Source: an uncultured Prevotellaceae bacterium
Lineage (GTDB): Bacteria; Bacteroidota; Bacteroidia; Bacteroidales; Bacteroidaceae
DNA: 64,000 nucleotides
Reading direction: 5' to 3'
Assembly (NCBI GenBank): GCA_902799905.1
Contig: CADCCB010000024.1
Location: 1 to 64,000, forward strand
The position numbers and the translations under genes are program-made. Positions within the stretch are counted from its first letter, which is position 1, and each line of letters starts with the position of its first letter. Positions 1 through 64,000 of this stretch are shown in pieces. The notes beneath the pieces were generated by a model. It was not told the DNA's origin and made no database searches. It was given only the letters and a program-made list of their open reading frames with translations.

Positions 1-743
1 TTCAGTTCTTCGCAGGCAGCATCATCGGCCACAATGATGCCGTGGGGATGCATCTGCAGGGCCGAGATGGTCCACATGTGGTTGACAGAACCCTCGACAG
101 CAGCCTGCAGGGCACGGCACTTGGCGTGACCGTTCACCAGAATCATCACTTCCTTGGCAGCCATCACAGTACCTACACCTACGGTCAGAGCCGTCTTGGG
201 CACCTTGTTGATGTCGCCCTCGAAGAAGCGGCTGTTGGCAATGATGGTATCCGTAGTCAAGGTCTTCTGACGGGTACGGCTTGAAAGCGATGAGCCAGGC
301 TCGTTGAATGCGATGTGACCATCGGGGCCAATGCCTCCCAGGAAGAGATCGATGCCGCCGAACTTCTCGATTTCCTTCTCATAGTTGGCGCACTCAGCAG
401 CAAGGTCAGGTGCGTTGCCGTTCAGGATATGGATGTTCTCCTTCGGACAGTCGATGTGGTTGAACAGGTTGGTGAACATGAAAGAGTGATAACTCTCGGG
501 ATGTTCCACAGGGAGGCCCACGTACTCGTCCATATTGAAGGTAACGACATTCTTGAACGACACCTTACCTTCCTGATAAGCCTTCACCAGGCCACGATAC
601 ATACCAATGGGCGACGAGCCAGTGGGAAGACCCAGCACGAAAGGCTTCTCAGCCGTTGGCTTTGCTGCATTGATCTTTGCTACGACATAATTTGCTGCCC
701 ACTGCGACATCAAATCATAGTTCGGTTCAATAATTACTCTCAT
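1..743 (-). CDS. nagB: Glucosamine-6-phosphate deaminase, 3' end cut by the window edge
   Basis: Converts glucosamine-6-phosphate to fructose-6-phosphate and ammonia in the cytoplasm, the last step of amino-sugar catabolism. The reading frame starts at ATG 743 ([10 protein letters not shown]) and stays open for 247 codons to the left edge. Family motifs are visible: the phosphate-binding [13 protein letters not shown] near residue 40, FNMDEYVGL with the catalytic Asp near residue 72, and the C-terminal [17 protein letters not shown] region. About 15-20 residues are missing at the C-terminus compared with the roughly 265-residue family length. Only 18 bases separate it from the M6 protease gene upstream on the same strand. 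Family assignment is firm; the 3' end cannot be seen. Confidence 0.95.
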
Positions 744-761
744 AAAGATTGATGTTTAAAA

Positions 762-2396
762 TTAATAAATATAAAGTTTATTAAGACATTTGCGTATCGT
801 ACCATCAGCACGTCGCTGAATATAGAGGCCCCGGCCTTGACCGCCAGAGAGGCTACGCCCCTGCAGGTCATAGATTTGGGGCTTGAGGTTTGAGATTTGA
901 GGTTTGAGGTCGGAGATGCCCGTCTGATCACCACCCATGAAATCGAAGGAGACGCATCCCTCCTCGCTCATCCTGATATTGGTAATTGGCTTATTCAGCG
1001 CCATCTGACCTTCCCCATTAGCATAGTTCATCTTTGGAGCAGGCACCGATGTCTCTGTCAACTCATCGTTGACAAATACCGTAGAGTCAGTAGACCACGG
1101 ATAAGGAGATGAACTCAGGTGACGCTTATTCATACGTTGGCTGAAAGCATACTGACTTAATCCCTTTGTACTGATATAATCATCCCAGGCGTCATAATCC
1201 ATGTTGTCAGCATGTACCAGTTCGAAGCGACGCTTGCTGGCATTATTGTTCACGGTGTTGCCTCTCCACACAGAATTATCATAGTACACATGATAAACAA
1301 CCAGGCCTTTGCCAGGTGCTCCAGCATCCCAACCACGCTGCTGACGATTTTCCAGCAACAACCATTCCGAGTCTGAGTGCTTGATGCGGTAGACCTCGCC
1401 ACCCTCTGCCACAGGCTTCAGATCGGTGATGGAGGCTGGCTCTTCCAGATCAATAAAGGAGAGCCATCCTAAACACCATTTCTCCACTGGCGTATAATTT
1501 GGCGGACACCAACCATAGTTAGTGAAATTGCCCCCGTCCATCAAGTCCCACTCATCGCAGACAGAATAGCCGGCATCACCTGTAGTAGGATAGATGTCGG
1601 GCAATCCCAGACTATGACTGTACTCATGGCAAATGGTGCCTATGCCGCAAGACCTTTTCGTCGATGTAGGCCACAACTCGCCACTGATGGTATAAGAGGA
1701 GATCTTATAGCCATCTGTCGTGGTGATGGTGTTGAACGTACTGGTATTTGGCCAAATGTGTCCATAGCAATCAGAAGCATCAATATTGCCTGTCAGTCCT
1801 GCAAAGACATAGATAACCTGTTCTATGGAGCGGTCGCCATTCCAGTCATACACGGAGAAATCGATTTCCGGATAGGCTGCAAGTACCTTGTTGGTGGCCT
1901 CAATCATAGGCTCCCTGCCGTAGTTACGCGTACTGGCGGTGGGATTCTCTATCGGTTGTGCCTTTGAACTGACCTTCACAGGGCCATAGACATCGAACTG
2001 CAGGTTCAGCATGCCTTGTGACTGGTCGCGGAAATAATCAGCCGTACAACCAGGACCCAGACCATCATTGAAGTCCGAGTCATTGAACAAACGGTCATAG
2101 AAGGTGTGTGGGTCATCGGCATAAGTGAACGGTGTGTCTTCAAACTCAAAAAGAATCACCAATTGCCTATAAACCTTTTCCGAGTTCCAGTCTTTCCTTA
2201 TAACAGGAAGTTTCTTTCTTACCGCCCCAGCCCTGTGCCCAACGGTTGTTTCATAGAAACCATCAGGCAAACAGTCATCATGCACTAGTGTGAACTCATC
2301 CTGTGCAGAAGCATTAAAAGGCAAAAATACTAAGAGGTAAAAAGGTATAAACCACTTTACATACCTTCTTAATGCATTGTTCAAAATAGTTCTCAT
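762..2396 (-). CDS. Secreted M6-family metalloprotease with C-terminal sorting-type tail
   Basis: 544 residues. An N-terminal signal peptide (hydrophobic FIPFYLLVFLPFNASA, cleavage near residue 31) exports the protein. The zinc motif HEYSHSLGLPD has His257, Glu258, His261 and a downstream Asp267, typical of M6 (immune inhibitor A-like) proteases. It is followed by a GYSVCDEWDLMDGG segment that fits the methionine-turn region. The C-terminus has IYDLQGRSL and a short basic end, like the type IX secretion tails common in Bacteroidetes. Just before it the protein repeats SDLKPQI/SNLKPQI, encoded by a heptamer array (873-914). Start ATG 2396 puts the signal peptide at the N-terminus. Substrate unknown. 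Confidence 0.88.
   Translation of the reverse strand: MRTILNNALRRYVKWFIPFYLLVFLPFNASAQDEFTLVHDDCLPDGFYETTVGHRAGAVRKKLPVIRKDWNSEKVYRQLVILFEFEDTPFTYADDPHTFYDRLFNDSDFNDGLGPGCTADYFRDQSQGMLNLQFDVYGPVKVSSKAQPIENPTASTRNYGREPMIEATNKVLAAYPEIDFSVYDWNGDRSIEQVIYVFAGLTGNIDASDCYGHIWPNTSTFNTITTTDGYKISSYTISGELWPTSTKRSCGIGTICHEYSHSLGLPDIYPTTGDAGYSVCDEWDLMDGGNFTNYGWCPPNYTPVEKWCLGWLSFIDLEEPASITDLKPVAEGGEVYRIKHSDSEWLLLENRQQRGWDAGAPGKGLVVYHVYYDNSVWRGNTVNNNASKRRFELVHADNMDYDAWDDYISTKGLSQYAFSQRMNKRHLSSSPYPWSTDSTVFVNDELTETSVPAPKMNYANGEGQMALNKPITNIRMSEEGCVSFDFMGGDQTGISDLKPQISNLKPQIYDLQGRSLSGGQGRGLYIQRRADGTIRKCLNKLYIY
873..914 (+). repeat. GGTTTGA heptamer array inside M6 protease gene
   Basis: Six contiguous seven-base units: GATTTGG, GGCTTGA, GGTTTGA, GATTTGA, GGTTTGA, GGTCGGA. 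On the coding (minus) strand three heptamers give seven codons, so the protein shows a seven-residue period (SDLKPQI, SNLKPQI). It lies at the join between the protease and its C-terminal sorting-type tail. Confidence 0.85.
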
Positions 2397-2431
2397 CTTT
2401 CCACTCTTAGTTATTTGTCAATCTCCACGCA

Positions 2432-4078
2432 TCACTTACAACACGGTGTCCAAGGTTTCAGGGTCTTAAAGAAGTCGTTGCCCTTGTCATCGACGAGGAT
2501 AAAGGCGGGGAAGTCCTCTACTTCAATCTTCCAGATGGCCTCCATGCCCAACTCGGGATACTCTACGCATTCGATGCTCTTGATACTCGACTGTGACAGC
2601 ACGGCAGCCACGCCACCGATAGAGCCCAGATAGAAACCGCCATGCTTCTTACATGCCTCGGTGACCACGTCAGAGCGGTTGCCCTTGGCAATCATCACCA
2701 GCGAGGCACCCAGCGACTGGAACTCGTCCACGTAGGGATCCATACGGTTGGCTGTGGTCGGGCCCATCGAACCACAGGGATAGCCCTCCGGTGTCTTAGC
2801 CGGACCAGCATAGAGCACAGGATACTTCTTGAAGTATTCAGGCATATCCTCGCCGGCATCAATGCGGGCCTTCAACTTGGCATGGGCAATATCACGAGCC
2901 ACAATAATCGTGCCACGCAGGTTCACCCTCGTGGAAACAGGATACTTTGTCAGTTCCTGACGCACAGAGTCGATGCCCTTGTCCAGGTCGATCACGATGG
3001 TGTTCTGACCCTCGCCAGCCTTGGCATACTCGGCAGGAATGAGTTCTGAAGGATTGCTGTCCATCTTCTCCAGCCAGATACCGTCGCGGTTGATCTTGGC
3101 CTTGATATTACGGTCGGCCGAGCATGAAACACCCATGCCGATAGGACAAGAGGCACCATGACGAGGCAGACGGACAACACGGATGTCGTGAGCCAGGTAC
3201 TTGCCACCGAACTGTGCACCGAGCCCGATCTTGTGGGCCTCTTCCAGCAGTTTCTTCTCCAAGTCCACGTCGCGGAACGCACGGCCAGTCTCGTCGCCTG
3301 TCGTAGGCAGCGAGTCGTAGTATTTGATGCTGGCCAGTTTTACGGTAAGCAGGTTCTTCTCTGCCGATGTACCACCAATCACGAAGGCGATATGGTACGG
3401 CGGACAGGCTGCCGTGCCCAGCGACTTCATCTTCTCCACGAGGAAAGGTATCAGCGTGCCCTCGTTTTGGATGGTTGCCTTAGTCATCGGATAGAAATAG
3501 GTCTTGTTGGCAGAGCCGCCACCCTTGGCCACCATCACAAAGCGGTACTCGGCACCCTCGGTAGCCTCGATATCAATCTGTGCGGGCAGGTTGCAACGGG
3601 TGTTCACCTCGTCGTACATATTCAGCGGTGCATTCTGCGAATAGCGCAGGTTGTCCTGAGTAAAGGTATTGAACACACCTAGCGACAAGGCTTCTTCATC
3701 CTCGAAACCCGTCCACACCTGCTGACCTTTCTCACCGTGGATAATGGCCGTACCCGTATCCTGGCAGAAAGGCAGGATGCCACGGGCAGCCACCTCGGCA
3801 TTGCGCAGGAACTGGAGAGCCACATACTTGTCGTTCTCTGAGGCTTCCGGATCCTGAAGGATCTGAGCAACCTGCAGGTTATGCTCACGACGCAGCATAA
3901 ACTCCACATCGTGGAAAGCCTGTTGTGCTAACAGCGTCAGGGCCTCCTTCGAGACCTTTACGATTTCCTTTCCCTCAAACTCTGAGACGGTCACGCCTTC
4001 CTTTGAAAGCAGTCTATACTCTGTCTTGTCCTCGCCCAACTGAAACATCGGGGCATACTTGAATGCTGGTGTTGCCAT
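2432..4078 (-). CDS. fumA: Class I (iron-sulfur) fumarate hydratase
   Basis: Interconverts fumarate and malate. In anaerobic Bacteroidales it works in the reductive branch that leads to succinate. 548 residues, full length for the two-domain single-chain class I enzyme. The three 4Fe-4S cluster cysteines are recognisable in LPFCQDTGT (Cys105), TAACPPYH, and [12 protein letters not shown]. The C-terminal beta-domain follows, with [19 protein letters not shown] and [10 protein letters not shown]. Start ATG 4078 gives [11 protein letters not shown] promoter lies at 4109-4138. The symbol follows E. coli; the single Bacteroidales gene is named variously fumA or fumB. Confidence 0.96.
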
Positions 4079-4108
4079 AGTTTATCTTTATATAAGTTTA
4101 TTTGGGCA

Positions 4109-4138
4109 CAAAGGTAAACAAAATAATTGAAAAATCAA
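4109..4138 (-). promoter_or_regulatory. Bacteroidetes-type promoter of fumarase
   Basis: The -7 box TACCTTTG (complement of 4109-4116) and a TTG at 4136-4138 are separated by 19 bp. Transcription would start about 25 bases before the ATG. Confidence 0.7.
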
Positions 4139-4154
4139 CAAAAAAGGACACAAA

Positions 4155-4183
4155 AAAAGCATCCTAAGTTGAAGGATGCTTTT
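4155..4183 (-). terminator. Rho-independent terminator after the M16 protease gene
   Basis: Perfect 10-bp inverted repeat AAAAGCATCC/GGATGCTTTT with a 9-base loop. On the minus strand it is followed by a run of T (4152-4158). It lies 20 bases past the stop of the M16 gene and separates that gene from the fumarase promoter. Confidence 0.85.
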
Positions 4184-4203
4184 CGTTTGTTGCCTCCGAC
4201 TGG

Positions 4204-7119
4204 TTAATAGCCGAAGATTTCCTCTGTAGAGAGCCGCTTGATAGTGCCGAATTGCTGAAGAGCCGTAAGGTCCAGTTCCTTTTCATTACCAAGGATGACA
4301 TAGCGATAGGGCTTTTGGGCCACCTGCTCCTGCTCGAACTTCACCACATCCTCCAGCGTCATGTTAGGCAGGGCATTGTAGATACGCTCATTGAGATCAT
4401 AATCAATACCACGCTGCTGAGCCGTCAGCCAGGCGTTGATCAGTCCGAACTTAGTGGTGCGCTGGCTAGCCAGACGCTTCGTCAAGGCCTCCTTGGCAAT
4501 CTGGAACGAGCCTTCGCTCTGAGGCATCGTGTCGAGAATCTCATGGAACTGGTGCACACAGTCCATCATCTTGTCATTCTGTGTGATGATATGTGTGAAG
4601 AAATACTCCGGATTCTCCTTGTAGTTAGGCTGTATATAGGCAGCATAGGCGTTGTAGGCCAGGCCACGAGCCTCACGCAGTTCCTGGAAGACAATGGTAT
4701 TCATACCGCCACCATAGTATTCGTTGAAGAGGGCAATGATAGGAGCCTGGTCTGCATTCCACTGGCGCTGTTCATTGTGAATCATCCGCATGTAGATATT
4801 CTTGGCATCGTATGGTGCCAGCAGCACCTCGTTCTCCATAGTGGGTTGCATCTCGTAGTGCTTTCCCTCAGGAACAGCCTGGAGGTCAGTAAGAGTAGAG
4901 AGGTGAGCGGCGAGTGCCTCTGTCAACCCGTTCTCGTCCATGGGGCCATAATATAATATGGTGTGCTCATACTGTGAGAGCGTCTTCAGCAGGTCAAGCA
5001 ACTGCTGAGGATCAGTCTGCTGCAACTCTGCGATGCTCAGGTCATTACGTGAGGGGTTGTATGGGCCATAGACACCATAGTCAACCAGGAAGTTGAAGTT
5101 GGTGCGCTGATCCTGTTTCTGGTCGGCACGGGCTTTTGCCTCAAGCATCACGAACTGCGCATAGGCATCCTGATCCACCTTGGCATTCTGCATCAGGTGC
5201 TCCAACAGTTTCAGGGCTTCTGGCATATTCTCGCTCAGTCCGTTCAGACTGACGGAGATGGAGCGCTGGCCCACCTGTATGCCGTATCTGCAGGCCAGTT
5301 TGTAGAACTGCTGCTTAATCTGTTCGTTGGTCAAAGAGTCAGTACCCAGGAAGTCAAGATACTGGGCAGCATAGCCGTAGCGAAGGTCAGCATCGTCGCC
5401 GAACTCATAACGGAATGTCAACTGGAAGCGTCCATTCTCCTCATTCTTAACATAGATATAGGGCAGATTAGCACCTTCTGATGCGAGCGGACACTGTCCG
5501 AAGGTCAGGTCTTTCTGGAAATCAACGAAGCGAGGCTCGATAGGTTTCACCTCTGTCTGCTGAATCTCCTTCACAAAATCACTCACCATGTCGCGGTTGG
5601 TGGGGATAGGCGTAATCTCAGGCTTGTCTATCTTCTTCTGCGTGGGGTCAACACCCTGACGCTTATAGACGGCCACATAGTTGTCACCGAAGTGACGGTT
5701 GGCGAATTCCACGACCTGTTCCTTGGTGATACCTGCGATGCGGTCGAGCGACTGCACTTCCTGTTCCCAGGGTGTTCCATTGACGAATGCATCCACGAAC
5801 ATATCGGCACGGGCACGGTTCGACTCCAAGGCGTTATAGTACTGCAACTTCATGTTGTTGATAACCGATGGCAGCAGGTCGTCAGAGAACTCGCCTGCCT
5901 TCAGTTTCTCTATCTCGGCCAGAAGCAACTGACGCACCTCGTCAAGCGACTGTCCCTCCTTGGGTGTACCTGCCAAGATAAAGGTGCTATAGTCCATACC
6001 AGTCTGCACGCCACCCCATGCCTCCAGCATCTTCATCTGCTGAGTGATATCTAGGTCGATGAGTCCGGCTGTGCCGTTGCTGAGCATCAACTCGATGACA
6101 TTCAGGGTGTCAGTCTGCAAAGAAGAGGCCTTGTCGAAACGATAGCCGAGCCAAATGGTCTCAGCCTCCAAGCCAATAACCGTGGTGTCAACAGGAGCCG
6201 TCAGTTCAGGCTGCTCAGGATAGACGGGCTGAGCCACATCATCGCCTGGCTGCCACTGTCCGAAATACTTGTCGATAGTAGCGATGACCTCATCGGGATC
6301 GAAGTCGCCAGCCATACAGATAGCCACGTTGTTGGGCACATACCACTTCTTGAAGTAAGCCTTAATATTTGTGATGGAAGGATTCTTCAGGTGATCCTGT
6401 GTGCCGATGGTGGTCTGCGTGCCATAGGGGTGAGTGGGATAGAGTTTAGCACTCAGCGCAGCAAAGAGTTTGCGCATATCGCTAGTCAGGCTGATGTTAT
6501 ACTCCTCATAGACAGCCTCCAGTTCGGTATGGAAACCACGGATGGTCATATTCATGAAGCGGTCCGACTGAATCTTTGCCCAGTTGTCCACCTCGTTCGA
6601 GGGGATATCCTCTGTATAGCAGGTCACGTCATCGCTGGTGTAGGCATTGGTACCTTCTGCACCAATGGCAGCCATCAGTTTGTCATACTCATTGGGGATG
6701 TTGTACTGTGCTGCCAACTGGCTGACAGAGTCAATCTCATGATAGGCCTGACGGCGCTCTTCCGGATCGGTCAAGTGACGATAAGCCTCATAGCGCTGCT
6801 CTATCTCATCGAGATAAGGAGCCTCAGCGGTAGCATCGCTCACCCCGAACTTATCAGTACCCTTGAACATCAGATGCTCCAGATAGTGAGCCAGACCAGT
6901 TGTCTCGGCAGGGTCGTTCTTCGAACCCGTACGCACAGCAATATAGGTCTGGATGCGCGGTTCCTCTTTGTTCACACTCAGGTAAACCTTCAGGCCATTA
7001 TCCAGGGTATAGATGCGGGTCTTCGACGGGTCATTGTCCACTGTCTCATACTTATACTTACCATCACAGGCAAATAAAAGTAAAAGGGCAAAAAGGGATA
7101 AAAGCAAATTCTTCTTCAT
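4204..7119 (-). CDS. M16 (insulinase/pitrilysin-type) zinc peptidase, lipoprotein
   Basis: 971 residues with a lipoprotein signal (MKKNLLLSLFALLLLFACDG, lipidated Cys18), so probably anchored to an envelope membrane. The inverted zinc motif HYLEH is at residues 78-82 within GLAHYLEHLMFKGT, and the distal Glu lies in ELEAVYEEYN. The second half is the inactive M16C-like domain pair (for example QELREARGLAYNAY near residue 820). The size fits a two-repeat M16 protein that closes around peptides. The gap to the upstream DUF4954 gene is only 22 bases, so the two may be co-transcribed. Peptide substrate unknown. Confidence 0.93.
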   Translation of the reverse strand: MKKNLLLSLFALLLLFACDGKYKYETVDNDPSKTRIYTLDNGLKVYLSVNKEEPRIQTYIAVRTGSKNDPAETTGLAHYLEHLMFKGTDKFGVSDATAEAPYLDEIEQRYEAYRHLTDPEERRQAYHEIDSVSQLAAQYNIPNEYDKLMAAIGAEGTNAYTSDDVTCYTEDIPSNEVDNWAKIQSDRFMNMTIRGFHTELEAVYEEYNISLTSDMRKLFAALSAKLYPTHPYGTQTTIGTQDHLKNPSITNIKAYFKKWYVPNNVAICMAGDFDPDEVIATIDKYFGQWQPGDDVAQPVYPEQPELTAPVDTTVIGLEAETIWLGYRFDKASSLQTDTLNVIELMLSNGTAGLIDLDITQQMKMLEAWGGVQTGMDYSTFILAGTPKEGQSLDEVRQLLLAEIEKLKAGEFSDDLLPSVINNMKLQYYNALESNRARADMFVDAFVNGTPWEQEVQSLDRIAGITKEQVVEFANRHFGDNYVAVYKRQGVDPTQKKIDKPEITPIPTNRDMVSDFVKEIQQTEVKPIEPRFVDFQKDLTFGQCPLASEGANLPYIYVKNEENGRFQLTFRYEFGDDADLRYGYAAQYLDFLGTDSLTNEQIKQQFYKLACRYGIQVGQRSISVSLNGLSENMPEALKLLEHLMQNAKVDQDAYAQFVMLEAKARADQKQDQRTNFNFLVDYGVYGPYNPSRNDLSIAELQQTDPQQLLDLLKTLSQYEHTILYYGPMDENGLTEALAAHLSTLTDLQAVPEGKHYEMQPTMENEVLLAPYDAKNIYMRMIHNEQRQWNADQAPIIALFNEYYGGGMNTIVFQELREARGLAYNAYAAYIQPNYKENPEYFFTHIITQNDKMMDCVHQFHEILDTMPQSEGSFQIAKEALTKRLASQRTTKFGLINAWLTAQQRGIDYDLNERIYNALPNMTLEDVVKFEQEQVAQKPYRYVILGNEKELDLTALQQFGTIKRLSTEEIFGY

Positions 7120-7141
7120 TTCTATTCTCTATTTTAAATTA

Positions 7142-8995
7142 TTAACTCTCATAGTCAATCTCATGGTCAAGTTTTGAGAGGAAGTCCTCATAGACCTCCG
7201 GATCAACATCGCCCATAGCATATTCCTTCTGCGCATCCTTGCGGATCTCGGCAATCCAGGCACGACGAGCCTTCACATAATCCTCACGGATACGTTCGCA
7301 AGCCTGAGCATCCAATTCTGTCAGGTGATAGTAGTCCAGGATGAGTTGATAGGACCATGCCCAACGATAGTCGCTATAGGCATTGTTGATATCATCGAAG
7401 CGGGTCAGCACCTGCTGGATATTCTCGATGGTACCGTCCTTGATATCTTCGATGAGACGCTGCTCCTCACTTTCAGGTAGCAGCAGACCGCTAAGGTCAA
7501 TCCACGGTCCCTGACCTACAGTTGATGTAGGCTGTCCGAAGAATCCCTCTTTCTGGGCACGCTTCAGCACAGCACCCATATAGATGCGCAGGGCGATATC
7601 ATAGTATTTCAGGCCCTTCTTCAGAGAAGAGGCATTAACAACATACTCATGGAAGTTATAGGTGGTCACGTTATCGCCCGAAGCGGCACGGAGTGCCTTC
7701 AGAATCTCGATGCCCTGCAGGATTTCACCCACGGTGAAGGGCGAGAGCCAGTCGAAGTTGATGATCGACTTCTTCGACTGCTTAGAACGCTTGTCACGTT
7801 TGGGCCACTTCTTGATATCACGATAGAGTCCCACGGTTGTAATATTACGGCCAGGCACCAGATACATGGTTTCGCCGTAGGCAATCAGATAAGAGAAAGG
7901 TAAATTGCGTGTATCGGGATGGTGCATCAGTTTGCCGAAGCAGACACTGAAAGCACCGATGGTAGCAGGCATCAAGACATAAGAGCCAGAGGCGGTCTTT
8001 GTGCCGCGCTCCAACGTGCCGTAATGCAGGGGACCCATTTTGTAGGCATGGTTAGAGAAGTTGGTATTAGAACCGGCATTATAGAATGAGAACTGTCCGC
8101 CGATGAGCAGGCTCGACTTGTGGTGACTGGCCGAGAACGGACCGCAGAAAGCAGCACAAGCCTCACCGTTAGCCATAAACGAATTGGCAAAGAAGAGACT
8201 AGCCTCAGCCGTGAAGCCATTGGTAATCTGACAGGCCTCGCCAACAAAGCAGTCCTGCATCTTCACAGAATTGTTGATGGAGCAGCCGTCGCAGATGATT
8301 GAATTCTCACAGATGACACCCGTGCCGATAAATACCGAGGCATCCTCGCTGCTCAAGATGGTACACTCGTTCAGGCGGGAAGCACCACTCACCTCGCAGT
8401 CGCCCTTGATGACAGTATTGATGATGTCCTTGGTGTTGATAATCTTCACGTTGTTGCCAATGATACCACGTTCTGGCGTTGAGATGCGAACCTCATCGTC
8501 AATGAGTTGCTTCAGCGTGTTCATCAGGGCCTTGTCATGATGATGCTTCACCATGAAGGCTGCCAGTTGCGAGTTCAGTTCACGGAAGAGCACCACGTTG
8601 CCGTCGCCCATCTCGTTGAGCACGCTGATAGTCGAACCTGCACCATAACTCGCACCCTCGCGTGTCTCCAGCGTCGAGATATTCGAGATGTAGCAGTCGT
8701 CGCCGATGGTATAGTTGTTGATGAAGTTGCCCACCTTCTCTATGAGGCAGTCATTGCCCACGGTGACATTTCTCAGCGTGGCATCATTAATGCCCGAATG
8801 CTTGTAGAAGTCCTGAGCCACCTCAATCTTTTTCTCAAAGTGTCCAAGACGGATGTCGCCATAGAATATCACACGGTGAAAATTATACGGACGGAACTTA
8901 TCGTCCACCAGCACCCTCGCCCAGTCCTCTGCCCAGCACATATTGTTCTCGAGCACCTGGATCTCCTCTTGTGTCAATTGTCTGTAATCTCTCAT
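7142..8995 (-). CDS. DUF4954 family protein, left-handed beta-helix (hexapeptide-like)
   Basis: 617 residues from ATG 8995 (MRDYRQLTQEE). The frame is open upstream to a TTG at 9022, but that stretch overlaps a heptamer repeat and is unlikely to be translated. The first two thirds contain hexapeptide-type turns (IGDDCYISNIS, IICDGCSINNSVKMQDCFVG, VFIGTGVICENSIICDG) like those of sugar nucleotidyl- or acyltransferases. The family is widespread and conserved in Bacteroidales, with no experimentally known function that I can name. Sugar-nucleotide or acyl transfer is only inferred from the fold. It lies between the M16 and hflX genes, all on the minus strand. Confidence 0.85.
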   Translation of the reverse strand: MRDYRQLTQEEIQVLENNMCWAEDWARVLVDDKFRPYNFHRVIFYGDIRLGHFEKKIEVAQDFYKHSGINDATLRNVTVGNDCLIEKVGNFINNYTIGDDCYISNISTLETREGASYGAGSTISVLNEMGDGNVVLFRELNSQLAAFMVKHHHDKALMNTLKQLIDDEVRISTPERGIIGNNVKIINTKDIINTVIKGDCEVSGASRLNECTILSSEDASVFIGTGVICENSIICDGCSINNSVKMQDCFVGEACQITNGFTAEASLFFANSFMANGEACAAFCGPFSASHHKSSLLIGGQFSFYNAGSNTNFSNHAYKMGPLHYGTLERGTKTASGSYVLMPATIGAFSVCFGKLMHHPDTRNLPFSYLIAYGETMYLVPGRNITTVGLYRDIKKWPKRDKRSKQSKKSIINFDWLSPFTVGEILQGIEILKALRAASGDNVTTYNFHEYVVNASSLKKGLKYYDIALRIYMGAVLKRAQKEGFFGQPTSTVGQGPWIDLSGLLLPESEEQRLIEDIKDGTIENIQQVLTRFDDINNAYSDYRWAWSYQLILDYYHLTELDAQACERIREDYVKARRAWIAEIRKDAQKEYAMGDVDPEVYEDFLSKLDHEIDYES

Positions 8996-9019
8996 AATCG
9001 TTATGTTTGTGTTTGGGTT

Positions 9020-9046
9020 CAATTATCTATTTTCAATCTTCAATCT
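9020..9046 (+). repeat. CAATTTT-type heptamer stretch at hflX 3' end
   Basis: CAATTAT, CTATTTT, CAATCTT, CAATCTG in succession. The stop codon of hflX (9033-9035) and the codons for its last residues (QIED) fall inside this array, as does the TTG that extends the DUF4954 frame. Confidence 0.6.
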
Positions 9047-10364
9047 GGTACAGGAAGTCGTTATAAGGGTATTTCTGCACATGTAGTTCACGTACCTTAT
9101 TATATAGAGTAGTGCGCAACTCCTCGATATTCTCCTTGTTTTTAGCGCTGATGAACAACGGAGCGGTAGCAAATTCTTCACTCTTCACTTTTCCCTTTTC
9201 ACTTATTTTCGCCATCCATGTCTGTTTCAGGTCGTCAAGCGAGATGTTTTCTTTCGTAGGCTCCGTTAGATCGTCTTCATCCTGAGGTGTCCATGTGTAG
9301 GCGTCAATCTTGTTGAACACCACCATCGAGGGGGTCTCTGAACAACCCAGTTCGCTGAGCGTCTGCTCCACCACACGTATCTGGTCCTCAAAGTCGGGAT
9401 GTGAGATATCCACCACATGAACCAGCAGGTCGGCCTCGCGCACCTCGTCGAGCGTACTCTTGAACGACTCCACCAGGTCGGAGGGCAACTTACGGATGAA
9501 GCCTACGGTATCAGCCAGCAGGAACGGCAAGTTCTCTATCGTCACCTTACGCACGGTGGTGTCGAGGGTGGCAAAGAGTTTGTTCTCTGCAAAGACATCG
9601 CTCTTCGAGAGCAGGTTCATCAGCGTCGACTTGCCCACATTGGTATAGCCCACCAGAGCCACACGAATCAGCCGGCCACGGTTCTTACGCTGTGTGGTTT
9701 TCTGCTTATCAATCTCTTCAAGACGCTGCTTCAGCAGGGTGATACGATGCAGGATGATACGGCGGTCCATCTCCAACTGCGTCTCACCAGGACCACGCAG
9801 GCCCACGGTGCCTTTGCCGCCACCGCCGCCAGAGCCACCGCCCTGACGTTCCAAGTGCGTCCATAGTCGCTGCAGTCGGGGCAGCATATAGCGGTGCTGC
9901 GCCAGTTCCACCTGTGCCTTGGCCTCAGCCGTCTGGGCACGCATGGCAAAGATATCGAGTATGAGCGATGTACGGTCCAAGATTTTCACCTGCAGTTCCT
10001 TCTCGATGTTACGGATCTGCTTGGCGCTCAGTTCATCGTCAAAGATCACCATACCCACGGGCTGTGGCATGTCGGCATCGCTCTCATAATCCTCGCGATG
10101 CTCCATGGCCTCGTCGTAGGCATCCTCGCACATCTTGATATAATGGCGAATCTCTTCCAGTTTTCCACTACCTACATAAGTCACGCTACTGGGACCGTTC
10201 ACCTTCTGCGTAAACCGCTTCACGGTGCGGGCACCAGCCGTAGTGGCCAAGAACTCCAGTTCATCGAGATATTCCTTGGTCTTGGCTTCGTCTTGTTGAT
10301 TAGTAATCAGTCCTACCAGCACAGCCGTCTCGGCTTTTGCCTCGGAGATGACAAATTCCTTCAT
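9033..10364 (-). CDS. hflX: Ribosome-associated GTPase HflX
   Basis: 443 residues, cytoplasmic. In other bacteria it binds the 50S subunit and rescues or splits stalled or hibernating ribosomes. The N-terminal HflX domain is followed by the glycine-rich linker (GGGSGGGGGKG, near 175-185) and RGPGETQLE. The G domain has G1 GYTNVGKS (239-246), G3 DTVG (285-288) and G4 NKID (351-354). A small insertion SEKGKVKSEEFATA (about 388-401) is encoded by a GTGAAAA heptamer array, in the linker after the G4 motif. Start ATG 10364 follows a good promoter at 10391-10421. Confidence 0.96.
   Translation of the reverse strand: MKEFVISEAKAETAVLVGLITNQQDEAKTKEYLDELEFLATTAGARTVKRFTQKVNGPSSVTYVGSGKLEEIRHYIKMCEDAYDEAMEHREDYESDADMPQPVGMVIFDDELSAKQIRNIEKELQVKILDRTSLILDIFAMRAQTAEAKAQVELAQHRYMLPRLQRLWTHLERQGGGSGGGGGKGTVGLRGPGETQLEMDRRIILHRITLLKQRLEEIDKQKTTQRKNRGRLIRVALVGYTNVGKSTLMNLLSKSDVFAENKLFATLDTTVRKVTIENLPFLLADTVGFIRKLPSDLVESFKSTLDEVREADLLVHVVDISHPDFEDQIRVVEQTLSELGCSETPSMVVFNKIDAYTWTPQDEDDLTEPTKENISLDDLKQTWMAKISEKGKVKSEEFATAPLFISAKNKENIEELRTTLYNKVRELHVQKYPYNDFLYQIED
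9175..9209 (-). repeat. GTGAAAA heptamer array inside hflX
   Basis: On the coding strand the units read GTGAAAA, GGGAAAA, GTGAAGA, GTGAAGA, in frame, adding the peptide KGKVKSEE between the G4 motif and the APLFISAK (G5) strand. Confidence 0.75.
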
Positions 10365-10390
10365 TCAGTACAATTATCGATAATCGGCGA

Positions 10391-10421
10391 CAAAAGTAAT
10401 AAATCTGCGTGAAATACGCAA
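10391..10421 (-). promoter_or_regulatory. Promoter of hflX
   Basis: The -7 box TACTTTTG (complement of 10391-10398) and a TTG at 10419-10421 are 20 bp apart, 27 bases before the ATG. Confidence 0.6.
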
Positions 10422-10473
10422 GTATTCATTAAACTTTATGAGGGGAACCGTATCAAAATAATGAAAAATTGCT

Positions 10474-10481
10474 TAACTTTG
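10474..10481 (+). promoter_or_regulatory. -7 box of the PL11 gene
   Basis: TAACTTTG. It falls inside the longest open frame (which begins at an ATG at 10461), so the earlier ATG cannot be the start. Transcription would begin near 10485 and translation at 10503. Confidence 0.65.
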
Positions 10482-10502
10482 CACCCACAAACAACTAGGT
10501 CA

Positions 10503-12506
10503 ATGAAACAGAATCTACTAAGCGTCTTGCTTACATTATTATGCCTGGGGGCTATGGCACAGCCGAGATACGACTATGCCAATTTGAGTACAGAGAAACT
10601 GGACCGTGGTGTCGTGGCCGTCCGACAGGCCGACGGCAAAGTCTTCGTGTCATGGCGTATCCTCAGGGATGACAGCAAGGGCGAGGCCTTCGATGTCTAT
10701 CGCAACGGCGTCAAACTCAACGCAAAGCCGCTGACTGAAGGCGGCTCGTACTTTATCGACGAACAGCCGATTGACGGTGAGGCGACTTATGAGGTAAGGA
10801 GATGTGATGGCGTAGACACCATTTCTCATTCCTCATTTCTCTTTTCTCCTTCAGCCCCTACGGGCTATATCCCCATCAAACTCAACAAGCCAGAGGGCGG
10901 CAAGGTTCCCACCATTCAGATGCAACAACCACGTCAGCCACGCAACAACGGCAACCGACAGGGGCGAGGACAAGGCTTCGGATGGCGCGACACGGGTCAG
11001 TTCACCTATTCGGCCAACGATGCGACGGTGGCCGATGTCGATGGCGACGGACAATATGAGATTATCCTGAAGTGGGATCCCTCTAATGCTCACGACAACG
11101 CCCACGACGGCTATACTGGCCCTACCCTATTGGACTGTTACAAAATAGTCCCTGGTGCATCTGCAGATGGTCAAGTGACAAATAGCAAACTGCTGTGGCG
11201 CATCAATCTGGGACGCAACATCCGCAGCGGCGCCCACTACGTTCCGTTCATCGCCTACGACTTCGACGGCGACGGCTGTGCCGAACTGATGGTGAAGACG
11301 GCTGATGGAACCATCGACGGCCAGGGCCATGTGCTCGGCGATACCCTCGCCGACTATCGCAGCAAGACTGGCCGCATCCTCTCCGGGCCGGAATATATCA
11401 CCATCTTCAACGGTCTGACAGGTGCCGCGATGGACACTAGGCCATATATCCCGGAACGTGGCGAACTGAAAGCCTGGGGCGACGAGCGCGGCAACCGATC
11501 AGAACGCTATCTGGCTGGGATGGGATACCTGGGAAAGGTAAAGGGTAAAGTGAATAGTGAAAAATTGGCTTCCGCCCTCTTCTGCCGCGGCTACTACACC
11601 CGATCCGTCATTGCTGCCTGGGACTGGGACGGCCACGAACTGAAGAATCGCTGGACCTTCGACACCAACGAAAAGCCCTGGCACTCGTATGCCGGACAGG
11701 GCAACCACAACTTGCGCATCGCCGATGTCGATGGCGACGGCTTCGATGAGATCACCTATGGTTCGATGGCTGTCGATAACGATGGCACGGGTCTCTACAA
11801 CACAGGCATGGGTCACGGCGATGCCATCCATCTGGTGACAGAGCCACAGTCAGACCGTCTCTATATCTGGGACTGCCACGAAAACCGCCGTGACGGCTCT
11901 GACCTACGCGATGCCAAAACGGGCGAGGTTATCTTCCAGATACCCAGCAAAAGCGATGTAGGCCGTGCGATGGCTGCCGACATCGACCCCACCAATCCTG
12001 GCTGGGAGATGTGGAGTGCCGACAGTCACGGCATACGTAACATGAAAGGTGAGATCATCAACAAGGCCAAAGATGCCGACGACCCGCAGCACACCAATTA
12101 TCTAATGATGGGTGGCCGCTGGCTCTCCATGAACTTCGGCATCTGGTGGGACGGTGACCTGCTGCGCGAACTGCTCGACCGTGCCACCGTCTCGAAATAC
12201 GACTGGGAGAACCAGCGTATCGTTGATATACTACGGTTCGACGGTGTCTTCAACAACGGTACGAAGTCGAACCCCTGCCTCTCGGCCGATATCCTTGGCG
12301 ACTGGCGCGAGGAGGTGCTTATCCGCAATCGCGAGTCCACCGAACTGCGTCTTTACACGACGACCATCCCCACCGACTACCGCATCGACTGTCTGATGCA
12401 GGACATCCCCTACCGCATCTCTGTAGCCACAGAGAATGTCGGCTACAACCAGCCCCCAGAGCCCGGCTATTACATTGGTCCCGACCGCACCGACTACCTC
12501 AAGTAA
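10503..12506 (+). CDS. Secreted rhamnogalacturonan endolyase, family PL11
   Basis: 667 residues. Cleaves the rhamnogalacturonan I backbone of pectin by beta-elimination, leaving unsaturated galacturonate ends. The signal peptide MKQNLLSVLLTLLCLGAMAQ fits start ATG 10503, downstream of a -7 box. The beta-propeller shows Ca-binding DxDGDG motifs (VADVDGDGQYEI, YDFDGDGCAEL, IADVDGDGFDEI) typical of the YesW/YesX family. Two in-frame heptamer insertions are visible: HSSFLFSPSA (10821-10848) and GKVKGKVNSEK (11530-11564). The neighbouring ExuT-like transporter and KduI use its products. A terminator follows at 12588-12620. Confidence 0.93.
   Translation: MKQNLLSVLLTLLCLGAMAQPRYDYANLSTEKLDRGVVAVRQADGKVFVSWRILRDDSKGEAFDVYRNGVKLNAKPLTEGGSYFIDEQPIDGEATYEVRRCDGVDTISHSSFLFSPSAPTGYIPIKLNKPEGGKVPTIQMQQPRQPRNNGNRQGRGQGFGWRDTGQFTYSANDATVADVDGDGQYEIILKWDPSNAHDNAHDGYTGPTLLDCYKIVPGASADGQVTNSKLLWRINLGRNIRSGAHYVPFIAYDFDGDGCAELMVKTADGTIDGQGHVLGDTLADYRSKTGRILSGPEYITIFNGLTGAAMDTRPYIPERGELKAWGDERGNRSERYLAGMGYLGKVKGKVNSEKLASALFCRGYYTRSVIAAWDWDGHELKNRWTFDTNEKPWHSYAGQGNHNLRIADVDGDGFDEITYGSMAVDNDGTGLYNTGMGHGDAIHLVTEPQSDRLYIWDCHENRRDGSDLRDAKTGEVIFQIPSKSDVGRAMAADIDPTNPGWEMWSADSHGIRNMKGEIINKAKDADDPQHTNYLMMGGRWLSMNFGIWWDGDLLRELLDRATVSKYDWENQRIVDILRFDGVFNNGTKSNPCLSADILGDWREEVLIRNRESTELRLYTTTIPTDYRIDCLMQDIPYRISVATENVGYNQPPEPGYYIGPDRTDYLK
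10821..10848 (+). repeat. ATTTCTC heptamer array inside the PL11 gene
   Basis: ATTTCTC, ATTCCTC, ATTTCTC, TTTTCTC in exact seven-base register. Encodes SHSSFLFSP in a surface-loop position between the N-terminal domain and the propeller. Confidence 0.75.
11530..11564 (+). repeat. GGTAAAG/TGAAAAA heptamer array inside the PL11 gene
   Basis: GGTAAAG, GGTAAAG, TGAATAG, TGAAAAA, encoding GKVKGKVNSEK in frame. Same general class as the GTGAAAA array in hflX. Confidence 0.7.
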
Positions 12507-12587
12507 AGGAAAAAGGGGAGTAAAGCGAGAAGGCGAAGAAGCAAAAACCACAGTCACTCGTAAACCAGCATTCCTTGCAAAGGAAAG

Positions 12588-12620
12588 TCGGCGGAATTAG
12601 TAATCAATTCCGCCGATTTT
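12588..12620 (+). terminator. Terminator after the PL11 gene
   Basis: Perfect 11-bp stem TCGGCGGAATT/AATTCCGCCGA with a 7-base loop, then TTTT. A partial copy of the right arm (AATTCGCCGATTTTGG) follows at about 12629. It separates the PL11 gene from the convergent exuT-like gene. Confidence 0.75.
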
Positions 12621-12665
12621 GGTCACCAAATTCGCCGATTTTGGCCAGACAGGGATTATCCTTCT

Positions 12666-14255
12666 TTATTCCACCACGATGGGCTTGTACTTCGGCACGA
12701 GGGTCTTCATGATGAACCAGCCGATGAGGTAGGCTACGGCACAGATGCTGAACACCACCATATAAGCAGCGGGCTTACCCTCAAAGCCAAAAGCGGCCCA
12801 GGGCTGTGTGAGCATCTCACCACCCAGTTCGGTGACCTTGGCCACCATATCGCTGGCAGCAGTACCTGGCTCGATGGTACCCTTAGCCAGATGGAAGGCT
12901 TTCTCGATGGAGTCGCGGGTCATCACCAGCGTCTCACCATTATATGAGAATGAACCGGCTGCCCAGTCAAAGAAGTTACCAGAGCCCTTGTTGATAGCAA
13001 ACGAACCCAGACCGCCAGCCATAGAACCGATACCTGTGATGGTGCCGATGGTGGACTTGGGGAACATATCGCCAATGGTAGAGAAGAGGTTGGCCGACCA
13101 TGCCTGGTGTCCTGCACCAAGCAGACCAATCAAGATAGCAGGCCACCATGCGCTATAGGCGCCAAGGGGCTGTGCCAACAGGCCCAACAGGGGGAAACAG
13201 GCGAAGATGAGCATGGCGCGCATACGACCCAGATAGGGGTTCATGCCACGCTTCTCAACGAAATAGGTAGGCAGGTAGCCGCCACCGATAGACACGAGGG
13301 TAACGATGGCATAGAGAGTGATGATGAGGAGCATACCCATGCCGGAATCGCTGGAATAGCCATACTGGTCGGAGAAATAGGCGGGAGCCCAGAAGAGGAA
13401 GAACCACCATACACCGTCGGTAAGCAGTTTACCCGTGATGAACGACCAGGTCTGCTTAAAGGTAAAGCACTTCCAGAACGAGATAGTCTTCTCTTCCTTT
13501 GCCTCCTGCTTGTTCTGTACATCAGCAATGTCACTGTCCTGCTCAATATAGTTGAGTTCGGCCTGGTTCACATGGCTGCTCTTGTGAGGCTTCTCATAGA
13601 GCCACATCCACAGGCCCATCCATACGAAGCCCAGCACACCAATGACGATGAATGCCATCTCCCAGCCCCAAGCGCGAGCCAAGAGGGGAATGGTGGCGGG
13701 AGCAGCCAAAGCGCCCACGGAAGCACCACTATTAAATATAGAGGTAGAGAAGGCACGGTCTTTCTTGGGGAAATACTCTGCGGTCACCTTGATGGCTGCA
13801 GGGAAGTTACCAGCCTCACCAAGGGCGAGCACCATACGGCAAGCCAGGAACATATACATAGAAATGGTGGCCAGCATCACGGCAGCATCGCCAGTGAGTT
13901 TTCCTAACTCGGCGATAGAGGAATAGCCGCCCCACTGCATAGCAGCCCAGCCGCAACCAGCATGGAGACATGCACCCAGCGACCATACGAAAATGGCAAT
14001 GAGATAACCTTTCTTAGTGCCTGCCCAGTCGATAAACTTACCAGCAAAGAGGTTGGCAATGGCATAGAAGATAGAGAAGATAGCAGTAATATTGCCATAG
14101 TGAGAGTCAGTCCAGTGGAACTCAGGTGCGATAAAGTCTTTCCACGTCAGAGAGAGGACCTGACGGTCCATGTAATTGATGGTCGTTGCCAGGAACAACA
14201 ACCCACAAATAACCCAACGGAAGTTGGACATCTTTGTTTTTGTTAAAGCACTCAT
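12666..14255 (-). CDS. exuT: MFS hexuronate transporter, ExuT-like
   Basis: 529 residues with about 12 membrane segments, of the anion:cation symporter family of the MFS. Start MSALTKTKMSNFRWVICGLLFL leads straight into TM1, followed by TTINYMDRQVLS, the family signature. FACRMVLALGEAGNFPA-type and AWSANLFSTIGDMFPKS motifs match hexuronate (galacturonate/glucuronate) porters. The loop between halves is rather long (about residues 215-255). Placement beside the PL11 lyase and kduI supports uptake of pectin-derived uronates; the exact substrate is inferred. The four-helix-bundle cassette lies between it and kduI. Confidence 0.88.
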   Translation of the reverse strand: MSALTKTKMSNFRWVICGLLFLATTINYMDRQVLSLTWKDFIAPEFHWTDSHYGNITAIFSIFYAIANLFAGKFIDWAGTKKGYLIAIFVWSLGACLHAGCGWAAMQWGGYSSIAELGKLTGDAAVMLATISMYMFLACRMVLALGEAGNFPAAIKVTAEYFPKKDRAFSTSIFNSGASVGALAAPATIPLLARAWGWEMAFIVIGVLGFVWMGLWMWLYEKPHKSSHVNQAELNYIEQDSDIADVQNKQEAKEEKTISFWKCFTFKQTWSFITGKLLTDGVWWFFLFWAPAYFSDQYGYSSDSGMGMLLIITLYAIVTLVSIGGGYLPTYFVEKRGMNPYLGRMRAMLIFACFPLLGLLAQPLGAYSAWWPAILIGLLGAGHQAWSANLFSTIGDMFPKSTIGTITGIGSMAGGLGSFAINKGSGNFFDWAAGSFSYNGETLVMTRDSIEKAFHLAKGTIEPGTAASDMVAKVTELGGEMLTQPWAAFGFEGKPAAYMVVFSICAVAYLIGWFIMKTLVPKYKPIVVE

Positions 14256-14261
14256 AATATT

Positions 14262-14298
14262 TGATAATTTAGAATTTAGAGTTTAGAATTTAGATGTA
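14262..14298 (+). repeat. AATTTAG heptamer array
   Basis: Three AATTTAG-type units with one AGTTTAG unit, directly left of the four-helix-bundle cassette and right of the exuT-like start. The matching array on the other side is at 14744-14777. Confidence 0.7.
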
Positions 14299-14309
14299 TC
14301 GGCTTCGCC

Positions 14310-14332
14310 GAGTAAGAAGTAACAATTAAGAA
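14310..14332 (+). repeat. Left 23-bp inverted arm of the cassette
   Basis: Begins GAGTAAGAAGTAAC and is exactly complementary to 14710-14732. The gene's TAA stop (14333-14335) abuts it. Confidence 0.9.
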
Positions 14333-14701
14333 TTAGGAGACTATCATATTCTTACGCTTTGTCTTGATAATGGTGACTAGCATGCGTTTTATCTCTTCGC
14401 CATCTTCGAAAATCGAATTAAACTGCTTTTCATCAAGATCATTGACATTCCTCAATAAGCGTAACCAATATAGTGTTTCATTACATTCTTTTAAAGAGAT
14501 GTATAGTTTGGCGATAAAATCGCTATCACTAATAGCACATTCTGCTTCTGCATAATTCGCACCAATACTCATTCCGCTGCGCATAATCTGATCTATAATA
14601 TGTCGACCTTTCTTTTCTTTGTCTAGGAAACGGCATAGGTTCACAATCCTTGTAGCATACAGAAGGCATTTCTCATCAAACATCTTGCTGAAATCACTCA
14701 T
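14333..14701 (-). CDS. Four-helix-bundle protein (S23/IVP family)
   Basis: 122 residues, all-helical, with the family signature: the N-terminal LCRFLDKEKKGRHIIDQIMR helix, then the conserved SGMSIGANYAEAE motif (about 42-55), ISDSDFIAKLYISLKECNETLYWLRLL and a basic C-terminus. This family was first seen in intervening sequences of 23S rRNA and is related to the Avd accessory protein of diversity-generating retroelements. A nucleic-acid-binding role is inferred. No reverse transcriptase or variable repeat was seen nearby. ATG 14701 and TAA 14333 lie just inside perfect 23-bp inverted repeats. It interrupts what would otherwise be a kduI-exuT operon. Confidence 0.9.
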   Translation of the reverse strand: MSDFSKMFDEKCLLYATRIVNLCRFLDKEKKGRHIIDQIMRSGMSIGANYAEAECAISDSDFIAKLYISLKECNETLYWLRLLRNVNDLDEKQFNSIFEDGEEIKRMLVTIIKTKRKNMIVS

Positions 14702-14709
14702 CGTATTAC

Positions 14710-14732
14710 TTCTTAATTGTTACTTCTTACTC
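14710..14732 (-). repeat. Right 23-bp inverted arm of the cassette
   Basis: Exact reverse complement of 14310-14332, eight bases before the gene's ATG. It overlaps the outer hairpin at 14731-14743 by two bases. Confidence 0.9.
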
Positions 14733-14743
14733 GACAAAGTCGA

Positions 14744-14777
14744 CACTTCTTAACTCTTAATTCTTAACTCTTAACTC
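14744..14777 (-). repeat. GAGTTAA heptamer array
   Basis: Read on the minus strand: GAGTTAA, GAGTTAA, GAATTAA, GAGTTAA and a degenerate unit. It fills the gap between kduI and the cassette. Confidence 0.75.
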
Positions 14778-14779
14778 CG

Positions 14780-15784
14780 TCATCGGATGTCGATGACGGG
14801 AATGTTGTCCTTATCGTTATAGTACAGGTTCTCGCCAGCCATACCCCAGATGAAGGTGTAGTAGTAGGTGCCTGCTGCAGCATGCATGCTCCACTCAGGC
14901 GACATGATGGCCTGCTCGTTGTGCAGCCACACCACGCGGCTCTCCTCGGGCTGTCCCATGATATGGGCGATAGTCTGATCCTGAGGCAGGTTGAAGTAGT
15001 AGTAAGCCTCGATGCGGCGACCGTGGGTGTGAGGGGGCATCGTGTTCCAGGCAGCGCCAGGATTGAGTTGGGTCAGACCCAGTTGCAACTGGCAGGGACC
15101 TTCCTCCAGCACATCGTTGACGATGAGTTTATAGACGGTACGATTGTTGCACTCCTCCAGCGAACCTACGGGTCCCCATACGGCAGCCTTCAACGAGCCC
15201 TTGCGGCCATCAAGAGTGATCCACTGGGTCTTGTAGTGCTGGTGGGCAGTGGCCGAGTTCAGGTAGAACTTGGCAGGCTTTGCAGCATCCTTCGAGCGGA
15301 AGAGCACCTCCTTGTTCACATCCTTGTCCTTACCAATATGGCCACGGCCTATGTAGAGGGCCTCCTTGGGTGAGAGGGCATACTCCTTGCCATCGACGAT
15401 GACCACGCCGTCGCCCTCACCGCAGTTCACGATACCAATCTCGCGATTGTAGAGGAAATACTTCTCTTTGATGTTCTTATCTACATCAAGACCCAGTTCC
15501 CAGAAATTCTCCAGTTTCAGGGTCTTGGTCACAGGCATCGCGCCGCCAAAGATGAAGCGGTCGTAGTGGCTGTAGGTCAGCAGGATAGAGTCTGCTGCCA
15601 TCACCTTTTCCATCACAAATCGTTCACGAAGGGTCTTCGTGTCGTAGCCCTTCACATCCTCAGGATGGCAGGCCGTCTGGAAACGCACATGCTGGGCACC
15701 AACAAATCTGTCGGCTTCCTGTGCATTTGCAGAAGCAAATGTCATTGCCAAGAGGGTTAGGGAAAGAAATGTTCTTGTTTTCAT
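14780..15784 (-). CDS. kduI: 5-keto-4-deoxyuronate isomerase (KduI) with a signal peptide
   Basis: 334 residues, against about 280 for typical cytoplasmic KduI. It isomerises 5-keto-4-deoxyuronate (from unsaturated galacturonate) to the 2,5-diketo form. The zinc ligands of the cupin are intact: His252, His254, Glu259 in [12 protein letters not shown], and His301 in [11 protein letters not shown]. ATNMPxHTH-type and GMxGEN C-terminal motifs match the family. The extra N-terminus is [22 protein letters not shown], a clear Sec signal peptide with cleavage after residue 21, implying a periplasmic enzyme. No later Met gives a better family-length start (the next frame-matching candidates remove conserved sequence). 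Confidence 0.92.
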
Positions 15785-15839
15785 ATACTTTATTTTAAAT
15801 TAAATTCTTGTTTGTACTTGAAACGAATAGTCTATTTTT

Positions 15840-15926
15840 GAAACGAATTAGAATAATCAGAACGAATTAGAACGAATTATTATTCTCATTCGTGAATTAA
15901 TTATTCCAATTATTCCAATTCGTTTC
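15840..15926. repeat. Inverted repeat between PTS IIC and kduI genes
   Basis: 18-bp arms 15840-15857 and 15909-15926, with one mismatch (GAAACGAATTAGAATAAT-type). The interior has tandem AGAACGAATT units. It could form a hairpin between the stop of the PTS IIC gene and kduI. No T-run marks it as a terminator. Confidence 0.7.
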
Positions 15927-15941
15927 TTAAAAATCACATAT

Positions 15942-17513
15942 TTACTTTGAATTCTTTTCCTCACGAACGATGCGGAGGCGGTTCCACACCACCATAGCGA
16001 TGGTGATGAGGGACAGGACACCCATGCCAATCCACTCGAGGTATTCCACACAGGCGAAGATGACATAGCCGAAGAGCGACGAAGCGAAGTCCATAGCACC
16101 AGCATCAAAGCCCTCAGGAATCTTGGCAGCCTTGTCTTGAGTAGCCTCGTAGACCGTATTGGCTGCGTTAGTAAATGCTGGCGCCATATCGGTGACGAAA
16201 TAGAGGCCGATGGTGACGGCCACCAGACCGATGATGAAAGTCTTCACCACATTACCCTTCGTATAAGGCAGCACCATCACAAAGACATAGAACATACCAG
16301 CAAGCGATGCCAACGGCAGGAACTGGTTGCCAGTCTTCGACAGGGCGATGGCCAGAACGAGCGTCACAGGAATCAGGAGCAGCGACACGACAAGCGTTGT
16401 GGGATGACCGATGACCAGAGCCGGCGACATGCCGATATAGACCTTCTTGCCATTGAACTTCTTCTTCACCACCTCCTGTGTCTTCTCTGAGATAGGCATC
16501 AGTCCGTCGATGAACAGACGGGTGATGCGAGGGATGAGTTCCATCACGGCTCCCATCGTCACACCCAGGAAGAGCACATCCTTCACAATGCGCATCACCG
16601 TGTCAAAGGTAGTCAGGGTTGTTACCTTGATGCCCTCTGACAAAGCACTGGCTGTAGCCGTGGCATCACTCAAGGTGTGGCTCTTGAAGGCTGCATTAAA
16701 CACATCCAGACAGCGGTCTAACAGGCTCTTGTCAAAGGCGTTCTGTTCCAAATAGACGCGATAGGCCTCAATGTCGGCGATATGGTTTACATGGCTGGCC
16801 AGTCCAATCAGTGCCCCCACGATGACGCCAAGCACGATAGGCTCGCCCAGTACGCCGAACTTCTTCTTTAGTCCTTCTGCATCGATATCGAGTTTCGAGA
16901 AGCCGGGAATGCGATCCAGTAGCCAGTTGATAACGATGGCGAAAAGGGTAAAACTCTGGCAGAAGGGCTGAGGGATAGAGATACCATCCATGTTGTCGTA
17001 GTACCCCTGAAAGCGGTCGGCTGTCAGGTCGGCCATCACCAGCGTGATGATATAACAGGTAATGGCAGCGAAATAGCCCCACAGCAGGCTCTGATCCATC
17101 ACGAAATAGGCTACGGCACCAATAAAAGCAAAGTGCCAGTAGTTCCACAGGTCGATATTGACCGTACGAGTACACTTGGTGACCAGCAGCAGGAAGTTGA
17201 TGCCCAGACAAATAGGAATGATCAGTGCCCCCACGGCTGTGTTGTAAGCCACGGCTGCGGCAGCAGGCCATCCCATGTCAAACACCTTGAGGTCGAGATT
17301 GAAAATCTTCGAGATGGCTTCCAATGGAATCTTAAAGTTGTCTGTCAACAAAGCCGTGACGATGCCCAAGCCAACGAAACCGACACCCACATAGAGGCCG
17401 CTCTTGAGCGACTTGCCGAACTTCATGCCGATGCACAAGCCAATAATCGTGAAGAGTATCGGCATCATGACCGAGGCTCCCAACTGGATAATGTAACTAA
17501 AAACTTGTTCCAT
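15942..17513 (-). CDS. PTS galactitol-family EIIC-like membrane protein, without IIA/IIB partners
   Basis: 523 residues with about 10-12 hydrophobic segments. N-terminus MEQVFSYIIQLGASVMMPILFTIIGL, then MKFGKSLKSGLYVGVGFVGLG, FDMGWPAAAAVAYNTAVGALIIP and YWHFAFIGAVAYF are typical of GatC/SgcC-type EIIC. It is longer than the usual 420-460 residues, with extra sequence around 265-325. No EIIA or EIIB domain or gene is present nearby, so it probably does not work as a standard phosphotransferase. Proximity to kduI hints at uronate or polyol transport. The start is preceded by TAATTTTG (17552-17559). Confidence 0.8.
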   Translation of the reverse strand: MEQVFSYIIQLGASVMMPILFTIIGLCIGMKFGKSLKSGLYVGVGFVGLGIVTALLTDNFKIPLEAISKIFNLDLKVFDMGWPAAAAVAYNTAVGALIIPICLGINFLLLVTKCTRTVNIDLWNYWHFAFIGAVAYFVMDQSLLWGYFAAITCYIITLVMADLTADRFQGYYDNMDGISIPQPFCQSFTLFAIVINWLLDRIPGFSKLDIDAEGLKKKFGVLGEPIVLGVIVGALIGLASHVNHIADIEAYRVYLEQNAFDKSLLDRCLDVFNAAFKSHTLSDATATASALSEGIKVTTLTTFDTVMRIVKDVLFLGVTMGAVMELIPRITRLFIDGLMPISEKTQEVVKKKFNGKKVYIGMSPALVIGHPTTLVVSLLLIPVTLVLAIALSKTGNQFLPLASLAGMFYVFVMVLPYTKGNVVKTFIIGLVAVTIGLYFVTDMAPAFTNAANTVYEATQDKAAKIPEGFDAGAMDFASSLFGYVIFACVEYLEWIGMGVLSLITIAMVVWNRLRIVREEKNSK

Positions 17514-17551
17514 TTTTATCGTTTTGTTTGTTTTTAAGCGTAGATTGGGTG

Positions 17552-17559
17552 CAAAATTA
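17552..17559 (-). promoter_or_regulatory. -7 box of the PTS IIC-like gene
   Basis: TAATTTTG on the minus strand, 39 bases before the ATG. A matching -33 box is not obvious. Confidence 0.45.
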
Positions 17560-17606
17560 CAAAATTATTTTGAATTATGCACCCGGCTTACCGCTTTTTT
17601 TTCGTT

Positions 17607-20090
17607 TCAGTCTTGGAAATAGATACGCTTCACCCTGTTCGACACTCCCGTCAGCACTTCATAGGCGATGGTCTCGAGGATATCGCTCAGCACCGTGACT
17701 GGCAGGTTCTTGCCGAAGATCTCCACGCTGTCACCTTCCTGACAGGGCACATCGGTCACATCAACGAGTGCCACATCCATGCAGATATTTCCCACATATT
17801 CTGCCTTCTGACCATTGATCAGACAGTAGCCGTGACGATTGCCCAACCTACGGTTCAGGCCGTCGGCATAGCCGATAGGGATGGCGGCGATGCGGCTGTC
17901 ACGCTCAAGAATGGTCTTTCGGCTATAGCCTACACTCTCGCCTGCCGGCACCTCACGGATTTGCAGAATGGTGGTCTTTAATGTTGACACAGTAGTTAAT
18001 ACGCCATTGGTACGTGGATCAACCCCATAGAGTCCGATGCCCAGACGACACATATCAAGTTGGCGCTCAGGGAAGTGCTCGATACCTGCAGAGTTATCGA
18101 TATGTCGAAGTATCTTGTGCGAGAAGGCACCTTGAATCTTCTGACTGGCCTCATCAAACACACGGAACTGCGTAGCCGAGAAGTTATCGAAGTCATCACT
18201 ATCTGAGCCAACGAAATGAGAGAATACGGAACGGGGGATGATGGCCGACTGATGTTTCAGCAAATCAATAAGTTCATCGAGATCTTTCTGAGGATCGAAG
18301 CCCAGGCGGTGCATGCCGGTGTCGAGTTTGATATGAACGGGCCACCCCGTGATGCCCTCGTGGCGAGCAGCCTTCACCAATGCGTTCATCAGACGGAAGG
18401 AATACACCTCCGGCTCCAAGTCATAATCGAAGAGCGTCTTGAACGACGACATCTCGGGGTTCATCACGATGATGTTCTGTGTGATGCCGGCCTTACGGAG
18501 CGTCACGCCCTCGTCGGCCACAGCCACGGCGAGATAGTCCACACGGTGGTCCTGCAGCGTCTTGGCTATCTCCACGGCACCAGCACCATAGGCATCGGCC
18601 TTGATCATGCAGACCATCTTGGTCTCTGGACGGAGGAACGAACGGAAGTGGTTCAGGTTGTCCACTACGGCGTTGAGGTCCACCTCAAGGATGGTCTCGT
18701 GCACCTGCTGTTCCAACTGCTCACTGATGCGCTCGAAGCCAAACGGTCGTGCCCCCTTCAGCAGCACCACCTCATGATGCATATTGCGGAACACACTGCT
18801 CTGCAGGAATTGCTCCACATCGGGGAAGAACCACTTCTGGCCTATCGTGAACTGGGATGCCTGTGACATGATCTCTGGACCGATACCTACAAAGCCATCG
18901 ACGCCACGCTTCTGAATCAGGTCAGACACCTGACGATAGAGTTCTGCTGGCGTCTCACCGCTCTGGTAGATATCGCTCAGTATCAATGTCTTCTTGGTTT
19001 GAGCATTGAGGTTTGAGGTTTGAGGTTTGGTCTCAACCCTACGGTTCATAAAGTCGAGTGCGATGTCGAGCGAGTTGACATCACTATTATAGGAGTCGTT
19101 GATAAGTATCAGCCCTCGCTGACCCTCCTTCACCTCCAGTCGCATGGCGATAGGCTCCAGCCGGGCCATCCGCTCTGCCACGGTCTCTGGCGAGAGGCCC
19201 AGATAGAGGGCCACAGTGGCACAGGTGATGGAGTTCTCGATACTGGCCTCATCTAAGAAGGGAATCTCGAAACTGCCCTCCACACCTTTATATATATAAG
19301 AGACGCAACGGCCTTCTGTTTTCACGAACATGGGGGCCGTCTCGTTGTAGCGGCTCCAGCCGATACGTTCGCCCTGATACTGCGAGCGACGGATGCAACG
19401 GCTGATAGTGTCATCGTCAGAAGGATAGATGACAACCTCGGTATTGCGGAAGAGTTGCAGTTTTTCCATGCACTTCTCGTCCAGCGAACGGAAGTTCTCC
19501 TGATGGGCCGTACCCAGCGATGTCAGCACACCGATAGTGGGCTGGATAATGTCGTGCAAGGCCAGCATCTCACCAGGCTCGCTGATGCCCGCCTCGAAGA
19601 GTGCCACCTTCGTCTGCTCGTTCAGCAGCCATACGGACAGGGGAACGCCAATCTGCGAATTGTAACTCTTGGGCGAGCGAGTCACCTTCATCGACGGCAT
19701 CAGTATCTGGTAGAGCCACTCTTTTACCCAAGTCTTACCATTGCTGCCCGTGATGCCCACCACAGGAAGGTTGAACTCATCGCGATGGCGCTCGGCCAAG
19801 CGCTGCAAAGCAGCCAGTGGCGATGGCACTTTCAGAAAATTAGCATCTGCGAACTGTGTCTGGTAATTCTCTGGCACCTGTTCTACTACAAACGACCGAA
19901 CGCCACGGCGGTAGAGTTCGGAAATATATTTATGACCGTCATTGCGCTTGGTGCGCAAGGCGAAAAACAAGGTCTGCTCAGGGAAACACAATGAACGACT
20001 ATCAGTAAGCAGCCAACCTATGGTTGCATCCTTTTCACCATAGCGACGCGCTCCTATCAGCGTTGCCACTTTTTCAATTGTATATGTCAT
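17607..20090 (-). CDS. murF-alr: Bifunctional MurF-alanine racemase
   Basis: 827 residues from ATG 20090 (MTYTIEKVATLIG). The frame is open to a TTG at 20147, but the -7 box at 20118-20125 rules that out. The N-terminal half is MurF: P-loop VVGITGSNGKTWVKEWL and LFEAGISEPGEM. It adds D-Ala-D-Ala to UDP-MurNAc-tripeptide. The C-terminal half is a PLP alanine racemase: VCMIKADAYGAGA carries the PLP lysine, and GYADGLNRRLGN and YVGNICMDVALVDV follow, supplying D-alanine for the same pathway. The fusion is typical of Bacteroidetes. The MurF part holds an in-frame heptamer array (18996-19030) encoding TKPQTSNLNAQT between DFMNRR and KTLILSD. Confidence 0.95.
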   Translation of the reverse strand: MTYTIEKVATLIGARRYGEKDATIGWLLTDSRSLCFPEQTLFFALRTKRNDGHKYISELYRRGVRSFVVEQVPENYQTQFADANFLKVPSPLAALQRLAERHRDEFNLPVVGITGSNGKTWVKEWLYQILMPSMKVTRSPKSYNSQIGVPLSVWLLNEQTKVALFEAGISEPGEMLALHDIIQPTIGVLTSLGTAHQENFRSLDEKCMEKLQLFRNTEVVIYPSDDDTISRCIRRSQYQGERIGWSRYNETAPMFVKTEGRCVSYIYKGVEGSFEIPFLDEASIENSITCATVALYLGLSPETVAERMARLEPIAMRLEVKEGQRGLILINDSYNSDVNSLDIALDFMNRRVETKPQTSNLNAQTKKTLILSDIYQSGETPAELYRQVSDLIQKRGVDGFVGIGPEIMSQASQFTIGQKWFFPDVEQFLQSSVFRNMHHEVVLLKGARPFGFERISEQLEQQVHETILEVDLNAVVDNLNHFRSFLRPETKMVCMIKADAYGAGAVEIAKTLQDHRVDYLAVAVADEGVTLRKAGITQNIIVMNPEMSSFKTLFDYDLEPEVYSFRLMNALVKAARHEGITGWPVHIKLDTGMHRLGFDPQKDLDELIDLLKHQSAIIPRSVFSHFVGSDSDDFDNFSATQFRVFDEASQKIQGAFSHKILRHIDNSAGIEHFPERQLDMCRLGIGLYGVDPRTNGVLTTVSTLKTTILQIREVPAGESVGYSRKTILERDSRIAAIPIGYADGLNRRLGNRHGYCLINGQKAEYVGNICMDVALVDVTDVPCQEGDSVEIFGKNLPVTVLSDILETIAYEVLTGVSNRVKRIYFQD
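18996..19030 (+). repeat. GGTTTGA heptamer array inside murF-alr
   Basis: GGTTTGA, GCATTGA, GGTTTGA, GGTTTGA, GGTTTGG. Encodes the KPQTSNL peptide in the MurF domain, just before a core beta-strand of its C-terminal subdomain. Confidence 0.85.
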
Positions 20091-20117
20091 AGTATCGTAT
20101 TTTAAATTTTCAAGAGG

Positions 20118-20125
20118 CAAAGGTA
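20118..20125 (-). promoter_or_regulatory. -7 box of murF-alr
   Basis: TACCTTTG on the minus strand, 28 bases before ATG 20090. Fixes the start of murF-alr. The -33 position falls in the heptamer array at 20133-20167. Confidence 0.6.
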
Positions 20126-20132
20126 CAATAAA

Positions 20133-20167
20133 ATTTTCAATTTTCAATTATCAATTATCAATTTTTA
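20133..20167 (+). repeat. ATTTTCA/ATTATCA heptamer array between murF-alr and purL
   Basis: ATTTTCA, ATTTTCA, ATTATCA, ATTATCA, ATTTTTA in exact seven-base steps. It occupies the space between the two divergent -7 boxes, so it sits at the -33 region of both promoters. Confidence 0.75.
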
Positions 20168-20171
20168 TTTG

Positions 20172-20179
20172 TACCTTTG
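20172..20179 (+). promoter_or_regulatory. -7 box of purL
   Basis: TACCTTTG, predicting a leader of about 33 bases before ATG 20216. No purine riboswitch or extended fold was seen in that short leader. Confidence 0.6.
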
Positions 20180-20215
20180 CAGGCAAATTCAAAATCATCC
20201 ATATAAATAAGGTTT

Positions 20216-23200
20216 ATGATACTCTTCTTTAAGACTCCCTCAACGAGTGTGATAGCCACCCAAGTGGACCATCAACTCAACCAAGACGAAGTAAAGGAAC
20301 TATGCTGGCTCTACGGCGATGCCACGCTGCTGGATGCCCAGACTTTGGACGGATTCTACATCGGTCCGCGACGTGAGATGGTGACCCCGTGGTCAACGAA
20401 TGCTGTTGAGATTACCCAGAACATGGGTCTCAAGGGCATCAGTCGTATTGAGGAGTATTTCCCCACTGCCAGCAAGGATGCTGAGCACGACGAGATGCTG
20501 CAGCGCATGTACACTGGCCTGAACCAGGACATCTTCACCATCAACATCAAGCCAGAGCCCATCAAGTATGTGGATAATCTGGAGGAATACAATGAGCAGG
20601 AAGGTCTGGCCCTGAGTCCTGAGGAGATCGAGTATCTGCATGGACTGGAGAAGCAGAACGGTCGTCCGTTGACAGACTCTGAGATTTTCGGTTTCGCACA
20701 GATCAACTCTGAGCACTGCCGTCATAAGATCTTTGGTGGTACCTTTATCATCGATGGCAAGGAAATGGAGAGTTCGCTCTTCGCCATGATTAAGAAGACG
20801 ACGCAGGAGAATCCAAACAAGATCCTCTCGGCTTATAAAGATAATGTGGCTTTTGCACAGGGACCTGTTGTTGAGCAGTTTGCTCCAAAGGACCAGAGCA
20901 CCAGCGACTACTTCCAGATTAAGGATATCGAGAGTGTGATTTCGCTGAAGGCTGAGACGCACAACTTCCCCACAACAGTAGAGCCATTCAACGGTGCTGC
21001 TACTGGTACGGGTGGTGAGATCCGCGACCGTATGGGTGGTGGTGTCGGCTCATGGCCCATCGCTGGTACAGCTGTTTATATGACTGCTTATCCACGTCTG
21101 ACTGACGATGACAAGCTGACACGCGACTGGGAGAGCATTCTTCCCGTTCGTCAGTGGCTGTATCAGACACCAGAGCAGATACTGATTAAGGCTTCAAATG
21201 GTGCTTCTGACTTCGGTAATAAGTTCGGTCAGCCACTGATCTGTGGTTCTGTACTCACTTTCGAGCATCAGGAGCCAAACGATACCAAGTATGCATACGA
21301 TAAGGTGATCATGCTGGCTGGTGGTGTAGGATACGGTACCAAGCGCGACTGTCTGAAGAAGGAACCACAGCCAGGCAATAAGGTCGTTGTTGTTGGTGGC
21401 GACAACTATCGCATCGGTCTTGGTGGTGGTTCTGTATCATCTGTTGATACAGGTCGCTATAGCAATGGTATCGAGTTGAATGCCGTTCAGCGTGCTAACC
21501 CTGAAATGCAGAAGCGTGCATACAACTTGGTTCGTGCACTTTGCGAGGAGGATGTGAACCCCGTTGTTTCAATACACGACCATGGTTCAGCCGGTCACCT
21601 CAACTGTCTCTCTGAGCTTGTTGAGGAGTGTGGTGGTGAGATTGACATGACCAAGTTGCCTATCGGCGACAAGACCCTTTCGAGCAAGGAGATCATCGCC
21701 AACGAGAGTCAGGAGCGCATGGGCTTGCTCATCGATGAGAAGCACATCGAGCATGTACGTAAGATTGCTGAGCGTGAGCGTGCTCCACTGTATGTAGTAG
21801 GTGAAACTACTGGCGATGCTCACTTCTCGTTCAAGCAGGGTGATGGTGTGAAGCCATTCGATTTGGATGTGGCTCAGATGTTTGGTCACTCACCCAAGAC
21901 CATTATGCGTGACAATACCGTTGAGCGCCACTATGCCAATGTCGAGTACGATCTAGATATCAATGGTCAATGGTCAATGGTCAATGGTCAATTACCCAAA
22001 GTGCTCCAGCTGGAGGCTGTGGCTTGTAAGGACTGGTTGACGAATAAGGTAGACCGTTCTGTGACAGGTAAGATTGCCCGTCAGCAGTGTCAGGGTGAAA
22101 TCCAGTTGCCATTGAGCGACTGTGGTGTTGTTGCCCTCGACTATCGCGGTGTTAAGGGTATCGCTACAGCCCTTGGACATGCTCCTCAGGCAGGTTTGGC
22201 CGATCCTGCTGCTGGTTCTGTTCTCTCTGTTGCTGAGGCGCTGACCAACATCGTTTGGGCTCCATTGGCCGAGGGTATGGATTCGCTTTCATTGAGTGCC
22301 AACTGGATGTGGCCTTGCCGCTCGCAGGAGGGTGAGGATGCCCGCCTGTATGCAGGTGTTAAGGCTCTGAGCAACTTCTGCTGCGACCTGCACATCAACG
22401 TGCCTACAGGTAAGGACTCGCTCTCTTTGAGTCAGCAGTATCCTAATGGCGAGAAGATTATCTCTCCAGGAACAGTGATTGTATCTGCTGGTGGTGAGGT
22501 TTCTGACATTAAGAAGGTTGTATCACCTGTATTGGTAAACAATAAGAATGCCTCACTCTATCATATCGACTTCAGCTTCGACGAGCAGCGCCTTGGTGGT
22601 TCTGCCTTCGCCCAGAGTCTGGGTAAGGTGGGCGACGATGTGCCTACAGTGAAGAACGCTGAGTACTTTGCCGATGCCTTCATGGCTGTTCAGCAGATGA
22701 TTGAGAAGGGCTGGATTATGGCTGGTCACGATATCTCTGCCGGTGGTCTTATCACCACTCTGCTCGAGATGTGCTTTGCAAACACTAAGGGTGGTATGCA
22801 CATCAACCTGCACGACATCTGTGCCGATGGCGATGTTGTTAAGACTCTCTTCGCTGAGAACCCAGGTGTGGTTATCGAGGTAAGCGATGAGTACAAGCAG
22901 GAGTTCAAGGACTTCATGGAAGAGCAGGGGGTTGGCTATGCAAAGATCGGTTATCCCGTTGAGGATAGTCGCACCATCGTGGTGAAGGCAGGTGATGAGG
23001 AGCATACATTCGACATCGATGCACTCCGCGACACTTGGTATAAGACTTCTTACTTGCTCGACCGCAAGCAGAGCTTCAATGGTAAGGCTGCTGAGCGCTT
23101 CGCTAACTATAAGAAGCAGCCCATCGAGATGAAGTTTAATAAGGACTTCAAGGGCACGCTTGCTCAGTACGGCCTCAACCCAGACCGTTGGAAAGCAGCC

Positions 23201-23974
23201 AACAGCCAAAAGCCAACTGCTAACTGCCCGAAGGCTGCCATTATTCGTGAGAAGGGTACCAACGGTGAGCGAGAGATGGCTTACTGCCTGTATCTGGCTG
23301 GTTTCGACGTGAAGGATGTGATGATGACCGACCTGATTTCTGGTCGCGAGACACTCGAAGAAATAAATATGATTGTGTTCTGCGGTGGTTTCTCTAACTC
23401 CGACGTACTTGGTTCGGCTAAGGGTTGGGCTGGTGCCTTCCTCTTCAATCCTAAGGCTAAGGAGGCTCTCGATAAGTTCTATGCCCGCAAGGACACACTG
23501 TCACTGGGTATCTGTAACGGTTGCCAGTTGATGGTTGAGCTTGGTCTGACTGGTGCTAAGGGCGCTAAGATGCTGCACAACGACTCTCATAAGTTCGAGA
23601 GTGAGTTCATCAGCCTGAGCATTCCTCAGAACAACAGCGTGATGTTTGGTTCGCTGAGCGGTAACAAGCTTGGCCTGTGGGTAGCTCACGGAGAAGGCAA
23701 GTTCTCTCTGCCGGAAGCAGAGAGCAACTATAATGTGATTGCCAAGTACAACTATGCCGGCTATCCCGCCAATCCTAACGGTTCTGACTACAACGTGGCA
23801 GGAATCTGCTCAGCCGATGGACGTCATCTCTGCATGATGCCTCACCTGGAGCGTGCCGTATTCCCCTGGCAGAATGCCTGGTATCCCGCTAACCGTCGCA
23901 ACGATGAGGTAACACCTTGGATCGAGGCCTTTGTCAATGCACGTAAATGGGTGGAAAAGGCAATTGGCTGTTAG
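20216..23974 (+). CDS. purL: Phosphoribosylformylglycinamidine synthase, large single-chain PurL
   Basis: 1252 residues. The fourth step of purine synthesis: FGAR plus glutamine and ATP gives FGAM. The N-terminal PurS-like domain is followed by two ATP-grasp-like AIRS halves (ETHNFPTTVEPFNGAATGTGGEIRD; HDHGSAGHL) and a C-terminal class I glutaminase with the nucleophile Cys in LGICNGCQLM and a HGEGKF motif. Codon use (many GGT, GCT, CGC) differs from neighbours, consistent with high expression. Two in-frame heptamer insertions: NGQWSMVNGQLPK (21957-21991) and ANSQKPTANCPK (23196-23230), the second where the glutaminase domain begins. The TAG stop itself lies in a third array. Confidence 0.97.
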   Translation: MILFFKTPSTSVIATQVDHQLNQDEVKELCWLYGDATLLDAQTLDGFYIGPRREMVTPWSTNAVEITQNMGLKGISRIEEYFPTASKDAEHDEMLQRMYTGLNQDIFTINIKPEPIKYVDNLEEYNEQEGLALSPEEIEYLHGLEKQNGRPLTDSEIFGFAQINSEHCRHKIFGGTFIIDGKEMESSLFAMIKKTTQENPNKILSAYKDNVAFAQGPVVEQFAPKDQSTSDYFQIKDIESVISLKAETHNFPTTVEPFNGAATGTGGEIRDRMGGGVGSWPIAGTAVYMTAYPRLTDDDKLTRDWESILPVRQWLYQTPEQILIKASNGASDFGNKFGQPLICGSVLTFEHQEPNDTKYAYDKVIMLAGGVGYGTKRDCLKKEPQPGNKVVVVGGDNYRIGLGGGSVSSVDTGRYSNGIELNAVQRANPEMQKRAYNLVRALCEEDVNPVVSIHDHGSAGHLNCLSELVEECGGEIDMTKLPIGDKTLSSKEIIANESQERMGLLIDEKHIEHVRKIAERERAPLYVVGETTGDAHFSFKQGDGVKPFDLDVAQMFGHSPKTIMRDNTVERHYANVEYDLDINGQWSMVNGQLPKVLQLEAVACKDWLTNKVDRSVTGKIARQQCQGEIQLPLSDCGVVALDYRGVKGIATALGHAPQAGLADPAAGSVLSVAEALTNIVWAPLAEGMDSLSLSANWMWPCRSQEGEDARLYAGVKALSNFCCDLHINVPTGKDSLSLSQQYPNGEKIISPGTVIVSAGGEVSDIKKVVSPVLVNNKNASLYHIDFSFDEQRLGGSAFAQSLGKVGDDVPTVKNAEYFADAFMAVQQMIEKGWIMAGHDISAGGLITTLLEMCFANTKGGMHINLHDICADGDVVKTLFAENPGVVIEVSDEYKQEFKDFMEEQGVGYAKIGYPVEDSRTIVVKAGDEEHTFDIDALRDTWYKTSYLLDRKQSFNGKAAERFANYKKQPIEMKFNKDFKGTLAQYGLNPDRWKAANSQKPTANCPKAAIIREKGTNGEREMAYCLYLAGFDVKDVMMTDLISGRETLEEINMIVFCGGFSNSDVLGSAKGWAGAFLFNPKAKEALDKFYARKDTLSLGICNGCQLMVELGLTGAKGAKMLHNDSHKFESEFISLSIPQNNSVMFGSLSGNKLGLWVAHGEGKFSLPEAESNYNVIAKYNYAGYPANPNGSDYNVAGICSADGRHLCMMPHLERAVFPWQNAWYPANRRNDEVTPWIEAFVNARKWVEKAIGC
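21957..21991 (+). repeat. TGGTCAA heptamer array inside purL
   Basis: ATATCAA followed by four perfect TGGTCAA units. Encodes INGQWSMVNGQ in frame, in the segment joining the two AIRS halves. Confidence 0.9.
23196..23230 (+). repeat. CAGCCAA heptamer array inside purL
   Basis: CAGCCAA, CAGCCAA, AAGCCAA, CTGCTAA, CTGCCCG, in frame at the border of the glutaminase domain. Same unit type as the large array after the gene (23971-24076). Confidence 0.85.
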
Positions 23975-24076
23975 CAGTTAGCAATTAGCAAATAGCCAAA
24001 AGCATATAGCCAAAAGCATATAGCCAAAAGCATATAGCCAAAAGCAAATAGCCAAAAGCCAATAGCCAAAAGCAAA
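23971..24076 (+). repeat. Tandem array: three TTAGCAA heptamers plus six 14-base TAGCCAAAAGCATA units
   Basis: TTAGCAG, TTAGCAA, TTAGCAA (23971-23991) precede six 14-base units at 23993-24076 (three TAGCCAAAAGCATA, then variants ending CAAA, CCAA, CAAA). The purL stop codon TAG is at 23972-23974, inside the first unit. The array ends seven bases before the ATG of the first chromate-transporter gene, so it makes up nearly all of the intergenic space. Confidence 0.95.
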
Positions 24077-24082
24077 TTGTAA

Positions 24083-24628
24083 ATGAACATATACTGGGAA
24101 TCATTCAAGACCTTCTTTAAAATCGGCTTGTTCACCCTTGGTGGTGGATATGCCATGATACCGCTGATTGAGGAGGAGGTTGTCAACAAGAAGCAGTGGG
24201 TGTCGAAGGAGGAATTCGTCGACCTCATTGCTATTGCCCAGAGTTGCCCAGGTGTCTTTGCCATCAACATCAGCATCTTCATCGGCTACAAACTGAAGAA
24301 GATTCCCGGGGCTATCTTCACCTCGCTAGGCACTGCCCTACCCTCGTTCCTCATTATTCTGGCCATTGCCATCTTCTTCCGTCAATTTGAGGACAACCCC
24401 ATCGTGGCTGCTATCTTCCGAGGCATACGCCCCGCTGTAGTGGCCCTCATCGCCGTGCCTACATTCAATCTGGCCAAGAACTCCAACATCACGTGGTCCA
24501 CATGCTGGATTCCCTTTGCAGGAGCACTGGCCATCTATCTCATCGACGGCTTCTCGCCTATATACCTTATTATATTAGCAGGCGTCGGCGGATGGGTCTA
24601 CGGGAGATATGTCAAGCCAACTGAATAA
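24083..24628 (+). CDS. Chromate transporter family protein, half-size, first of a pair
   Basis: 181 residues, one CHR domain with about five or six membrane segments. The family N-terminal signature is SFKTFFKIGLFTLGGGYAMIPLIEEEVV, followed by LIAIAQSCPGVFAINISIFIGYKL. Short-chain ChrA proteins act as pairs in opposite topology. The second copy follows 23 bases downstream. Real substrate in gut bacteria is unclear (chromate, sulfate or another anion). Start ATG 24083 sits just after the 14-base repeat array. Confidence 0.92.
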   Translation: MNIYWESFKTFFKIGLFTLGGGYAMIPLIEEEVVNKKQWVSKEEFVDLIAIAQSCPGVFAINISIFIGYKLKKIPGAIFTSLGTALPSFLIILAIAIFFRQFEDNPIVAAIFRGIRPAVVALIAVPTFNLAKNSNITWSTCWIPFAGALAIYLIDGFSPIYLIILAGVGGWVYGRYVKPTE

Positions 24629-24651
24629 TTAAGAGTTTAGAATTAAGAGGA
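24626..24651 (+). repeat. AATTAAGAG-type heptamer stretch between the chromate genes
   Basis: Reads AATTAAG, AGTTTAG, AATTAAG, AGG. Fills the whole 23-base gap, starting at the stop codon of the first gene. Confidence 0.7.
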
Positions 24652-25233
24652 ATGGACGTTGTTTGGTTATACTTACAGTTGTTCGGGACTTTCTTCCTGA
24701 TAGGCCTCTTCGGTTTCGGGGGCGGCTATGGCATGCTGTCGCTCATACAGACCAAGGTGATGCCGACGTGGATTACCACCGCACAGTTCACCGACATCGT
24801 GGCCATCAGTCAGATGACGCCTGGACCTATCGGCATCAACTCGGCTACCTATTGTGGTTATATGGCCTGTCACAATGCTGGCATGGGGACTGCTGCCTCA
24901 GTGCTCGGATCGACCATAGCCACCTTTGCCCTGGTGTTGCCGTCGCTCATTCTCATGATTATCATTGCCAAACTCTTCATAAAATACATGAACACGCCCA
25001 CGGTGCAATCGATATTCACCGGTCTGCGACCTGCCGTAGTGGGCCTGCTGGCTGCTGCCACCCTGCTGCTCTGCAACAAGGAGAATTTCTCTACGCCTTC
25101 TGAGAATCCCTGGCAGTTTTGGATTAGCATAGGTCTCTTTATTGTCACCTTCATTGGTACCAAGATATTCAAGGTCAACCCCATCAAGATGATCGCCATG
25201 GCTGGTTTTGCCGGACTCCTGCTATTATACTAG
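24652..25233 (+). CDS. Chromate transporter family protein, half-size, second of a pair
   Basis: 193 residues, one CHR domain: LFGTFFLIGLFGFGGGYGMLSLIQTKV and AISQMTPGPIGINSATYCGY match the second-copy type (TPGP rather than CPGV). Probably pairs with the preceding protein in the inner membrane. Its TAG stop (25231-25233) overlaps the stop codon of the convergent gene by sharing the palindrome CTAG at 25230-25233. Confidence 0.92.
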   Translation: MDVVWLYLQLFGTFFLIGLFGFGGGYGMLSLIQTKVMPTWITTAQFTDIVAISQMTPGPIGINSATYCGYMACHNAGMGTAASVLGSTIATFALVLPSLILMIIIAKLFIKYMNTPTVQSIFTGLRPAVVGLLAAATLLLCNKENFSTPSENPWQFWISIGLFIVTFIGTKIFKVNPIKMIAMAGFAGLLLLY

Positions 25234-25832
25234 TCACAACCTGAAACCCGTGCTTGCGGGCAATGATTGCGCAGATAGTTCAAGATGGTGTCGAAGTCAG
25301 TAGGACGGACATAGACATACACATGATCCAAGCCAAGGCTCACCTTGATATGCCCAAGACGGCGACGAGCCTTGATAGTACGAACACGCTTCAGGGGCAT
25401 AGTGGACGTTGATTTTCCCGTAGCCCATACAAATCCCCAACCGGGAAGGCCCGGACGGCTTGATAGGATATCGATGAGTCCAGACAAACCCTTGGGGTTC
25501 GGCAGTTTCTGAACCTTGTATGGCACATAGTTCTCGCGGAGGTTTTTCTTGTCGAGTGTATAACTGGAGGTAAAGCCACCTCCGCGAATACAGCAATAGA
25601 TGACATAGCCCACCAGTCCAAGAGCCGAAAACCCTAAGATGACTATAGCGATGGTGAGTAGGGCCTCGACAAACGTGGCGTTACCCAACAGCAGACGCAC
25701 AACGGCTAAGAAGACTCCTATGCCAATGCCCCACCGCACCATGAGTTTCTGTGAGTGCAGCAACATGGTCATATTAGTCAGCAGGCTGATCTCACATGCC
25801 CACTGGTAACTCTCTTCGCTTTTTGTCGACAT
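25230..25832 (-). CDS. Uncharacterised protein with two membrane segments
   Basis: 200 residues, not recognised. A short cytoplasmic N-terminus is followed by two hydrophobic segments (about residues 32-50, WGIGIGVFLAVVRLLLG, and 56-82, ALLTIAIVILGFSALGLVGYVIYC) and a soluble C-terminal domain of about 115 residues rich in basic residues and Val/Tyr strands (KVSLGLDHVYVYVRPTD). The layout resembles YcxB- or PH-like membrane proteins, but no specific motif proves it. Start ATG 25832. The stop codon shares CTAG with the convergent chromate gene. GH43 lies 33 bases upstream, on the same strand. Confidence 0.65.
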   Translation of the reverse strand: MSTKSEESYQWACEISLLTNMTMLLHSQKLMVRWGIGIGVFLAVVRLLLGNATFVEALLTIAIVILGFSALGLVGYVIYCCIRGGGFTSSYTLDKKNLRENYVPYKVQKLPNPKGLSGLIDILSSRPGLPGWGFVWATGKSTSTMPLKRVRTIKARRRLGHIKVSLGLDHVYVYVRPTDFDTILNYLRNHCPQARVSGCD

Positions 25833-25865
25833 TCGAGAGCCTTTGGATAATCTAAAGCGAATAAA

Positions 25866-27830
25866 CTATTTCTTTGTTGCGAGCGGTTCAGGACCGTTGA
25901 GCGTAGGCGTGACGGGGATGATCTTGCCCTGCTTGTCGAACGTCAGACGGTCGATGCACACCTCGCGATGGATGCCTGGATCCTGGTGTAGGAAGTGCTT
26001 ATTGATGCGATGATAGACGATGTACCACTCATCCTTGCCTGGAATCTGGAGCACAGAGTTATGAGCCGTACCATAGATGCCATCCTCGGGCTTCTGCTTG
26101 ATGACGAGATAATTCTGTTCATCGATGGTGATGGGGCCGAGGGGCGACTTCGCGGTGCCATAGCACACATGGTAGTTGGGTGAGCCCGTATCGTCGACAC
26201 TCCACATGAAGTAGTAGGTGCCCTTGCGATAGAACACATAGGCGCCCTCACGGAAAGCCCAAGTCTGCAGGTTACCGCCAGCAGGTGTCATGTGGGTGAT
26301 GGTCTCCTTCTTCACGCTAAGCATATCATCGTTGAGTTCAGCCCCTGCCATGAAGCCATTGCCCCAATAGAGGTAGTACTTGCCGCTCTTCGGATCCTTA
26401 AAGACATCGACATCGATAGCCTGTCCGCCACGTGCCTCCTTGGGACGGTCGGCATCGGTGATGATGGGAGCGCCACTATCTACGAAAGGCCCTGTGGGGC
26501 TATCGCTCACGGCTACGCCAATCTCCTTGCGATTGCTTTGGGGATTATGAGCCGAGAAATAGAAGTAATACTTTCCTTTTTTCTCGATGATACAGGGAGC
26601 CCACGCATTGCCCGTGGCCCATTTCACCTGATCACCCTTCACATCGAGCATCTTGCCCTCGTCAGTCCAGTCGATGAGGTTGGTAGAAGAGAATACACTG
26701 AAGTCGTGACCGCCCCAACCTGGCGTACCGTCGGTAGTGCTGTAGATGTAGTATTTCTTGGTCTTCGTGGAGTAGAGCACCTCCGGATCGGCATGGAATC
26801 CCGTGAGGATGGGCTGCTTGTGATTACCAAAGGCCTTCAGCAGACGCTCCTTCTCTGCACGGGTGATAGGAATGATGGTGCCGTGACGAGGCGTGAACTT
26901 TCCCTTTGTCTCCGTGTTCTGCACAAACTGGAAGGTCTTCAGATCTTCCGACTTACAGAACTGATAGTGGCCGTTGCCATAGCAGTCGTACATGATGATC
27001 CATGACTTGCCGTCGATGGCCTTGCACACACCGACGCCCTCTACGGCTTCCTTCGTCTGCTCCACATTGCCGTCGAGCATCTGCCACTTGTCGGTCAGGT
27101 TCTTGGCCACAGCCTGATAGATGCCCCTACCCGACTCCTGCTTATAGAAGAGGTGGTAGAGTTGGTCGGCCTCGTTGTAGACAATATCACCGTCGATGGT
27201 AGCATTGCCGGCATCGAAGAGCCACTTCGGCTCACCCTCAAGGTCGGTGAAGTCCTCGTTGGCATACTGGTAGTAGATCTTGTCGTAAGAACGATGGTCG
27301 CTGGTGCGCAGCGAATAAAAGACCATGTACTTCTTAGCCTGATGGTCGTAGATGGTCTCTGGTGCCCACACGCGGATCACGTTCTTCCACGTCTTGGTGT
27401 AGCGCGTGGGGAAATTGATGGTGGAATGCGTCCAGTTGATGAGGTCGGTCGACTTCAGCAACACCATGCCGCGGTTGCTCGACCAGCCCAGCGATGAGCG
27501 CATATCGGTGACCACCATATAGAACGTCTTGCCGTCCTCACAGCGCAAGATATGGGGGTCACGCACACACTGTGTCAAGGCGATGGTGTCGCTCTCGATG
27601 ACAGGCATACCGTCATTCAGCGGCGTGTAGTTGTAGCCGTCGTCACTCAGGGCGTAGCAAATCTGCTCGTCCTTGGGGTCGTTACTATTAAAATAGGTGA
27701 AGAGATAGGCCACCATCTCGTTGGGGTCTTCCGGCTCCGGCACCACCTGTTTTGCCTTGGCTGCCATCGAAGGACAAGCGCATACCGTTAACAAGAAAAC
27801 GGTCAGAAAAGTCTTTGTCATTTTCATCAT
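25866..27830 (-). CDS. Secreted protein with two GH43-type five-bladed propellers
   Basis: 654 residues with a signal peptide (MMKMTKTFLTVFLLTVCACPSMAA). The first propeller (about 35-325) has VRDPHIL, TIDGDIVY and AVEGVGVCK, and the second (about 335-640) has FHADPEVLYS, AIDVDVFKD and FREGAYVFY. Both therefore keep Asp/Asp/Glu residues that could form the GH43 triad. Probably releases arabinose, xylose or galactose from plant side chains; the specificity is not readable. The first domain resembles the separate single-domain protein at 31291-32361. It follows the HExxH protein gene by 17 bases, probably in one operon. Confidence 0.85.
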   Translation of the reverse strand: MMKMTKTFLTVFLLTVCACPSMAAKAKQVVPEPEDPNEMVAYLFTYFNSNDPKDEQICYALSDDGYNYTPLNDGMPVIESDTIALTQCVRDPHILRCEDGKTFYMVVTDMRSSLGWSSNRGMVLLKSTDLINWTHSTINFPTRYTKTWKNVIRVWAPETIYDHQAKKYMVFYSLRTSDHRSYDKIYYQYANEDFTDLEGEPKWLFDAGNATIDGDIVYNEADQLYHLFYKQESGRGIYQAVAKNLTDKWQMLDGNVEQTKEAVEGVGVCKAIDGKSWIIMYDCYGNGHYQFCKSEDLKTFQFVQNTETKGKFTPRHGTIIPITRAEKERLLKAFGNHKQPILTGFHADPEVLYSTKTKKYYIYSTTDGTPGWGGHDFSVFSSTNLIDWTDEGKMLDVKGDQVKWATGNAWAPCIIEKKGKYYFYFSAHNPQSNRKEIGVAVSDSPTGPFVDSGAPIITDADRPKEARGGQAIDVDVFKDPKSGKYYLYWGNGFMAGAELNDDMLSVKKETITHMTPAGGNLQTWAFREGAYVFYRKGTYYFMWSVDDTGSPNYHVCYGTAKSPLGPITIDEQNYLVIKQKPEDGIYGTAHNSVLQIPGKDEWYIVYHRINKHFLHQDPGIHREVCIDRLTFDKQGKIIPVTPTLNGPEPLATKK

Positions 27831-27847
27831 AATATTTTGTTAAGTTA

Positions 27848-30800
27848 TTATTCTCTTTTGATGCATTTCATTTGTACGGAAAAATATCTATTCATATCGT
27901 CAGAGTGATCTTCTCCACCCCCAAAGGTCGTCTTATAGTGGGACTGGACACGGGCAGGGACACTAAGACGGATATTACGGATACTGTCACCTTCCCATTG
28001 GACAATAATACTGTCACATGAGATAGCCAGAGGACCATTAGGCGGTGATACCGTTAACTCCTTGGAAGAAACATAGGGATCGCGCCCTTCGCGACTGTCG
28101 ATACTCGACTTGAATGTCATAGTCGATGGACTGCAGGTGATGCTCCCATTCACCACCTTGACGTTGCCCCTGTTGCGACTTCGCGGATCGGCAGTGTACT
28201 TACCAGTGGCAGTAAAACCTGGCGTATCGAACTCCCTGGTGACCTTATCAAAGTCATCCCAATATTTCAGGTGGATGGCAGGTACGGTGATCGTGAACTG
28301 TCCATCCTTAAACTTGGCATGACCAGTGAATAGTTGTTCGGGCTTACGCGCATCGAGACCCATACGGAACTGATATTTGTCATTTCCTCTCATACTGACA
28401 TATTCGCTCCACACATAGACATCTCCATCTAAAACAAACTGATCGCCGTTCGGATTTCCTCCCGGTTGCGTAGTCTCCTGGCGTCCCTGATCGTCATCGC
28501 CTTCTATCTCAGGACCCGTCACCATCGTGGTGGTGTCTCTCTCAGCGGTCTGACTGACTGTTCCACGCTGTTTGCGGTAGTTTACCCTGTCAGTGGCAGG
28601 TGAGTAGTAGCGTCTGCCAACGGGTGACTCGTAGTACCAGCGTGATCTCATCTGCAAATCAATGTTGGCAGTGTCGGTGATGCCCAACTTGTCGTAGGTA
28701 GCCACAAACACATCCTTCCACCGTTCATTCTTTACCACATAGGTCTGCTGCTTGCCCGTTCTGTTATTCTTGATGGCAATCTGCAGTCCTGTCACGTAAC
28801 CTTTCTCCTTCAGTTCTGCCACAGGCTGACACTTGGGCCTTACCAATAGTCCCCGTTTATCGAGCGACGGGCCACTGACAGCAGGTGTGTTCTGAGGTTG
28901 GTAAAACGCTACGATATCATAGTAATAGTCATCGCCCATGGACAATCCCTTACTGTCTGGACGTGTCATCACAGCAGCATAGTTAATAGCAGGATAATTA
29001 CGTGAATAATTGGGCTCATAGTACATACGGTCGTAGGGGAATTCGCTTCTCATAAAGAACGTGAATGTAATCTCCGAGCCCTTCACTTTCTCCGAGTTGA
29101 CAGCAAAGAGGTTATATGGCTTGCGCTGTCCGGGCTTTGCCTTGATACGGAACGTGTTTGCCATAAACGGATAGCCTGTCGTACCTCCCTTTTCACCAAG
29201 GTTTTTGATACGCATGACACAATGTGACGGGTCGTGCTCCACGTCGGGCATCACCAGACGATCGCCAGCCTGTTGCATACGATAAGCGTACTGCCGTGTT
29301 TCAATATCGTCAATATATTGCCGGCAGAAGCCCTCGAAGTATTTTACAAACTGCGGGTCGGTGTCTATACAGAAGATATCTCTTATCGACTTCACCAGAC
29401 CCTTGTACACAGAGTAGCGATTCATCATCTTGGCAAAATCCAGGGTGTCGCGCCTGTTGGGCTGATTGTCCAGCATGTACTGCAACAGGTCGGCCAACAT
29501 GTAACCGCCCTCGCACTGGACTAGGCTGATACCCTGAAAACTGGGATACTTCTTGTCCAGCGGACAACCCAACATCTCTTTCTTGTCGCGAAGGGTATAG
29601 CCCATCATCTCAGCAGCCTCGGCACTCTCCGCACTAGCAAGTGTTATCTTACCTTGACGGATGAGCCAGTCCGTGAAGAGATGCTCAACAAGAGCACCAG
29701 TTGCTTCCAAATAGCGGTCATTTTTGAACAGCGAGCAAGCCACATACTCCATCTGGTAGACATGCATGGTCTCGTGAGCCATTGTACAGAGGATCTTTGC
29801 ATACTTATCCTGATCATAAGTACCGTTCACCACCAAATTGGAATAGTTTACCACCACGATGGGGTCAAGGATAGGCGTCTGGTGGCGGAAGGCCTCCTGA
29901 CCGAAGGCCTCAAAGTTGGGAGTGAGGTATATGACATACTCATAACTCAGGGGTTTCATATGCTGCACTGAGCGGCAATAGCGATTGGCCAGTTTCGCCG
30001 ACCGGATGATGTGCTCCACGCTCTCAGGAGTTTTCAGCAAAGTGTCGTTGGCCAGATCCTGCACCCGCTGACTGTTGGACATCAGTCGGTAGAAGATGGA
30101 ATCGATGCCTATACGACGGCGCTCCTGCTCTGCTGGTGGCAGACGTCTGGTGCCAAGGGTAGGTGGGTGCTGATTGTCGTACATGATCTTTGCTTCATCA
30201 CGCATGGCTCTCTCCAGCGCAATCAGTTCGTTCTTTTTCTGTACGTATTCCTGAGCCTTGGCACCATTCTCCGTCATGCTATAGCGATAACTGACGTAGA
30301 AGTTACCGAACGTATCTTCCACATAGAGGAACACCGCATCGTCCCACTTCCACCAGTTGCTGGGCCAAATACCTGCATCGGCCATGCGACGGGCTGTCTG
30401 CATGACAGCCGGCAAACGGGCATAGGCTATCCATGAGCCCAGTCCCAACGTACCAAAGAGGAAACACAGGCCAGCGATAGTAATACTATTCTGGCTAGCC
30501 TGATAACTAGCCATATGGCCGTTGATCCGTACGTTCAGCGGCTGCAGGTGACCATCGCCAGCCACGCGGTACATGACGAAGTTCCTGTACATGCTTTCAG
30601 GAATGCCATGCTTCTCAAGGTCAATGGTCACTGTATATTTACCAGGAATGACAGAGTCGGGCGGCAGACCTGCATCCAGGTCGTAGGCAAAAAGCATCGT
30701 TCCACCACCTTCCTGTTCCATCAGGCGGTCCAGTTCTTCCATCTTCTGCTCAGACACATCAGTCACCCTGATAACCACATCCTCTTCGAAGGCTCCGGCA

Positions 30801-31099
30801 TCGGCACGGATGGTCATATCCTCACGTGGATGAAGACTAATCGGCCTGCTATGGCCTGGTTGTTCAAAGGGCACGTCAGGGTCGAAAGTATCGAGCCATC
30901 CATCATCAATGACAATCTGCGAACGAGGAGCATCTATGTTCTCTCTTGCTGGTGGCAGGGTATTACCGTCGTCACCGTCGTTGCCATCATCGCCATTACC
31001 AGAGTAAGAATAGATGACAATACCCGCGAAAATCGCTATCATCAATAATATAACACCCACAACGGGTATTATGAGGAGCAGCCAGTAGTTTTTCTTCAT
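27848..31099 (-). CDS. Large membrane-anchored protein with an HExxH motif, family not recognised
   Basis: 1083 residues from ATG 31099 (MKKNYWLLLIIPVVGVILL). The open frame continues to a TTG at 31183, but the -7 box at 31150-31157 lies inside it. One N-terminal membrane helix (about 6-31), then an acidic GDDGNDGDDGN linker, then a long extracytoplasmic region. The zinc-type motif HETMH is at residues 442-446 (29762-29776) in MAHETMHVYQMEY, with a candidate third ligand Glu465 in YLEATGALVEH, 19 residues on. The C-terminal third looks like beta-rich, immunoglobulin-type domains. A gluzincin-like peptidase is inferred. Confidence 0.75.
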   Translation of the reverse strand: MKKNYWLLLIIPVVGVILLMIAIFAGIVIYSYSGNGDDGNDGDDGNTLPPARENIDAPRSQIVIDDGWLDTFDPDVPFEQPGHSRPISLHPREDMTIRADAGAFEEDVVIRVTDVSEQKMEELDRLMEQEGGGTMLFAYDLDAGLPPDSVIPGKYTVTIDLEKHGIPESMYRNFVMYRVAGDGHLQPLNVRINGHMASYQASQNSITIAGLCFLFGTLGLGSWIAYARLPAVMQTARRMADAGIWPSNWWKWDDAVFLYVEDTFGNFYVSYRYSMTENGAKAQEYVQKKNELIALERAMRDEAKIMYDNQHPPTLGTRRLPPAEQERRRIGIDSIFYRLMSNSQRVQDLANDTLLKTPESVEHIIRSAKLANRYCRSVQHMKPLSYEYVIYLTPNFEAFGQEAFRHQTPILDPIVVVNYSNLVVNGTYDQDKYAKILCTMAHETMHVYQMEYVACSLFKNDRYLEATGALVEHLFTDWLIRQGKITLASAESAEAAEMMGYTLRDKKEMLGCPLDKKYPSFQGISLVQCEGGYMLADLLQYMLDNQPNRRDTLDFAKMMNRYSVYKGLVKSIRDIFCIDTDPQFVKYFEGFCRQYIDDIETRQYAYRMQQAGDRLVMPDVEHDPSHCVMRIKNLGEKGGTTGYPFMANTFRIKAKPGQRKPYNLFAVNSEKVKGSEITFTFFMRSEFPYDRMYYEPNYSRNYPAINYAAVMTRPDSKGLSMGDDYYYDIVAFYQPQNTPAVSGPSLDKRGLLVRPKCQPVAELKEKGYVTGLQIAIKNNRTGKQQTYVVKNERWKDVFVATYDKLGITDTANIDLQMRSRWYYESPVGRRYYSPATDRVNYRKQRGTVSQTAERDTTTMVTGPEIEGDDDQGRQETTQPGGNPNGDQFVLDGDVYVWSEYVSMRGNDKYQFRMGLDARKPEQLFTGHAKFKDGQFTITVPAIHLKYWDDFDKVTREFDTPGFTATGKYTADPRSRNRGNVKVVNGSITCSPSTMTFKSSIDSREGRDPYVSSKELTVSPPNGPLAISCDSIIVQWEGDSIRNIRLSVPARVQSHYKTTFGGGEDHSDDMNRYFSVQMKCIKRE

Positions 31100-31149
31100 A
31101 AGTCGCCTAGTTTTAGGTGATAGATTCTTCGTTATGTCATTCTCGGCTT

Positions 31150-31157
31150 CAAAGATA
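31150..31157 (-). promoter_or_regulatory. -7 box of the HExxH protein gene
   Basis: TATCTTTG on the minus strand, predicting a leader of about 47 bases to ATG 31099. Confidence 0.5.
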
Positions 31158-31218
31158 AACAAAATTCCCGACATTCTCCTCAATTTTTCATAAAAAAACG
31201 ATAATCCATCTAAAAATA

Positions 31219-31249
31219 TTGGTTAACTGGCAAAAATCATGTAACTTTG
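31219..31249 (+). promoter_or_regulatory. Promoter of the single-domain GH43 gene
   Basis: TTGG (31219-31222), 19 bp, TAACTTTG (31242-31249). ATG 31291 follows about 35 bases after the predicted start. Confidence 0.65.
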
Positions 31250-31290
31250 CACAGCATAACAATGTGTAATCTCATAATCCAAGAATCATT

Positions 31291-32361
31291 ATGATTAATC
31301 GTTTTCTGGCTCATCCGGCCTCATATCTTGCACTCTCCTTGGTCCTATTGTCTTTCACACCCGCCTCTGCCCAGAACCCGCAGAAGGGCGATTATGGTTA
31401 TCTGTACTGTCACATGAGTGACAAAGGACAATGGACGGCGTATGCCGTGAGCCGCGACGGGTATCACTACGAGGATATCCTGGGCGGCGACCCGATTATG
31501 GACCCCAAGGAGCATGCCCGCATCGAGGGAGGCCAGCGCGATGCCTATATCTGTCGCTCATGGAACGGCAAGGGCTACGTGATGGTGACCACAGATATGA
31601 ACAATGCGATGACAAAGACGCTGGGCAAGCAGAACGACTGGGACAACTACGGCATCGACCTGCTGACCAGCAAGGACCTCATCCACTGGGAGAGCGTGTC
31701 GTTCGACTACCGTAAGGGCACCAGCATCTTCTCCAACCCAGAGGCCGAGAGCGTTTACAAGGACTGGAGCACCATCAACCGAGTATGGGCACCACAGATA
31801 TTCTGGGATCCGAACTACATTTGGGAAAACGGCGACAAGGGGGGCTACATGATCTACTACTCCATGTGGAACCGCGCCGAGAAGCAGTACGACCGCATGT
31901 ACTACTCGTATGCCGACAAGACTTTTACCAAGTTGACACAGCCCAAGTTGCTCTTCGACTGGGGCTATGCTACCATCGATGCTGACATCAACCTGCTCAG
32001 CGACGGCAAGTATCACATGCTGATCAAGAAGGAGGGCGGCAAGCCTGGCATCTACACGGCAACCAGTGACCACCTGACCTACGGCTGGGGCGAACCTGTG
32101 GAGGATGACTACGTGTCGTTCGAGGGCAAGAAGAAATGTGAGGGTTCATCAGCCTTCCAACTCATTGGCGACGACACATGGCGTGTGGCTTACATCCAGT
32201 ACAGCGACCGCCCCAAGCACTACCGCATCTGCAAGGCCGACAAGAACCTCCGCAACTTCAGCGACCCTGTTGACATCGAAGGCGTCACAGGGCCGCAGCA
32301 TGGTTCATTCATGCGTCTCACGAAAAAGGAGTACAAACGCCTCTTAAAGATGAATAAGTAA
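31291..32361 (+). CDS. Secreted GH43-type beta-propeller glycosidase
   Basis: 356 residues with a signal peptide (LALSLVLLSFTPASAQ, cleavage near residue 28). Related to the N-terminal propeller of the 654-residue protein at 25866-27830. Candidate catalytic residues are in GQRDAYICRS (Asp), ATIDADINLL (Asp) and KKCEGSSAFQL (Glu), and VWAPQIFWDP is the usual propeller blade motif. Some such proteins were earlier filed only as arabinosidase-like, so activity should be taken as probable. Transcribed away from the HExxH protein gene, with its own promoter; a terminator follows. Confidence 0.82.
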   Translation: MINRFLAHPASYLALSLVLLSFTPASAQNPQKGDYGYLYCHMSDKGQWTAYAVSRDGYHYEDILGGDPIMDPKEHARIEGGQRDAYICRSWNGKGYVMVTTDMNNAMTKTLGKQNDWDNYGIDLLTSKDLIHWESVSFDYRKGTSIFSNPEAESVYKDWSTINRVWAPQIFWDPNYIWENGDKGGYMIYYSMWNRAEKQYDRMYYSYADKTFTKLTQPKLLFDWGYATIDADINLLSDGKYHMLIKKEGGKPGIYTATSDHLTYGWGEPVEDDYVSFEGKKKCEGSSAFQLIGDDTWRVAYIQYSDRPKHYRICKADKNLRNFSDPVDIEGVTGPQHGSFMRLTKKEYKRLLKMNK

Positions 32362-32367
32362 AAAACA

Positions 32368-32408
32368 AAATTTGCCACCGCACTTCCTATCGGCGGTAGC
32401 AAATTTTT
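32368..32408. terminator. Terminator after the GH43 gene
   Basis: Stem AAATTTGC-c-ACCGC / GCGGT-a-GCAAATTT with an 11-base loop, followed by TTT on the plus strand and preceded by AAAA, so it may work in both directions between two convergent genes. Confidence 0.75.
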
Positions 32409-32430
32409 CACTCTTCACTTTTCCCTATAC
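32405..32430 (-). repeat. GTGAAAA-type heptamer stretch
   Basis: TTTTCACTCTTCACTTTTCC on the plus strand, that is GTGAAGA and GTGAAAA units on the minus strand, immediately before the stop of the GH13 gene at 32433. Same type as the array inside hflX. Confidence 0.6.
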
Positions 32431-32432
32431 CC

Positions 32433-34394
32433 TTAAAACGCCAGTACCAGCGTCTGGCGGGGCTTCATCTTGTGATTTCTCGACAAGTCGTAGTACTGAC
32501 CTGTAGGCACGTCCTTGGCACGCTTGGTATTACCAATAATCTCCTTGAAGCGGTCCACCTCGAAAGTGACAGGCTGCGAGGTGCCGTTAAGGATGGTCAT
32601 CACCGTTTGTCCACCATACTGACGGGCTACAACGTAGATGCCGTTATAAGGTATGAACTGCACCATCTTTCCTTTGGTGATGACGGGATTGTTCTGACGC
32701 CAATGCAGCAGACGGCTCAGCCAGTTGAACATGCTGTTCTCAGCCTTTGTACGTCCTTCCTTGGTGAAAGCATTATGGGTATCGCCAGGGAAGCCTCCAG
32801 GAAAGTCCTTACGCACATTACCATCGGTGACCTCTTTTGTGCCGTTCATCAGCACCTCCGTACCATAGTAGAGTTGGGGGATGCGATTCACGGTCAGCAG
32901 CAGAGCCAGCGCCTGTTTCAAGGCCAGCGTATCCTTACCGTTGCCTAAGAAGCGGTCTGTATCGTGGTTCTCTATGAAGGCCATCACACTCGACGGATTG
33001 GGATAGAGGTAGTCATAGACAAACGAACCATAGAGACGGTTCAGACCTGTCCACCAGGCATCCGTCTCCTCGTTCTTGGCCTGATTCAATTTGTCGAAGA
33101 ACGAGAAGTCCATGACGGTCTTTAGATAAGAGTTTTGCGCTGAGAGTTTAGAGTCCTTCTGCCAGGCAGCGGTATAGGCAGGCTCTGTCACCCACGTCTC
33201 ACCCACGACGTTGAAGTTAGGATATTCGTCGTCGAGTTCCTTCATCCACTGGGCCATCGCATCGGCATAGGCGTAAGGATAGGTATCCATGCGGATGCCG
33301 TCGATACCTACGGTCTCTATCCACCAGATAGAGTTCTGAATGAGGTAGCGCATCAGGTGAGGATTATGCTGGTTCAGGTCGGGCATGGAGGGCACAAACC
33401 AGCCCTCAACGGTCTCACGCAGGTCAACGTCTGAGGCATAAGGATCAACCACAGGCGTCAACTTATAACTGGTCTGCAGGTATTTGCTCTTCTGGGGCTC
33501 AGAGCCATCGCTGTTGGCTGTGAAGCCCGTCATGGGGTCACGCCCGCTCTCCTGTTCATTCAGCCACTCAGGCTGGTTCAGCCAGTCTTTCGTAGGCATG
33601 TCGCTTGTCCAGGGATGCTCAAAGCCACTATGGTTGAAAATCATGTCCATCACAATCTTCAGTCCCTTGGCATGGGCCTCATCACAAAGACGGCGGTAGT
33701 CCTCATTAGTGCCAAAGCGCGGATCAACACGGTAATAGTCCGTTGTGGCATAGCCATGATAGGTGGAGAAACCGTTCTCCGTATCTGGCGAGTTATTCTC
33801 CAATACAGGCGTAAACCAAAGGGCCGTCACGCCTAACTCCTTGAAATAGTCCAGATGCTCACGAATGCCATTGAGGTCGCCGCCATGTCGCAGACTCGGC
33901 TTCGAGCGGTCTTCCACATACTGACGCAGTCCCTTTATCTGAGCATTATGGCCAGCGCCCTGCGCAAAACGGTCTGGCATGAGCATATACAGCACGTCGG
34001 CATTCGTGAAGCCCATTCGCTTGTCGCCACTCATCTCGCGCTGTTTCAAAGTATAGTTCACTTTGATGGTTTGAGGTTTGCGATTGGAGGTTTGAGATTT
34101 AAATGTTAACGTCATCGTGCCAGGCTGGGCCTTACCTACATTCATATAGATGAGCAGGTAGTTGGGCGAGTCAAGGCGCACCAGACTATCGATCGTTACG
34201 CCTGAATAGTCTGTCGTGACAGACTGAGCATCGCGGATACCCTGGCCATAGACCATCAACTGCAAACTAGGGTTCTTCATGCCCACATACCAGTCGGTGG
34301 GATCAATGCGACTAACCGTCGGCTTTGCATTCTTGGCTGCACTCATAGTCATTGCGCTCATCAGCAGAGCAAGGAAAAAGAAATACCGTTTCAT
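32433..34394 (-). CDS. susA: SusA-like GH13 neopullulanase/alpha-amylase, exported
   Basis: 653 residues with a signal peptide (MKRYFFFLALLMSAMTMSAA). An N-terminal immunoglobulin-like domain (about 25-120) is typical of cyclomaltodextrinase/neopullulanase and SusA. Then a GH13 barrel with DMIFNHSG, the nucleophile Asp in GIDGIRMDTYPY, the acid Glu in VVGETWV and the transition-state Asp in FIENHDTDRF. Acts in the periplasm on imported malto-oligosaccharides. It is far from the sus cluster, yet carries the same operator (34482-34493) at the same spacing. A heptamer array (34068-34102) encodes SQTSNRKPQT in the N-terminal domain. The symbol follows B. thetaiotaomicron by resemblance. Confidence 0.9.
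   Translation of the reverse strand: MKRYFFFLALLMSAMTMSAAKNAKPTVSRIDPTDWYVGMKNPSLQLMVYGQGIRDAQSVTTDYSGVTIDSLVRLDSPNYLLIYMNVGKAQPGTMTLTFKSQTSNRKPQTIKVNYTLKQREMSGDKRMGFTNADVLYMLMPDRFAQGAGHNAQIKGLRQYVEDRSKPSLRHGGDLNGIREHLDYFKELGVTALWFTPVLENNSPDTENGFSTYHGYATTDYYRVDPRFGTNEDYRRLCDEAHAKGLKIVMDMIFNHSGFEHPWTSDMPTKDWLNQPEWLNEQESGRDPMTGFTANSDGSEPQKSKYLQTSYKLTPVVDPYASDVDLRETVEGWFVPSMPDLNQHNPHLMRYLIQNSIWWIETVGIDGIRMDTYPYAYADAMAQWMKELDDEYPNFNVVGETWVTEPAYTAAWQKDSKLSAQNSYLKTVMDFSFFDKLNQAKNEETDAWWTGLNRLYGSFVYDYLYPNPSSVMAFIENHDTDRFLGNGKDTLALKQALALLLTVNRIPQLYYGTEVLMNGTKEVTDGNVRKDFPGGFPGDTHNAFTKEGRTKAENSMFNWLSRLLHWRQNNPVITKGKMVQFIPYNGIYVVARQYGGQTVMTILNGTSQPVTFEVDRFKEIIGNTKRAKDVPTGQYYDLSRNHKMKPRQTLVLAF
34068..34102 (+). 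repeat. GGTTTGA heptamer array inside the SusA-like gene
   Basis: GGTTTGA, GGTTTGC, GATTGGA, GGTTTGA, GATTTAA. Encodes KSQTSNRKPQTIK in a loop of the N-terminal domain. Confidence 0.85.
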
Positions 34395-34417
34395 AATACA
34401 TTTAGTTATTGCGGCTA

Positions 34418-34425
34418 CAAAGATA
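34418..34425 (-). promoter_or_regulatory. -7 box of the SusA-like gene
   Basis: TATCTTTG on the minus strand, 24 bases before the ATG. No -33 TTTG at the usual distance, as expected if an activator is needed. The LacI-type operator is centred 66 bp upstream. Confidence 0.65.
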
Positions 34426-34481
34426 CACCTTTTCCGCTAAACCGTCACCCCTACTCCATCCACATTCGTCACTATGGCTAT

Positions 34482-34493
34482 GAAATCGTTTGC
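34482..34493. promoter_or_regulatory. LacI-family-type operator upstream of the SusA-like gene
   Basis: GAAATCGTTTGC, sharing AATCGTTTGC with the sites at 56178-56189 and 58819-58830. The central CG (34487/34488) is exactly 66.0 bp from the centre of the -7 box. Confidence 0.75.
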
Positions 34494-34520
34494 ATAAACG
34501 ACGCCCCAAATGACAATTAC

Positions 34521-34562
34521 AACAAAAAAAGTCCGCTGCAACTCTCACGAGCAACAGCGGAA
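34521..34562 (-). terminator. Terminator of the putative small RNA
   Basis: On the minus strand: TCCGCTG ... CAGCGGA stem, with a small internal mismatch region, followed by CTTTTTTTG. No coding frame with family resemblance ends here. Confidence 0.6.
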
Positions 34563-34762
34563 CAAGCCTATGTTTAACTAAAAATCCTTTTTCCAAAAGA
34601 AATTTTCAGTCCACAAGGACTAAAAATTTGAAAGTTTAAAAGGGTGTTTCACAACAACCTCCTGTTATCCTACAGTTGAAAACTTTCTTTTTTACCAATA
34701 ACTAAAAACCTAAAACTATAAATATTACTACTAACCTAAAACAATCTCTGAATCTTTTTGAC
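34524..34762 (-). ncRNA. Putative small RNA of about 240 bases upstream of the SusA-like gene
   Basis: Bounded by a promoter (34767-34797) and a terminator (34521-34562), both on the minus strand. It contains a 12-bp hairpin (arms 34601-34612 and 34617-34628, loop of four) and an AGGAGG five bases before a GTG that opens an 11-codon frame (MKHPFKLSNF), so a tiny peptide or leader is possible. No known RNA family is recognised. Confidence 0.4.
34601..34628 (-). other. 12-bp hairpin inside the putative small RNA
   Basis: AATTTTCAGTCC / GGACTAAAAATT with loop ACAA (plus-strand text). The single mismatch becomes a G-U pair in the minus-strand RNA. Confidence 0.7.
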
Positions 34763-34766
34763 GATG

Positions 34767-34797
34767 CAAAGGTACGACGATTTTCTGAATTGCGCAA
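34767..34797 (-). promoter_or_regulatory. Promoter without a protein gene (putative small RNA)
   Basis: TACCTTTG (complement of 34767-34774), 20 bp, TTG (complement of 34795-34797). Confidence 0.6.
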
Positions 34798-35036
34798 TAC
34801 TTTTGCTTGAATAAATATCAAAAATCGCCTCATTCTTGATGCAAATCAAGCCATTGTGCCCGCAAACACGCAAAAAAGCACAATTCTTTGTTTACCCTGT
34901 CCGTTTTTCAGTATAGCGAAGCGTCGCTCGGCCCTTGGGACGCTTTCTCAAAGCAAAGCGACTGAAAGAACGGTGTTTTTGCTTTCATTGATTTCAATGC
35001 ATGGAATGCTGCGTGTGGTGATAGTGACGGCTGCTT

Positions 35037-35190
35037 TAAGGAACATAAATCTACATAAATGGTACATAAATAATTTTTTCTTCAGTCCCTGTATCTTTAA
35101 GGACAAAAATCTACAATAATCTAACAAAAATAATATCCATCAGGCAATCACAGAAAGATTTATGATAGATTCATGAAGATTTATGTCCTT
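35037..35190. repeat. Three related copies of a 36-base module (two direct, one inverted)
   Basis: Copy A 35037-35073 and copy B 35099-35134 on the plus strand, copy C 35154-35190 on the minus strand. All start AAGGA(A)CA and share AAATCT followed by CAT/AAT and ATAAAT or AAAAAT blocks. The stretch between 34395 and 36007 has no convincing protein gene. Confidence 0.65.
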
Positions 35191-35261
35191 TACAACCACG
35201 GGGACAGCGGCCCTCTGGCAAAGGATTGTTCCTCTGAGTTGAAGAGATATAGCCTTTAAAA

Positions 35262-35280
35262 GTAAAACAACTTGTTTTAC
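35262..35280. repeat. 19-bp perfect palindrome, copy 1
   Basis: GTAAAACAA-C-TTGTTTTAC. The second copy starts exactly 66 bases further on. Confidence 0.85.
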
Positions 35281-35327
35281 CTTCGTTAAGATGCCTTCTA
35301 ACACAGTAAGGAATGCCTGTTTCAAAG

Positions 35328-35346
35328 GTAAAACAACTTGTTTTAC
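35328..35346. repeat. 19-bp perfect palindrome, copy 2
   Basis: Identical to 35262-35280. Could be a dimer-binding site; no adjacent regulator gene is obvious. Confidence 0.85.
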
Positions 35347-35351
35347 TGTGA

Positions 35352-35406
35352 ATGAAGTCATTATGAGGTCAATATGATGTCGTTATGATGTTAATATGAT
35401 GTCATC
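35352..35406 (+). repeat. Five tandem 11-base repeats (ATGATGTCATT type)
   Basis: ATGAAGTCATT, ATGAGGTCAAT, ATGATGTCGTT, ATGATGTTAAT, ATGATGTCATC, without interruption. One more ATGATGTCAAA lies at about 35449. The 11-base period keeps each copy on nearly the same face of the helix. Confidence 0.85.
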
Positions 35407-35533
35407 GTAGCACTTAACTAACTGGTTATAAACAGGTTAAAAGCAATTATGATGTCAAATAAAAAAATGATGTTCAAAAAAAAACGGAATTGAAGATAGC
35501 CTTGCATCCCTATGGTTGCAGAGATGAACCATA

Positions 35534-35677
35534 CTTTGTATAAAGGTAGTCTGCGACTTTGTCAAACTAACCATTCACTCGGAAATGAGAAGAAAAACGA
35601 GTTTTCCTTTTGCATTTCTCTCGTTTTTTCGTAACTTTGTAAGAATTCTCAGCTTTTCTTTGTATAAAGACAGTCTG
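35534..35677 (+). repeat. Pair of 20-base direct repeats, CTTTGTATAAAGnnAGTCTG
   Basis: Copies 35534-35553 and 35658-35677, 124 bases apart, differing at two positions. A strong promoter-like sequence lies between them. Confidence 0.75.
35609..35639 (+). promoter_or_regulatory. Promoter without an evident gene
   Basis: TTTG (35609-35612), 19 bp, TAACTTTG (35632-35639). It shares TCGTTTTTTCGTAACTTT (35621-35638) with 42369-42386. No convincing frame follows before the RhuM gene (convergent), so it may be a remnant or drive a non-coding RNA. Confidence 0.5.
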
Positions 35678-36007
35678 GGAGATTGAGGAAAATCTGGGTT
35701 ACGAATAGGCAACCGTACTCAATTCCGCATTCTGCTATAAACTGCATCCGCTCGAGTTATGCTCGCTTGCTACCAACGGGACGCAAGAAAGAACACCTGA
35801 CGCTGAGCCACCAGCCGTTTTATAACTCATCATCGGATGCAAAGGTAATCATTCTTTCTGAAAGAACCAAATCTACTCACACATTTTTCTTTTGAGCTTG
35901 CTCCTCGCTCACTAAGCAGATTGCGGCATCTTTTGTGGCACCTGCCAGAAAAGTGCGTATTAGGCTACGTCCTTCTACCGTAATGATATGTTTTATACAG
36001 AAATCAC

Positions 36008-37033
36008 TTATTCACCTTCAAAAGGTAATTCACCCAAAAACTTGTCAAAGTCGCTTTGGAACAAACGATCTTGTACGATGCGGTACTTCTCAAATTCTGT
36101 CTCGGCATGCTCTTTGGCTTCTTCAGTTGTTACTGAACCTGCCGTTTGCAGCACTTCATTACCACCAGCAGCCAATATGGTATCAATTTGTTTGGCCCAG
36201 TCCTCCATTGTCATTGGGATATGGCGTTTAGCCATACGTTCTGCCAATTCCAGTACACCATTCACCAACTGCCCCATGTCTGCCAATTCCACCTCTTTTA
36301 AGTAGTTCTTGGCTACCGACACATCTGTCTTAACAATCTTACCGTCAGGAGCATTCTCCCAAGTGGTCAACCCCATGTGTTCCTGTTCAGCATCAGCACG
36401 CTCCACTATTAACTCTGCGGCTGTGCGTCCATGTACGGCATAGTGCATCTTGTTTTGCATCATCTTGAAGAAGAGTCTTGTCGTTGGCGCATCACGGTTG
36501 TAATCAATTGCTGTAGCATAAATGTCCGTCAATTTCTGATAGAAACGACGCTCAGACAAACGAATTTCACGAATCTCGGCTAACAGGTGTTCAAAGTAGT
36601 CTTCATCCAAGAAAGTACCATTCTCCATTCGTTTCCTGTCCAGCACATAACCACGAATGGCATATTCACGAAGTACACTTGTGGCCCACTGGCGGAACTG
36701 AGTAGCCCTTATGCTATTGACACGATATCCCACGCTGATGATGGCATCGAGGTTGTAAAACTGAAGCGTACGGTTGACATCCCTGTTACCTTCACGTCGA
36801 ACTACCGAAATTTTCTCGGTAGTTGCCTCCTTTTTAAGTTCGTCCGTATCATAGATGTTCTGCAAATGTACACTTATATTGTCAGAAGTACAGTCGAATA
36901 GCATCCCCATCGCCTTCTGGGTACACCATACCGTCTTGTCTTTATAGTATACCTCTACCCCCTGTTCTTTCCCCTCAATCTGAAAGATTAGGAACTCAGC
37001 CGTGCTATTTCTTATTTCTCTACGTTTTGCCAT
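36008..37033 (-). CDS. RhuM family protein
   Basis: 341 residues. Family hallmarks: EFLIFQIEGKEQGVEVYYKDKTVWCTQKAMGMLFDCTSDNISVHL at the N-terminus (a KilA-N/Bro-like or winged-helix-like DNA-binding part), YNLDAIISVGYRVNSIRATQFRQWAT in the middle and a C-terminal helical domain with YAVHGRTAAELI. Named after a Salmonella pathogenicity-island gene. The family is often found in genomic islands and near restriction or phage-defence genes, but its biochemical role is unknown. Start ATG 37033 (MAKRREIRNS). Neighbours suggest an accessory island. Confidence 0.9.
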   Translation of the reverse strand: MAKRREIRNSTAEFLIFQIEGKEQGVEVYYKDKTVWCTQKAMGMLFDCTSDNISVHLQNIYDTDELKKEATTEKISVVRREGNRDVNRTLQFYNLDAIISVGYRVNSIRATQFRQWATSVLREYAIRGYVLDRKRMENGTFLDEDYFEHLLAEIREIRLSERRFYQKLTDIYATAIDYNRDAPTTRLFFKMMQNKMHYAVHGRTAAELIVERADAEQEHMGLTTWENAPDGKIVKTDVSVAKNYLKEVELADMGQLVNGVLELAERMAKRHIPMTMEDWAKQIDTILAAGGNEVLQTAGSVTTEEAKEHAETEFEKYRIVQDRLFQSDFDKFLGELPFEGE

Positions 37034-37122
37034 ATTATATAACCTTTTTGTTCTTGCAGCTCTATTGTTTGATGAAAATGGATTAGGGGATACCCCATAA
37101 TTCCGTTGCTATCGTATGCAGA

Positions 37123-37222
37123 AATTAGCCGATAATCGGATGAGTATTTATAACTTCTGGTTTGTGACAAATCATTAATAATCAAAGCAATACACCTTTT
37201 ATCAGCTAAATATCGGCTAATT
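37123..37222. repeat. 12-bp inverted repeat between the RhuM and ATPase genes
   Basis: AATTAGCCGATA at 37123-37134 and its complement at 37211-37222. The right arm contains the stop codon of the ATPase gene (37217-37219). The region between is AT-rich, without a gene. Confidence 0.6.
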
Positions 37223-38596
37223 GTTAGCCAATACTACATACCTCGTAGCAGGACCAGAACCATCTTTCCGGCAGAGGCCTGCATTCACCATCTGTTGCAG
37301 GTCGTTTTTGGCTGTCGGATCGGAAATCTTATAATTCCAATATTGCAGATAGTCTTGCTTAGAGAAACTACCTCCTACTTTCTTTGTGGCTATATACTCA
37401 GTAACTCTGGCATTCAGCCTAACGATATTGGGTGTGCGATATATGGTTAGTTTCGTTTTTCCGTCCATACATTCCCATTCGGGCAATTTACGCTTCAAGT
37501 CATTCATCTGGTCGTGAATCAGTTTCAACCCTCTTCCTGTCTTTTCCATTTTCCCGTCGACATAGAATATTTCTGCCATTAACGGATTTCTTGGAGTGGA
37601 CACATGAGGCTGCACCACATTCTTTTTCTTTATTAGGTTTTCAGGCATTGTTCCAGGGTTGATAATTTCTATTCTGTCTGCATAGATGAATACAAGGACT
37701 TCACCCGTTGTGTCGCTCATGTCCCGATGTATGAGGGCATTCGTCACAGCCTCGTCCAAAACATCCTGTGGATATTCCGAGTAATCTTTTCTGTCCCATT
37801 CCTTATGGTGGAATTCACTGACCATCGGCAGTCGATTTAGGAAGTAATCGCTTGCACGTTTCGACAATTCCAGCAGATTTCCTTCCATCACTACTGTATC
37901 TTCATATTGGCTTGCCGCTTTTCCTCCCAGCATCACTTGTATCCGCATCCTGCTCTGCGGAAGAAATCTGGGAGCCTCTTGTCCAAATAAAGCCATTGCT
38001 CCATTCTTTACATTGGGGGTATCGACTAATTGCAGATTGCCAAGGAGTTTTTCCGGGGTGTTGTTACGCTCGTCCAATCTGCCTCTTTCCAATCCTTTAC
38101 TAACCACTTCGTGCATGAGATTTACATTCAGATCCTCCCATTCTGCGTCAAGACAAGTGCTTTTCTCCCAAGATGAGGATGAAGTCATTGAGCGGCGAAT
38201 CAACAGGTTCACCTCGTCGGTATTTGGTTTGACAACCTGGTCGCCAGCCATTGTGTAATAACTTGAATCAAACGAATAGGGAGGCAGACCTCCTTTCATC
38301 ACTGTCACCAGCACTACTTTACCATCCTGATAATCCTCAGCATGAATGTACACCAGTGGAAGGGGCTTAATTCGCTGTACGGCATTTCGCTGAATATCAG
38401 CCGCAACCGCTTCAACATCTACGCCCGTCCGCGCTCCATCCTCAGATGCACCTATAACAATCCATCCGCCGTCGTTATTCAGGAAAGCGCACACTATTCG
38501 CATGACTGTTTCGGCATTATACCCTGCCAGCAGTCTAAGCCTTGCGCTCTCGTCTTTCTGCGAGAGCAATGCTTCTATAAACCCCATATTACTCAT
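37217..38596 (-). CDS. AlbA_2 (Schlafen-like) and HATPase-type putative transcriptional regulator
   Basis: 459 residues. An N-terminal AlbA_2/Schlafen-type domain (ETVMRIVCAFLNNDGGWIVIGASEDG, about 29-54) is followed by a GHKL-like ATP-binding domain (VLDEAVTNALIHRDM near 275, then RIEIINPGTMP and GRGLKLIHDQM) and a C-terminal winged helix (SFSKQDYLQYWNYKISDPTAKNDLQQMV). This is the COG2865 architecture. Its start (MSNMGF) overlaps the end of the DUF4062 gene by 8 bases, so the two are translationally coupled. Such genes are often in defence islands; function is inferred. Confidence 0.85.
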   Translation of the reverse strand: MSNMGFIEALLSQKDESARLRLLAGYNAETVMRIVCAFLNNDGGWIVIGASEDGARTGVDVEAVAADIQRNAVQRIKPLPLVYIHAEDYQDGKVVLVTVMKGGLPPYSFDSSYYTMAGDQVVKPNTDEVNLLIRRSMTSSSSWEKSTCLDAEWEDLNVNLMHEVVSKGLERGRLDERNNTPEKLLGNLQLVDTPNVKNGAMALFGQEAPRFLPQSRMRIQVMLGGKAASQYEDTVVMEGNLLELSKRASDYFLNRLPMVSEFHHKEWDRKDYSEYPQDVLDEAVTNALIHRDMSDTTGEVLVFIYADRIEIINPGTMPENLIKKKNVVQPHVSTPRNPLMAEIFYVDGKMEKTGRGLKLIHDQMNDLKRKLPEWECMDGKTKLTIYRTPNIVRLNARVTEYIATKKVGGSFSKQDYLQYWNYKISDPTAKNDLQQMVNAGLCRKDGSGPATRYVVLANN

Positions 38597-39206
38597 GACT
38601 TCCTATCAATTGCTTTATACGTTCAACATCCTTAAACTGTGCTTCCACGTGCAGCATCACGTCTTGCATGTTCCTATACTCTTGCACCCAGTTACCCTTC
38701 CTGCTTTTTGGTAGAGTATTATTCTGAATGGCAGCATTATACAACTCTATACACTCTGCATGGACCACTCTATTGGGACGTTCTACGATGCTTCCGTCAC
38801 TTCGTTCTCTCTTTACAGAGTTCGGTATGTCACCAGTCGGTATCTTCATCAGGTTGGTAAACTGGCGTGCAAAAACCACGCGATAATCTGCCAGCACGAA
38901 TCGTGGCATGTTTACCTTGAAAGCCACCTCAAACTCCTGCGCAGTGATGGATTTCTCTTCAGGCTTCAGGATACCCGTGCCAGTCAGAGGTCTGACGAAT
39001 CCAAGGAAGACATCGCAACCCTCAACTCCTTTTAGGCAGTTCTCCAGATTGCTCAACTTACTGTCGAGTGGAATCGTTCCCTTGTGCGACATCATCACGT
39101 CGTACCCATAGCCGTCCAGTGTAGAGTATACCATGTCCAACTGTGACTCAAAGTCATACACCGTTGATGATACGAACACCTTTATATGGTTCCTTTCTTT
39201 ATACAT
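38589..39206 (-). CDS. DUF4062 domain protein
   Basis: 205 residues. The N-terminal DUF4062 core IKVFVSSTVYDFESQLDMVYSTLDGYGYDVMMS is followed by CLKGVEGCDVFLGFV, a flavodoxin/TIR-like fold usually seen as a sensor or effector in multidomain STAND or defence proteins. Here it stands alone with a helical C-terminus. A strong promoter (39262-39291) precedes it, and its 3' end overlaps the AlbA_2/ATPase gene by 8 bases. The pair probably forms one functional unit; a defence or stress-signalling role is inferred from context and family. Confidence 0.85.
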   Translation of the reverse strand: MYKERNHIKVFVSSTVYDFESQLDMVYSTLDGYGYDVMMSHKGTIPLDSKLSNLENCLKGVEGCDVFLGFVRPLTGTGILKPEEKSITAQEFEVAFKVNMPRFVLADYRVVFARQFTNLMKIPTGDIPNSVKRERSDGSIVERPNRVVHAECIELYNAAIQNNTLPKSRKGNWVQEYRNMQDVMLHVEAQFKDVERIKQLIGSHE

Positions 39207-39261
39207 ATCTTATGCTATTTGTCTTTATAAAGTTTCTGTTCCATATATCTCATTTCGTTTG

Positions 39262-39291
39262 CAAAGTTACTGATTTTCAAAAACAATCAAA
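39262..39291 (-). promoter_or_regulatory. Promoter of the DUF4062-ATPase pair
   Basis: TAACTTTG (complement of 39262-39269), 18 bp, TTTG (complement of 39288-39291). Confidence 0.7.
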
Positions 39292-39319
39292 AATACTACT
39301 CCCTTAATTTAATTTGTTA

Positions 39320-40039
39320 TTAGAAACATCCAAGTAATTGTGTTTCTGATTCTCCTAAAGTTTGAGTATCAATAATATTATTCAATTCTTTCTTAGAGAG
39401 TAAACATACGTTTCTAATACTTTCCATGGAAACACCTTTATATACTCTCTCAAACTCTCCTTTTACATAACCATGGAACTCTCCATCATCGATATCACCA
39501 TCAATATCAAAATCTTCACCAATATCTCTCATTAATAATGTTTGTTCATAGTCCGTTTTTGTTATTACTATACATCCGCTGGGGAAAAGCTTAAGAGTAT
39601 TGGCTTTAATTCTCCACTCTCTAAGCCACGTATAATCGCTAACTTTGGGCTTGTACTCTACGCAACGCCAATAAAGACATTGGGACAGTTTTCCAAAATC
39701 ATCATTCGTCCCATAGATAACAGGTCTGCATCCTAAATCAAATAGAATGTCCTTTTTTATTCCTACTCCATATGGTGCAAACATCGGTTCTGGGTAACGA
39801 TCAAAGATTTGAAACATGTTATATAAAGCAGTCAATGGCGCTTCTGTAAAACAAATATAACCATTCCTTTTTATATCTTTTAGCTTACCATCTGCAAGAA
39901 TTCTCAATAAAGTCTCAAATGCTTTACTACCTCTTGTAAAATGAAAAAGATAATCAGAGATATCTTCCCTTGCTGCAAGTATGGCTTTCAATGTAGAGTT
40001 AACCATCTTATAATTCAAATAGTTTTGTCCATTATTCAT
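39320..40039 (-). CDS. Putative AbiGi-like protein, low certainty
   Basis: 239 residues. The pattern YLFHFTRG...LLRILADGKL...GYICFTEAPLTAL...PYGVGIKKDILF...VIYG and later DYTWLREWRIK resembles AbiGi-type or DUF2971-type proteins. These share HFT/TEA/REWR motifs, and some members may have an ADP-ribosyltransferase-like fold. I cannot fix the family from sequence alone. The gene is clearly AT-rich compared with the window. Its start overlaps the end of the WG-repeat gene by 8 bases, so they are probably co-translated. A toxin or abortive-infection effector role is an inference. Confidence 0.55.
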   Translation of the reverse strand: MNNGQNYLNYKMVNSTLKAILAAREDISDYLFHFTRGSKAFETLLRILADGKLKDIKRNGYICFTEAPLTALYNMFQIFDRYPEPMFAPYGVGIKKDILFDLGCRPVIYGTNDDFGKLSQCLYWRCVEYKPKVSDYTWLREWRIKANTLKLFPSGCIVITKTDYEQTLLMRDIGEDFDIDGDIDDGEFHGYVKGEFERVYKGVSMESIRNVCLLSKKELNNIIDTQTLGESETQLLGCF

Positions 40040-41885
40040 AGCCTTGTACTCGTTTTGTCAAAACATAGCTATCATTATCTTTGTAGGGTTTATACTTTTC
40101 ACATCGTACAGTTCCATTTATAAAAGGTCCTAATTCTTCTAAGCCACCAGCACTTATCACACACTCGCCCTGCTTGTTAATATAAAAATCTCCTCCAACA
40201 CCTATTTCATGAACTAAAGCCAACCCTTCTGAAAAATCATTTGCCCAGTCAAATCGTGGTTTAATGATTAACTCCATTTTTTCATTTATATATCCATATT
40301 TTCCTCCAATACAGACACAAGCCATTCCTTCAGCAAATTGTCTGGCATGTCTTAACACAGGTGGACAAAGAATTTTTCCTTCAAGATCTTTATATCCAAA
40401 CAATTTCCCTTCTTTAAAACATAATGGTGGCTCCAATTCTTTAATTTTCTTACAATAATCTATGTTATTACTATTTATTAATTTGATCTTGGCAATAGCT
40501 TTTTCCAATTCTATTTTATTGGGAAAAACACATGGAATTATTTCGTTCAAATATATATCGACACAGCCAAAACTTTGCCCCTTTTGGACTATTGCCACAC
40601 CATTATCAAAATCGTAAGCCCAGTCATATTTTGAAGGTATTTCTATTTCTTTTAAACCATTTTTTACAAACACACACCCTTTAGTATTGATGTATCCAAA
40701 ATCAACGTCATATCGTACTTTTGCTCTACCTTTTTTAAATTCATGTATTTCATTATATTTGCATTCTATTACTTCTACTCCATTTACATCGATAAAACCA
40801 TATCCTCTGGATAAGTCATAGACAGGTAGTAGACCATCACGAAATGTATTTCCCATATGATTGTATTTCTTTCCATTTCTTGATAGTGAACTATCTAACC
40901 ACCATCGATTATCCTTCATGCGAAAGCTATAAAATGTTCCATCAGCCTTCACTAATCCTATTGGAGAATCATCAGCATAATAGCTTTTTAAAACTCTAAT
41001 CCATCCATTAACAATTTTTTCCATAAAATAATTACAATCCTCGTCATCCTCTTCCTTGTTTATTTCAAAAATGGAAAAAAGTTCTTTTTGGTTCCTTATG
41101 TCAATTAATTTGAGTCCATGATCCACTATGGCAATATTACCATCGCAATCATCTATATACATATAATGTGCAGGAATAAGTTCTTTTCCATCATAATCTA
41201 ATAATCCACATTTGTGATTATCAATTACAAAAATATAATCTCCATCCATTTTTGCATCACAAATATATGTAAATTTTGGTTCATATAATATATTTCCATT
41301 TATATCACAGATGCCATACAATTGATGTTTCCAATCTCCTCCATTAGAAACATGTTTGTAACATATAACAACATTACCAATCAAGCCACATAGTTGATAT
41401 TGCGTCTCAATCACACTCCCGTCTTCCCAAATAATACTATTTGATTCTATTCTTATCTTTTTTTGTTCAGTTATTACATTGTCAAAATCATCATTGTTTT
41501 CAACAATAGGAATAGGAGGGAAAACGCTTGTGTTCACTTTTTCTGTTTTAAAATCCCTCTCATAGGGAAAAGCACTTTTCCTGATTTTAGCATCATAATC
41601 CATATCATAAGGGTATGTATGTCCTTCTGCATCAATCAATAATGTCTTTCCATTTTCTTTTGCAACAGCTAATTCACCTTGACTCCAAAGAAAAGCATCT
41701 AATTCCGGAATATATTTTGAAGTATATATCATTTCATAGTTTAGTATTTTCATAGAGCCTTTACCAGCATCATAAACAGCATAAGAGTTGACTCTTAAAG
41801 TTTCTCTCCACCTATATACTTCACGTATTTTGCTCAAAGTGAATATAAAAATATCTTTAGAATGACTAAAATTTAAAGAAACCAT
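40032..41885 (-). CDS. WG-repeat protein
   Basis: 617 residues with multiple WG-type repeats: GYGFIDVNGVEVIECKYNEIHEFKKGRAKVR, FGYINTKGC, KYGYINEKMELIIKPRFDWANDFSEGLALV, and several degenerate copies. This is a beta-rich structure likely to mediate binding. No signal peptide, so probably cytoplasmic. Strongly AT-rich, with lysine- and isoleucine-rich codon use unlike the starch and pectin genes, suggesting recent transfer. It is coupled to the downstream AbiGi-like gene (8-base overlap). WG proteins occur beside toxin or defence genes, but the role here is unknown. Confidence 0.8.
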   Translation of the reverse strand: MVSLNFSHSKDIFIFTLSKIREVYRWRETLRVNSYAVYDAGKGSMKILNYEMIYTSKYIPELDAFLWSQGELAVAKENGKTLLIDAEGHTYPYDMDYDAKIRKSAFPYERDFKTEKVNTSVFPPIPIVENNDDFDNVITEQKKIRIESNSIIWEDGSVIETQYQLCGLIGNVVICYKHVSNGGDWKHQLYGICDINGNILYEPKFTYICDAKMDGDYIFVIDNHKCGLLDYDGKELIPAHYMYIDDCDGNIAIVDHGLKLIDIRNQKELFSIFEINKEEDDEDCNYFMEKIVNGWIRVLKSYYADDSPIGLVKADGTFYSFRMKDNRWWLDSSLSRNGKKYNHMGNTFRDGLLPVYDLSRGYGFIDVNGVEVIECKYNEIHEFKKGRAKVRYDVDFGYINTKGCVFVKNGLKEIEIPSKYDWAYDFDNGVAIVQKGQSFGCVDIYLNEIIPCVFPNKIELEKAIAKIKLINSNNIDYCKKIKELEPPLCFKEGKLFGYKDLEGKILCPPVLRHARQFAEGMACVCIGGKYGYINEKMELIIKPRFDWANDFSEGLALVHEIGVGGDFYINKQGECVISAGGLEELGPFINGTVRCEKYKPYKDNDSYVLTKRVQGYE

Positions 41886-41930
41886 AGTTTTTGCGCTTTT
41901 AACTAACTATTATTATGTTTTTTCACCTTC

Positions 41931-42191
41931 TTATTTTGACGAAACCAATAACTCCCTCACATCCACATCAAGGTGGTGTGCAATCTCATAGAGCTGTTCC
42001 ACGGATGGCTGCACCTTATTAGTCATCCAGCGTGAAACGGTACTGATGCTGTGGCCCATCTGCTCTGAGAGCCATGTGCCAGTCTTTTCTTTCTCAGCCA
42101 AAACAATCTTTAGCCTGTTACTTGCCCAACATTGAGCGTTCTGTGCGCAAATATAATCAAAAAAGTCGAGAATATGATGATTTGTGAACAT
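41931..42191 (-). CDS. Small XRE-type helix-turn-helix regulator
   Basis: 86 residues. The helix-turn-helix region NRLKIVLAEKEKTGTWLSEQMGHSISTVSRWMTNKVQPSVEQLYEIAHHLDVDVRELLV matches small Bacteroidetes XRE proteins that usually begin at the NRLK point. Here that position is AGT AAC, with no start codon. The only in-frame ATG is at 42191, adding an odd 24-residue lead, and a TATATTTG -7-like box (42148-42155) lies within that lead. Start therefore uncertain. It probably controls the WG/AbiGi-like pair just downstream. Confidence 0.7.
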   Translation of the reverse strand: MFTNHHILDFFDYICAQNAQCWASNRLKIVLAEKEKTGTWLSEQMGHSISTVSRWMTNKVQPSVEQLYEIAHHLDVDVRELLVSSK

Positions 42192-42368
42192 AAATTAAGA
42201 AAAAGAACAATCTTTTCCCTTGGTATAGCAATATTCCGCATATATTTCTGCTTGCAATGCCGTAGAAGGGTGTAGCCTAATAAATGAATTAATTTTATTT
42301 TGCGCTCGACTTTTCGTCGCTCGGTTTACTTAGCACTCTGAAAAGCTCAAATATATTTGGCTTTTCCT

Positions 42369-42386
42369 TCGTTTTTTCGTAACTTT
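42369..42386 (+). repeat. Repeated promoter-like cassette TCGTTTTTTCGTAACTTT
   Basis: Identical to 35621-35638. A near copy, TCGACTTTTCGTAACTTT, at 42453-42470 forms the -7 region of the GT4 promoter. A GCTCC-tat-GGAGC hairpin follows at 42389-42401. Confidence 0.7.
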
Positions 42387-42440
42387 TTGCTCCTATGGAG
42401 CAGGAAGTTACTCCGTCTCGGCAAAAAAAAAGAAAATCTT

Positions 42441-42471
42441 TTTGTTTTGCTCTCGACTTTTCGTAACTTTG
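42441..42471 (+). promoter_or_regulatory. Promoter of the glycosyltransferase operon
   Basis: TTTG (42441-42444), 19 bp, TAACTTTG (42464-42471). The predicted transcription start (about 42478) falls at the ATG (42479), so the message may be leaderless. Confidence 0.75.
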
Positions 42472-42478
42472 CAGGCTG

Positions 42479-43738
42479 ATGAAGGTACTGATAGTCAACA
42501 CGAGCGAACGCACGGGCGGGGCTGCTGTAGCAGCCAACCGCCTGATGGAAGCACTGAACAACAACGGTGTGAAGGCCAAGATGCTGGTACGCGACAAAGA
42601 AACCACGAATCTTTCCGTCTGCGCACTACCCAAGACATGGCGACTTCGCTGGCATTTCATGTGGGAACGCCTCTGTATCTGGCTGCATCTGCACCTGAAG
42701 CGCGACCATCTGTTCGAGATAGACATCGCCAACTGCGGTACAGACATCACCCGACTGCCAGAATTCCAGGAAGCCGACGTCATCCACCTGCATTGGATCA
42801 ACCAGGGCATGTTGTCGCTGAAGGATATCCGCAAAATTCTTCAGAGCGGCAAACGTGTGGTATGGACAATGCATGACATCTGGCCGGCGACTGCCATCTG
42901 TCATTATGCTCGTGGCTGTAAACAATATCAGTCCCAATGTGTCAAGTGTCCGTTACTTCCCAACAGCAATTTGGCGAAGCAGGTATGGAAGGGCAAGGTG
43001 CAAATGCTCTGCGGACAACATATTATATATGTATGTTGCAGTGGCTGGCTGGCAGATGAAGCCAGGAAGAGCGCCCTACTCAAAGACCAGCGCATTGTCA
43101 GTATCCCCAACACGATTGACACGCGCCTATTCCGTCCTCAAGACAAACAAAAGGCCCACCAAATACTTGGATTACCAGCCGACCGTCGCATCATACTCTT
43201 TGTATCCCAGCGTGTCACTGATCCGCGTAAGGGAATCAGTTATTTCGTCAATGCTATCAGTCAGATGGTCGAGAAGCATCCTGACATGAAAAAGGACACA
43301 GGCATTGCCATCTTGGGAGGACATGCAGAAGAAGTGGCCTCGCGGTTGGCTTTACCATCTTATCCGCTTGGCTATATCAGCGACCCGACGAAAATCGTCA
43401 ATGTATATAATGCTGCTGATGTCTTTGTGCTGCCTTCGTTAGAGGACAATCTGCCTAACACCATCATGGAAGCGATGGCTTGCGGTGTGCCTTGTGTGGG
43501 ATTCCGCGTAGGTGGCATCCCTGAAATGATAGACCATCATACCAACGGTTATGTGGCTGACTTCCAAGATGCTGCCGACTTGGCACATGGCATACACTAT
43601 GTGCTAAAAGAGGCTGATTACGAAACACTCAGTCATGAATGTCTGCGAAAGGTTATGCACAACTATTCGCAACAGAGTGTGGCTAAGCGGTATATTGAGA
43701 TATACGAAGGAAGGGACGAAACTAAAATGCCTGACTGA
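42479..43738 (+). CDS. Family 4 glycosyltransferase
   Basis: 419 residues, GT-B fold. N-terminal MKVLIVNTSERTGGAAVAANRLMEAL forms the acceptor-side Rossmann start. The C-terminal donor-binding domain has FVSQRVTDPRKGISYF, then DVFVLPSLEDNLPNTIMEAMACGVPCVGFRVGGIPEMI, the EX7E motif of GT4 enzymes. A Cys-rich patch (CHYARGCKQYQSQCVKCP, about 142-159) may bind metal, as in some related polysaccharide transferases. The first gene of an operon with an acyltransferase and a GT2; its TGA overlaps the next ATG by one base. Cell-surface glycan synthesis inferred. Confidence 0.92.
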   Translation: MKVLIVNTSERTGGAAVAANRLMEALNNNGVKAKMLVRDKETTNLSVCALPKTWRLRWHFMWERLCIWLHLHLKRDHLFEIDIANCGTDITRLPEFQEADVIHLHWINQGMLSLKDIRKILQSGKRVVWTMHDIWPATAICHYARGCKQYQSQCVKCPLLPNSNLAKQVWKGKVQMLCGQHIIYVCCSGWLADEARKSALLKDQRIVSIPNTIDTRLFRPQDKQKAHQILGLPADRRIILFVSQRVTDPRKGISYFVNAISQMVEKHPDMKKDTGIAILGGHAEEVASRLALPSYPLGYISDPTKIVNVYNAADVFVLPSLEDNLPNTIMEAMACGVPCVGFRVGGIPEMIDHHTNGYVADFQDAADLAHGIHYVLKEADYETLSHECLRKVMHNYSQQSVAKRYIEIYEGRDETKMPD

Positions 43739-44289
43739 TGAACCCAATAACACAAGCGCTAATTCTTTCAGCATCGACATTACGTATGCTGCCCCATATC
43801 GCTATCTTCCTCGCCAAGAGAAAGAAGATTGCCGCCGACCTGCAGAAAGTACAGGACGGCAAGCCGACAATACTCAACTTCATCAAGGCCTGTACACGTG
43901 AGCGTACTTTCCGTAACCTCTTCTACTACAGAATTGGTGAATACCTGTCAGCACCCATCCAATGGCTGTTGCCCCCAGAGCGTACGCTGAACATCTGGTG
44001 TCCGTCCATTGGTCCTGGGGCTCATTTTGAGCACAACTATGCCACATACCTGAATGCCGAGAGCATTGGCGACAATTTCTATTGCCTTCAGTTGGTGACA
44101 CTAGGTAATGGCAAGGGAGGACGCCCCACTATTGGCAACAATGTGTCCATATATACTGGGGCCATCGTCTACGGTGGCATCCATATTGGCAACAACGTAA
44201 AGATTGCAGCAGGCTCTGTAGTATTCAACGATGTACCCGACAATTGTATTATGGCAGGTAATCCTGCAAAGATTGTTAAGACGCTATAA
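43738..44289 (+). CDS. Left-handed beta-helix acetyltransferase (serine acetyltransferase-like)
   Basis: 183 residues. A helical N-terminus is followed by hexapeptide repeats (SIGDNFYCLQLVTLGNGKGGRPTIGNNVSIYTGAIVYGGIHIGNNVKIAAGSVVFNDVPDNCIMAGNPAKIV), the LbH fold. It resembles CysE-like proteins but sits between two glycosyltransferases, so O-acetylation of a glycan is more likely than cysteine synthesis. The expected catalytic His is not in its usual GHPI place (the sequence reads TLGNGKGGRPTIG, with no His). Starts at ATG 43738, overlapping the previous TGA by one base. Confidence 0.82.
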   Translation: MNPITQALILSASTLRMLPHIAIFLAKRKKIAADLQKVQDGKPTILNFIKACTRERTFRNLFYYRIGEYLSAPIQWLLPPERTLNIWCPSIGPGAHFEHNYATYLNAESIGDNFYCLQLVTLGNGKGGRPTIGNNVSIYTGAIVYGGIHIGNNVKIAAGSVVFNDVPDNCIMAGNPAKIVKTL

Positions 44290-44306
44290 GAATTCTCATT
44301 AAGGAC

Positions 44307-45083
44307 ATGATACGCTTTTCTGTAGTCACAATCACCTATAATGCCGAGAAGGTGTTGCAGCGTACGCTTGACAGCGTATGTAGCCAGACATACGAAGGTG
44401 TGGAACACCTGATCGTTGATGGTGCTTCCAAGGATCAGACGCTGGCATTAGCCGAACAATATAAACAGCAAAGCGACAGTTCTGACAACAAGCACAAGGT
44501 TATCATCCTGTCAGAACCCGATCACGGCATCTATGATGCCATGAACAAAGGACTGTCGCAGGTATCGGGCGATTACGTGGTGTTTCTCAATGCGGGCGAC
44601 TTTTTCCCAAATGCCAACACGCTGGAAGAGATTGTCCATCAATGCCGACTCAACGAATATCCATCTGACGGACTGCCTGGCGTGCTCTATGGCAATACCG
44701 ATATCGTAGATGGTGATGGACGCTACCTTCATCCACGCAGACTGCAACCGCCAGCACAACTCAATTGGCGTTCGTTCCGACACGGTATGCTGGTGTGTCA
44801 TCAGGCTTTCTATGCCCGAACGGACATCGCCAAGAACCTGCAGTATGATTTGCGCTACCGCTTCTCTGCCGATGTGGACTGGTGCATCCGGGTGATGCGT
44901 GAGAGTGAGCGCATGGGGTTGCCACTATCTAATATAGGCATGATAGTGGCCAACTATACCGAAGAAGGGGCTACCACCCAGAACCATCGTGCCTCGCTGA
45001 AAGAAAGGTTCGACGTGATGCGCCGACACTACGGCCTGCTGACAACACTGGTCATGCACGCCTGGTTCGTGGTCAGAAAGTAA
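44307..45083 (+). CDS. Family 2 glycosyltransferase
   Basis: 258 residues, GT-A fold. N-terminal FSVVTITYNAEKVLQRTLDSVCSQTYEGVEHLIVDGASKDQT, then DHGIYDAMNKGLSQVSGDYVVFLNAGD carries the donor-binding residues. No membrane segment. It resembles WcaE/WfgS-like transferases that add sugars to exopolysaccharide or lipopolysaccharide. Third gene of the 42479 operon. It runs convergent into the GH53 gene; their 3' ends overlap by 11 bases (45073-45083). Confidence 0.9.
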   Translation: MIRFSVVTITYNAEKVLQRTLDSVCSQTYEGVEHLIVDGASKDQTLALAEQYKQQSDSSDNKHKVIILSEPDHGIYDAMNKGLSQVSGDYVVFLNAGDFFPNANTLEEIVHQCRLNEYPSDGLPGVLYGNTDIVDGDGRYLHPRRLQPPAQLNWRSFRHGMLVCHQAFYARTDIAKNLQYDLRYRFSADVDWCIRVMRESERMGLPLSNIGMIVANYTEEGATTQNHRASLKERFDVMRRHYGLLTTLVMHAWFVVRK

Positions 45084-46161
45084 ATGCCTTGAGTGCGGGC
45101 ATGGCCTTGCCCGTCTTGTTGTCGAAGAGTCCGCGGTTCAGCCACCCGTCAGTGACACTGTTCTGATAGCCGTTTTCCTCTGGGTACCACCAGAACACGC
45201 CAGTTACGTTTTCGTGTTTTTTCAGTTCTTTCATCAGTTCGCGCGTGAACTGCTTCTGCCCCTTAGGCGAGATGGGATAAAACTCAGAATATTGTCCTGG
45301 CTTGGCCCAAGGGTCACGTTCATGGGAATAGTAGGCCGCCGTCTCAACAATCATCACAGGCTTGTCGGGGTACATCTCCTGCAGACGGTTGAGCGTCACG
45401 CCTAAGTTAGGAATTGACTTGTGCCACATGGGATAGTAACTCAGTCCGATGATGTCGTAATCTACATCATACTGGCGAAGATGTCCGTAGTAGGACTCCG
45501 TGATATCCCAGTTGCCGGCCTTCTCAGTATGGATGATGATCTTGGACTGCGGGCAGACCTCACGACAGGCACGACAACCAGCCTTCAGGAATGCGCAGAG
45601 CACATCCCACCCCTCATCCTTCGTCGGATCAATCTTGCCAGTAGGCCACAACATGCCATTGGTAATCTCATTGCCCACCTGAATCAGTTCCGGCTCGGCA
45701 TTGACGGCTTTCAGAGCCAGCAGCGAACGGCGCGTATGCTCATAGACGCTGTCAGCCAACACGTCCTTGTCACCATGTTCCCAGTCTTTGGGCGTGAATT
45801 GCTTACCTGGATCTGCCCATGTATCACTATAGTGGAAGTCGAGCATCAATTGATAGCCAGCCTCCTTGATACGACGACTCAGACGGAGCACATAGTCCAA
45901 GTCCTGACAGACGCCCTCGCCCTTGCTGAAGTCAGAGGCCAGAGCAGGATTGACGAAGAGCCTCACCCGCATGGCGTTCCACCCGCACTCCTTCAGGAAA
46001 GGCAGCACTTCGACCTGACGGCCATGCTCATCTTTATATACAGCACCTGCCTCTTCATAGGAGGGAAGAAACGAAATGTCGCCACCCAGCAGGCGTTTCT
46101 GCTGGGCAGCGACAGTAGTGGCGAGGCAGCACAGGACTGCCAGGACTATGGTTCTTATCAT
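45073..46161 (-). CDS. Arabinogalactan endo-beta-1,4-galactanase, family GH53
   Basis: 362 residues with a signal peptide (MIRTIVLAVLCCLATTVAAQ). Hydrolyses beta-1,4-galactan of pectin side chains. TIM-barrel motifs: GGDISFLPSYEEAG, NAMRVRLFVNP, LDFHYSDTWADPGKQ, the acid/base Glu in IQVGNEITNGMLWP and the nucleophile Glu in PVMIVETAAYY. The ATG overlaps the stop of the amylase gene upstream (ATGA, 46158-46161), so it is translationally coupled to a starch enzyme, which is unexpected for a galactanase. Confidence 0.93.
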   Translation of the reverse strand: MIRTIVLAVLCCLATTVAAQQKRLLGGDISFLPSYEEAGAVYKDEHGRQVEVLPFLKECGWNAMRVRLFVNPALASDFSKGEGVCQDLDYVLRLSRRIKEAGYQLMLDFHYSDTWADPGKQFTPKDWEHGDKDVLADSVYEHTRRSLLALKAVNAEPELIQVGNEITNGMLWPTGKIDPTKDEGWDVLCAFLKAGCRACREVCPQSKIIIHTEKAGNWDITESYYGHLRQYDVDYDIIGLSYYPMWHKSIPNLGVTLNRLQEMYPDKPVMIVETAAYYSHERDPWAKPGQYSEFYPISPKGQKQFTRELMKELKKHENVTGVFWWYPEENGYQNSVTDGWLNRGLFDNKTGKAMPALKAFTF

Positions 46162-48182
46162 CTGATAACCACCTTTTTATTATTAATAATGTATACTCCA
46201 GCCTTGGGCTGACTGACCCTACGACCCTGCAAATCGTAAATGGTTGAGATTTGAGGTTTGAGGTTTGAGGTTTGAGGCGTCACGATACCTGTGACCACGC
46301 CCTTCTGCCCGTCCTTGGTGTAGTAACCGCCATTGGTGAATGGCAGGTCGGCAGTCTGACTCGATCCGTTGTTAAAGATAATGTTGTCAGGGGCCGTCGT
46401 CTTTGTCGACGTCCACTTGAACACCCTATTGCCATTGTCAGCCGTTCCCAGCAGCGTAGCACGGACGCCAGGCCACCCAGTGCCCACATAGTTACTTCCA
46501 TCGCCACCGTTCATCCAAGCCCAAACATTGATCTGGCTGCCCCATGAGACAGGTGCCTCGAAGAAGGCGCATATCTCTCCATCATTAATGGTACAGAAAG
46601 ACGGGATAACGACATCCTGCTGCTCCTGCTTTTTCTTCACCACGAGAGTGCGGCTTACGATACCGCTCACCTGACCGTTAATGAGCAGGCCCACCTTCAG
46701 GGTGGTGGTACCAACGGGAATGGTGATGGTGGTACCGCTGGCCACCTTGGTGCTTGAAGCGGTGGGATTCTCTCCATCGGTGGTGTACACCAACTGGGCA
46801 CCTGCTGTTGCCGTTACGGCTGTGAGCAGGGCCTTCTGTTCACCTGTATAGGTGCTCGAAGGCAGGTCAACGTATGCCGTGTTCAGCGACGAGGGCAGGT
46901 AATAAGCGTAATGGTAACCACTGAGCACCTTCGTCCAGTCGGATGCCTTCACCTTAGTATCTACTGTGGCGATGTTACCCACAGCCACCAACAGACGGTT
47001 CTCGTTGTTACTCTTAATGGTAGCGGAGTAGTAGGCTGAGGCAGAGTAAAGTCCCGAATAAGTGCTCTCGTTGTGAATGCCCGCAAACTTACGTGCAGCC
47101 ACCATCGTCTTGATCTCGGTGGGATAAGCCAGCCAGTGAGTGAGGAAGACGCAGGGCGTGCCAGGCATGGCCAGCAGGTAGGCATTGGCTGCCAGCGTAT
47201 CTTTCTTCAGCGGGTCCTGAGCAGCATTAGGACGCTTCTCCGTGTCATGGTTCTCTACGAAAGTCACGGCATAGCGGCGATAGGCTCCATTCTCATAGTT
47301 GCTACTTACGAGCGGCCAGTTGTTATCGTTCTGTGCAGAAAGTTTAGTCCATGTGCCGTTATTGGCAGCATTACGCACGGTATAGCGGAACTGGAAGTCG
47401 AAGGCGGCACTCTGAATAGTGCCATTCACCTTCGTGCCGTCAATCCATCGGCGTATAGTCTCTGTACCGTCCCAACACTCGCCCACGGAGAACTCAGGTG
47501 CCGAAGCAGTATTATACATGCCAGTGAACGAGGCCGAATAGCCTTTCACCATGTCATAGCGGAAACCGGCATAGCCCAGGTCGTTCTTCAGGAAATCGAG
47601 GTAGGCCTTGACGATGGTCTGCACGTTCTCGCTCTTATGATCAAGGTCGCGCATGCCGTCCCATCCTTCGCCTGAGTCGGTATTGGAACTGAGCGTATAG
47701 CCATTCTGTGAAGCCCATGTCTTCGTCTTGCCGCCATCATCATTGGAAACCACATCGGTGGACTTCATTTCATAAGTCACCCCATTATAGGTCTCTCTGG
47801 GGAAGACCACCCAGTTAGAGAGTTCCTTGCGGTGGTTGATGACCACGTCGGCAATGGTCTTGATGCCTTTCTGCTTGAAGGTGGTGATGAGCGAGCGCAG
47901 TTCCTCTTCGTTACCGAAAGAACTGTTGTAGTTTTCGAACCAATAGAGGTCATCATAACCCATCGACGTACCTCCACAGTTGCCACTCTGTGGCAACCAC
48001 ACCAAGTCGAAGGTGCCTGCCAGATGGTCGCTCTGCTGCTCAAGCACAATCCACTGAGAGTCTTCGAAGCCGTCCCAGTAGAAGCCCTGCAGCATGACAC
48101 CGCCATATTGTGCCGGCCATCCCTGTGCCGACATGGTAATCACTGCAAAGAGTGAAAATAGAGAAGTAATAATTCTTTTCAT
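46158..48182 (-). CDS. Secreted GH13 alpha-amylase with C-terminal binding modules and sorting-type tail
   Basis: 674 residues. Signal peptide MKRIITSLFSLFAVITMSAQ. GH13 barrel: TIADVVINHR, GFRYDMVKGYS (nucleophile Asp), FSVGECWDGT (acid Glu), FVENHDTEKR. Then a CHB_HEX-type segment (LVYTTDGENPTASSTKV), a CBM26-like starch module (QINVWAWMNGGDGSNYVGTGWPG), and a T9SS-like tail (IYDLQGRRVSQPKAGVYI). A GGTTTGA heptamer array encodes TPQTSNLKPQIST just before the tail, as in the M6 protease. Coupled to GH53 downstream and following susF in the operon. Confidence 0.93.
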   Translation of the reverse strand: MKRIITSLFSLFAVITMSAQGWPAQYGGVMLQGFYWDGFEDSQWIVLEQQSDHLAGTFDLVWLPQSGNCGGTSMGYDDLYWFENYNSSFGNEEELRSLITTFKQKGIKTIADVVINHRKELSNWVVFPRETYNGVTYEMKSTDVVSNDDGGKTKTWASQNGYTLSSNTDSGEGWDGMRDLDHKSENVQTIVKAYLDFLKNDLGYAGFRYDMVKGYSASFTGMYNTASAPEFSVGECWDGTETIRRWIDGTKVNGTIQSAAFDFQFRYTVRNAANNGTWTKLSAQNDNNWPLVSSNYENGAYRRYAVTFVENHDTEKRPNAAQDPLKKDTLAANAYLLAMPGTPCVFLTHWLAYPTEIKTMVAARKFAGIHNESTYSGLYSASAYYSATIKSNNENRLLVAVGNIATVDTKVKASDWTKVLSGYHYAYYLPSSLNTAYVDLPSSTYTGEQKALLTAVTATAGAQLVYTTDGENPTASSTKVASGTTITIPVGTTTLKVGLLINGQVSGIVSRTLVVKKKQEQQDVVIPSFCTINDGEICAFFEAPVSWGSQINVWAWMNGGDGSNYVGTGWPGVRATLLGTADNGNRVFKWTSTKTTAPDNIIFNNGSSQTADLPFTNGGYYTKDGQKGVVTGIVTPQTSNLKPQISTIYDLQGRRVSQPKAGVYIINNKKVVIR
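46241..46275 (+). repeat. GGTTTGA heptamer array inside the amylase gene
   Basis: TGGTTGA, GATTTGA, then three GGTTTGA. Encodes PQTSNLKPQIST between the binding module and the sorting-type tail. Confidence 0.9.
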
Positions 48183-48196
48183 ATTAAGAGAGAAAA

Positions 48197-48279
48197 AGTG
48201 AAGGTGAAGGGTGAAGGGAGGCTTAAGGATTCAATAGTAAGACTATTATCCCTTCACCTTTCACCCTTCACCCTTCACT
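48197..48279. repeat. Inverted heptamer arrays (GTGAAGG) between susF and the amylase gene
   Basis: Left arm 48197-48220 (AGTGAAG, GTGAAGG, GTGAAGG) and right arm 48250-48277 (CCCTTCA, CCTTTCA, CCCTTCA, CCCTTCA). They can pair into a long hairpin across a 29-base loop. It could slow transcription or protect the susCDEF part of the message from decay. Confidence 0.85.
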
Positions 48280-48284
48280 GGATA

Positions 48285-50066
48285 CTATTGCTTCGTGATG
48301 ACAACGCGATTGCTGCCCTCGTAACTGATGTAGAGTTTGAACGTGTAAGTACCAGCCTCATCAACGATGATGTTGGCGCCATTGTTCTGGGTCAGGTCGT
48401 CATAGGCCTTGCCATTGCCGTTGCCACCCCAACTGATAGACCAGTCATGGTTCATACGGAACTTGAAGCCGTTGGTGTTCACTTCTGCCGAGCCTTCCCA
48501 GCAGCCTTCCTCGACATTGTAGGTCAGGTCTACATCGCCGCCCCATCCGTTGAAGTCGCCGATGACGCTGATGGTCTCCACCTTGGTCAGACTATAGGAC
48601 AGGTTACCTGCATCGAGGTTGATCTGATAGAAGCCTGCACCTGGATCGGGACAGTTGGGACCGCCACCATCGGTGAGCGAGCCGCTCATATTGTCACCGC
48701 TGACATACTCCAGGTCGTCGTTCCAGTTGTCGGCATTGGGCTTGAACTTAAACTCACCATTCAGGTAGTAGTAGCCCAGATACTTGCCGTCGCCTGCTCC
48801 ACCAAAGAGGGGATGTGAGGTGCCCCATCCAGATTCGCCACCGATCTCATAGAAATACTCGGCGAAGTTGAGCGGAGTGATGGTATAGGTCATCTCGGCC
48901 ATATTCACCTGGAAGCGGTAGAACTTAGCCAGACCGTCAACACAGAACGAGTGGTCGCCGTCAAGGTTGTAGCGGCGGTCGAACGAACCGCTGAGATCCT
49001 TGCTATCGCCCTTCGTGCCGAAGAGTTTGTTCCAAGTACCCTGTCCAACAGCCTCGATAGCCTCGTCGTCACCAAATGCGAACCACATATCGCCACCGTT
49101 ACCTGCGAAGACATAGGTGAAGACGGGATCGTCGACCACGCTCTTGTCGCTGTGAGAGAACTTCTGAGCCTTCGAGTCGTTCCAGTCACCAGGACCACCG
49201 ATGAGGTAGTAGTTCTCTGAGATATTCACAGGCTCGATAGTGTAGGCATAGTCCATCATGTCAATGGTCACCTTGATGAGTTTGTTGCCGGCAGGTACGC
49301 AGAACGAACCATCGTCATTCAGGTTGTAGCGGCGGTCGAGAGTACCTGTCAGGTCGGTATTGCCGTTGCCCTTGGTAGTTCCAAAGAGTTTCGACCAGTC
49401 ATTGTCGTTAGCGATAGCCTCACAGGCCTCGTCGTCGCCGATGGCAAACCAAGTGTCGCCCTCGTTGGCATTGATGACGATAGTGAAGATGGGATCCTCA
49501 TACACGTCCTTGCCGCTGTGCGAGAACTTCTGAGACTTGTTCTTAGCCGACTCACCCCAGTCCTGAGGACCACCCACGAGGTAGTAGTTCTCCGAGATCT
49601 GAGGAGCCTCTGGCGTGAGGTTCAACTTGATAGTGCCTGCGTCGATGAGCACAGCCTGTCCGTTCTTCACGGCATTGCAGTAGACATGGGCATCGAACAC
49701 ACGATTCACAGGGCGCTTGCCGTATGCCTTCTCGATGATAGCCTGAATTTCGCTCTTCGAGAACGTACCATTCTCGTCGGCTGTGAGTGTCACAGTCTCT
49801 TCACCCACGGGAATCTCCAGACGGATGTTCTGAATGGTGAAACCCTCGGGCAGGGCCGACTGGCTCAAAGCCAGTAGTGAGATAGCGTCGCCAGCAGTGT
49901 TCAGGTCGACGGCACCGGTTGCAGAGGCGGTATAGCCGGGAATGCTGACAGCGTCCTCGCCTGTGGGCTGTGCCGGCTGTGCAGCCCAGTCGGTGTAGTC
50001 TTCTGTGCAGGCCGTGAAGAACAGGCCTGCCAGAACGACTGACATAATATATGATATCTTTTTCAT
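48285..50066 (-). CDS. susF: SusF-like starch-binding surface lipoprotein
   Basis: 593 residues with lipoprotein signal MKKISYIMSVVLAGLFFTAC (Cys20). An N-terminal SusE/F domain (about 35-150) is followed by two close tandem repeats, residues 157-281 and 282-400 (both beginning ISENYYL(V/I)GGP and containing FAxGDDEA and DRRYNL), a third, more divergent copy (about 401-505) and a final SVIGDFNGWGGD domain. These are CBM-like modules that hold starch on the cell surface. Fourth gene of the sus operon, 23 bases after susE. Confidence 0.88.
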   Translation of the reverse strand: MKKISYIMSVVLAGLFFTACTEDYTDWAAQPAQPTGEDAVSIPGYTASATGAVDLNTAGDAISLLALSQSALPEGFTIQNIRLEIPVGEETVTLTADENGTFSKSEIQAIIEKAYGKRPVNRVFDAHVYCNAVKNGQAVLIDAGTIKLNLTPEAPQISENYYLVGGPQDWGESAKNKSQKFSHSGKDVYEDPIFTIVINANEGDTWFAIGDDEACEAIANDNDWSKLFGTTKGNGNTDLTGTLDRRYNLNDDGSFCVPAGNKLIKVTIDMMDYAYTIEPVNISENYYLIGGPGDWNDSKAQKFSHSDKSVVDDPVFTYVFAGNGGDMWFAFGDDEAIEAVGQGTWNKLFGTKGDSKDLSGSFDRRYNLDGDHSFCVDGLAKFYRFQVNMAEMTYTITPLNFAEYFYEIGGESGWGTSHPLFGGAGDGKYLGYYYLNGEFKFKPNADNWNDDLEYVSGDNMSGSLTDGGGPNCPDPGAGFYQINLDAGNLSYSLTKVETISVIGDFNGWGGDVDLTYNVEEGCWEGSAEVNTNGFKFRMNHDWSISWGGNGNGKAYDDLTQNNGANIIVDEAGTYTFKLYISYEGSNRVVITKQ

Positions 50067-50089
50067 ACAATACTTCGTTTTGAGGTTAG

Positions 50090-51265
50090 TTATTTGATTT
50101 CACCAGTACCCTTGGCAAAGTTAAGGTAAACCTTCTGACCAGCAGTACCTTCCACACGCTCCTGGTCGTCACCAGTGCCACGGAAGACAATCTTGTTGTC
50201 AAGCACGATAAACTCAGACTTCCACCAGTCGTAGCCAGGCACCTTGACATAGAAGCGTACACCGCCGTCGCCGGACGAATCATGAGAGAATGCAGGTGAT
50301 ACGAACTCACCGTCGGCAGTTTCAGGAATAGAGAACAGGCGGTTGTCGTCGGCCTCATCCTCAGCCCAAGCAGCATCAGGAGTGACAGTACCCATCAGAC
50401 GGATAGCAGCCTGGTTGAAGGTCACGTTGTACTTCACGTCGCGACCAGAGATGCTGGCAGTGACAATCATCAGGTACCACTTCGGTGAGTTGGAGGCGAT
50501 GTTGCCGTCACCGTTCTGGATCTCGCCAGCCAGGTCGCCGTCGATGGTGATATCGGCAAAGCCCTGCTCACCGCCGTCCCAGTCCTTGGCACTGTTGAAC
50601 TTAATACCAGAATCGTCAATGTATACCAGACTCCAGTAGACGTCGCTCTGGTTCTTGCCATCACGGGCACCCCATACGCGCTGCATCTGGAAGCACTTAT
50701 CGCTATCCCAACTCCAGCCACAGAAGTTACCAGTGATATAGAGGTTCTCAGGCACATTCACAGGAGGCAATGAGAATACGAGGTGAACCTTCTTCAGAGA
50801 CACCACATTCGACACTACCTCGGTCGACTCTAAAGCCGAGCCACCGGCATTGATGGCGGCACGTACACGCAGGTAGACGGGAATAACCATGGGGAAGTCT
50901 GCCTCCAGTTTACCCTGCTCCACCTCCATGGTGGTGAGGATGCTGGCCAACTCTGCGGCATCGATGGTCATCTTCGGCTCACCGAAGGTCTGCGACAGGG
51001 TCTTGGCATTGCTCATGTTCTGATCGGTGGACACCTCCACGGAATAGGTCTTCAATACGGGGAAGCCATAGTCAGGATAGGTGCACACGAGGTTGATGCC
51101 CGAAGAGTTAGCCAAGTCGATGTCAGTCTCAGCAAGAGCGGGCGTGAACAGTTCGATGGATGCGGGCACCTTGACGGTGGGATTCGAATCGTTGTCGTCT
51201 GAACAGGCGGCAAAGACGAATGCACCACAAGCGAGCAGTAATGCTGACTTAAATATCTTTTTCAT
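50090..51265 (-). CDS. susE: SusE-like outer-membrane starch-binding lipoprotein
   Basis: 391 residues. Lipoprotein signal MKKIFKSALLLACGAFVFAACSDD (Cys21). N-terminal SusE domain (VPASIELFTPALAETDIDLANSSGINLVC), then a binding module ENLYITGNFCGWSWDSDKCFQMQ and a C-terminal one. Third gene of the operon, 36 bases after susD and 23 before susF. Function by family: surface starch binding with SusF. Individual sugar-binding residues are not assigned. Confidence 0.86.
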   Translation of the reverse strand: MKKIFKSALLLACGAFVFAACSDDNDSNPTVKVPASIELFTPALAETDIDLANSSGINLVCTYPDYGFPVLKTYSVEVSTDQNMSNAKTLSQTFGEPKMTIDAAELASILTTMEVEQGKLEADFPMVIPVYLRVRAAINAGGSALESTEVVSNVVSLKKVHLVFSLPPVNVPENLYITGNFCGWSWDSDKCFQMQRVWGARDGKNQSDVYWSLVYIDDSGIKFNSAKDWDGGEQGFADITIDGDLAGEIQNGDGNIASNSPKWYLMIVTASISGRDVKYNVTFNQAAIRLMGTVTPDAAWAEDEADDNRLFSIPETADGEFVSPAFSHDSSGDGGVRFYVKVPGYDWWKSEFIVLDNKIVFRGTGDDQERVEGTAGQKVYLNFAKGTGEIK

Positions 51266-51301
51266 CTTATTATCTTTTTTACCGTTTTACTTGTTTTCTT
51301 C

Positions 51302-52939
51302 TTAGTAGCCAGGGTTCTGCTTGATATTGCCCTTCACCTGCTCTGCAGGAATGGCAAAGATATTCTTATCAGCAGTAAACTGGCGGCCTTCTTTCAAACC
51401 ACCCTTCCAGGTCCATTTGAAGTTATTGTCGCCACCAAACTTGTTGTAGCGAATCAGGTCTACACGGCGGCGGCCTTCGAAGTAGAACTCATGCTGCCAC
51501 TCGTCAAGGATATCATCAGTGGTGTAGGCAGTCTTCGTGGTGGTGTTAGCACGCTCGCGCAGGTCGTTCAGGTATTTCACACCTTCAGCAGTGGCCTGGT
51601 TGCCGTTCAGACGGGCAGTGGCTTCTGCATAGGTGATATAAGCCTCTGGCAGACGGAACAGGAAGAAGTCGGCATCGGGGAAGGTAGCGTCGCTACCTGC
51701 AGAACCGTCGGTCTTGAAGTTGGTGAACTTAGCCACGGCATAGCCGTCCTTGAAATCACCAGCATAGCCTTTTACGTTGTCAAGGGAGCGGGGATCAGGT
51801 TCCTTATCTTTCTCACCATAACTGCAGAACAAGGCACGATCGTCGCCAGCAGCGTCCTTCATGTCGTATGCCTGTGCACACTGCACTTCAGAAGGAACTC
51901 CATTCGGGAAGAACTTCAGAACCAAGTCTTTGCGTGCACGGTTACCACCCCAGTTCTGGCCTGTACCATTGGTGGCTACGCCATCGTTGGGATTGCTGTG
52001 CATATCAGCATCATAAGTACTGGCAATAACATAGAGTGAGGTAGCCCAACTGGTGGTGGTCAGACCGTCGCAGAGGATGGGGAAGATAGCCTCGTAGGCA
52101 GCATCCGTCTCGCCATTGTCGCCCATGAACAGCATCTGGTAGGCACTCCAGCCATTCTTACCTTCCGTGTTCAGACGGTAGTCGGAGTCTATCACCTTCT
52201 TGGCATAGGTGGCGGCATCCTGCCAGCGTGCCTCACCAGTGTAGACCTCAGCGTTCAGGTAGAGACGAGCCAGCAACATCCAAGCAGCAGCCTTGTCCAC
52301 ACGGCCATAGTTGGCATCGCTCGACTTCTTAGCCTTGGCTTCGCTCAGGTCAGCCTCGCACTCCTTCAACTCCTTCTCGATCCAAGCGAAGGCATCCTTA
52401 CGACTGATTTGCTCAGGCTCGGTGAGGGTCGTAGCGAAGGGGATATTGCCGAAGGCATCCATCAACATATAGTAGTGCAGGGCGCGGATGTATCGGATCT
52501 CAGCCGTCATCGTGGCGTTGTTGCCGCCAGCAATCTCCAGATAGTGGTTACAATAGGAGATACCTGTGGTCAGACGGGCGTAGTAACCATTGAGCATCGG
52601 GTGGCTGGCATCCCACGTGTTGTAGCAGAACTGCTCGATACCATCGTCACCCCAACTGCAGATAGCCTCGTCGGTGGTCAGTTCGTTTGAATTCCACAAC
52701 TGACGGATGAAGCCAGAGGTACCGCCGTCGAGACCGTCGATGTCGCAGTCGCCATTGGCTCCACCGTTACCAGGCAGGCCAATATTAGCATAGCACTTGT
52801 TGAACAGACCGTTGATGTTGACCTCAGTGTCCAGATTGGGGTTGATGGGGGTCACGTCCAGGTCTTTCGTGCATGAAGTCATACCGAGTGCCAGTGTGAG
52901 TGCTGTTATCGGAATGATATTTTTTATAATATGTTTCAT
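51302..52939 (-). CDS. susD: SusD-like starch-binding outer-membrane lipoprotein
   Basis: 545 residues. Lipoprotein signal MKHIIKNIIPITALTLALGMTSCTKD (Cys23). Characteristic SusD regions: TPINPNLDTEVNINGLFNKCYANIGL, then RALHYYMLMDAFGNIPFAT (TPR helix with the conserved pattern), AWMLLARLYLNAEVYTG, LPEAYITYAEATARLNG and a C-terminal FEGRRRVDLIRY. Acts as a lid over SusC and binds malto-oligosaccharides. Second gene of the operon, 22 bases after susC. Confidence 0.95.
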   Translation of the reverse strand: MKHIIKNIIPITALTLALGMTSCTKDLDVTPINPNLDTEVNINGLFNKCYANIGLPGNGGANGDCDIDGLDGGTSGFIRQLWNSNELTTDEAICSWGDDGIEQFCYNTWDASHPMLNGYYARLTTGISYCNHYLEIAGGNNATMTAEIRYIRALHYYMLMDAFGNIPFATTLTEPEQISRKDAFAWIEKELKECEADLSEAKAKKSSDANYGRVDKAAAWMLLARLYLNAEVYTGEARWQDAATYAKKVIDSDYRLNTEGKNGWSAYQMLFMGDNGETDAAYEAIFPILCDGLTTTSWATSLYVIASTYDADMHSNPNDGVATNGTGQNWGGNRARKDLVLKFFPNGVPSEVQCAQAYDMKDAAGDDRALFCSYGEKDKEPDPRSLDNVKGYAGDFKDGYAVAKFTNFKTDGSAGSDATFPDADFFLFRLPEAYITYAEATARLNGNQATAEGVKYLNDLRERANTTTKTAYTTDDILDEWQHEFYFEGRRRVDLIRYNKFGGDNNFKWTWKGGLKEGRQFTADKNIFAIPAEQVKGNIKQNPGY

Positions 52940-52961
52940 ATTCTATACTCCTTATTTATAT

Positions 52962-55900
52962 TTAGAAATTCAGGTTAAGACCCATAATGAATGAGATGGG
53001 ACGCGGATACATCTCGTTGTCATAGCCACTGAACACCTCGGGGTCGAGGCCCTTGTACTTAGTGATGGTGAAGACATTAGAGACGGTAGCATAGACACGG
53101 CCGTTGATGCCCTTGTACTTCTCGCCAGCCAGGAACTTGTCGAACGAGTAGCCCAGCGTGATGTTGTCGCACTTCAGGAACGAGGCATTGTGTACGTAAC
53201 GGTCTGAGAGTTGAGCGGTGAGGGTATAGGTCTGCCAGCCATCCTCCACCGACCTCACTGGACGGTTGGAGAGGTAGTTCGATGATGACCATACCTCATT
53301 GGGCTGTACGTTAGCCTGGCCAGACTCGATGTTGTTGAACACATAGTTGCCAAGGCTTGCACGCAGTGAGAAGCCGAAGTCGATGTTCTTGTACTCCAGA
53401 CGTGAACTGAGACCCATCGTCACAGGAGCAGCGGGGCTCTTGTAGAAGTAGCGGTCGGAGTTGGTAATCTGTCCGTCACCGTCACGGTCTACAACCACGT
53501 TCTCGAGGGCTTTGCCATTCTCATCGTATGCCTGCTGGAACACCCAGAAGGAGTTAGCGGGATGGCCCACCTGATGGTATTCCAGATACTTGTCAGTACC
53601 AATCTTGATGCCAGTGTTAGGGATGGGCGAACCATCGGCTGTGGCACCAGTCAGGTCTGTAATCTCGTTCTTGTTGTAAGTGATGTTGTAGTCAATCTGC
53701 CAGAACCAGTCTTTGGTCTGGATGGCCTTGATACCGATGCTACCTTCCACACCAGTGTTCTTCAGCGAACCGATGTTCTGCCATGCCTGGTTACGATAAG
53801 CCGAGAGGGCTACGGTGGGCGAATAGTTCAGCAGGTCGGTAGTCTTACGATAGTAGTAGTCCACACCCAGGGTGAGACGCTGGTTGAAGAAGCCCAGGTC
53901 GAGACCTACGTTATAGGTCGTGGTGGTCTCCCACTTCAGGTCGGGCGTATAGTTATCAGGACGATAGAGCACGCCCTGCTTGCCATCGACGTCGAGCAGA
54001 GGATAGAAACCGTTGGTACCAGTGCTCATCGAGTAGGTGGGAATCCAAGCATAGTCGTTGTTCACGTCCTGCTGACCGGTCTTACCCCAACCCAGACGCA
54101 ACTTAGCATCGCTCAGCCATTCAACGTTCTTCATGAAGCCCTCCTGGTTGATGCGCCATGCAAGAGCCACAGAGGGGAACAGCGACCAGCGGTTGTCCTT
54201 GTGGAAGCGTGACGATCCGTCGTTACGCAGAGTAGCGGTGAGCATGTAGCGCTCCATGAGCGTGTAGTTCATACGTCCGAACCACGACACAAGATAGTTC
54301 TCAGTCTTGAATACATAAGGTGTATGGGGATATTCCTCACCTGCCTTGGTAGCGTTGGTAGAGGGATAAGTGCCCACATAGTCGTTATACTGCGAACGCC
54401 AAAAGCGCTGCCACTCGTAACCACCCATGATATCGAAGTGGTGGTTCTCGTTGAAGTCCTTATAGTACTGTGCGTAGGCCGAGAGTGACAGGTTACGCTT
54501 GGTAATGGTCTCAGAACCGTTGGATCCGAAGTAGATAAACTGCGGTGAGGCCGATGTAGCAGAGCGATACTGAGTACCCTTGGAGATATCAGCACCCAGG
54601 GTCACATGCAAGCGGAGATCCTCAAAGCCGTGGATCTTATAGTCAATGTCGGCACTGCCGATGAAAGAACGGCTGTGGGCTGACTCTGAACGCTCGTCGA
54701 GGATAGCCAGTGGGTTCTTCGTAGCCAGGTTGTTGTAGGTGTAGGGCCAAGCAGGGTCTCCATAAGCACCAGCCTGAGGCCATTCAAAGTAACCGCCAAA
54801 GTTTTGCAGTGTGCTGGCTTCGAGGGCACCCAGCAGATTCTTATGATACTGCGAAGTATAGGCATAGGGATCCTGAGTGGGGTCCATTCGGAAAGCAGAG
54901 CCCACGGCCTCACCGTCGGCATAGACAGTGTGGGCATACATGCCCTTGGCGTTGAGGTTCATCGTCAGGTGGTCGTCAAGCAGCGAGGGGTTCAGGTTCA
55001 CCGAAGCGGTATAACGACTGAAATCACCAGTACGCAGTGTACCTTCCTGGTCGGTATAGCCCAGCGAGATGCGGTAGGGCAGATTCTTCAGAGAACCAGT
55101 CAGCGTCACATTGTGGTCGTTAGACAGGGCGGTACGGTAGATCAGGTCCTGCCAGTCGGTATTGGCTGTTCCCATGGCGTTGTAAGCATCGCTACCCTCG
55201 CCCCAGATGTCGCGGATAAATGCGCGATACTGGTCACCATCCATCACGTCGAGGGTGTTCTTGTTCTTACTGATGGTCACGCTAGCACTATACGAAAGTT
55301 GTGGAGCCTGACCCTTGCGGCCTTTCTTCGTGTTGATGATGATAACACCGTTAGAACCACGGCTACCATAGATAGCGGTGGCAGAGGCGTCTTTCAGCAC
55401 GTTGAACGACTCGATGTCCTGTGGGTTGATGGTCGAGAGGAGGTTAGCCACACCCTTCACACCATTGTTGTCCATAGGCACACCATCGATCACGATAAGA
55501 GGATCATTGCTGGCGTTCAGTGACGAGCCACCACGGATACGGATGTTCATCTTACCACCAGGGGTACCGTCGTCAGAGACAACGCTCACACCGGCAATCT
55601 TACCCTGCATCATGTCCTGAGGGTTCACCACGACGCCCTTGTTCTTCGTGTCGGGCTTCAGGGCGGTCACAGAACCGGTCAAGTCACTCTTCTTGGCAAC
55701 GCCATAACCGATGACCACTACGTCATTCAGCACGGTGGCATCTTCCTGAAGAGTCACAACAACACTGGGAGCGGCCTTCACCGTAGCAGCCTGATAACCC
55801 ATGTAGGTCACTTGGAGGTCGGCTCCCTGATTGGCTTGTACGGTGAAGTTACCATCAAAGTCGGTCAACGCAGCGGTCTGGGTACCCAACACGCGAACGG

Positions 55901-56042
55901 TAGCGCCGATGATAGCCTCACCTGTAGCATCTTTCACATGGCCTTTAACAGTAATCTGTGCAAAGGCTCCTACCGACAGGAACAGACAGGCCACGAGTGC
56001 CATCAACCTGAACGGTAATCTAATGTTTACCTGCTTCATCAT
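52962..56042 (-). CDS. susC: SusC-like TonB-dependent starch oligosaccharide transporter
   Basis: 1026 residues. Signal peptide (MALVACLFLSVGAFAQ), a carboxypeptidase D-like domain (ITVKGHVKDATGEAIIGATVRVLGT), then the SusC plug (DVVVIGYGVAKKSDLTGSV, KDASATAIYGSRGSNGVIIINTKKG) and a barrel ending in SFIMGLNLNF. Imports malto-oligosaccharides across the outer membrane with SusD, driven by TonB. First gene of a six-gene operon; -7 box at 56114-56121 and operator at 56178-56189. Confidence 0.97.
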   Translation of the reverse strand: MMKQVNIRLPFRLMALVACLFLSVGAFAQITVKGHVKDATGEAIIGATVRVLGTQTAALTDFDGNFTVQANQGADLQVTYMGYQAATVKAAPSVVVTLQEDATVLNDVVVIGYGVAKKSDLTGSVTALKPDTKNKGVVVNPQDMMQGKIAGVSVVSDDGTPGGKMNIRIRGGSSLNASNDPLIVIDGVPMDNNGVKGVANLLSTINPQDIESFNVLKDASATAIYGSRGSNGVIIINTKKGRKGQAPQLSYSASVTISKNKNTLDVMDGDQYRAFIRDIWGEGSDAYNAMGTANTDWQDLIYRTALSNDHNVTLTGSLKNLPYRISLGYTDQEGTLRTGDFSRYTASVNLNPSLLDDHLTMNLNAKGMYAHTVYADGEAVGSAFRMDPTQDPYAYTSQYHKNLLGALEASTLQNFGGYFEWPQAGAYGDPAWPYTYNNLATKNPLAILDERSESAHSRSFIGSADIDYKIHGFEDLRLHVTLGADISKGTQYRSATSASPQFIYFGSNGSETITKRNLSLSAYAQYYKDFNENHHFDIMGGYEWQRFWRSQYNDYVGTYPSTNATKAGEEYPHTPYVFKTENYLVSWFGRMNYTLMERYMLTATLRNDGSSRFHKDNRWSLFPSVALAWRINQEGFMKNVEWLSDAKLRLGWGKTGQQDVNNDYAWIPTYSMSTGTNGFYPLLDVDGKQGVLYRPDNYTPDLKWETTTTYNVGLDLGFFNQRLTLGVDYYYRKTTDLLNYSPTVALSAYRNQAWQNIGSLKNTGVEGSIGIKAIQTKDWFWQIDYNITYNKNEITDLTGATADGSPIPNTGIKIGTDKYLEYHQVGHPANSFWVFQQAYDENGKALENVVVDRDGDGQITNSDRYFYKSPAAPVTMGLSSRLEYKNIDFGFSLRASLGNYVFNNIESGQANVQPNEVWSSSNYLSNRPVRSVEDGWQTYTLTAQLSDRYVHNASFLKCDNITLGYSFDKFLAGEKYKGINGRVYATVSNVFTITKYKGLDPEVFSGYDNEMYPRPISFIMGLNLNF

Positions 56043-56113
56043 TACATTTAATTAGGTTTAAAATTTAGTTAGTATTATTATTTGCAATTGGTTATATAGA
56101 CCTTCTTTCGGTG

Positions 56114-56121
56114 CAAAGGTA
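56114..56121 (-). promoter_or_regulatory. -7 box of the susC operon
   Basis: TACCTTTG on the minus strand. No -33 TTTG at 19-20 bp. Its centre is 66.0 bp from the operator centre. Predicted leader about 70 bases. Confidence 0.7.
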
Positions 56122-56177
56122 AGTTTTATTTACTCTCATTGTACTTTTTTTTTATAAAATTCGTTATCTATTCAAAT

Positions 56178-56189
56178 GCAATCGTTTGC
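56178..56189. promoter_or_regulatory. LacI-family-type operator shared by susC and the lacI-type gene
   Basis: GCAATCGTTTGC (central CG at 56183/56184) with one mismatch from perfect symmetry; flanks extend to TGCAATCGTTTGCA. Exactly 66.0 bp from the -7 box centres of both divergent promoters. Confidence 0.8.
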
Positions 56190-56245
56190 ATGCAACTCCT
56201 GTCAATAAAATGACTAAAGGAGACCTCTATAGAAAAAGTTTTGCC

Positions 56246-56253
56246 TAAATTTG
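56246..56253 (+). promoter_or_regulatory. -7 box of the LacI-type regulator gene
   Basis: TAAATTTG, about 28 bases before ATG 56281. Also 66.0 bp from the shared operator, so the regulator may control itself. Confidence 0.65.
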
Positions 56254-56280
56254 CATTGCAATCTAAAGGTCTGAAACCTA

Positions 56281-57306
56281 ATGAACGATAAGACGACGCT
56301 GACAATGAAGGACATAGCACGGGAACTTGGTGTTTCCGTCGCTACGGTATCGCGTGCATTGAAGGACTCGCCTCACATCTCGTCAGAGCAACGGGAGCGC
56401 ATCAAGCAGTATGCCCAAGAGCATCATTTCACTCCTAACACCATTGCCGAGTCATTGCGCCACAGTCGCGTTCAACCCATGAAGGTCATTGGCGTCATTG
56501 TACCGGAATTCGTACACTACTATTTCTCCACAATCCTCAAAGGTATCGAGGAGGAGGCCGAAGCCCACGGCTACCGCGTGATGGTAGCCCAGAGTGGCGA
56601 GCAATACGAACGTGAGGTTCGCCTCTGCCAGTCGTTCTATGAGAACAAGGTTTGCGGCATCATTGTCTCTCAGGCGAAGGACACCCATCACTATGAGCAC
56701 TTCCAGCGCCTCATTGATGCCGGCGTGCCGTTGGTCTTCTATGATAGAATATGTACGGGCGTGAACGCCAGCCGTGTGGTGGTCGATGACTATACGGGGG
56801 CTTTCAATGCGGTGGAATATCTGATCAGGACTGGTTGCAGGCGTATTGCCTACTATGGCTCCCAGATGAATCTGGAGATAGCGAAGAACCGCTTTAATGG
56901 TTATAAGGATGCCCTGCTGAAACATAGGCTGCCGTTTGATGAGTGTCTGACCCGCATCTGCGACAATCGTATGGATGCTGAGATCATCACCCCTGAACTG
57001 TTTGACGGCGACTACTACCCAGACGCCTTCTTCGCCGTAAACGACGACACGGCCATCGGCATCCTCCACGCGGTGAAGCGCATGGGGCTACGAGTTCCAG
57101 AAGACATCAGCATCTGCGGATTCACTAACGGCGACCGCGCCATGGCCTGCGACCCGATGCTGACCACCGTCGAGCAGCGTGGTGTCATGGTGGGTGAAGA
57201 GGCTGCCAGCATCCTCATCGGCCAGGTGGAGGGTACCATTCCCAAGGCCAAGACAGAGAGGCGCATCGTCCGTACCCGCCTCATTATTCGCGGAACGACA
57301 AGGTGA
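56281..57306 (+). CDS. LacI-family regulator of the starch locus
   Basis: 341 residues. N-terminal helix-turn-helix and hinge: TLTMKDIARELGVSVATVSRALKDSPHISSEQRERIKQYAQEHHFTPNTIAESLRHSR (about 6-63). A periplasmic-binding-protein-like effector domain follows (VIGVIVPEFVHYYFSTILKGIEEEA, then PDAFFAVNDDTAIGIL and ISICGFTNGDRAM). It probably senses a malto-oligosaccharide; the ligand is inferred from context. It takes the place of the SusR regulator of B. thetaiotaomicron, which is an unrelated family. Divergent from susC; the shared operator is its likely binding site. Confidence 0.93.
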   Translation: MNDKTTLTMKDIARELGVSVATVSRALKDSPHISSEQRERIKQYAQEHHFTPNTIAESLRHSRVQPMKVIGVIVPEFVHYYFSTILKGIEEEAEAHGYRVMVAQSGEQYEREVRLCQSFYENKVCGIIVSQAKDTHHYEHFQRLIDAGVPLVFYDRICTGVNASRVVVDDYTGAFNAVEYLIRTGCRRIAYYGSQMNLEIAKNRFNGYKDALLKHRLPFDECLTRICDNRMDAEIITPELFDGDYYPDAFFAVNDDTAIGILHAVKRMGLRVPEDISICGFTNGDRAMACDPMLTTVEQRGVMVGEEAASILIGQVEGTIPKAKTERRIVRTRLIIRGTTR

Positions 57307-57311
57307 GAATG

Positions 57312-57426
57312 CCCCCGGAGTCAGGGGGATGGAGGTCTGAACAAGCGCAGACATCCATATATTGAAATAATGTTTAGATGAGTCTGATGAACGCTTGTTC
57401 AGACCACCACCCCCTGACTCGGGGGG
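57312..57426. repeat. Long inverted repeat (MITE-like) between the regulator and transporter genes
   Basis: Arms 57312-57347 and 57392-57426. The inner 14 bases (GGTCTGAACAAGCG) and an 11-base GAGTCAGGGGG block are perfect, separated by a short mismatch. CAGAC/GTCTG (57348-57352, 57382-57386) extends the stem. The loop is AT-rich. It fills most of the 128-base gap and ends eight bases before the transporter ATG. Confidence 0.85.
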
Positions 57427-57434
57427 TCAACAAC

Positions 57435-58802
57435 ATGAAACAGAAACCGAATTTAAGTTTTTGGAAACTCTGGAACCTGAGTTTCGGATTCTTTGGAGTA
57501 CAGATAGCCTATGCACTCCAAAGCGCAAACATCTCTCGCATCTTCAGAACGCTGGGGGCAGACCCTCACGACCTGAGTTTCTTCTGGATACTGCCGCCCC
57601 TGATGGGCATTCTGGTACAGCCCATTGTGGGCACGTTCAGCGACAAGACATGGACGCGCTTCGGACGCCGTATACCTTATTTATTTATAGGAGCCGCCAT
57701 GGCCGTGGCCGTGATGTGCCTGCTGCCCAATGCAGGCTCACTGGGACTGCGCAACGTCACCTACGTGCTCATCTTCGGCCTCTTCGCCCTGATGCTGCTC
57801 GACACCAGCATCAACATGGCCATGCAGCCGTTTAAGATGATGGTGGGCGACATGGTGAACGAGGAGCAGAAAGCCAAAGCCTACAGCATCCAGTCGTTCC
57901 TGTGCAATGCAGGATCGGTGGTAGGATTCGTGTTCCCGTTCTTCTTTGCCTGGATTGGTCTGAAGAACGTAGCCCCTGATGGTGTCGTGCCCGACACCGT
58001 AGTTTGGTCGTTCTATATCGGAGCCATCATCCTAATTCTGTGCGTACTCTACACCACGCTGAAGGTGAAGGAGTGGCCGCCAAAGGAGTATGCGGAGTAC
58101 AACCCCTCTACGGCTCAGAAGGAGGAAAAGGCCAACTGGTTCACCCTGCTGAAGAATGCCCCCTCCACCTTCTGGACGGTCGGACTGGTACAGTTCTTCT
58201 GCTGGGCAGCCTTCCTCTACATGTGGACCTACGTGGTCGATGCTGTGTCTCTGACCGTATGGGGCACGGCTGACCCTAAGACCGAAGCCTATCAGGAGGC
58301 AGCCAACTGGACGGGCATACTCTATGCCGTTCAGGCTATGGGCAGCGTGGCATGGGCTACCATTCTGCCACGCTTCAAGAACCGCAAGATGGCCTATGCG
58401 TCCAGTCTGGTACTAGGCGGCTGGGGCTTTGCCCTCATCCCCTTCTTCCACTTCAGTTTCCCCGTATCAGTTGTCGATGCACCTACTGGCGAGGCATTCA
58501 TGATGGTCATCCAGGCCCAATACCTGCAGTTCATCCCCTTCCTCCTCATCGGCTGTGCTTGGGCTGCGATGCTGGCCATGCCGTTCACCTTCGTCACCAA
58601 CGCCTTGCAGGGCTACGGTCACATGGGAGCCTATCTGGGACTGTTCAACGGCACTATCTGCCTGCCGCAGATTGTCGCCGCCCTCTGTGGAGGCACCATT
58701 CTCCACTGGGTGGGCAGCGATCAGGGGCACATGATGTATGTGGCTGGAGGATTGCTCGTAGCAGGTGCCTTGAGCGTTTCCCTGATCAAGGCATCCAAAT
58801 GA
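57435..58802 (+). CDS. MFS sugar transporter, SLC45/maltose-type
   Basis: 455 residues from ATG 57435 (MKQKPNLSFWKLWNLSFGFFGVQIAYALQ); an upstream in-frame ATG (57378) would place 19 residues inside the inverted-repeat arm. Twelve membrane segments. FGFFGVQIAYALQSANISRIF and VGTFSDKTWTRFGRRIPYLF are typical of the SLC45/sucrose-maltose symporter group. It likely carries maltose or malto-oligosaccharides from periplasm to cytoplasm, where 4-alpha-glucanotransferase acts on them. Transcription from the regulator promoter through the hairpin is probable. Confidence 0.9.
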   Translation: MKQKPNLSFWKLWNLSFGFFGVQIAYALQSANISRIFRTLGADPHDLSFFWILPPLMGILVQPIVGTFSDKTWTRFGRRIPYLFIGAAMAVAVMCLLPNAGSLGLRNVTYVLIFGLFALMLLDTSINMAMQPFKMMVGDMVNEEQKAKAYSIQSFLCNAGSVVGFVFPFFFAWIGLKNVAPDGVVPDTVVWSFYIGAIILILCVLYTTLKVKEWPPKEYAEYNPSTAQKEEKANWFTLLKNAPSTFWTVGLVQFFCWAAFLYMWTYVVDAVSLTVWGTADPKTEAYQEAANWTGILYAVQAMGSVAWATILPRFKNRKMAYASSLVLGGWGFALIPFFHFSFPVSVVDAPTGEAFMMVIQAQYLQFIPFLLIGCAWAAMLAMPFTFVTNALQGYGHMGAYLGLFNGTICLPQIVAALCGGTILHWVGSDQGHMMYVAGGLLVAGALSVSLIKASK

Positions 58803-58818
58803 AGCACCAGTAGGGTGT

Positions 58819-58830
58819 GCAATCGTTTGC
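58819..58830. promoter_or_regulatory. LacI-family-type operator upstream of malQ
   Basis: GCAATCGTTTGC, identical to the site at 56178-56189. Its centre (58824/58825) is exactly 66.0 bp from the malQ -7 box centre. Confidence 0.8.
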
Positions 58831-58886
58831 GCAGTTAGCAAGACCGAAAGTAAGTCACAGGAGATGACTATATGACAAAAATATCG

Positions 58887-58894
58887 TACTTTTG
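58887..58894 (+). promoter_or_regulatory. -7 box of malQ
   Basis: TACTTTTG, predicting a leader of about 43 bases to ATG 58941. No -33 TTTG at the usual place. Confidence 0.65.
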
Positions 58895-58940
58895 ACCTTG
58901 AAATGCGAACTTATTATCAACGAACCAATAACTAACGCAT

Positions 58941-61355
58941 ATGAAACTATCATTCAACTTGGAATACAACACCAGTTTCGACGAGCAACTGGTATTGAAC
59001 ATCATGGGCGAGAAAGTAAGCACTCATGCCATGTCGTCACTCGACGGGTTGCACTGGTCTGTGGAAATCTCGTGCAACAAGCCCAGCGGCTCCTATTTTG
59101 ACTACTACTATAGCGTGATGCGTGGTGAGAAGAAGGCACGCCACGAGTGGCTGGTTGAGCCGCATCGTCTGGAACTGGCTGCCGTCAAGGGCGCCCGCTA
59201 TACCATCTACGACCGCTGGCTCGACACGCCCGAGGACAGTTACATGTATTCCTCTGCCTTCACCGACTGCGTCATGGCCCGTCAGCGCCAGTTGAGCACG
59301 AAGACGGAGTACCAGTGTACCATCCGTCTGAAAGTGCGTGCTCCACAGTTGCGCAACGACGACCGTCTGGCCGTGGTGGGCTCGTCAGACTATCTGGGCT
59401 GCTGGGACTGCTCGAAGGCCATTCCCATGGCCGAACATGAGTGCCATGAGTGGGTGGTCAGTCTCGATGCTGACCGTCTGCCCGATACTTTCGAGTACAA
59501 GTTCGTCATACTCCATCCTGAGAATGCCCCCGTCTGGGAGAACAGCCAGAACCGTGCCCTCACCAAGCCCGCCATGAAGCAGGGCGAAGTGGTGGTCTAC
59601 GAGTTACCACAGGCCTGGTTCTCCATCGCCCAGTGGAAAGGTGCAGGCACCGTCATACCAGTATTCTCCCTGCGTAGCGAGGGCAGTTTCGGCGTAGGTG
59701 ACTTTGGCGACCTGGCCATGATTGTCGACTGGTGTGCCAAGACCAACCAGAACGTGCTCCAGATCCTGCCCATCAACGACACGACGATCACCCACACCTG
59801 GCAGGACTCCTATCCCTACAATTCCATCAGCATCTATGCCCTCCACCCACAGTATACGGACTTCCGCCAACTGCCGGCCATCAAGGACGAGGCACAGCGT
59901 GCCCAGTTCGAGGCCTTGCGCCAGGAACTGAACGCGCTGCCCCAGATTGACTACGAGCGGGTGAACACGGCCAAGATGGACTATCTGCACATCATCTTCA
60001 AGCAGGAGTGGGCCGCCATCAAGCGTCGTGCCTCCTACAAGAAGTTCTTCGAGGACAACAAGACCTGGCTGGAGCCCTATGCACAGTTCTGCATCAACCG
60101 TGACACCTACGGCACGGCCGACTTCCGCCAATGGCCTGAAGGCAAGAGCCAAAAGGCAAAAGCAAAGGGCCAGACAGACTTCTGGTACTTCGTGCAGTAC
60201 AACCTTGATCAGCAGATGCGGGCCGCCCATGAACATGCTCGTCAGCAGCGTGTCATCCTGAAAGGCGACATTCCCATCGGCATCAGCCGCGATGGTGTGG
60301 AAGCATGGGTGGAGCCACGCTACTTCAACCTGAACGGTCAGGCTGGTGCGCCGCCTGATGCTTTCTCCACCGATGGACAGAACTGGGGCTTCCCCACCTA
60401 CAACTGGGACGAGATGCTCAGCGACGGCTGCTCGTGGTGGGTGCGCCGCTTCCGTAAGATGGCAGAGTATTTCGATGCCTATCGTATCGACCACGTGCTG
60501 GGCTTCTTCCGCATCTGGGAAATCCCCGTGCCTGAGAAGTCCGGACTGATGGGACAGTTCAGTCCTGCACTCGGCATGAGCCGCGAGGAGATTGAGGCCT
60601 ATGGCATCCACGGCCATCTGGATGACCTATTCCTCGTTGACCACAAACGTGCCGACCGCTGGCATCCTCGCATCGCCATACAGTTCCAAGAGGCCTACGA
60701 GCGTCTCAGCGATGGCGAGAAAGATGCCTTCAACCGCCTGTACAACGACTACTTCTATCGTCGCAACAACCAGTTCTGGTACAATGAGGCCATGAAGAAA
60801 CTGCCTCGTCTGACTCAGGCCACACGAATGCTGGTCTGTGCTGAAGACCTGGGCATGGTGCCTGACTGCGTGCCTTGGGTGATGAACGAACTGCGCATCC
60901 TCTCGCTCGAGATACAGTCGATGCCAAAAGACCCCACCGTACGCTTCGGACAGTTGCAGCGCAACCCCTATCGTTCCGTATGTACCATCTCCACCCACGA
61001 CATGTCAACGCTTCGCCAGTGGTGGGACGAGGACGAGGAACGCGCACAGGACTACTTCAACAATGAACTGCACTACAGCGGAGAAGCCCCCCACCCCATG
61101 CCGGGCTGGCTCTGTAAGGAGGTAGTGGCCCGTCATCTGATGTCGCCCTCTATGCTCTGTCTGCTGTCGCTGCAGGACTGGCTTTCTATCGACGAGACGC
61201 TGCGATTGCCTGACGAGAATGCCGAGCGCATCAATATTCCGGCCAATCCACGTCACTATTGGCGCTACCGCATGCACCTGACCATCGAGCAACTGTTGCA
61301 GGCCGACGACTTCAACCGTGAGGTCATGATTCTGATTAAACAGGGAAGCAGGTGA
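58941..61355 (+). CDS. malQ: 4-alpha-glucanotransferase (amylomaltase), GH77, with two N-terminal CBM20-like modules
   Basis: 804 residues, no signal peptide, so cytoplasmic. Disproportionates malto-oligosaccharides. Two starch-binding-type modules (about 1-105 and 115-215, VVGSSDYLGCWDCSKAIPM) precede the GH77 barrel. Catalytic residues are in YRIDHVLGFFRIWE (nucleophile Asp), VCAEDLGMVPDCV (acid Glu) and ISTHDMSTLRQWW (Asp). The PDAFSTDGQNWGFPTYNWDEM loop is the family 250s-type region. Heptamer array (60146-60173) adds KSQKAKAKGQT in the barrel. Has its own promoter and operator. Confidence 0.95.
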   Translation: MKLSFNLEYNTSFDEQLVLNIMGEKVSTHAMSSLDGLHWSVEISCNKPSGSYFDYYYSVMRGEKKARHEWLVEPHRLELAAVKGARYTIYDRWLDTPEDSYMYSSAFTDCVMARQRQLSTKTEYQCTIRLKVRAPQLRNDDRLAVVGSSDYLGCWDCSKAIPMAEHECHEWVVSLDADRLPDTFEYKFVILHPENAPVWENSQNRALTKPAMKQGEVVVYELPQAWFSIAQWKGAGTVIPVFSLRSEGSFGVGDFGDLAMIVDWCAKTNQNVLQILPINDTTITHTWQDSYPYNSISIYALHPQYTDFRQLPAIKDEAQRAQFEALRQELNALPQIDYERVNTAKMDYLHIIFKQEWAAIKRRASYKKFFEDNKTWLEPYAQFCINRDTYGTADFRQWPEGKSQKAKAKGQTDFWYFVQYNLDQQMRAAHEHARQQRVILKGDIPIGISRDGVEAWVEPRYFNLNGQAGAPPDAFSTDGQNWGFPTYNWDEMLSDGCSWWVRRFRKMAEYFDAYRIDHVLGFFRIWEIPVPEKSGLMGQFSPALGMSREEIEAYGIHGHLDDLFLVDHKRADRWHPRIAIQFQEAYERLSDGEKDAFNRLYNDYFYRRNNQFWYNEAMKKLPRLTQATRMLVCAEDLGMVPDCVPWVMNELRILSLEIQSMPKDPTVRFGQLQRNPYRSVCTISTHDMSTLRQWWDEDEERAQDYFNNELHYSGEAPHPMPGWLCKEVVARHLMSPSMLCLLSLQDWLSIDETLRLPDENAERINIPANPRHYWRYRMHLTIEQLLQADDFNREVMILIKQGSR
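60146..60173 (+). repeat. GAGCCAA/AAGGCAA heptamer array inside malQ
   Basis: GAGCCAA, AAGGCAA, AAGCAAA, GGGCCAG. Encodes SQKAKAKGQ in frame, between helices of the GH77 domain. Confidence 0.75.
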
Positions 61356-61409
61356 TTTGAGGTTTGAGGTTTGAGGTTTGAGGTTTGAGATTTGAGATTT
61401 GAGGTTTCT
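61354..61409 (+). repeat. GGTTTGA heptamer array between malQ and susB
   Basis: Eight units: GATTTGA, four GGTTTGA, two GATTTGA, GGTTTCT. The malQ stop TGA (61353-61355) touches it. More degenerate units run to the susB start (61427-61446). Confidence 0.95.
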
Positions 61410-61434
61410 TTCGTGAAAGCGAGCGGAGATTTGA

Positions 61435-63669
<2,235 letters not shown>

Positions 63670-63670
63670 T

Positions 63671-64000
63671 ATGAAGAAAATCCTGTTATCCGGACTGGTA
63701 GCACTCGCCGTGGGCTGTCAGCCAGCCTCCGAGGCGTTCCATTTCGACGAGGTGACCTACTCGCCCTCTGCCACCGTGTTCCGCCTCTTTGCCCCTGCCG
63801 ATGCCGAGTGTGTCGTCAAGGTAGAACAAGACTGCACGCCAATGGTCTATGGCTCAGACAGTATCTGGTCGGCCACGGTCCAAGGCGACCTGAAGGGTAA
63901 AACCTACGAGTTCGTGGTCAACGGACAGTCGTCGCCTGGTGTCTTTGCCAAGGCCGTCACGGTGAACGGACAGAAGGGTGTGGTGCTCGACATGCGCGAC
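63671..64000 (+). CDS. pulA: Pullulanase-type GH13 lipoprotein, N-terminal part only (window ends)
   Basis: 110 codons visible, open at the right edge. MKKILLSGLVALAVGCQPAS is a lipoprotein signal (Cys16). The following TYSPSATVFRLFAPADAECVVKVE ... YEFVVNGQSSPGVFAKAVTVNGQKGVVLDMRD is the CBM48-type N-terminal domain of type I pullulanases, with the DPYAKAVxVNGxRGxVxDL-like consensus. It would cut alpha-1,6 branches. The catalytic domain is outside the window, so enzyme class is by resemblance. Starts one base after the susB stop, as part of that operon. Confidence 0.82.
   Translation, partial: MKKILLSGLVALAVGCQPASEAFHFDEVTYSPSATVFRLFAPADAECVVKVEQDCTPMVYGSDSIWSATVQGDLKGKTYEFVVNGQSSPGVFAKAVTVNGQKGVVLDMRD

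Follow-up and report, generated by a model that had tools for sequence, protein, structure and literature searches.

Fixed spacing between a palindromic operator and the −7 box points to a LacI-family activator of starch genes in Prevotellaceae

The window, a stretch of 64,000 nucleotides from an uncultured Prevotellaceae bacterium, carries a starch locus in which the LacI-family protein encoded from position 56281 very probably (we put this at roughly 0.85) binds a palindrome at about −74 and activates the starch genes together with its own gene. The initial annotation had taken a fixed spacing far upstream as the pattern of an activator, and comparative tests on sequences support this: the spacing is conserved, −33 elements are depleted, the motif co-occurs with the LacI gene, starch genes lie at off-locus sites and related operators occupy a second register. 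On this basis we predict that the protein binds the palindrome, contacts polymerase, activates transcription and responds to a starch-derived effector, for instance maltose.

On the minus strand, the locus encodes a SusC/RagA family TonB-linked outer membrane protein (52962..56042), a SusD family protein (51302..52939; Pfam SusD_RagB, under the NCBIfam SusD cut-off), a SusE-like protein (50090..51265; SusE and SusF_SusE domains), a SusF-like protein (48285..50066; SusF_N domain) and, in the SusG position, a GH13 alpha-amylase domain protein (46158..48182). The same strand carries a SusA-like GH13 gene (32433..34394). Its product combines an alpha-amylase domain with the N and C domains of cyclomaltodextrinase and, in a search of three genomes, had a full-length match in its own genome only. 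The plus strand encodes the LacI/GalR-family regulator (56281..57306; 341 aa, LacI HTH and periplasmic-binding-protein-like domain), an MFS sugar transporter (57378..58802), the GH77 4-alpha-glucanotransferase MalQ with CBM20 (58941..61355) and a GH97 family, SusB-like gene (61438..63669). The transporter gene, 71 bp from lacI, possibly shares an operon with it, as the GH97 gene, 82 bp from malQ, possibly does with malQ.

The operator AATCGTTTGC occurs in the window at 34484-34493, 56180-56189 and 58821-58830. Four promoters are served by these three sites, one being common to susC and lacI. The longer palindrome that contains the operator, GCAAWCGWTTGC, is matched fully at 56178 and 58819 and with one mismatch at 34482. 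The SusA-like gene has operator GAAATCGTTTGC (34482..34493, unstranded, centre 34487.5) and −7 box TATCTTTG (34418..34425, minus strand, centre 34421.5). The common operator of susC and lacI, GCAATCGTTTGC (56178..56189, unstranded, centre 56183.5), is flanked by the −7 boxes TACCTTTG of susC (56114..56121, minus strand, centre 56117.5) and TAAATTTG of lacI (56246..56253, plus strand, centre 56249.5). At malQ the same operator word, GCAATCGTTTGC (58819..58830, unstranded, centre 58824.5), precedes box TACTTTTG (58887..58894, plus strand, centre 58890.5). Recomputed from these coordinates, all four operator-to-box distances are 66.0 bp, as originally proposed, and the four boxes, first described as fitting TAnnTTTG, also match the stricter TAHHTTTG, the −7 consensus used in PMC6847099.

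The operator alone was discarded as evidence, since the window holds 10 matches at up to two mismatches against 9.03 expected. A composite motif was searched instead, consisting of the operator, 56 bp and TANNTTTG. In the 3.42-Mb assembly it has three exact matches, one with one mismatch, none with two and five with three, while a reversed control pattern gave seven matches at up to three mismatches. The matches at two mismatches or fewer are exactly the four named promoters.

The spacing was then measured in relatives. Sample 1 comprised the lacI loci of 54 relatives plus the window (81 exact operators) and sample 2 comprised 80 named loci, most of them with Prevotella or Prevotellaceae in the title (126 operators); one locus is present in both, and the combined set holds 134 relatives' lacI loci and the window, with 207 operators. 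Box distances in sample 1 were 65 (51 pairs), 66 (46) and 67 bp (8), and spacings outside 60-70 had 0.205 pairs on average; in sample 2 they were 65 (77), 66 (74) and 67 bp (14), with a background mean of 0.17. An exact box lies at 65-67 bp from 182 of the 207 exact operators and a single-mismatch box from 18 more, whereas seven shifted windows gave an exact box for 0-3 of the 207. Six scrambled palindromes yielded three sites altogether, none with a box at 65-67. The words TAnnTTTG are common (TANNTTTG has 48 copies in the window over both strands) and one operator is repeated, so that a chance alignment might be suspected; the counts of 51/46 and 77/74 at 65/66, where the background would give 0.17-0.2 pairs for each spacing, exclude it statistically, and we regard its probability as negligible. 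The spacing of 65-67 bp is kept over 11 genera of the family. The claim of exactly 66 bp thus holds in this genome but has to be relaxed for its relatives, which have 65 or 66 and sometimes 67 bp.

The genes behind the 105 sample-1 pairs are susC (44), lacI (43), malQ (7), susG (4) and GH97 (1), with six others unassigned, and 88 of the 182 operators have boxes on both sides. Some observations count against activation. Seven of the 207 operators are without a box at 65-67 bp even at one mismatch, and 27 of the relatives' box-operator pairs have a further box 11-34 bp upstream of their operator (a range taken from four listed distances). Relative to such a box, the bound regulator would be placed close to the start or past it, and these further boxes may therefore mark additional promoters that are repressed.

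With the operator words used, no peak at 65-66 bp was seen beyond the order. A phylum-wide rule was rejected: 395 genomes of the phylum gave 19 pairs outside the family and no 65-66 peak. Six of these 19 pairs lie at 55-56 bp (hand count, p 0.0009). When the class was searched with a related word (247 genomes), 17 pairs lay outside the order and just one of them was at 55-56 bp, while beyond the family this word matched about as often as the reversed control; for both reasons we do not claim a phylum-wide 55-56 rule. In the same class search, one genome of another family in the order had distances of 64, 66 and 64 bp.

The core promoters are of a kind that would need help. No TTG is found from −39 to −6 of the box start at susC, the SusA-like gene or malQ, in line with the earlier remark that these three are without a clear −33 box, and the lacI promoter likewise has no TTG in this interval and no −33 box. 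Among non-redundant starch promoters 24 of 226 carry a −33 TTG, compared with 82 of 185 control boxes from the same loci (p 6e-15), a depletion that serves as a sequence proxy for the weak core promoters of class I-type activation. The A/T content of the tract from −40 to −36 of the box start is 0.86 and 0.93 versus 0.79 in controls, and WWWW at −40 has a frequency of 0.50 in controls and of 0.53 and 0.79 in two starch sets. As control promoters carry an A/T tract there too, the case for an UP element as a specific feature is weakened; in the window, the tract near −50 is poor at the SusA-like and malQ promoters.

Fixed contact geometry could also serve repression, so it does not by itself prove activation. 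A repressor bound at a fixed upstream site might hold RNA polymerase inactive and leave upon sugar; a fixed distance implies that polymerase is contacted but does not tell whether the effect is positive or negative. GalR represses at galP1 from an upstream site through an inactive polymerase complex, and most LacI-family members are repressors. The rarity of the −33 element, however, would suit promoters needing help rather than restraint, and a paralog's operator faces its own gene at another, promoter-overlapping distance of 28-29 bp. We consider such contact-mediated repression unlikely, and activation remains the preferred reading.

The 56281 protein belongs to the LacI/GalR family by its domains, scoring 57 bits with PF00356 (cut-off 27) and 113.4 bits with PF13377 (cut-off 26.5). 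CcpA proteins are its best profile matches among solved structures; its 148.6 bits lie below the NCBIfam ccpA equivalog cut-off of 442.35 bits. Among the genomes sampled, the LacI ortholog is present in 19 of 22 from the genus and in 36 of 279 from elsewhere in the family. The composite motif, searched here with any spacing of 51-81 accepted, occurs in 52 of 55 genomes with the ortholog versus 9 of 246 without it (Fisher p 5e-45), and the reversed control pattern gave four matches across the 301 genomes. As binding of the LacI protein to the palindrome is predicted from sequence, another factor might bind it and the LacI gene be a mere neighbour. This co-occurrence argues otherwise, as do the position of the operator in the lacI-susC divergent region and the operator consensus TGCAAWCGWTTGCA, a CpG-centred palindrome that fits the LacI/GalR operator type and resembles the cre consensus TGAAARCGYTWWCA of LacI-family CcpA (PMC3463425), and we find a different binding factor very improbable.

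Sites away from the locus keep the geometry. A spacing of 63-66 bp is held in the 20 off-locus regions taken, and a starch-type gene (GH97, GH13, GH77 or SusC-type) comes next after 15 of the 20 chosen sites. Several copies of one operator per locus, and the habit of the LacI family, would also accommodate a repressor acting by blocking, or by looping between the window's three operators. None of these operators overlaps one of the four window promoters, as that of a classical LacI-type repressor would, each lying at about −74; looping would call for phase between operators rather than for constant spacing from every −7 box; and the off-locus sites keep their spacing in the 20 regions taken. 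This leaves classical repression with hardly any probability.

Operators of other LacI-type proteins show a second register. In the genus, 101 of 108 matches of a related LacI operator word lie at 53-56 (53 matches) or 63-67 bp (48), one helical turn apart; the 63-67 peak is partly the starch regulator again, since 25 of its 48 matches carry the full starch word GCAAACGTTTGC. As at class I promoters, the sites thus lie upstream of −33/−35, at fixed distances on one helix face (65-67, 53-56 and 63-67 bp). De novo palindromes were sought in 56 other-LacI loci (60 fetched, four orthologs of the starch regulator removed) and gave pairs at 55 (6) and 56 bp (3), with a mean of 0.475 per spacing, and also at 28 and 29 (5 each) and 50 bp (3), many loci giving no pair. 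The 28-29 bp pairs are mainly the same operators viewed from the regulator's own promoter, where this distance is a promoter-overlapping, repressor position. Given the 28, 29 and 50 bp pairs and the loci without a pair, a universal activator role of LacI paralogs is not claimed. No Rfam match at gathering scores was found for the small RNA beside paralog sites, matches with E <1 being far under the cut-offs. We give even odds to a broader proposal, in which the family's LacI-type proteins are activators at quantised positions, about −63.5 and −74, on promoters without −33: the starch clade would act at −74, and in one paralog clade a single operator would serve both to switch on a highly conserved small RNA from −63.5 and to repress the regulator's own gene from about −37, so that distance alone would set the sign.

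The mechanism that we propose for the starch regulator is as follows. The 56281 protein would bind the CpG-centred palindrome and raise transcription of starch genes. With the −7 element taken as T-12 to G-5, a spacing of 66 bp would put the operator centre at −74.5 and one of 65 bp at −73.5, in either case about 74 bp ahead of the start. With a good −7 box and no −33 box, RNA polymerase would need the bound regulator, most likely through class-I-like contact, for example by alpha C-terminal domains over the A/T tract near −50. A single palindromic dimer between susC and lacI would activate both divergent promoters, and the regulator would therefore activate its own gene too; it would also act on malQ-GH97 and, at a distance of 22 kb, on the SusA-like gene.

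Starch uptake is a model of glycan use in gut Bacteroidota, and its usual account runs via SusR; the family name alone would label a LacI-type starch regulator a repressor. If this one is an activator with strict geometry, the sequence would reveal its regulon against very little background, and distance may tell the sign of regulation in advance. Prevotella genetics would gain an activator/promoter pair, and the way in which the unusual Bacteroidota polymerase accepts class-I activators could be tested cleanly. Activators of the LacI family have precedents; what is new is the strict geometry, and the accessible portions of the literature searched contained no description of a 66-bp-type spacing.

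Among known systems, CRP activates class I promoters of E. coli from −61.5 and −71.5, two positions that differ by one turn, and contacts the alpha CTD. The likeness lies in two registers one turn apart, here at about −63.5 and −74 with a presumed polymerase contact; CRP itself is unrelated to the LacI-type regulator. OsuR of Bacteroides fragilis is said, in work attributed to Spence et al. 2006, to be a maltose-responsive activator of the osu starch operon. The regulator described here would resemble it in starch activation. The sus loci of B. fragilis and B. uniformis are reported to have a LacI-type regulator and no SusR (PMC11633381). MdxR of Enterococcus faecium is a LacI-family regulator required for maltodextrin gene expression, but in a Firmicute host and with the uptake genes mdxABCD-pulA as targets (PMC3737153). 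CcpA, of the same LacI/GalR family, can activate from upstream sites: ackA, pta and ilvB are activated through cre boxes that lie beyond −35, in a helix-face-dependent manner (PMC3463425). It is, however, a global and mostly repressing regulator that works with HPr, whereas a local starch regulon and one strict distance are found here. In Bacteroides thetaiotaomicron, susA and susBCDEFG are activated for starch use by SusR, for which a membrane location and a direct-repeat motif with a long spacer are described (PMC3878776). The regulator of this locus would share with SusR the activation of starch genes, but it is a LacI-family protein with a palindrome in place of a direct repeat, and it probably takes SusR's place.

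The operator-to-box geometry is a real and strongly conserved feature of this starch locus, in which Pfam searches identified a GH13 protein with cyclomaltodextrinase domains (SusA-like), SusF-, SusE-, SusD- and SusC-type proteins, a LacI-family regulator, an MFS transporter and a GH77 MalQ with CBM20, plus GH97. A GH13 amylase domain lies at 46158-48182, and the nearest named relatives of the regulator carry mostly Prevotella or Prevotellaceae titles. The initial annotation had placed the operator 66.0 bp (centre to centre) from a TAnnTTTG -7 box at four promoters, and rechecking of the coordinates bore this out at all four. These are the promoters of the SusA-like gene (box TATCTTTG, 34418-34425, minus strand; operator centre 34487.5), susC (TACCTTTG, 56114-56121, minus strand) and lacI (TAAATTTG, 56246-56253), the latter two sharing the operator at 56178-56189, and malQ (TACTTTTG, 58887-58894; operator 58819-58830). 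When the -7 element is numbered T-12 to G-5, as in PMC6847099, the operator centre falls at -74.5 for a 66-bp spacing and at -73.5 for 65 bp. The composite pattern of operator (a CpG-centred palindrome) and box was then scanned against the whole 3.42-Mb assembly, as had been proposed: three matches were exact, one had a single mismatch, five had three and no match had two, and the matches with at most two mismatches were precisely these four promoters. The reversed control pattern gave seven matches at up to three mismatches.

Conservation was measured in two sets of loci overlapping in one locus. The first comprised the lacI loci of 54 relatives and the window (11 genera, the window's own included; orthologs at E <1e-100, 50-83% identical). 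Its 81 exact operators had boxes at 65 bp (51), 66 bp (46) and 67 bp (8), over a mean background of 0.205 boxes per spacing within 200 bp (60-70 excluded) and a top count of 8 at any other spacing, at -14. In the second set (80 named loci, 126 operators) the corresponding counts were 77, 74 and 14, with a background of 0.17 and a top count elsewhere of 6. Altogether, 182 of the 207 operators had an exact box at 65-67 bp, 18 a single-mismatch box and 7 neither kind; seven shifted control windows yielded exact boxes at 0-3 of the 207. Among the 15 loci without an exact operator-box pair, 10 show an operator with one mismatch 64-67 bp from a box, the sole candidate in L173 carries three mismatches, and no operator candidate was detected in L062, L204, L208 and L217.

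The motif also follows the regulator. A LacI ortholog (E <1e-100) is encoded in 55 of 301 family genomes, and the composite motif at any spacing of 51-81 bp occurred in 52 of these 55 versus 9 of the 246 others (Fisher p 5e-45), the reversed pattern matching four times across the same 301 genomes. Spacings were listed for six of the nine motif-bearing genomes lacking the ortholog: four have solely spacings outside 65-67 (52, 55, 72 and 78 bp), and two, G018 and G207, have 65 and 66 bp. The first set's 105 operator-box pairs with spacings of 65-67 bp precede susC (44), lacI (43), malQ (7), susG (4) and GH97 (1), six being unassigned; boxes flank 88 of the 182 operators of both sets on both sides. 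Outside the fetched lacI regions, 20 regions were hand-picked from the composite matches listed (spacings mostly 65-66 bp, one 63, one 64; at least 2 regions <20 kb from lacI). The next gene was starch-type in 15: GH97 in five, GH13 in five (one of these 343 bp from the box), GH77 in three and SusC-type in two. The other five showed a GH28 gene (1), a family-less gene (1) or no clear gene (3).

The absence of a clear -33 box, noted earlier for susC, the SusA-like gene and malQ, extends to lacI: all four promoters of the window lack a -33 TTG. After promoters at least 85% alike were collapsed, leaving 114 with a 65-bp and 112 with a 66-bp spacing, this TTG (start -26 to -20 relative to the box start) was found in 24 of 226 starch promoters versus 82 of 185 control boxes (p 6e-15). 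The controls were TAnnTTTG words preceding other long reading frames in these loci and lacking an operator-like core. Starch promoters have a stronger A/T tract near -50, yet one is found in control promoters too. In 27 box-operator pairs the starch operator is preceded by an extra TAnnTTTG box, at listed distances of 11, 14, 15 and 34 bp (loci L060, L064, L066, L074, L088-L091, L098-L100, L102, L144, L160, L172, L175, L176, L178, L181, L182, L184, L191, L202 and L206); these could possibly be second promoters blocked by bound LacI.

Loci of LacI paralogs, the main group of which is 35-39% identical to the window protein, revealed a second register, with operators one helical turn nearer the box. 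De novo CpG-centred palindromes in 56 paralog loci occurred at 55 bp six times and at 56 bp three times (mean per spacing 0.475). A related word, CGYAAACGTTTRCG, gave 108 matches in 120 genus genomes when spacings of 51-81 were allowed, and none in the reversed control. Counted by hand, the spacings were 53 (2), 54 (12), 55 (34) and 56 (5) in the low register, then 58, 60 and 61 (2 each), and 63 (1), 64 (15), 65 (10), 66 (18) and 67 (4) in the high register, with one at 76. The full starch word GCAAACGTTTGC is present in 25 of the 48 matches at 63-67 bp versus 3 of the 53 at 53-56; those 25 probably represent the starch regulator again. Excluding the 28 matches bearing GCAAACGTTTGC leaves 50 at 53-56 bp, 23 at 63-67 bp and 7 at other spacings. 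A protein that has to face polymerase from a single side of the helix would produce two such narrow peaks, spaced about 10 bp.

In nine of the 56 loci, the spacing from operator to box on the side of the paralog's own gene is 28-29 bp, which puts the operator centre near -37 (L230, L231, L236, L240, L241, L244, L247, L253 and L257). Judged by its location, this is a repressor position, which suggests negative autoregulation of the paralog and, set against 55 and 65 bp, argues that the latter are activator positions. In another paralog group (L225, L226, L227, L229, L232, L234, L235, L237, L238 and L239), palindromes like ACGTAAACCGTTACGT or ACGCAAACCTTTGCGT precede a divergent gene that resembles those of aldo/keto reductases; where at least 7 of 8 palindrome positions pair (L234, L235 and L237), the box is 55-56 bp away. 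The ten CGYAAACGTTTRCG promoters of the 64-bp class (L322-L331) have a T-tract just past the operator; in contrast to the starch promoters, they also carry a TTTG-like word around position -33.

A small-RNA-like element was observed downstream of -7 boxes with a LacI-type operator in 31 instances (L230, L231, L233, L236, L240, L241, L247, L257, 16 of L302-L321, 3 of L322-L331 and 4 of L332-L341), including, divergently, seven of the nine loci with the 28-29-bp spacing (not L244 and L253). Its near-invariant word, GAGTAATGAATAGTTGATAATAAGTTAGTTAG (exact in 29 of 31), lies 17-95 nt downstream of the start of the box (19-27 nt in 26) and is followed, on visual inspection, by a hairpin of variable, paired sequence and a T-run. 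Of the 31 boxes, 28 are spaced 53-56 bp from the operator and 3 are spaced 64 bp from it. Rfam searches at the gathering score (four loci, plus one further search of one) returned no family, and the element was not found in the window's genome with up to three mismatches.

We propose that the LacI-type protein would bind at about -74, probably with a maltose-like ligand, and recruit polymerase to promoters with a -7 but without a -33 element, presumably activating the sus operon, malQ-GH97, the SusA-like gene and lacI itself. OsuR of B. fragilis is reportedly a maltose-dependent activator of starch genes. The proposed mechanism agrees with published descriptions of a LacI-type gene, without SusR, in the sus loci of B. 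fragilis and B. uniformis (PMC11633381), of MdxR as an example of a LacI-family activator (PMC3737153) and of helix-face-dependent activation by CcpA from upstream cre boxes (PMC3463425). No account of such tight two-register geometry was found in the portions of the literature searched; within that scope the spacing is the new part, LacI-family activators as such being already known.
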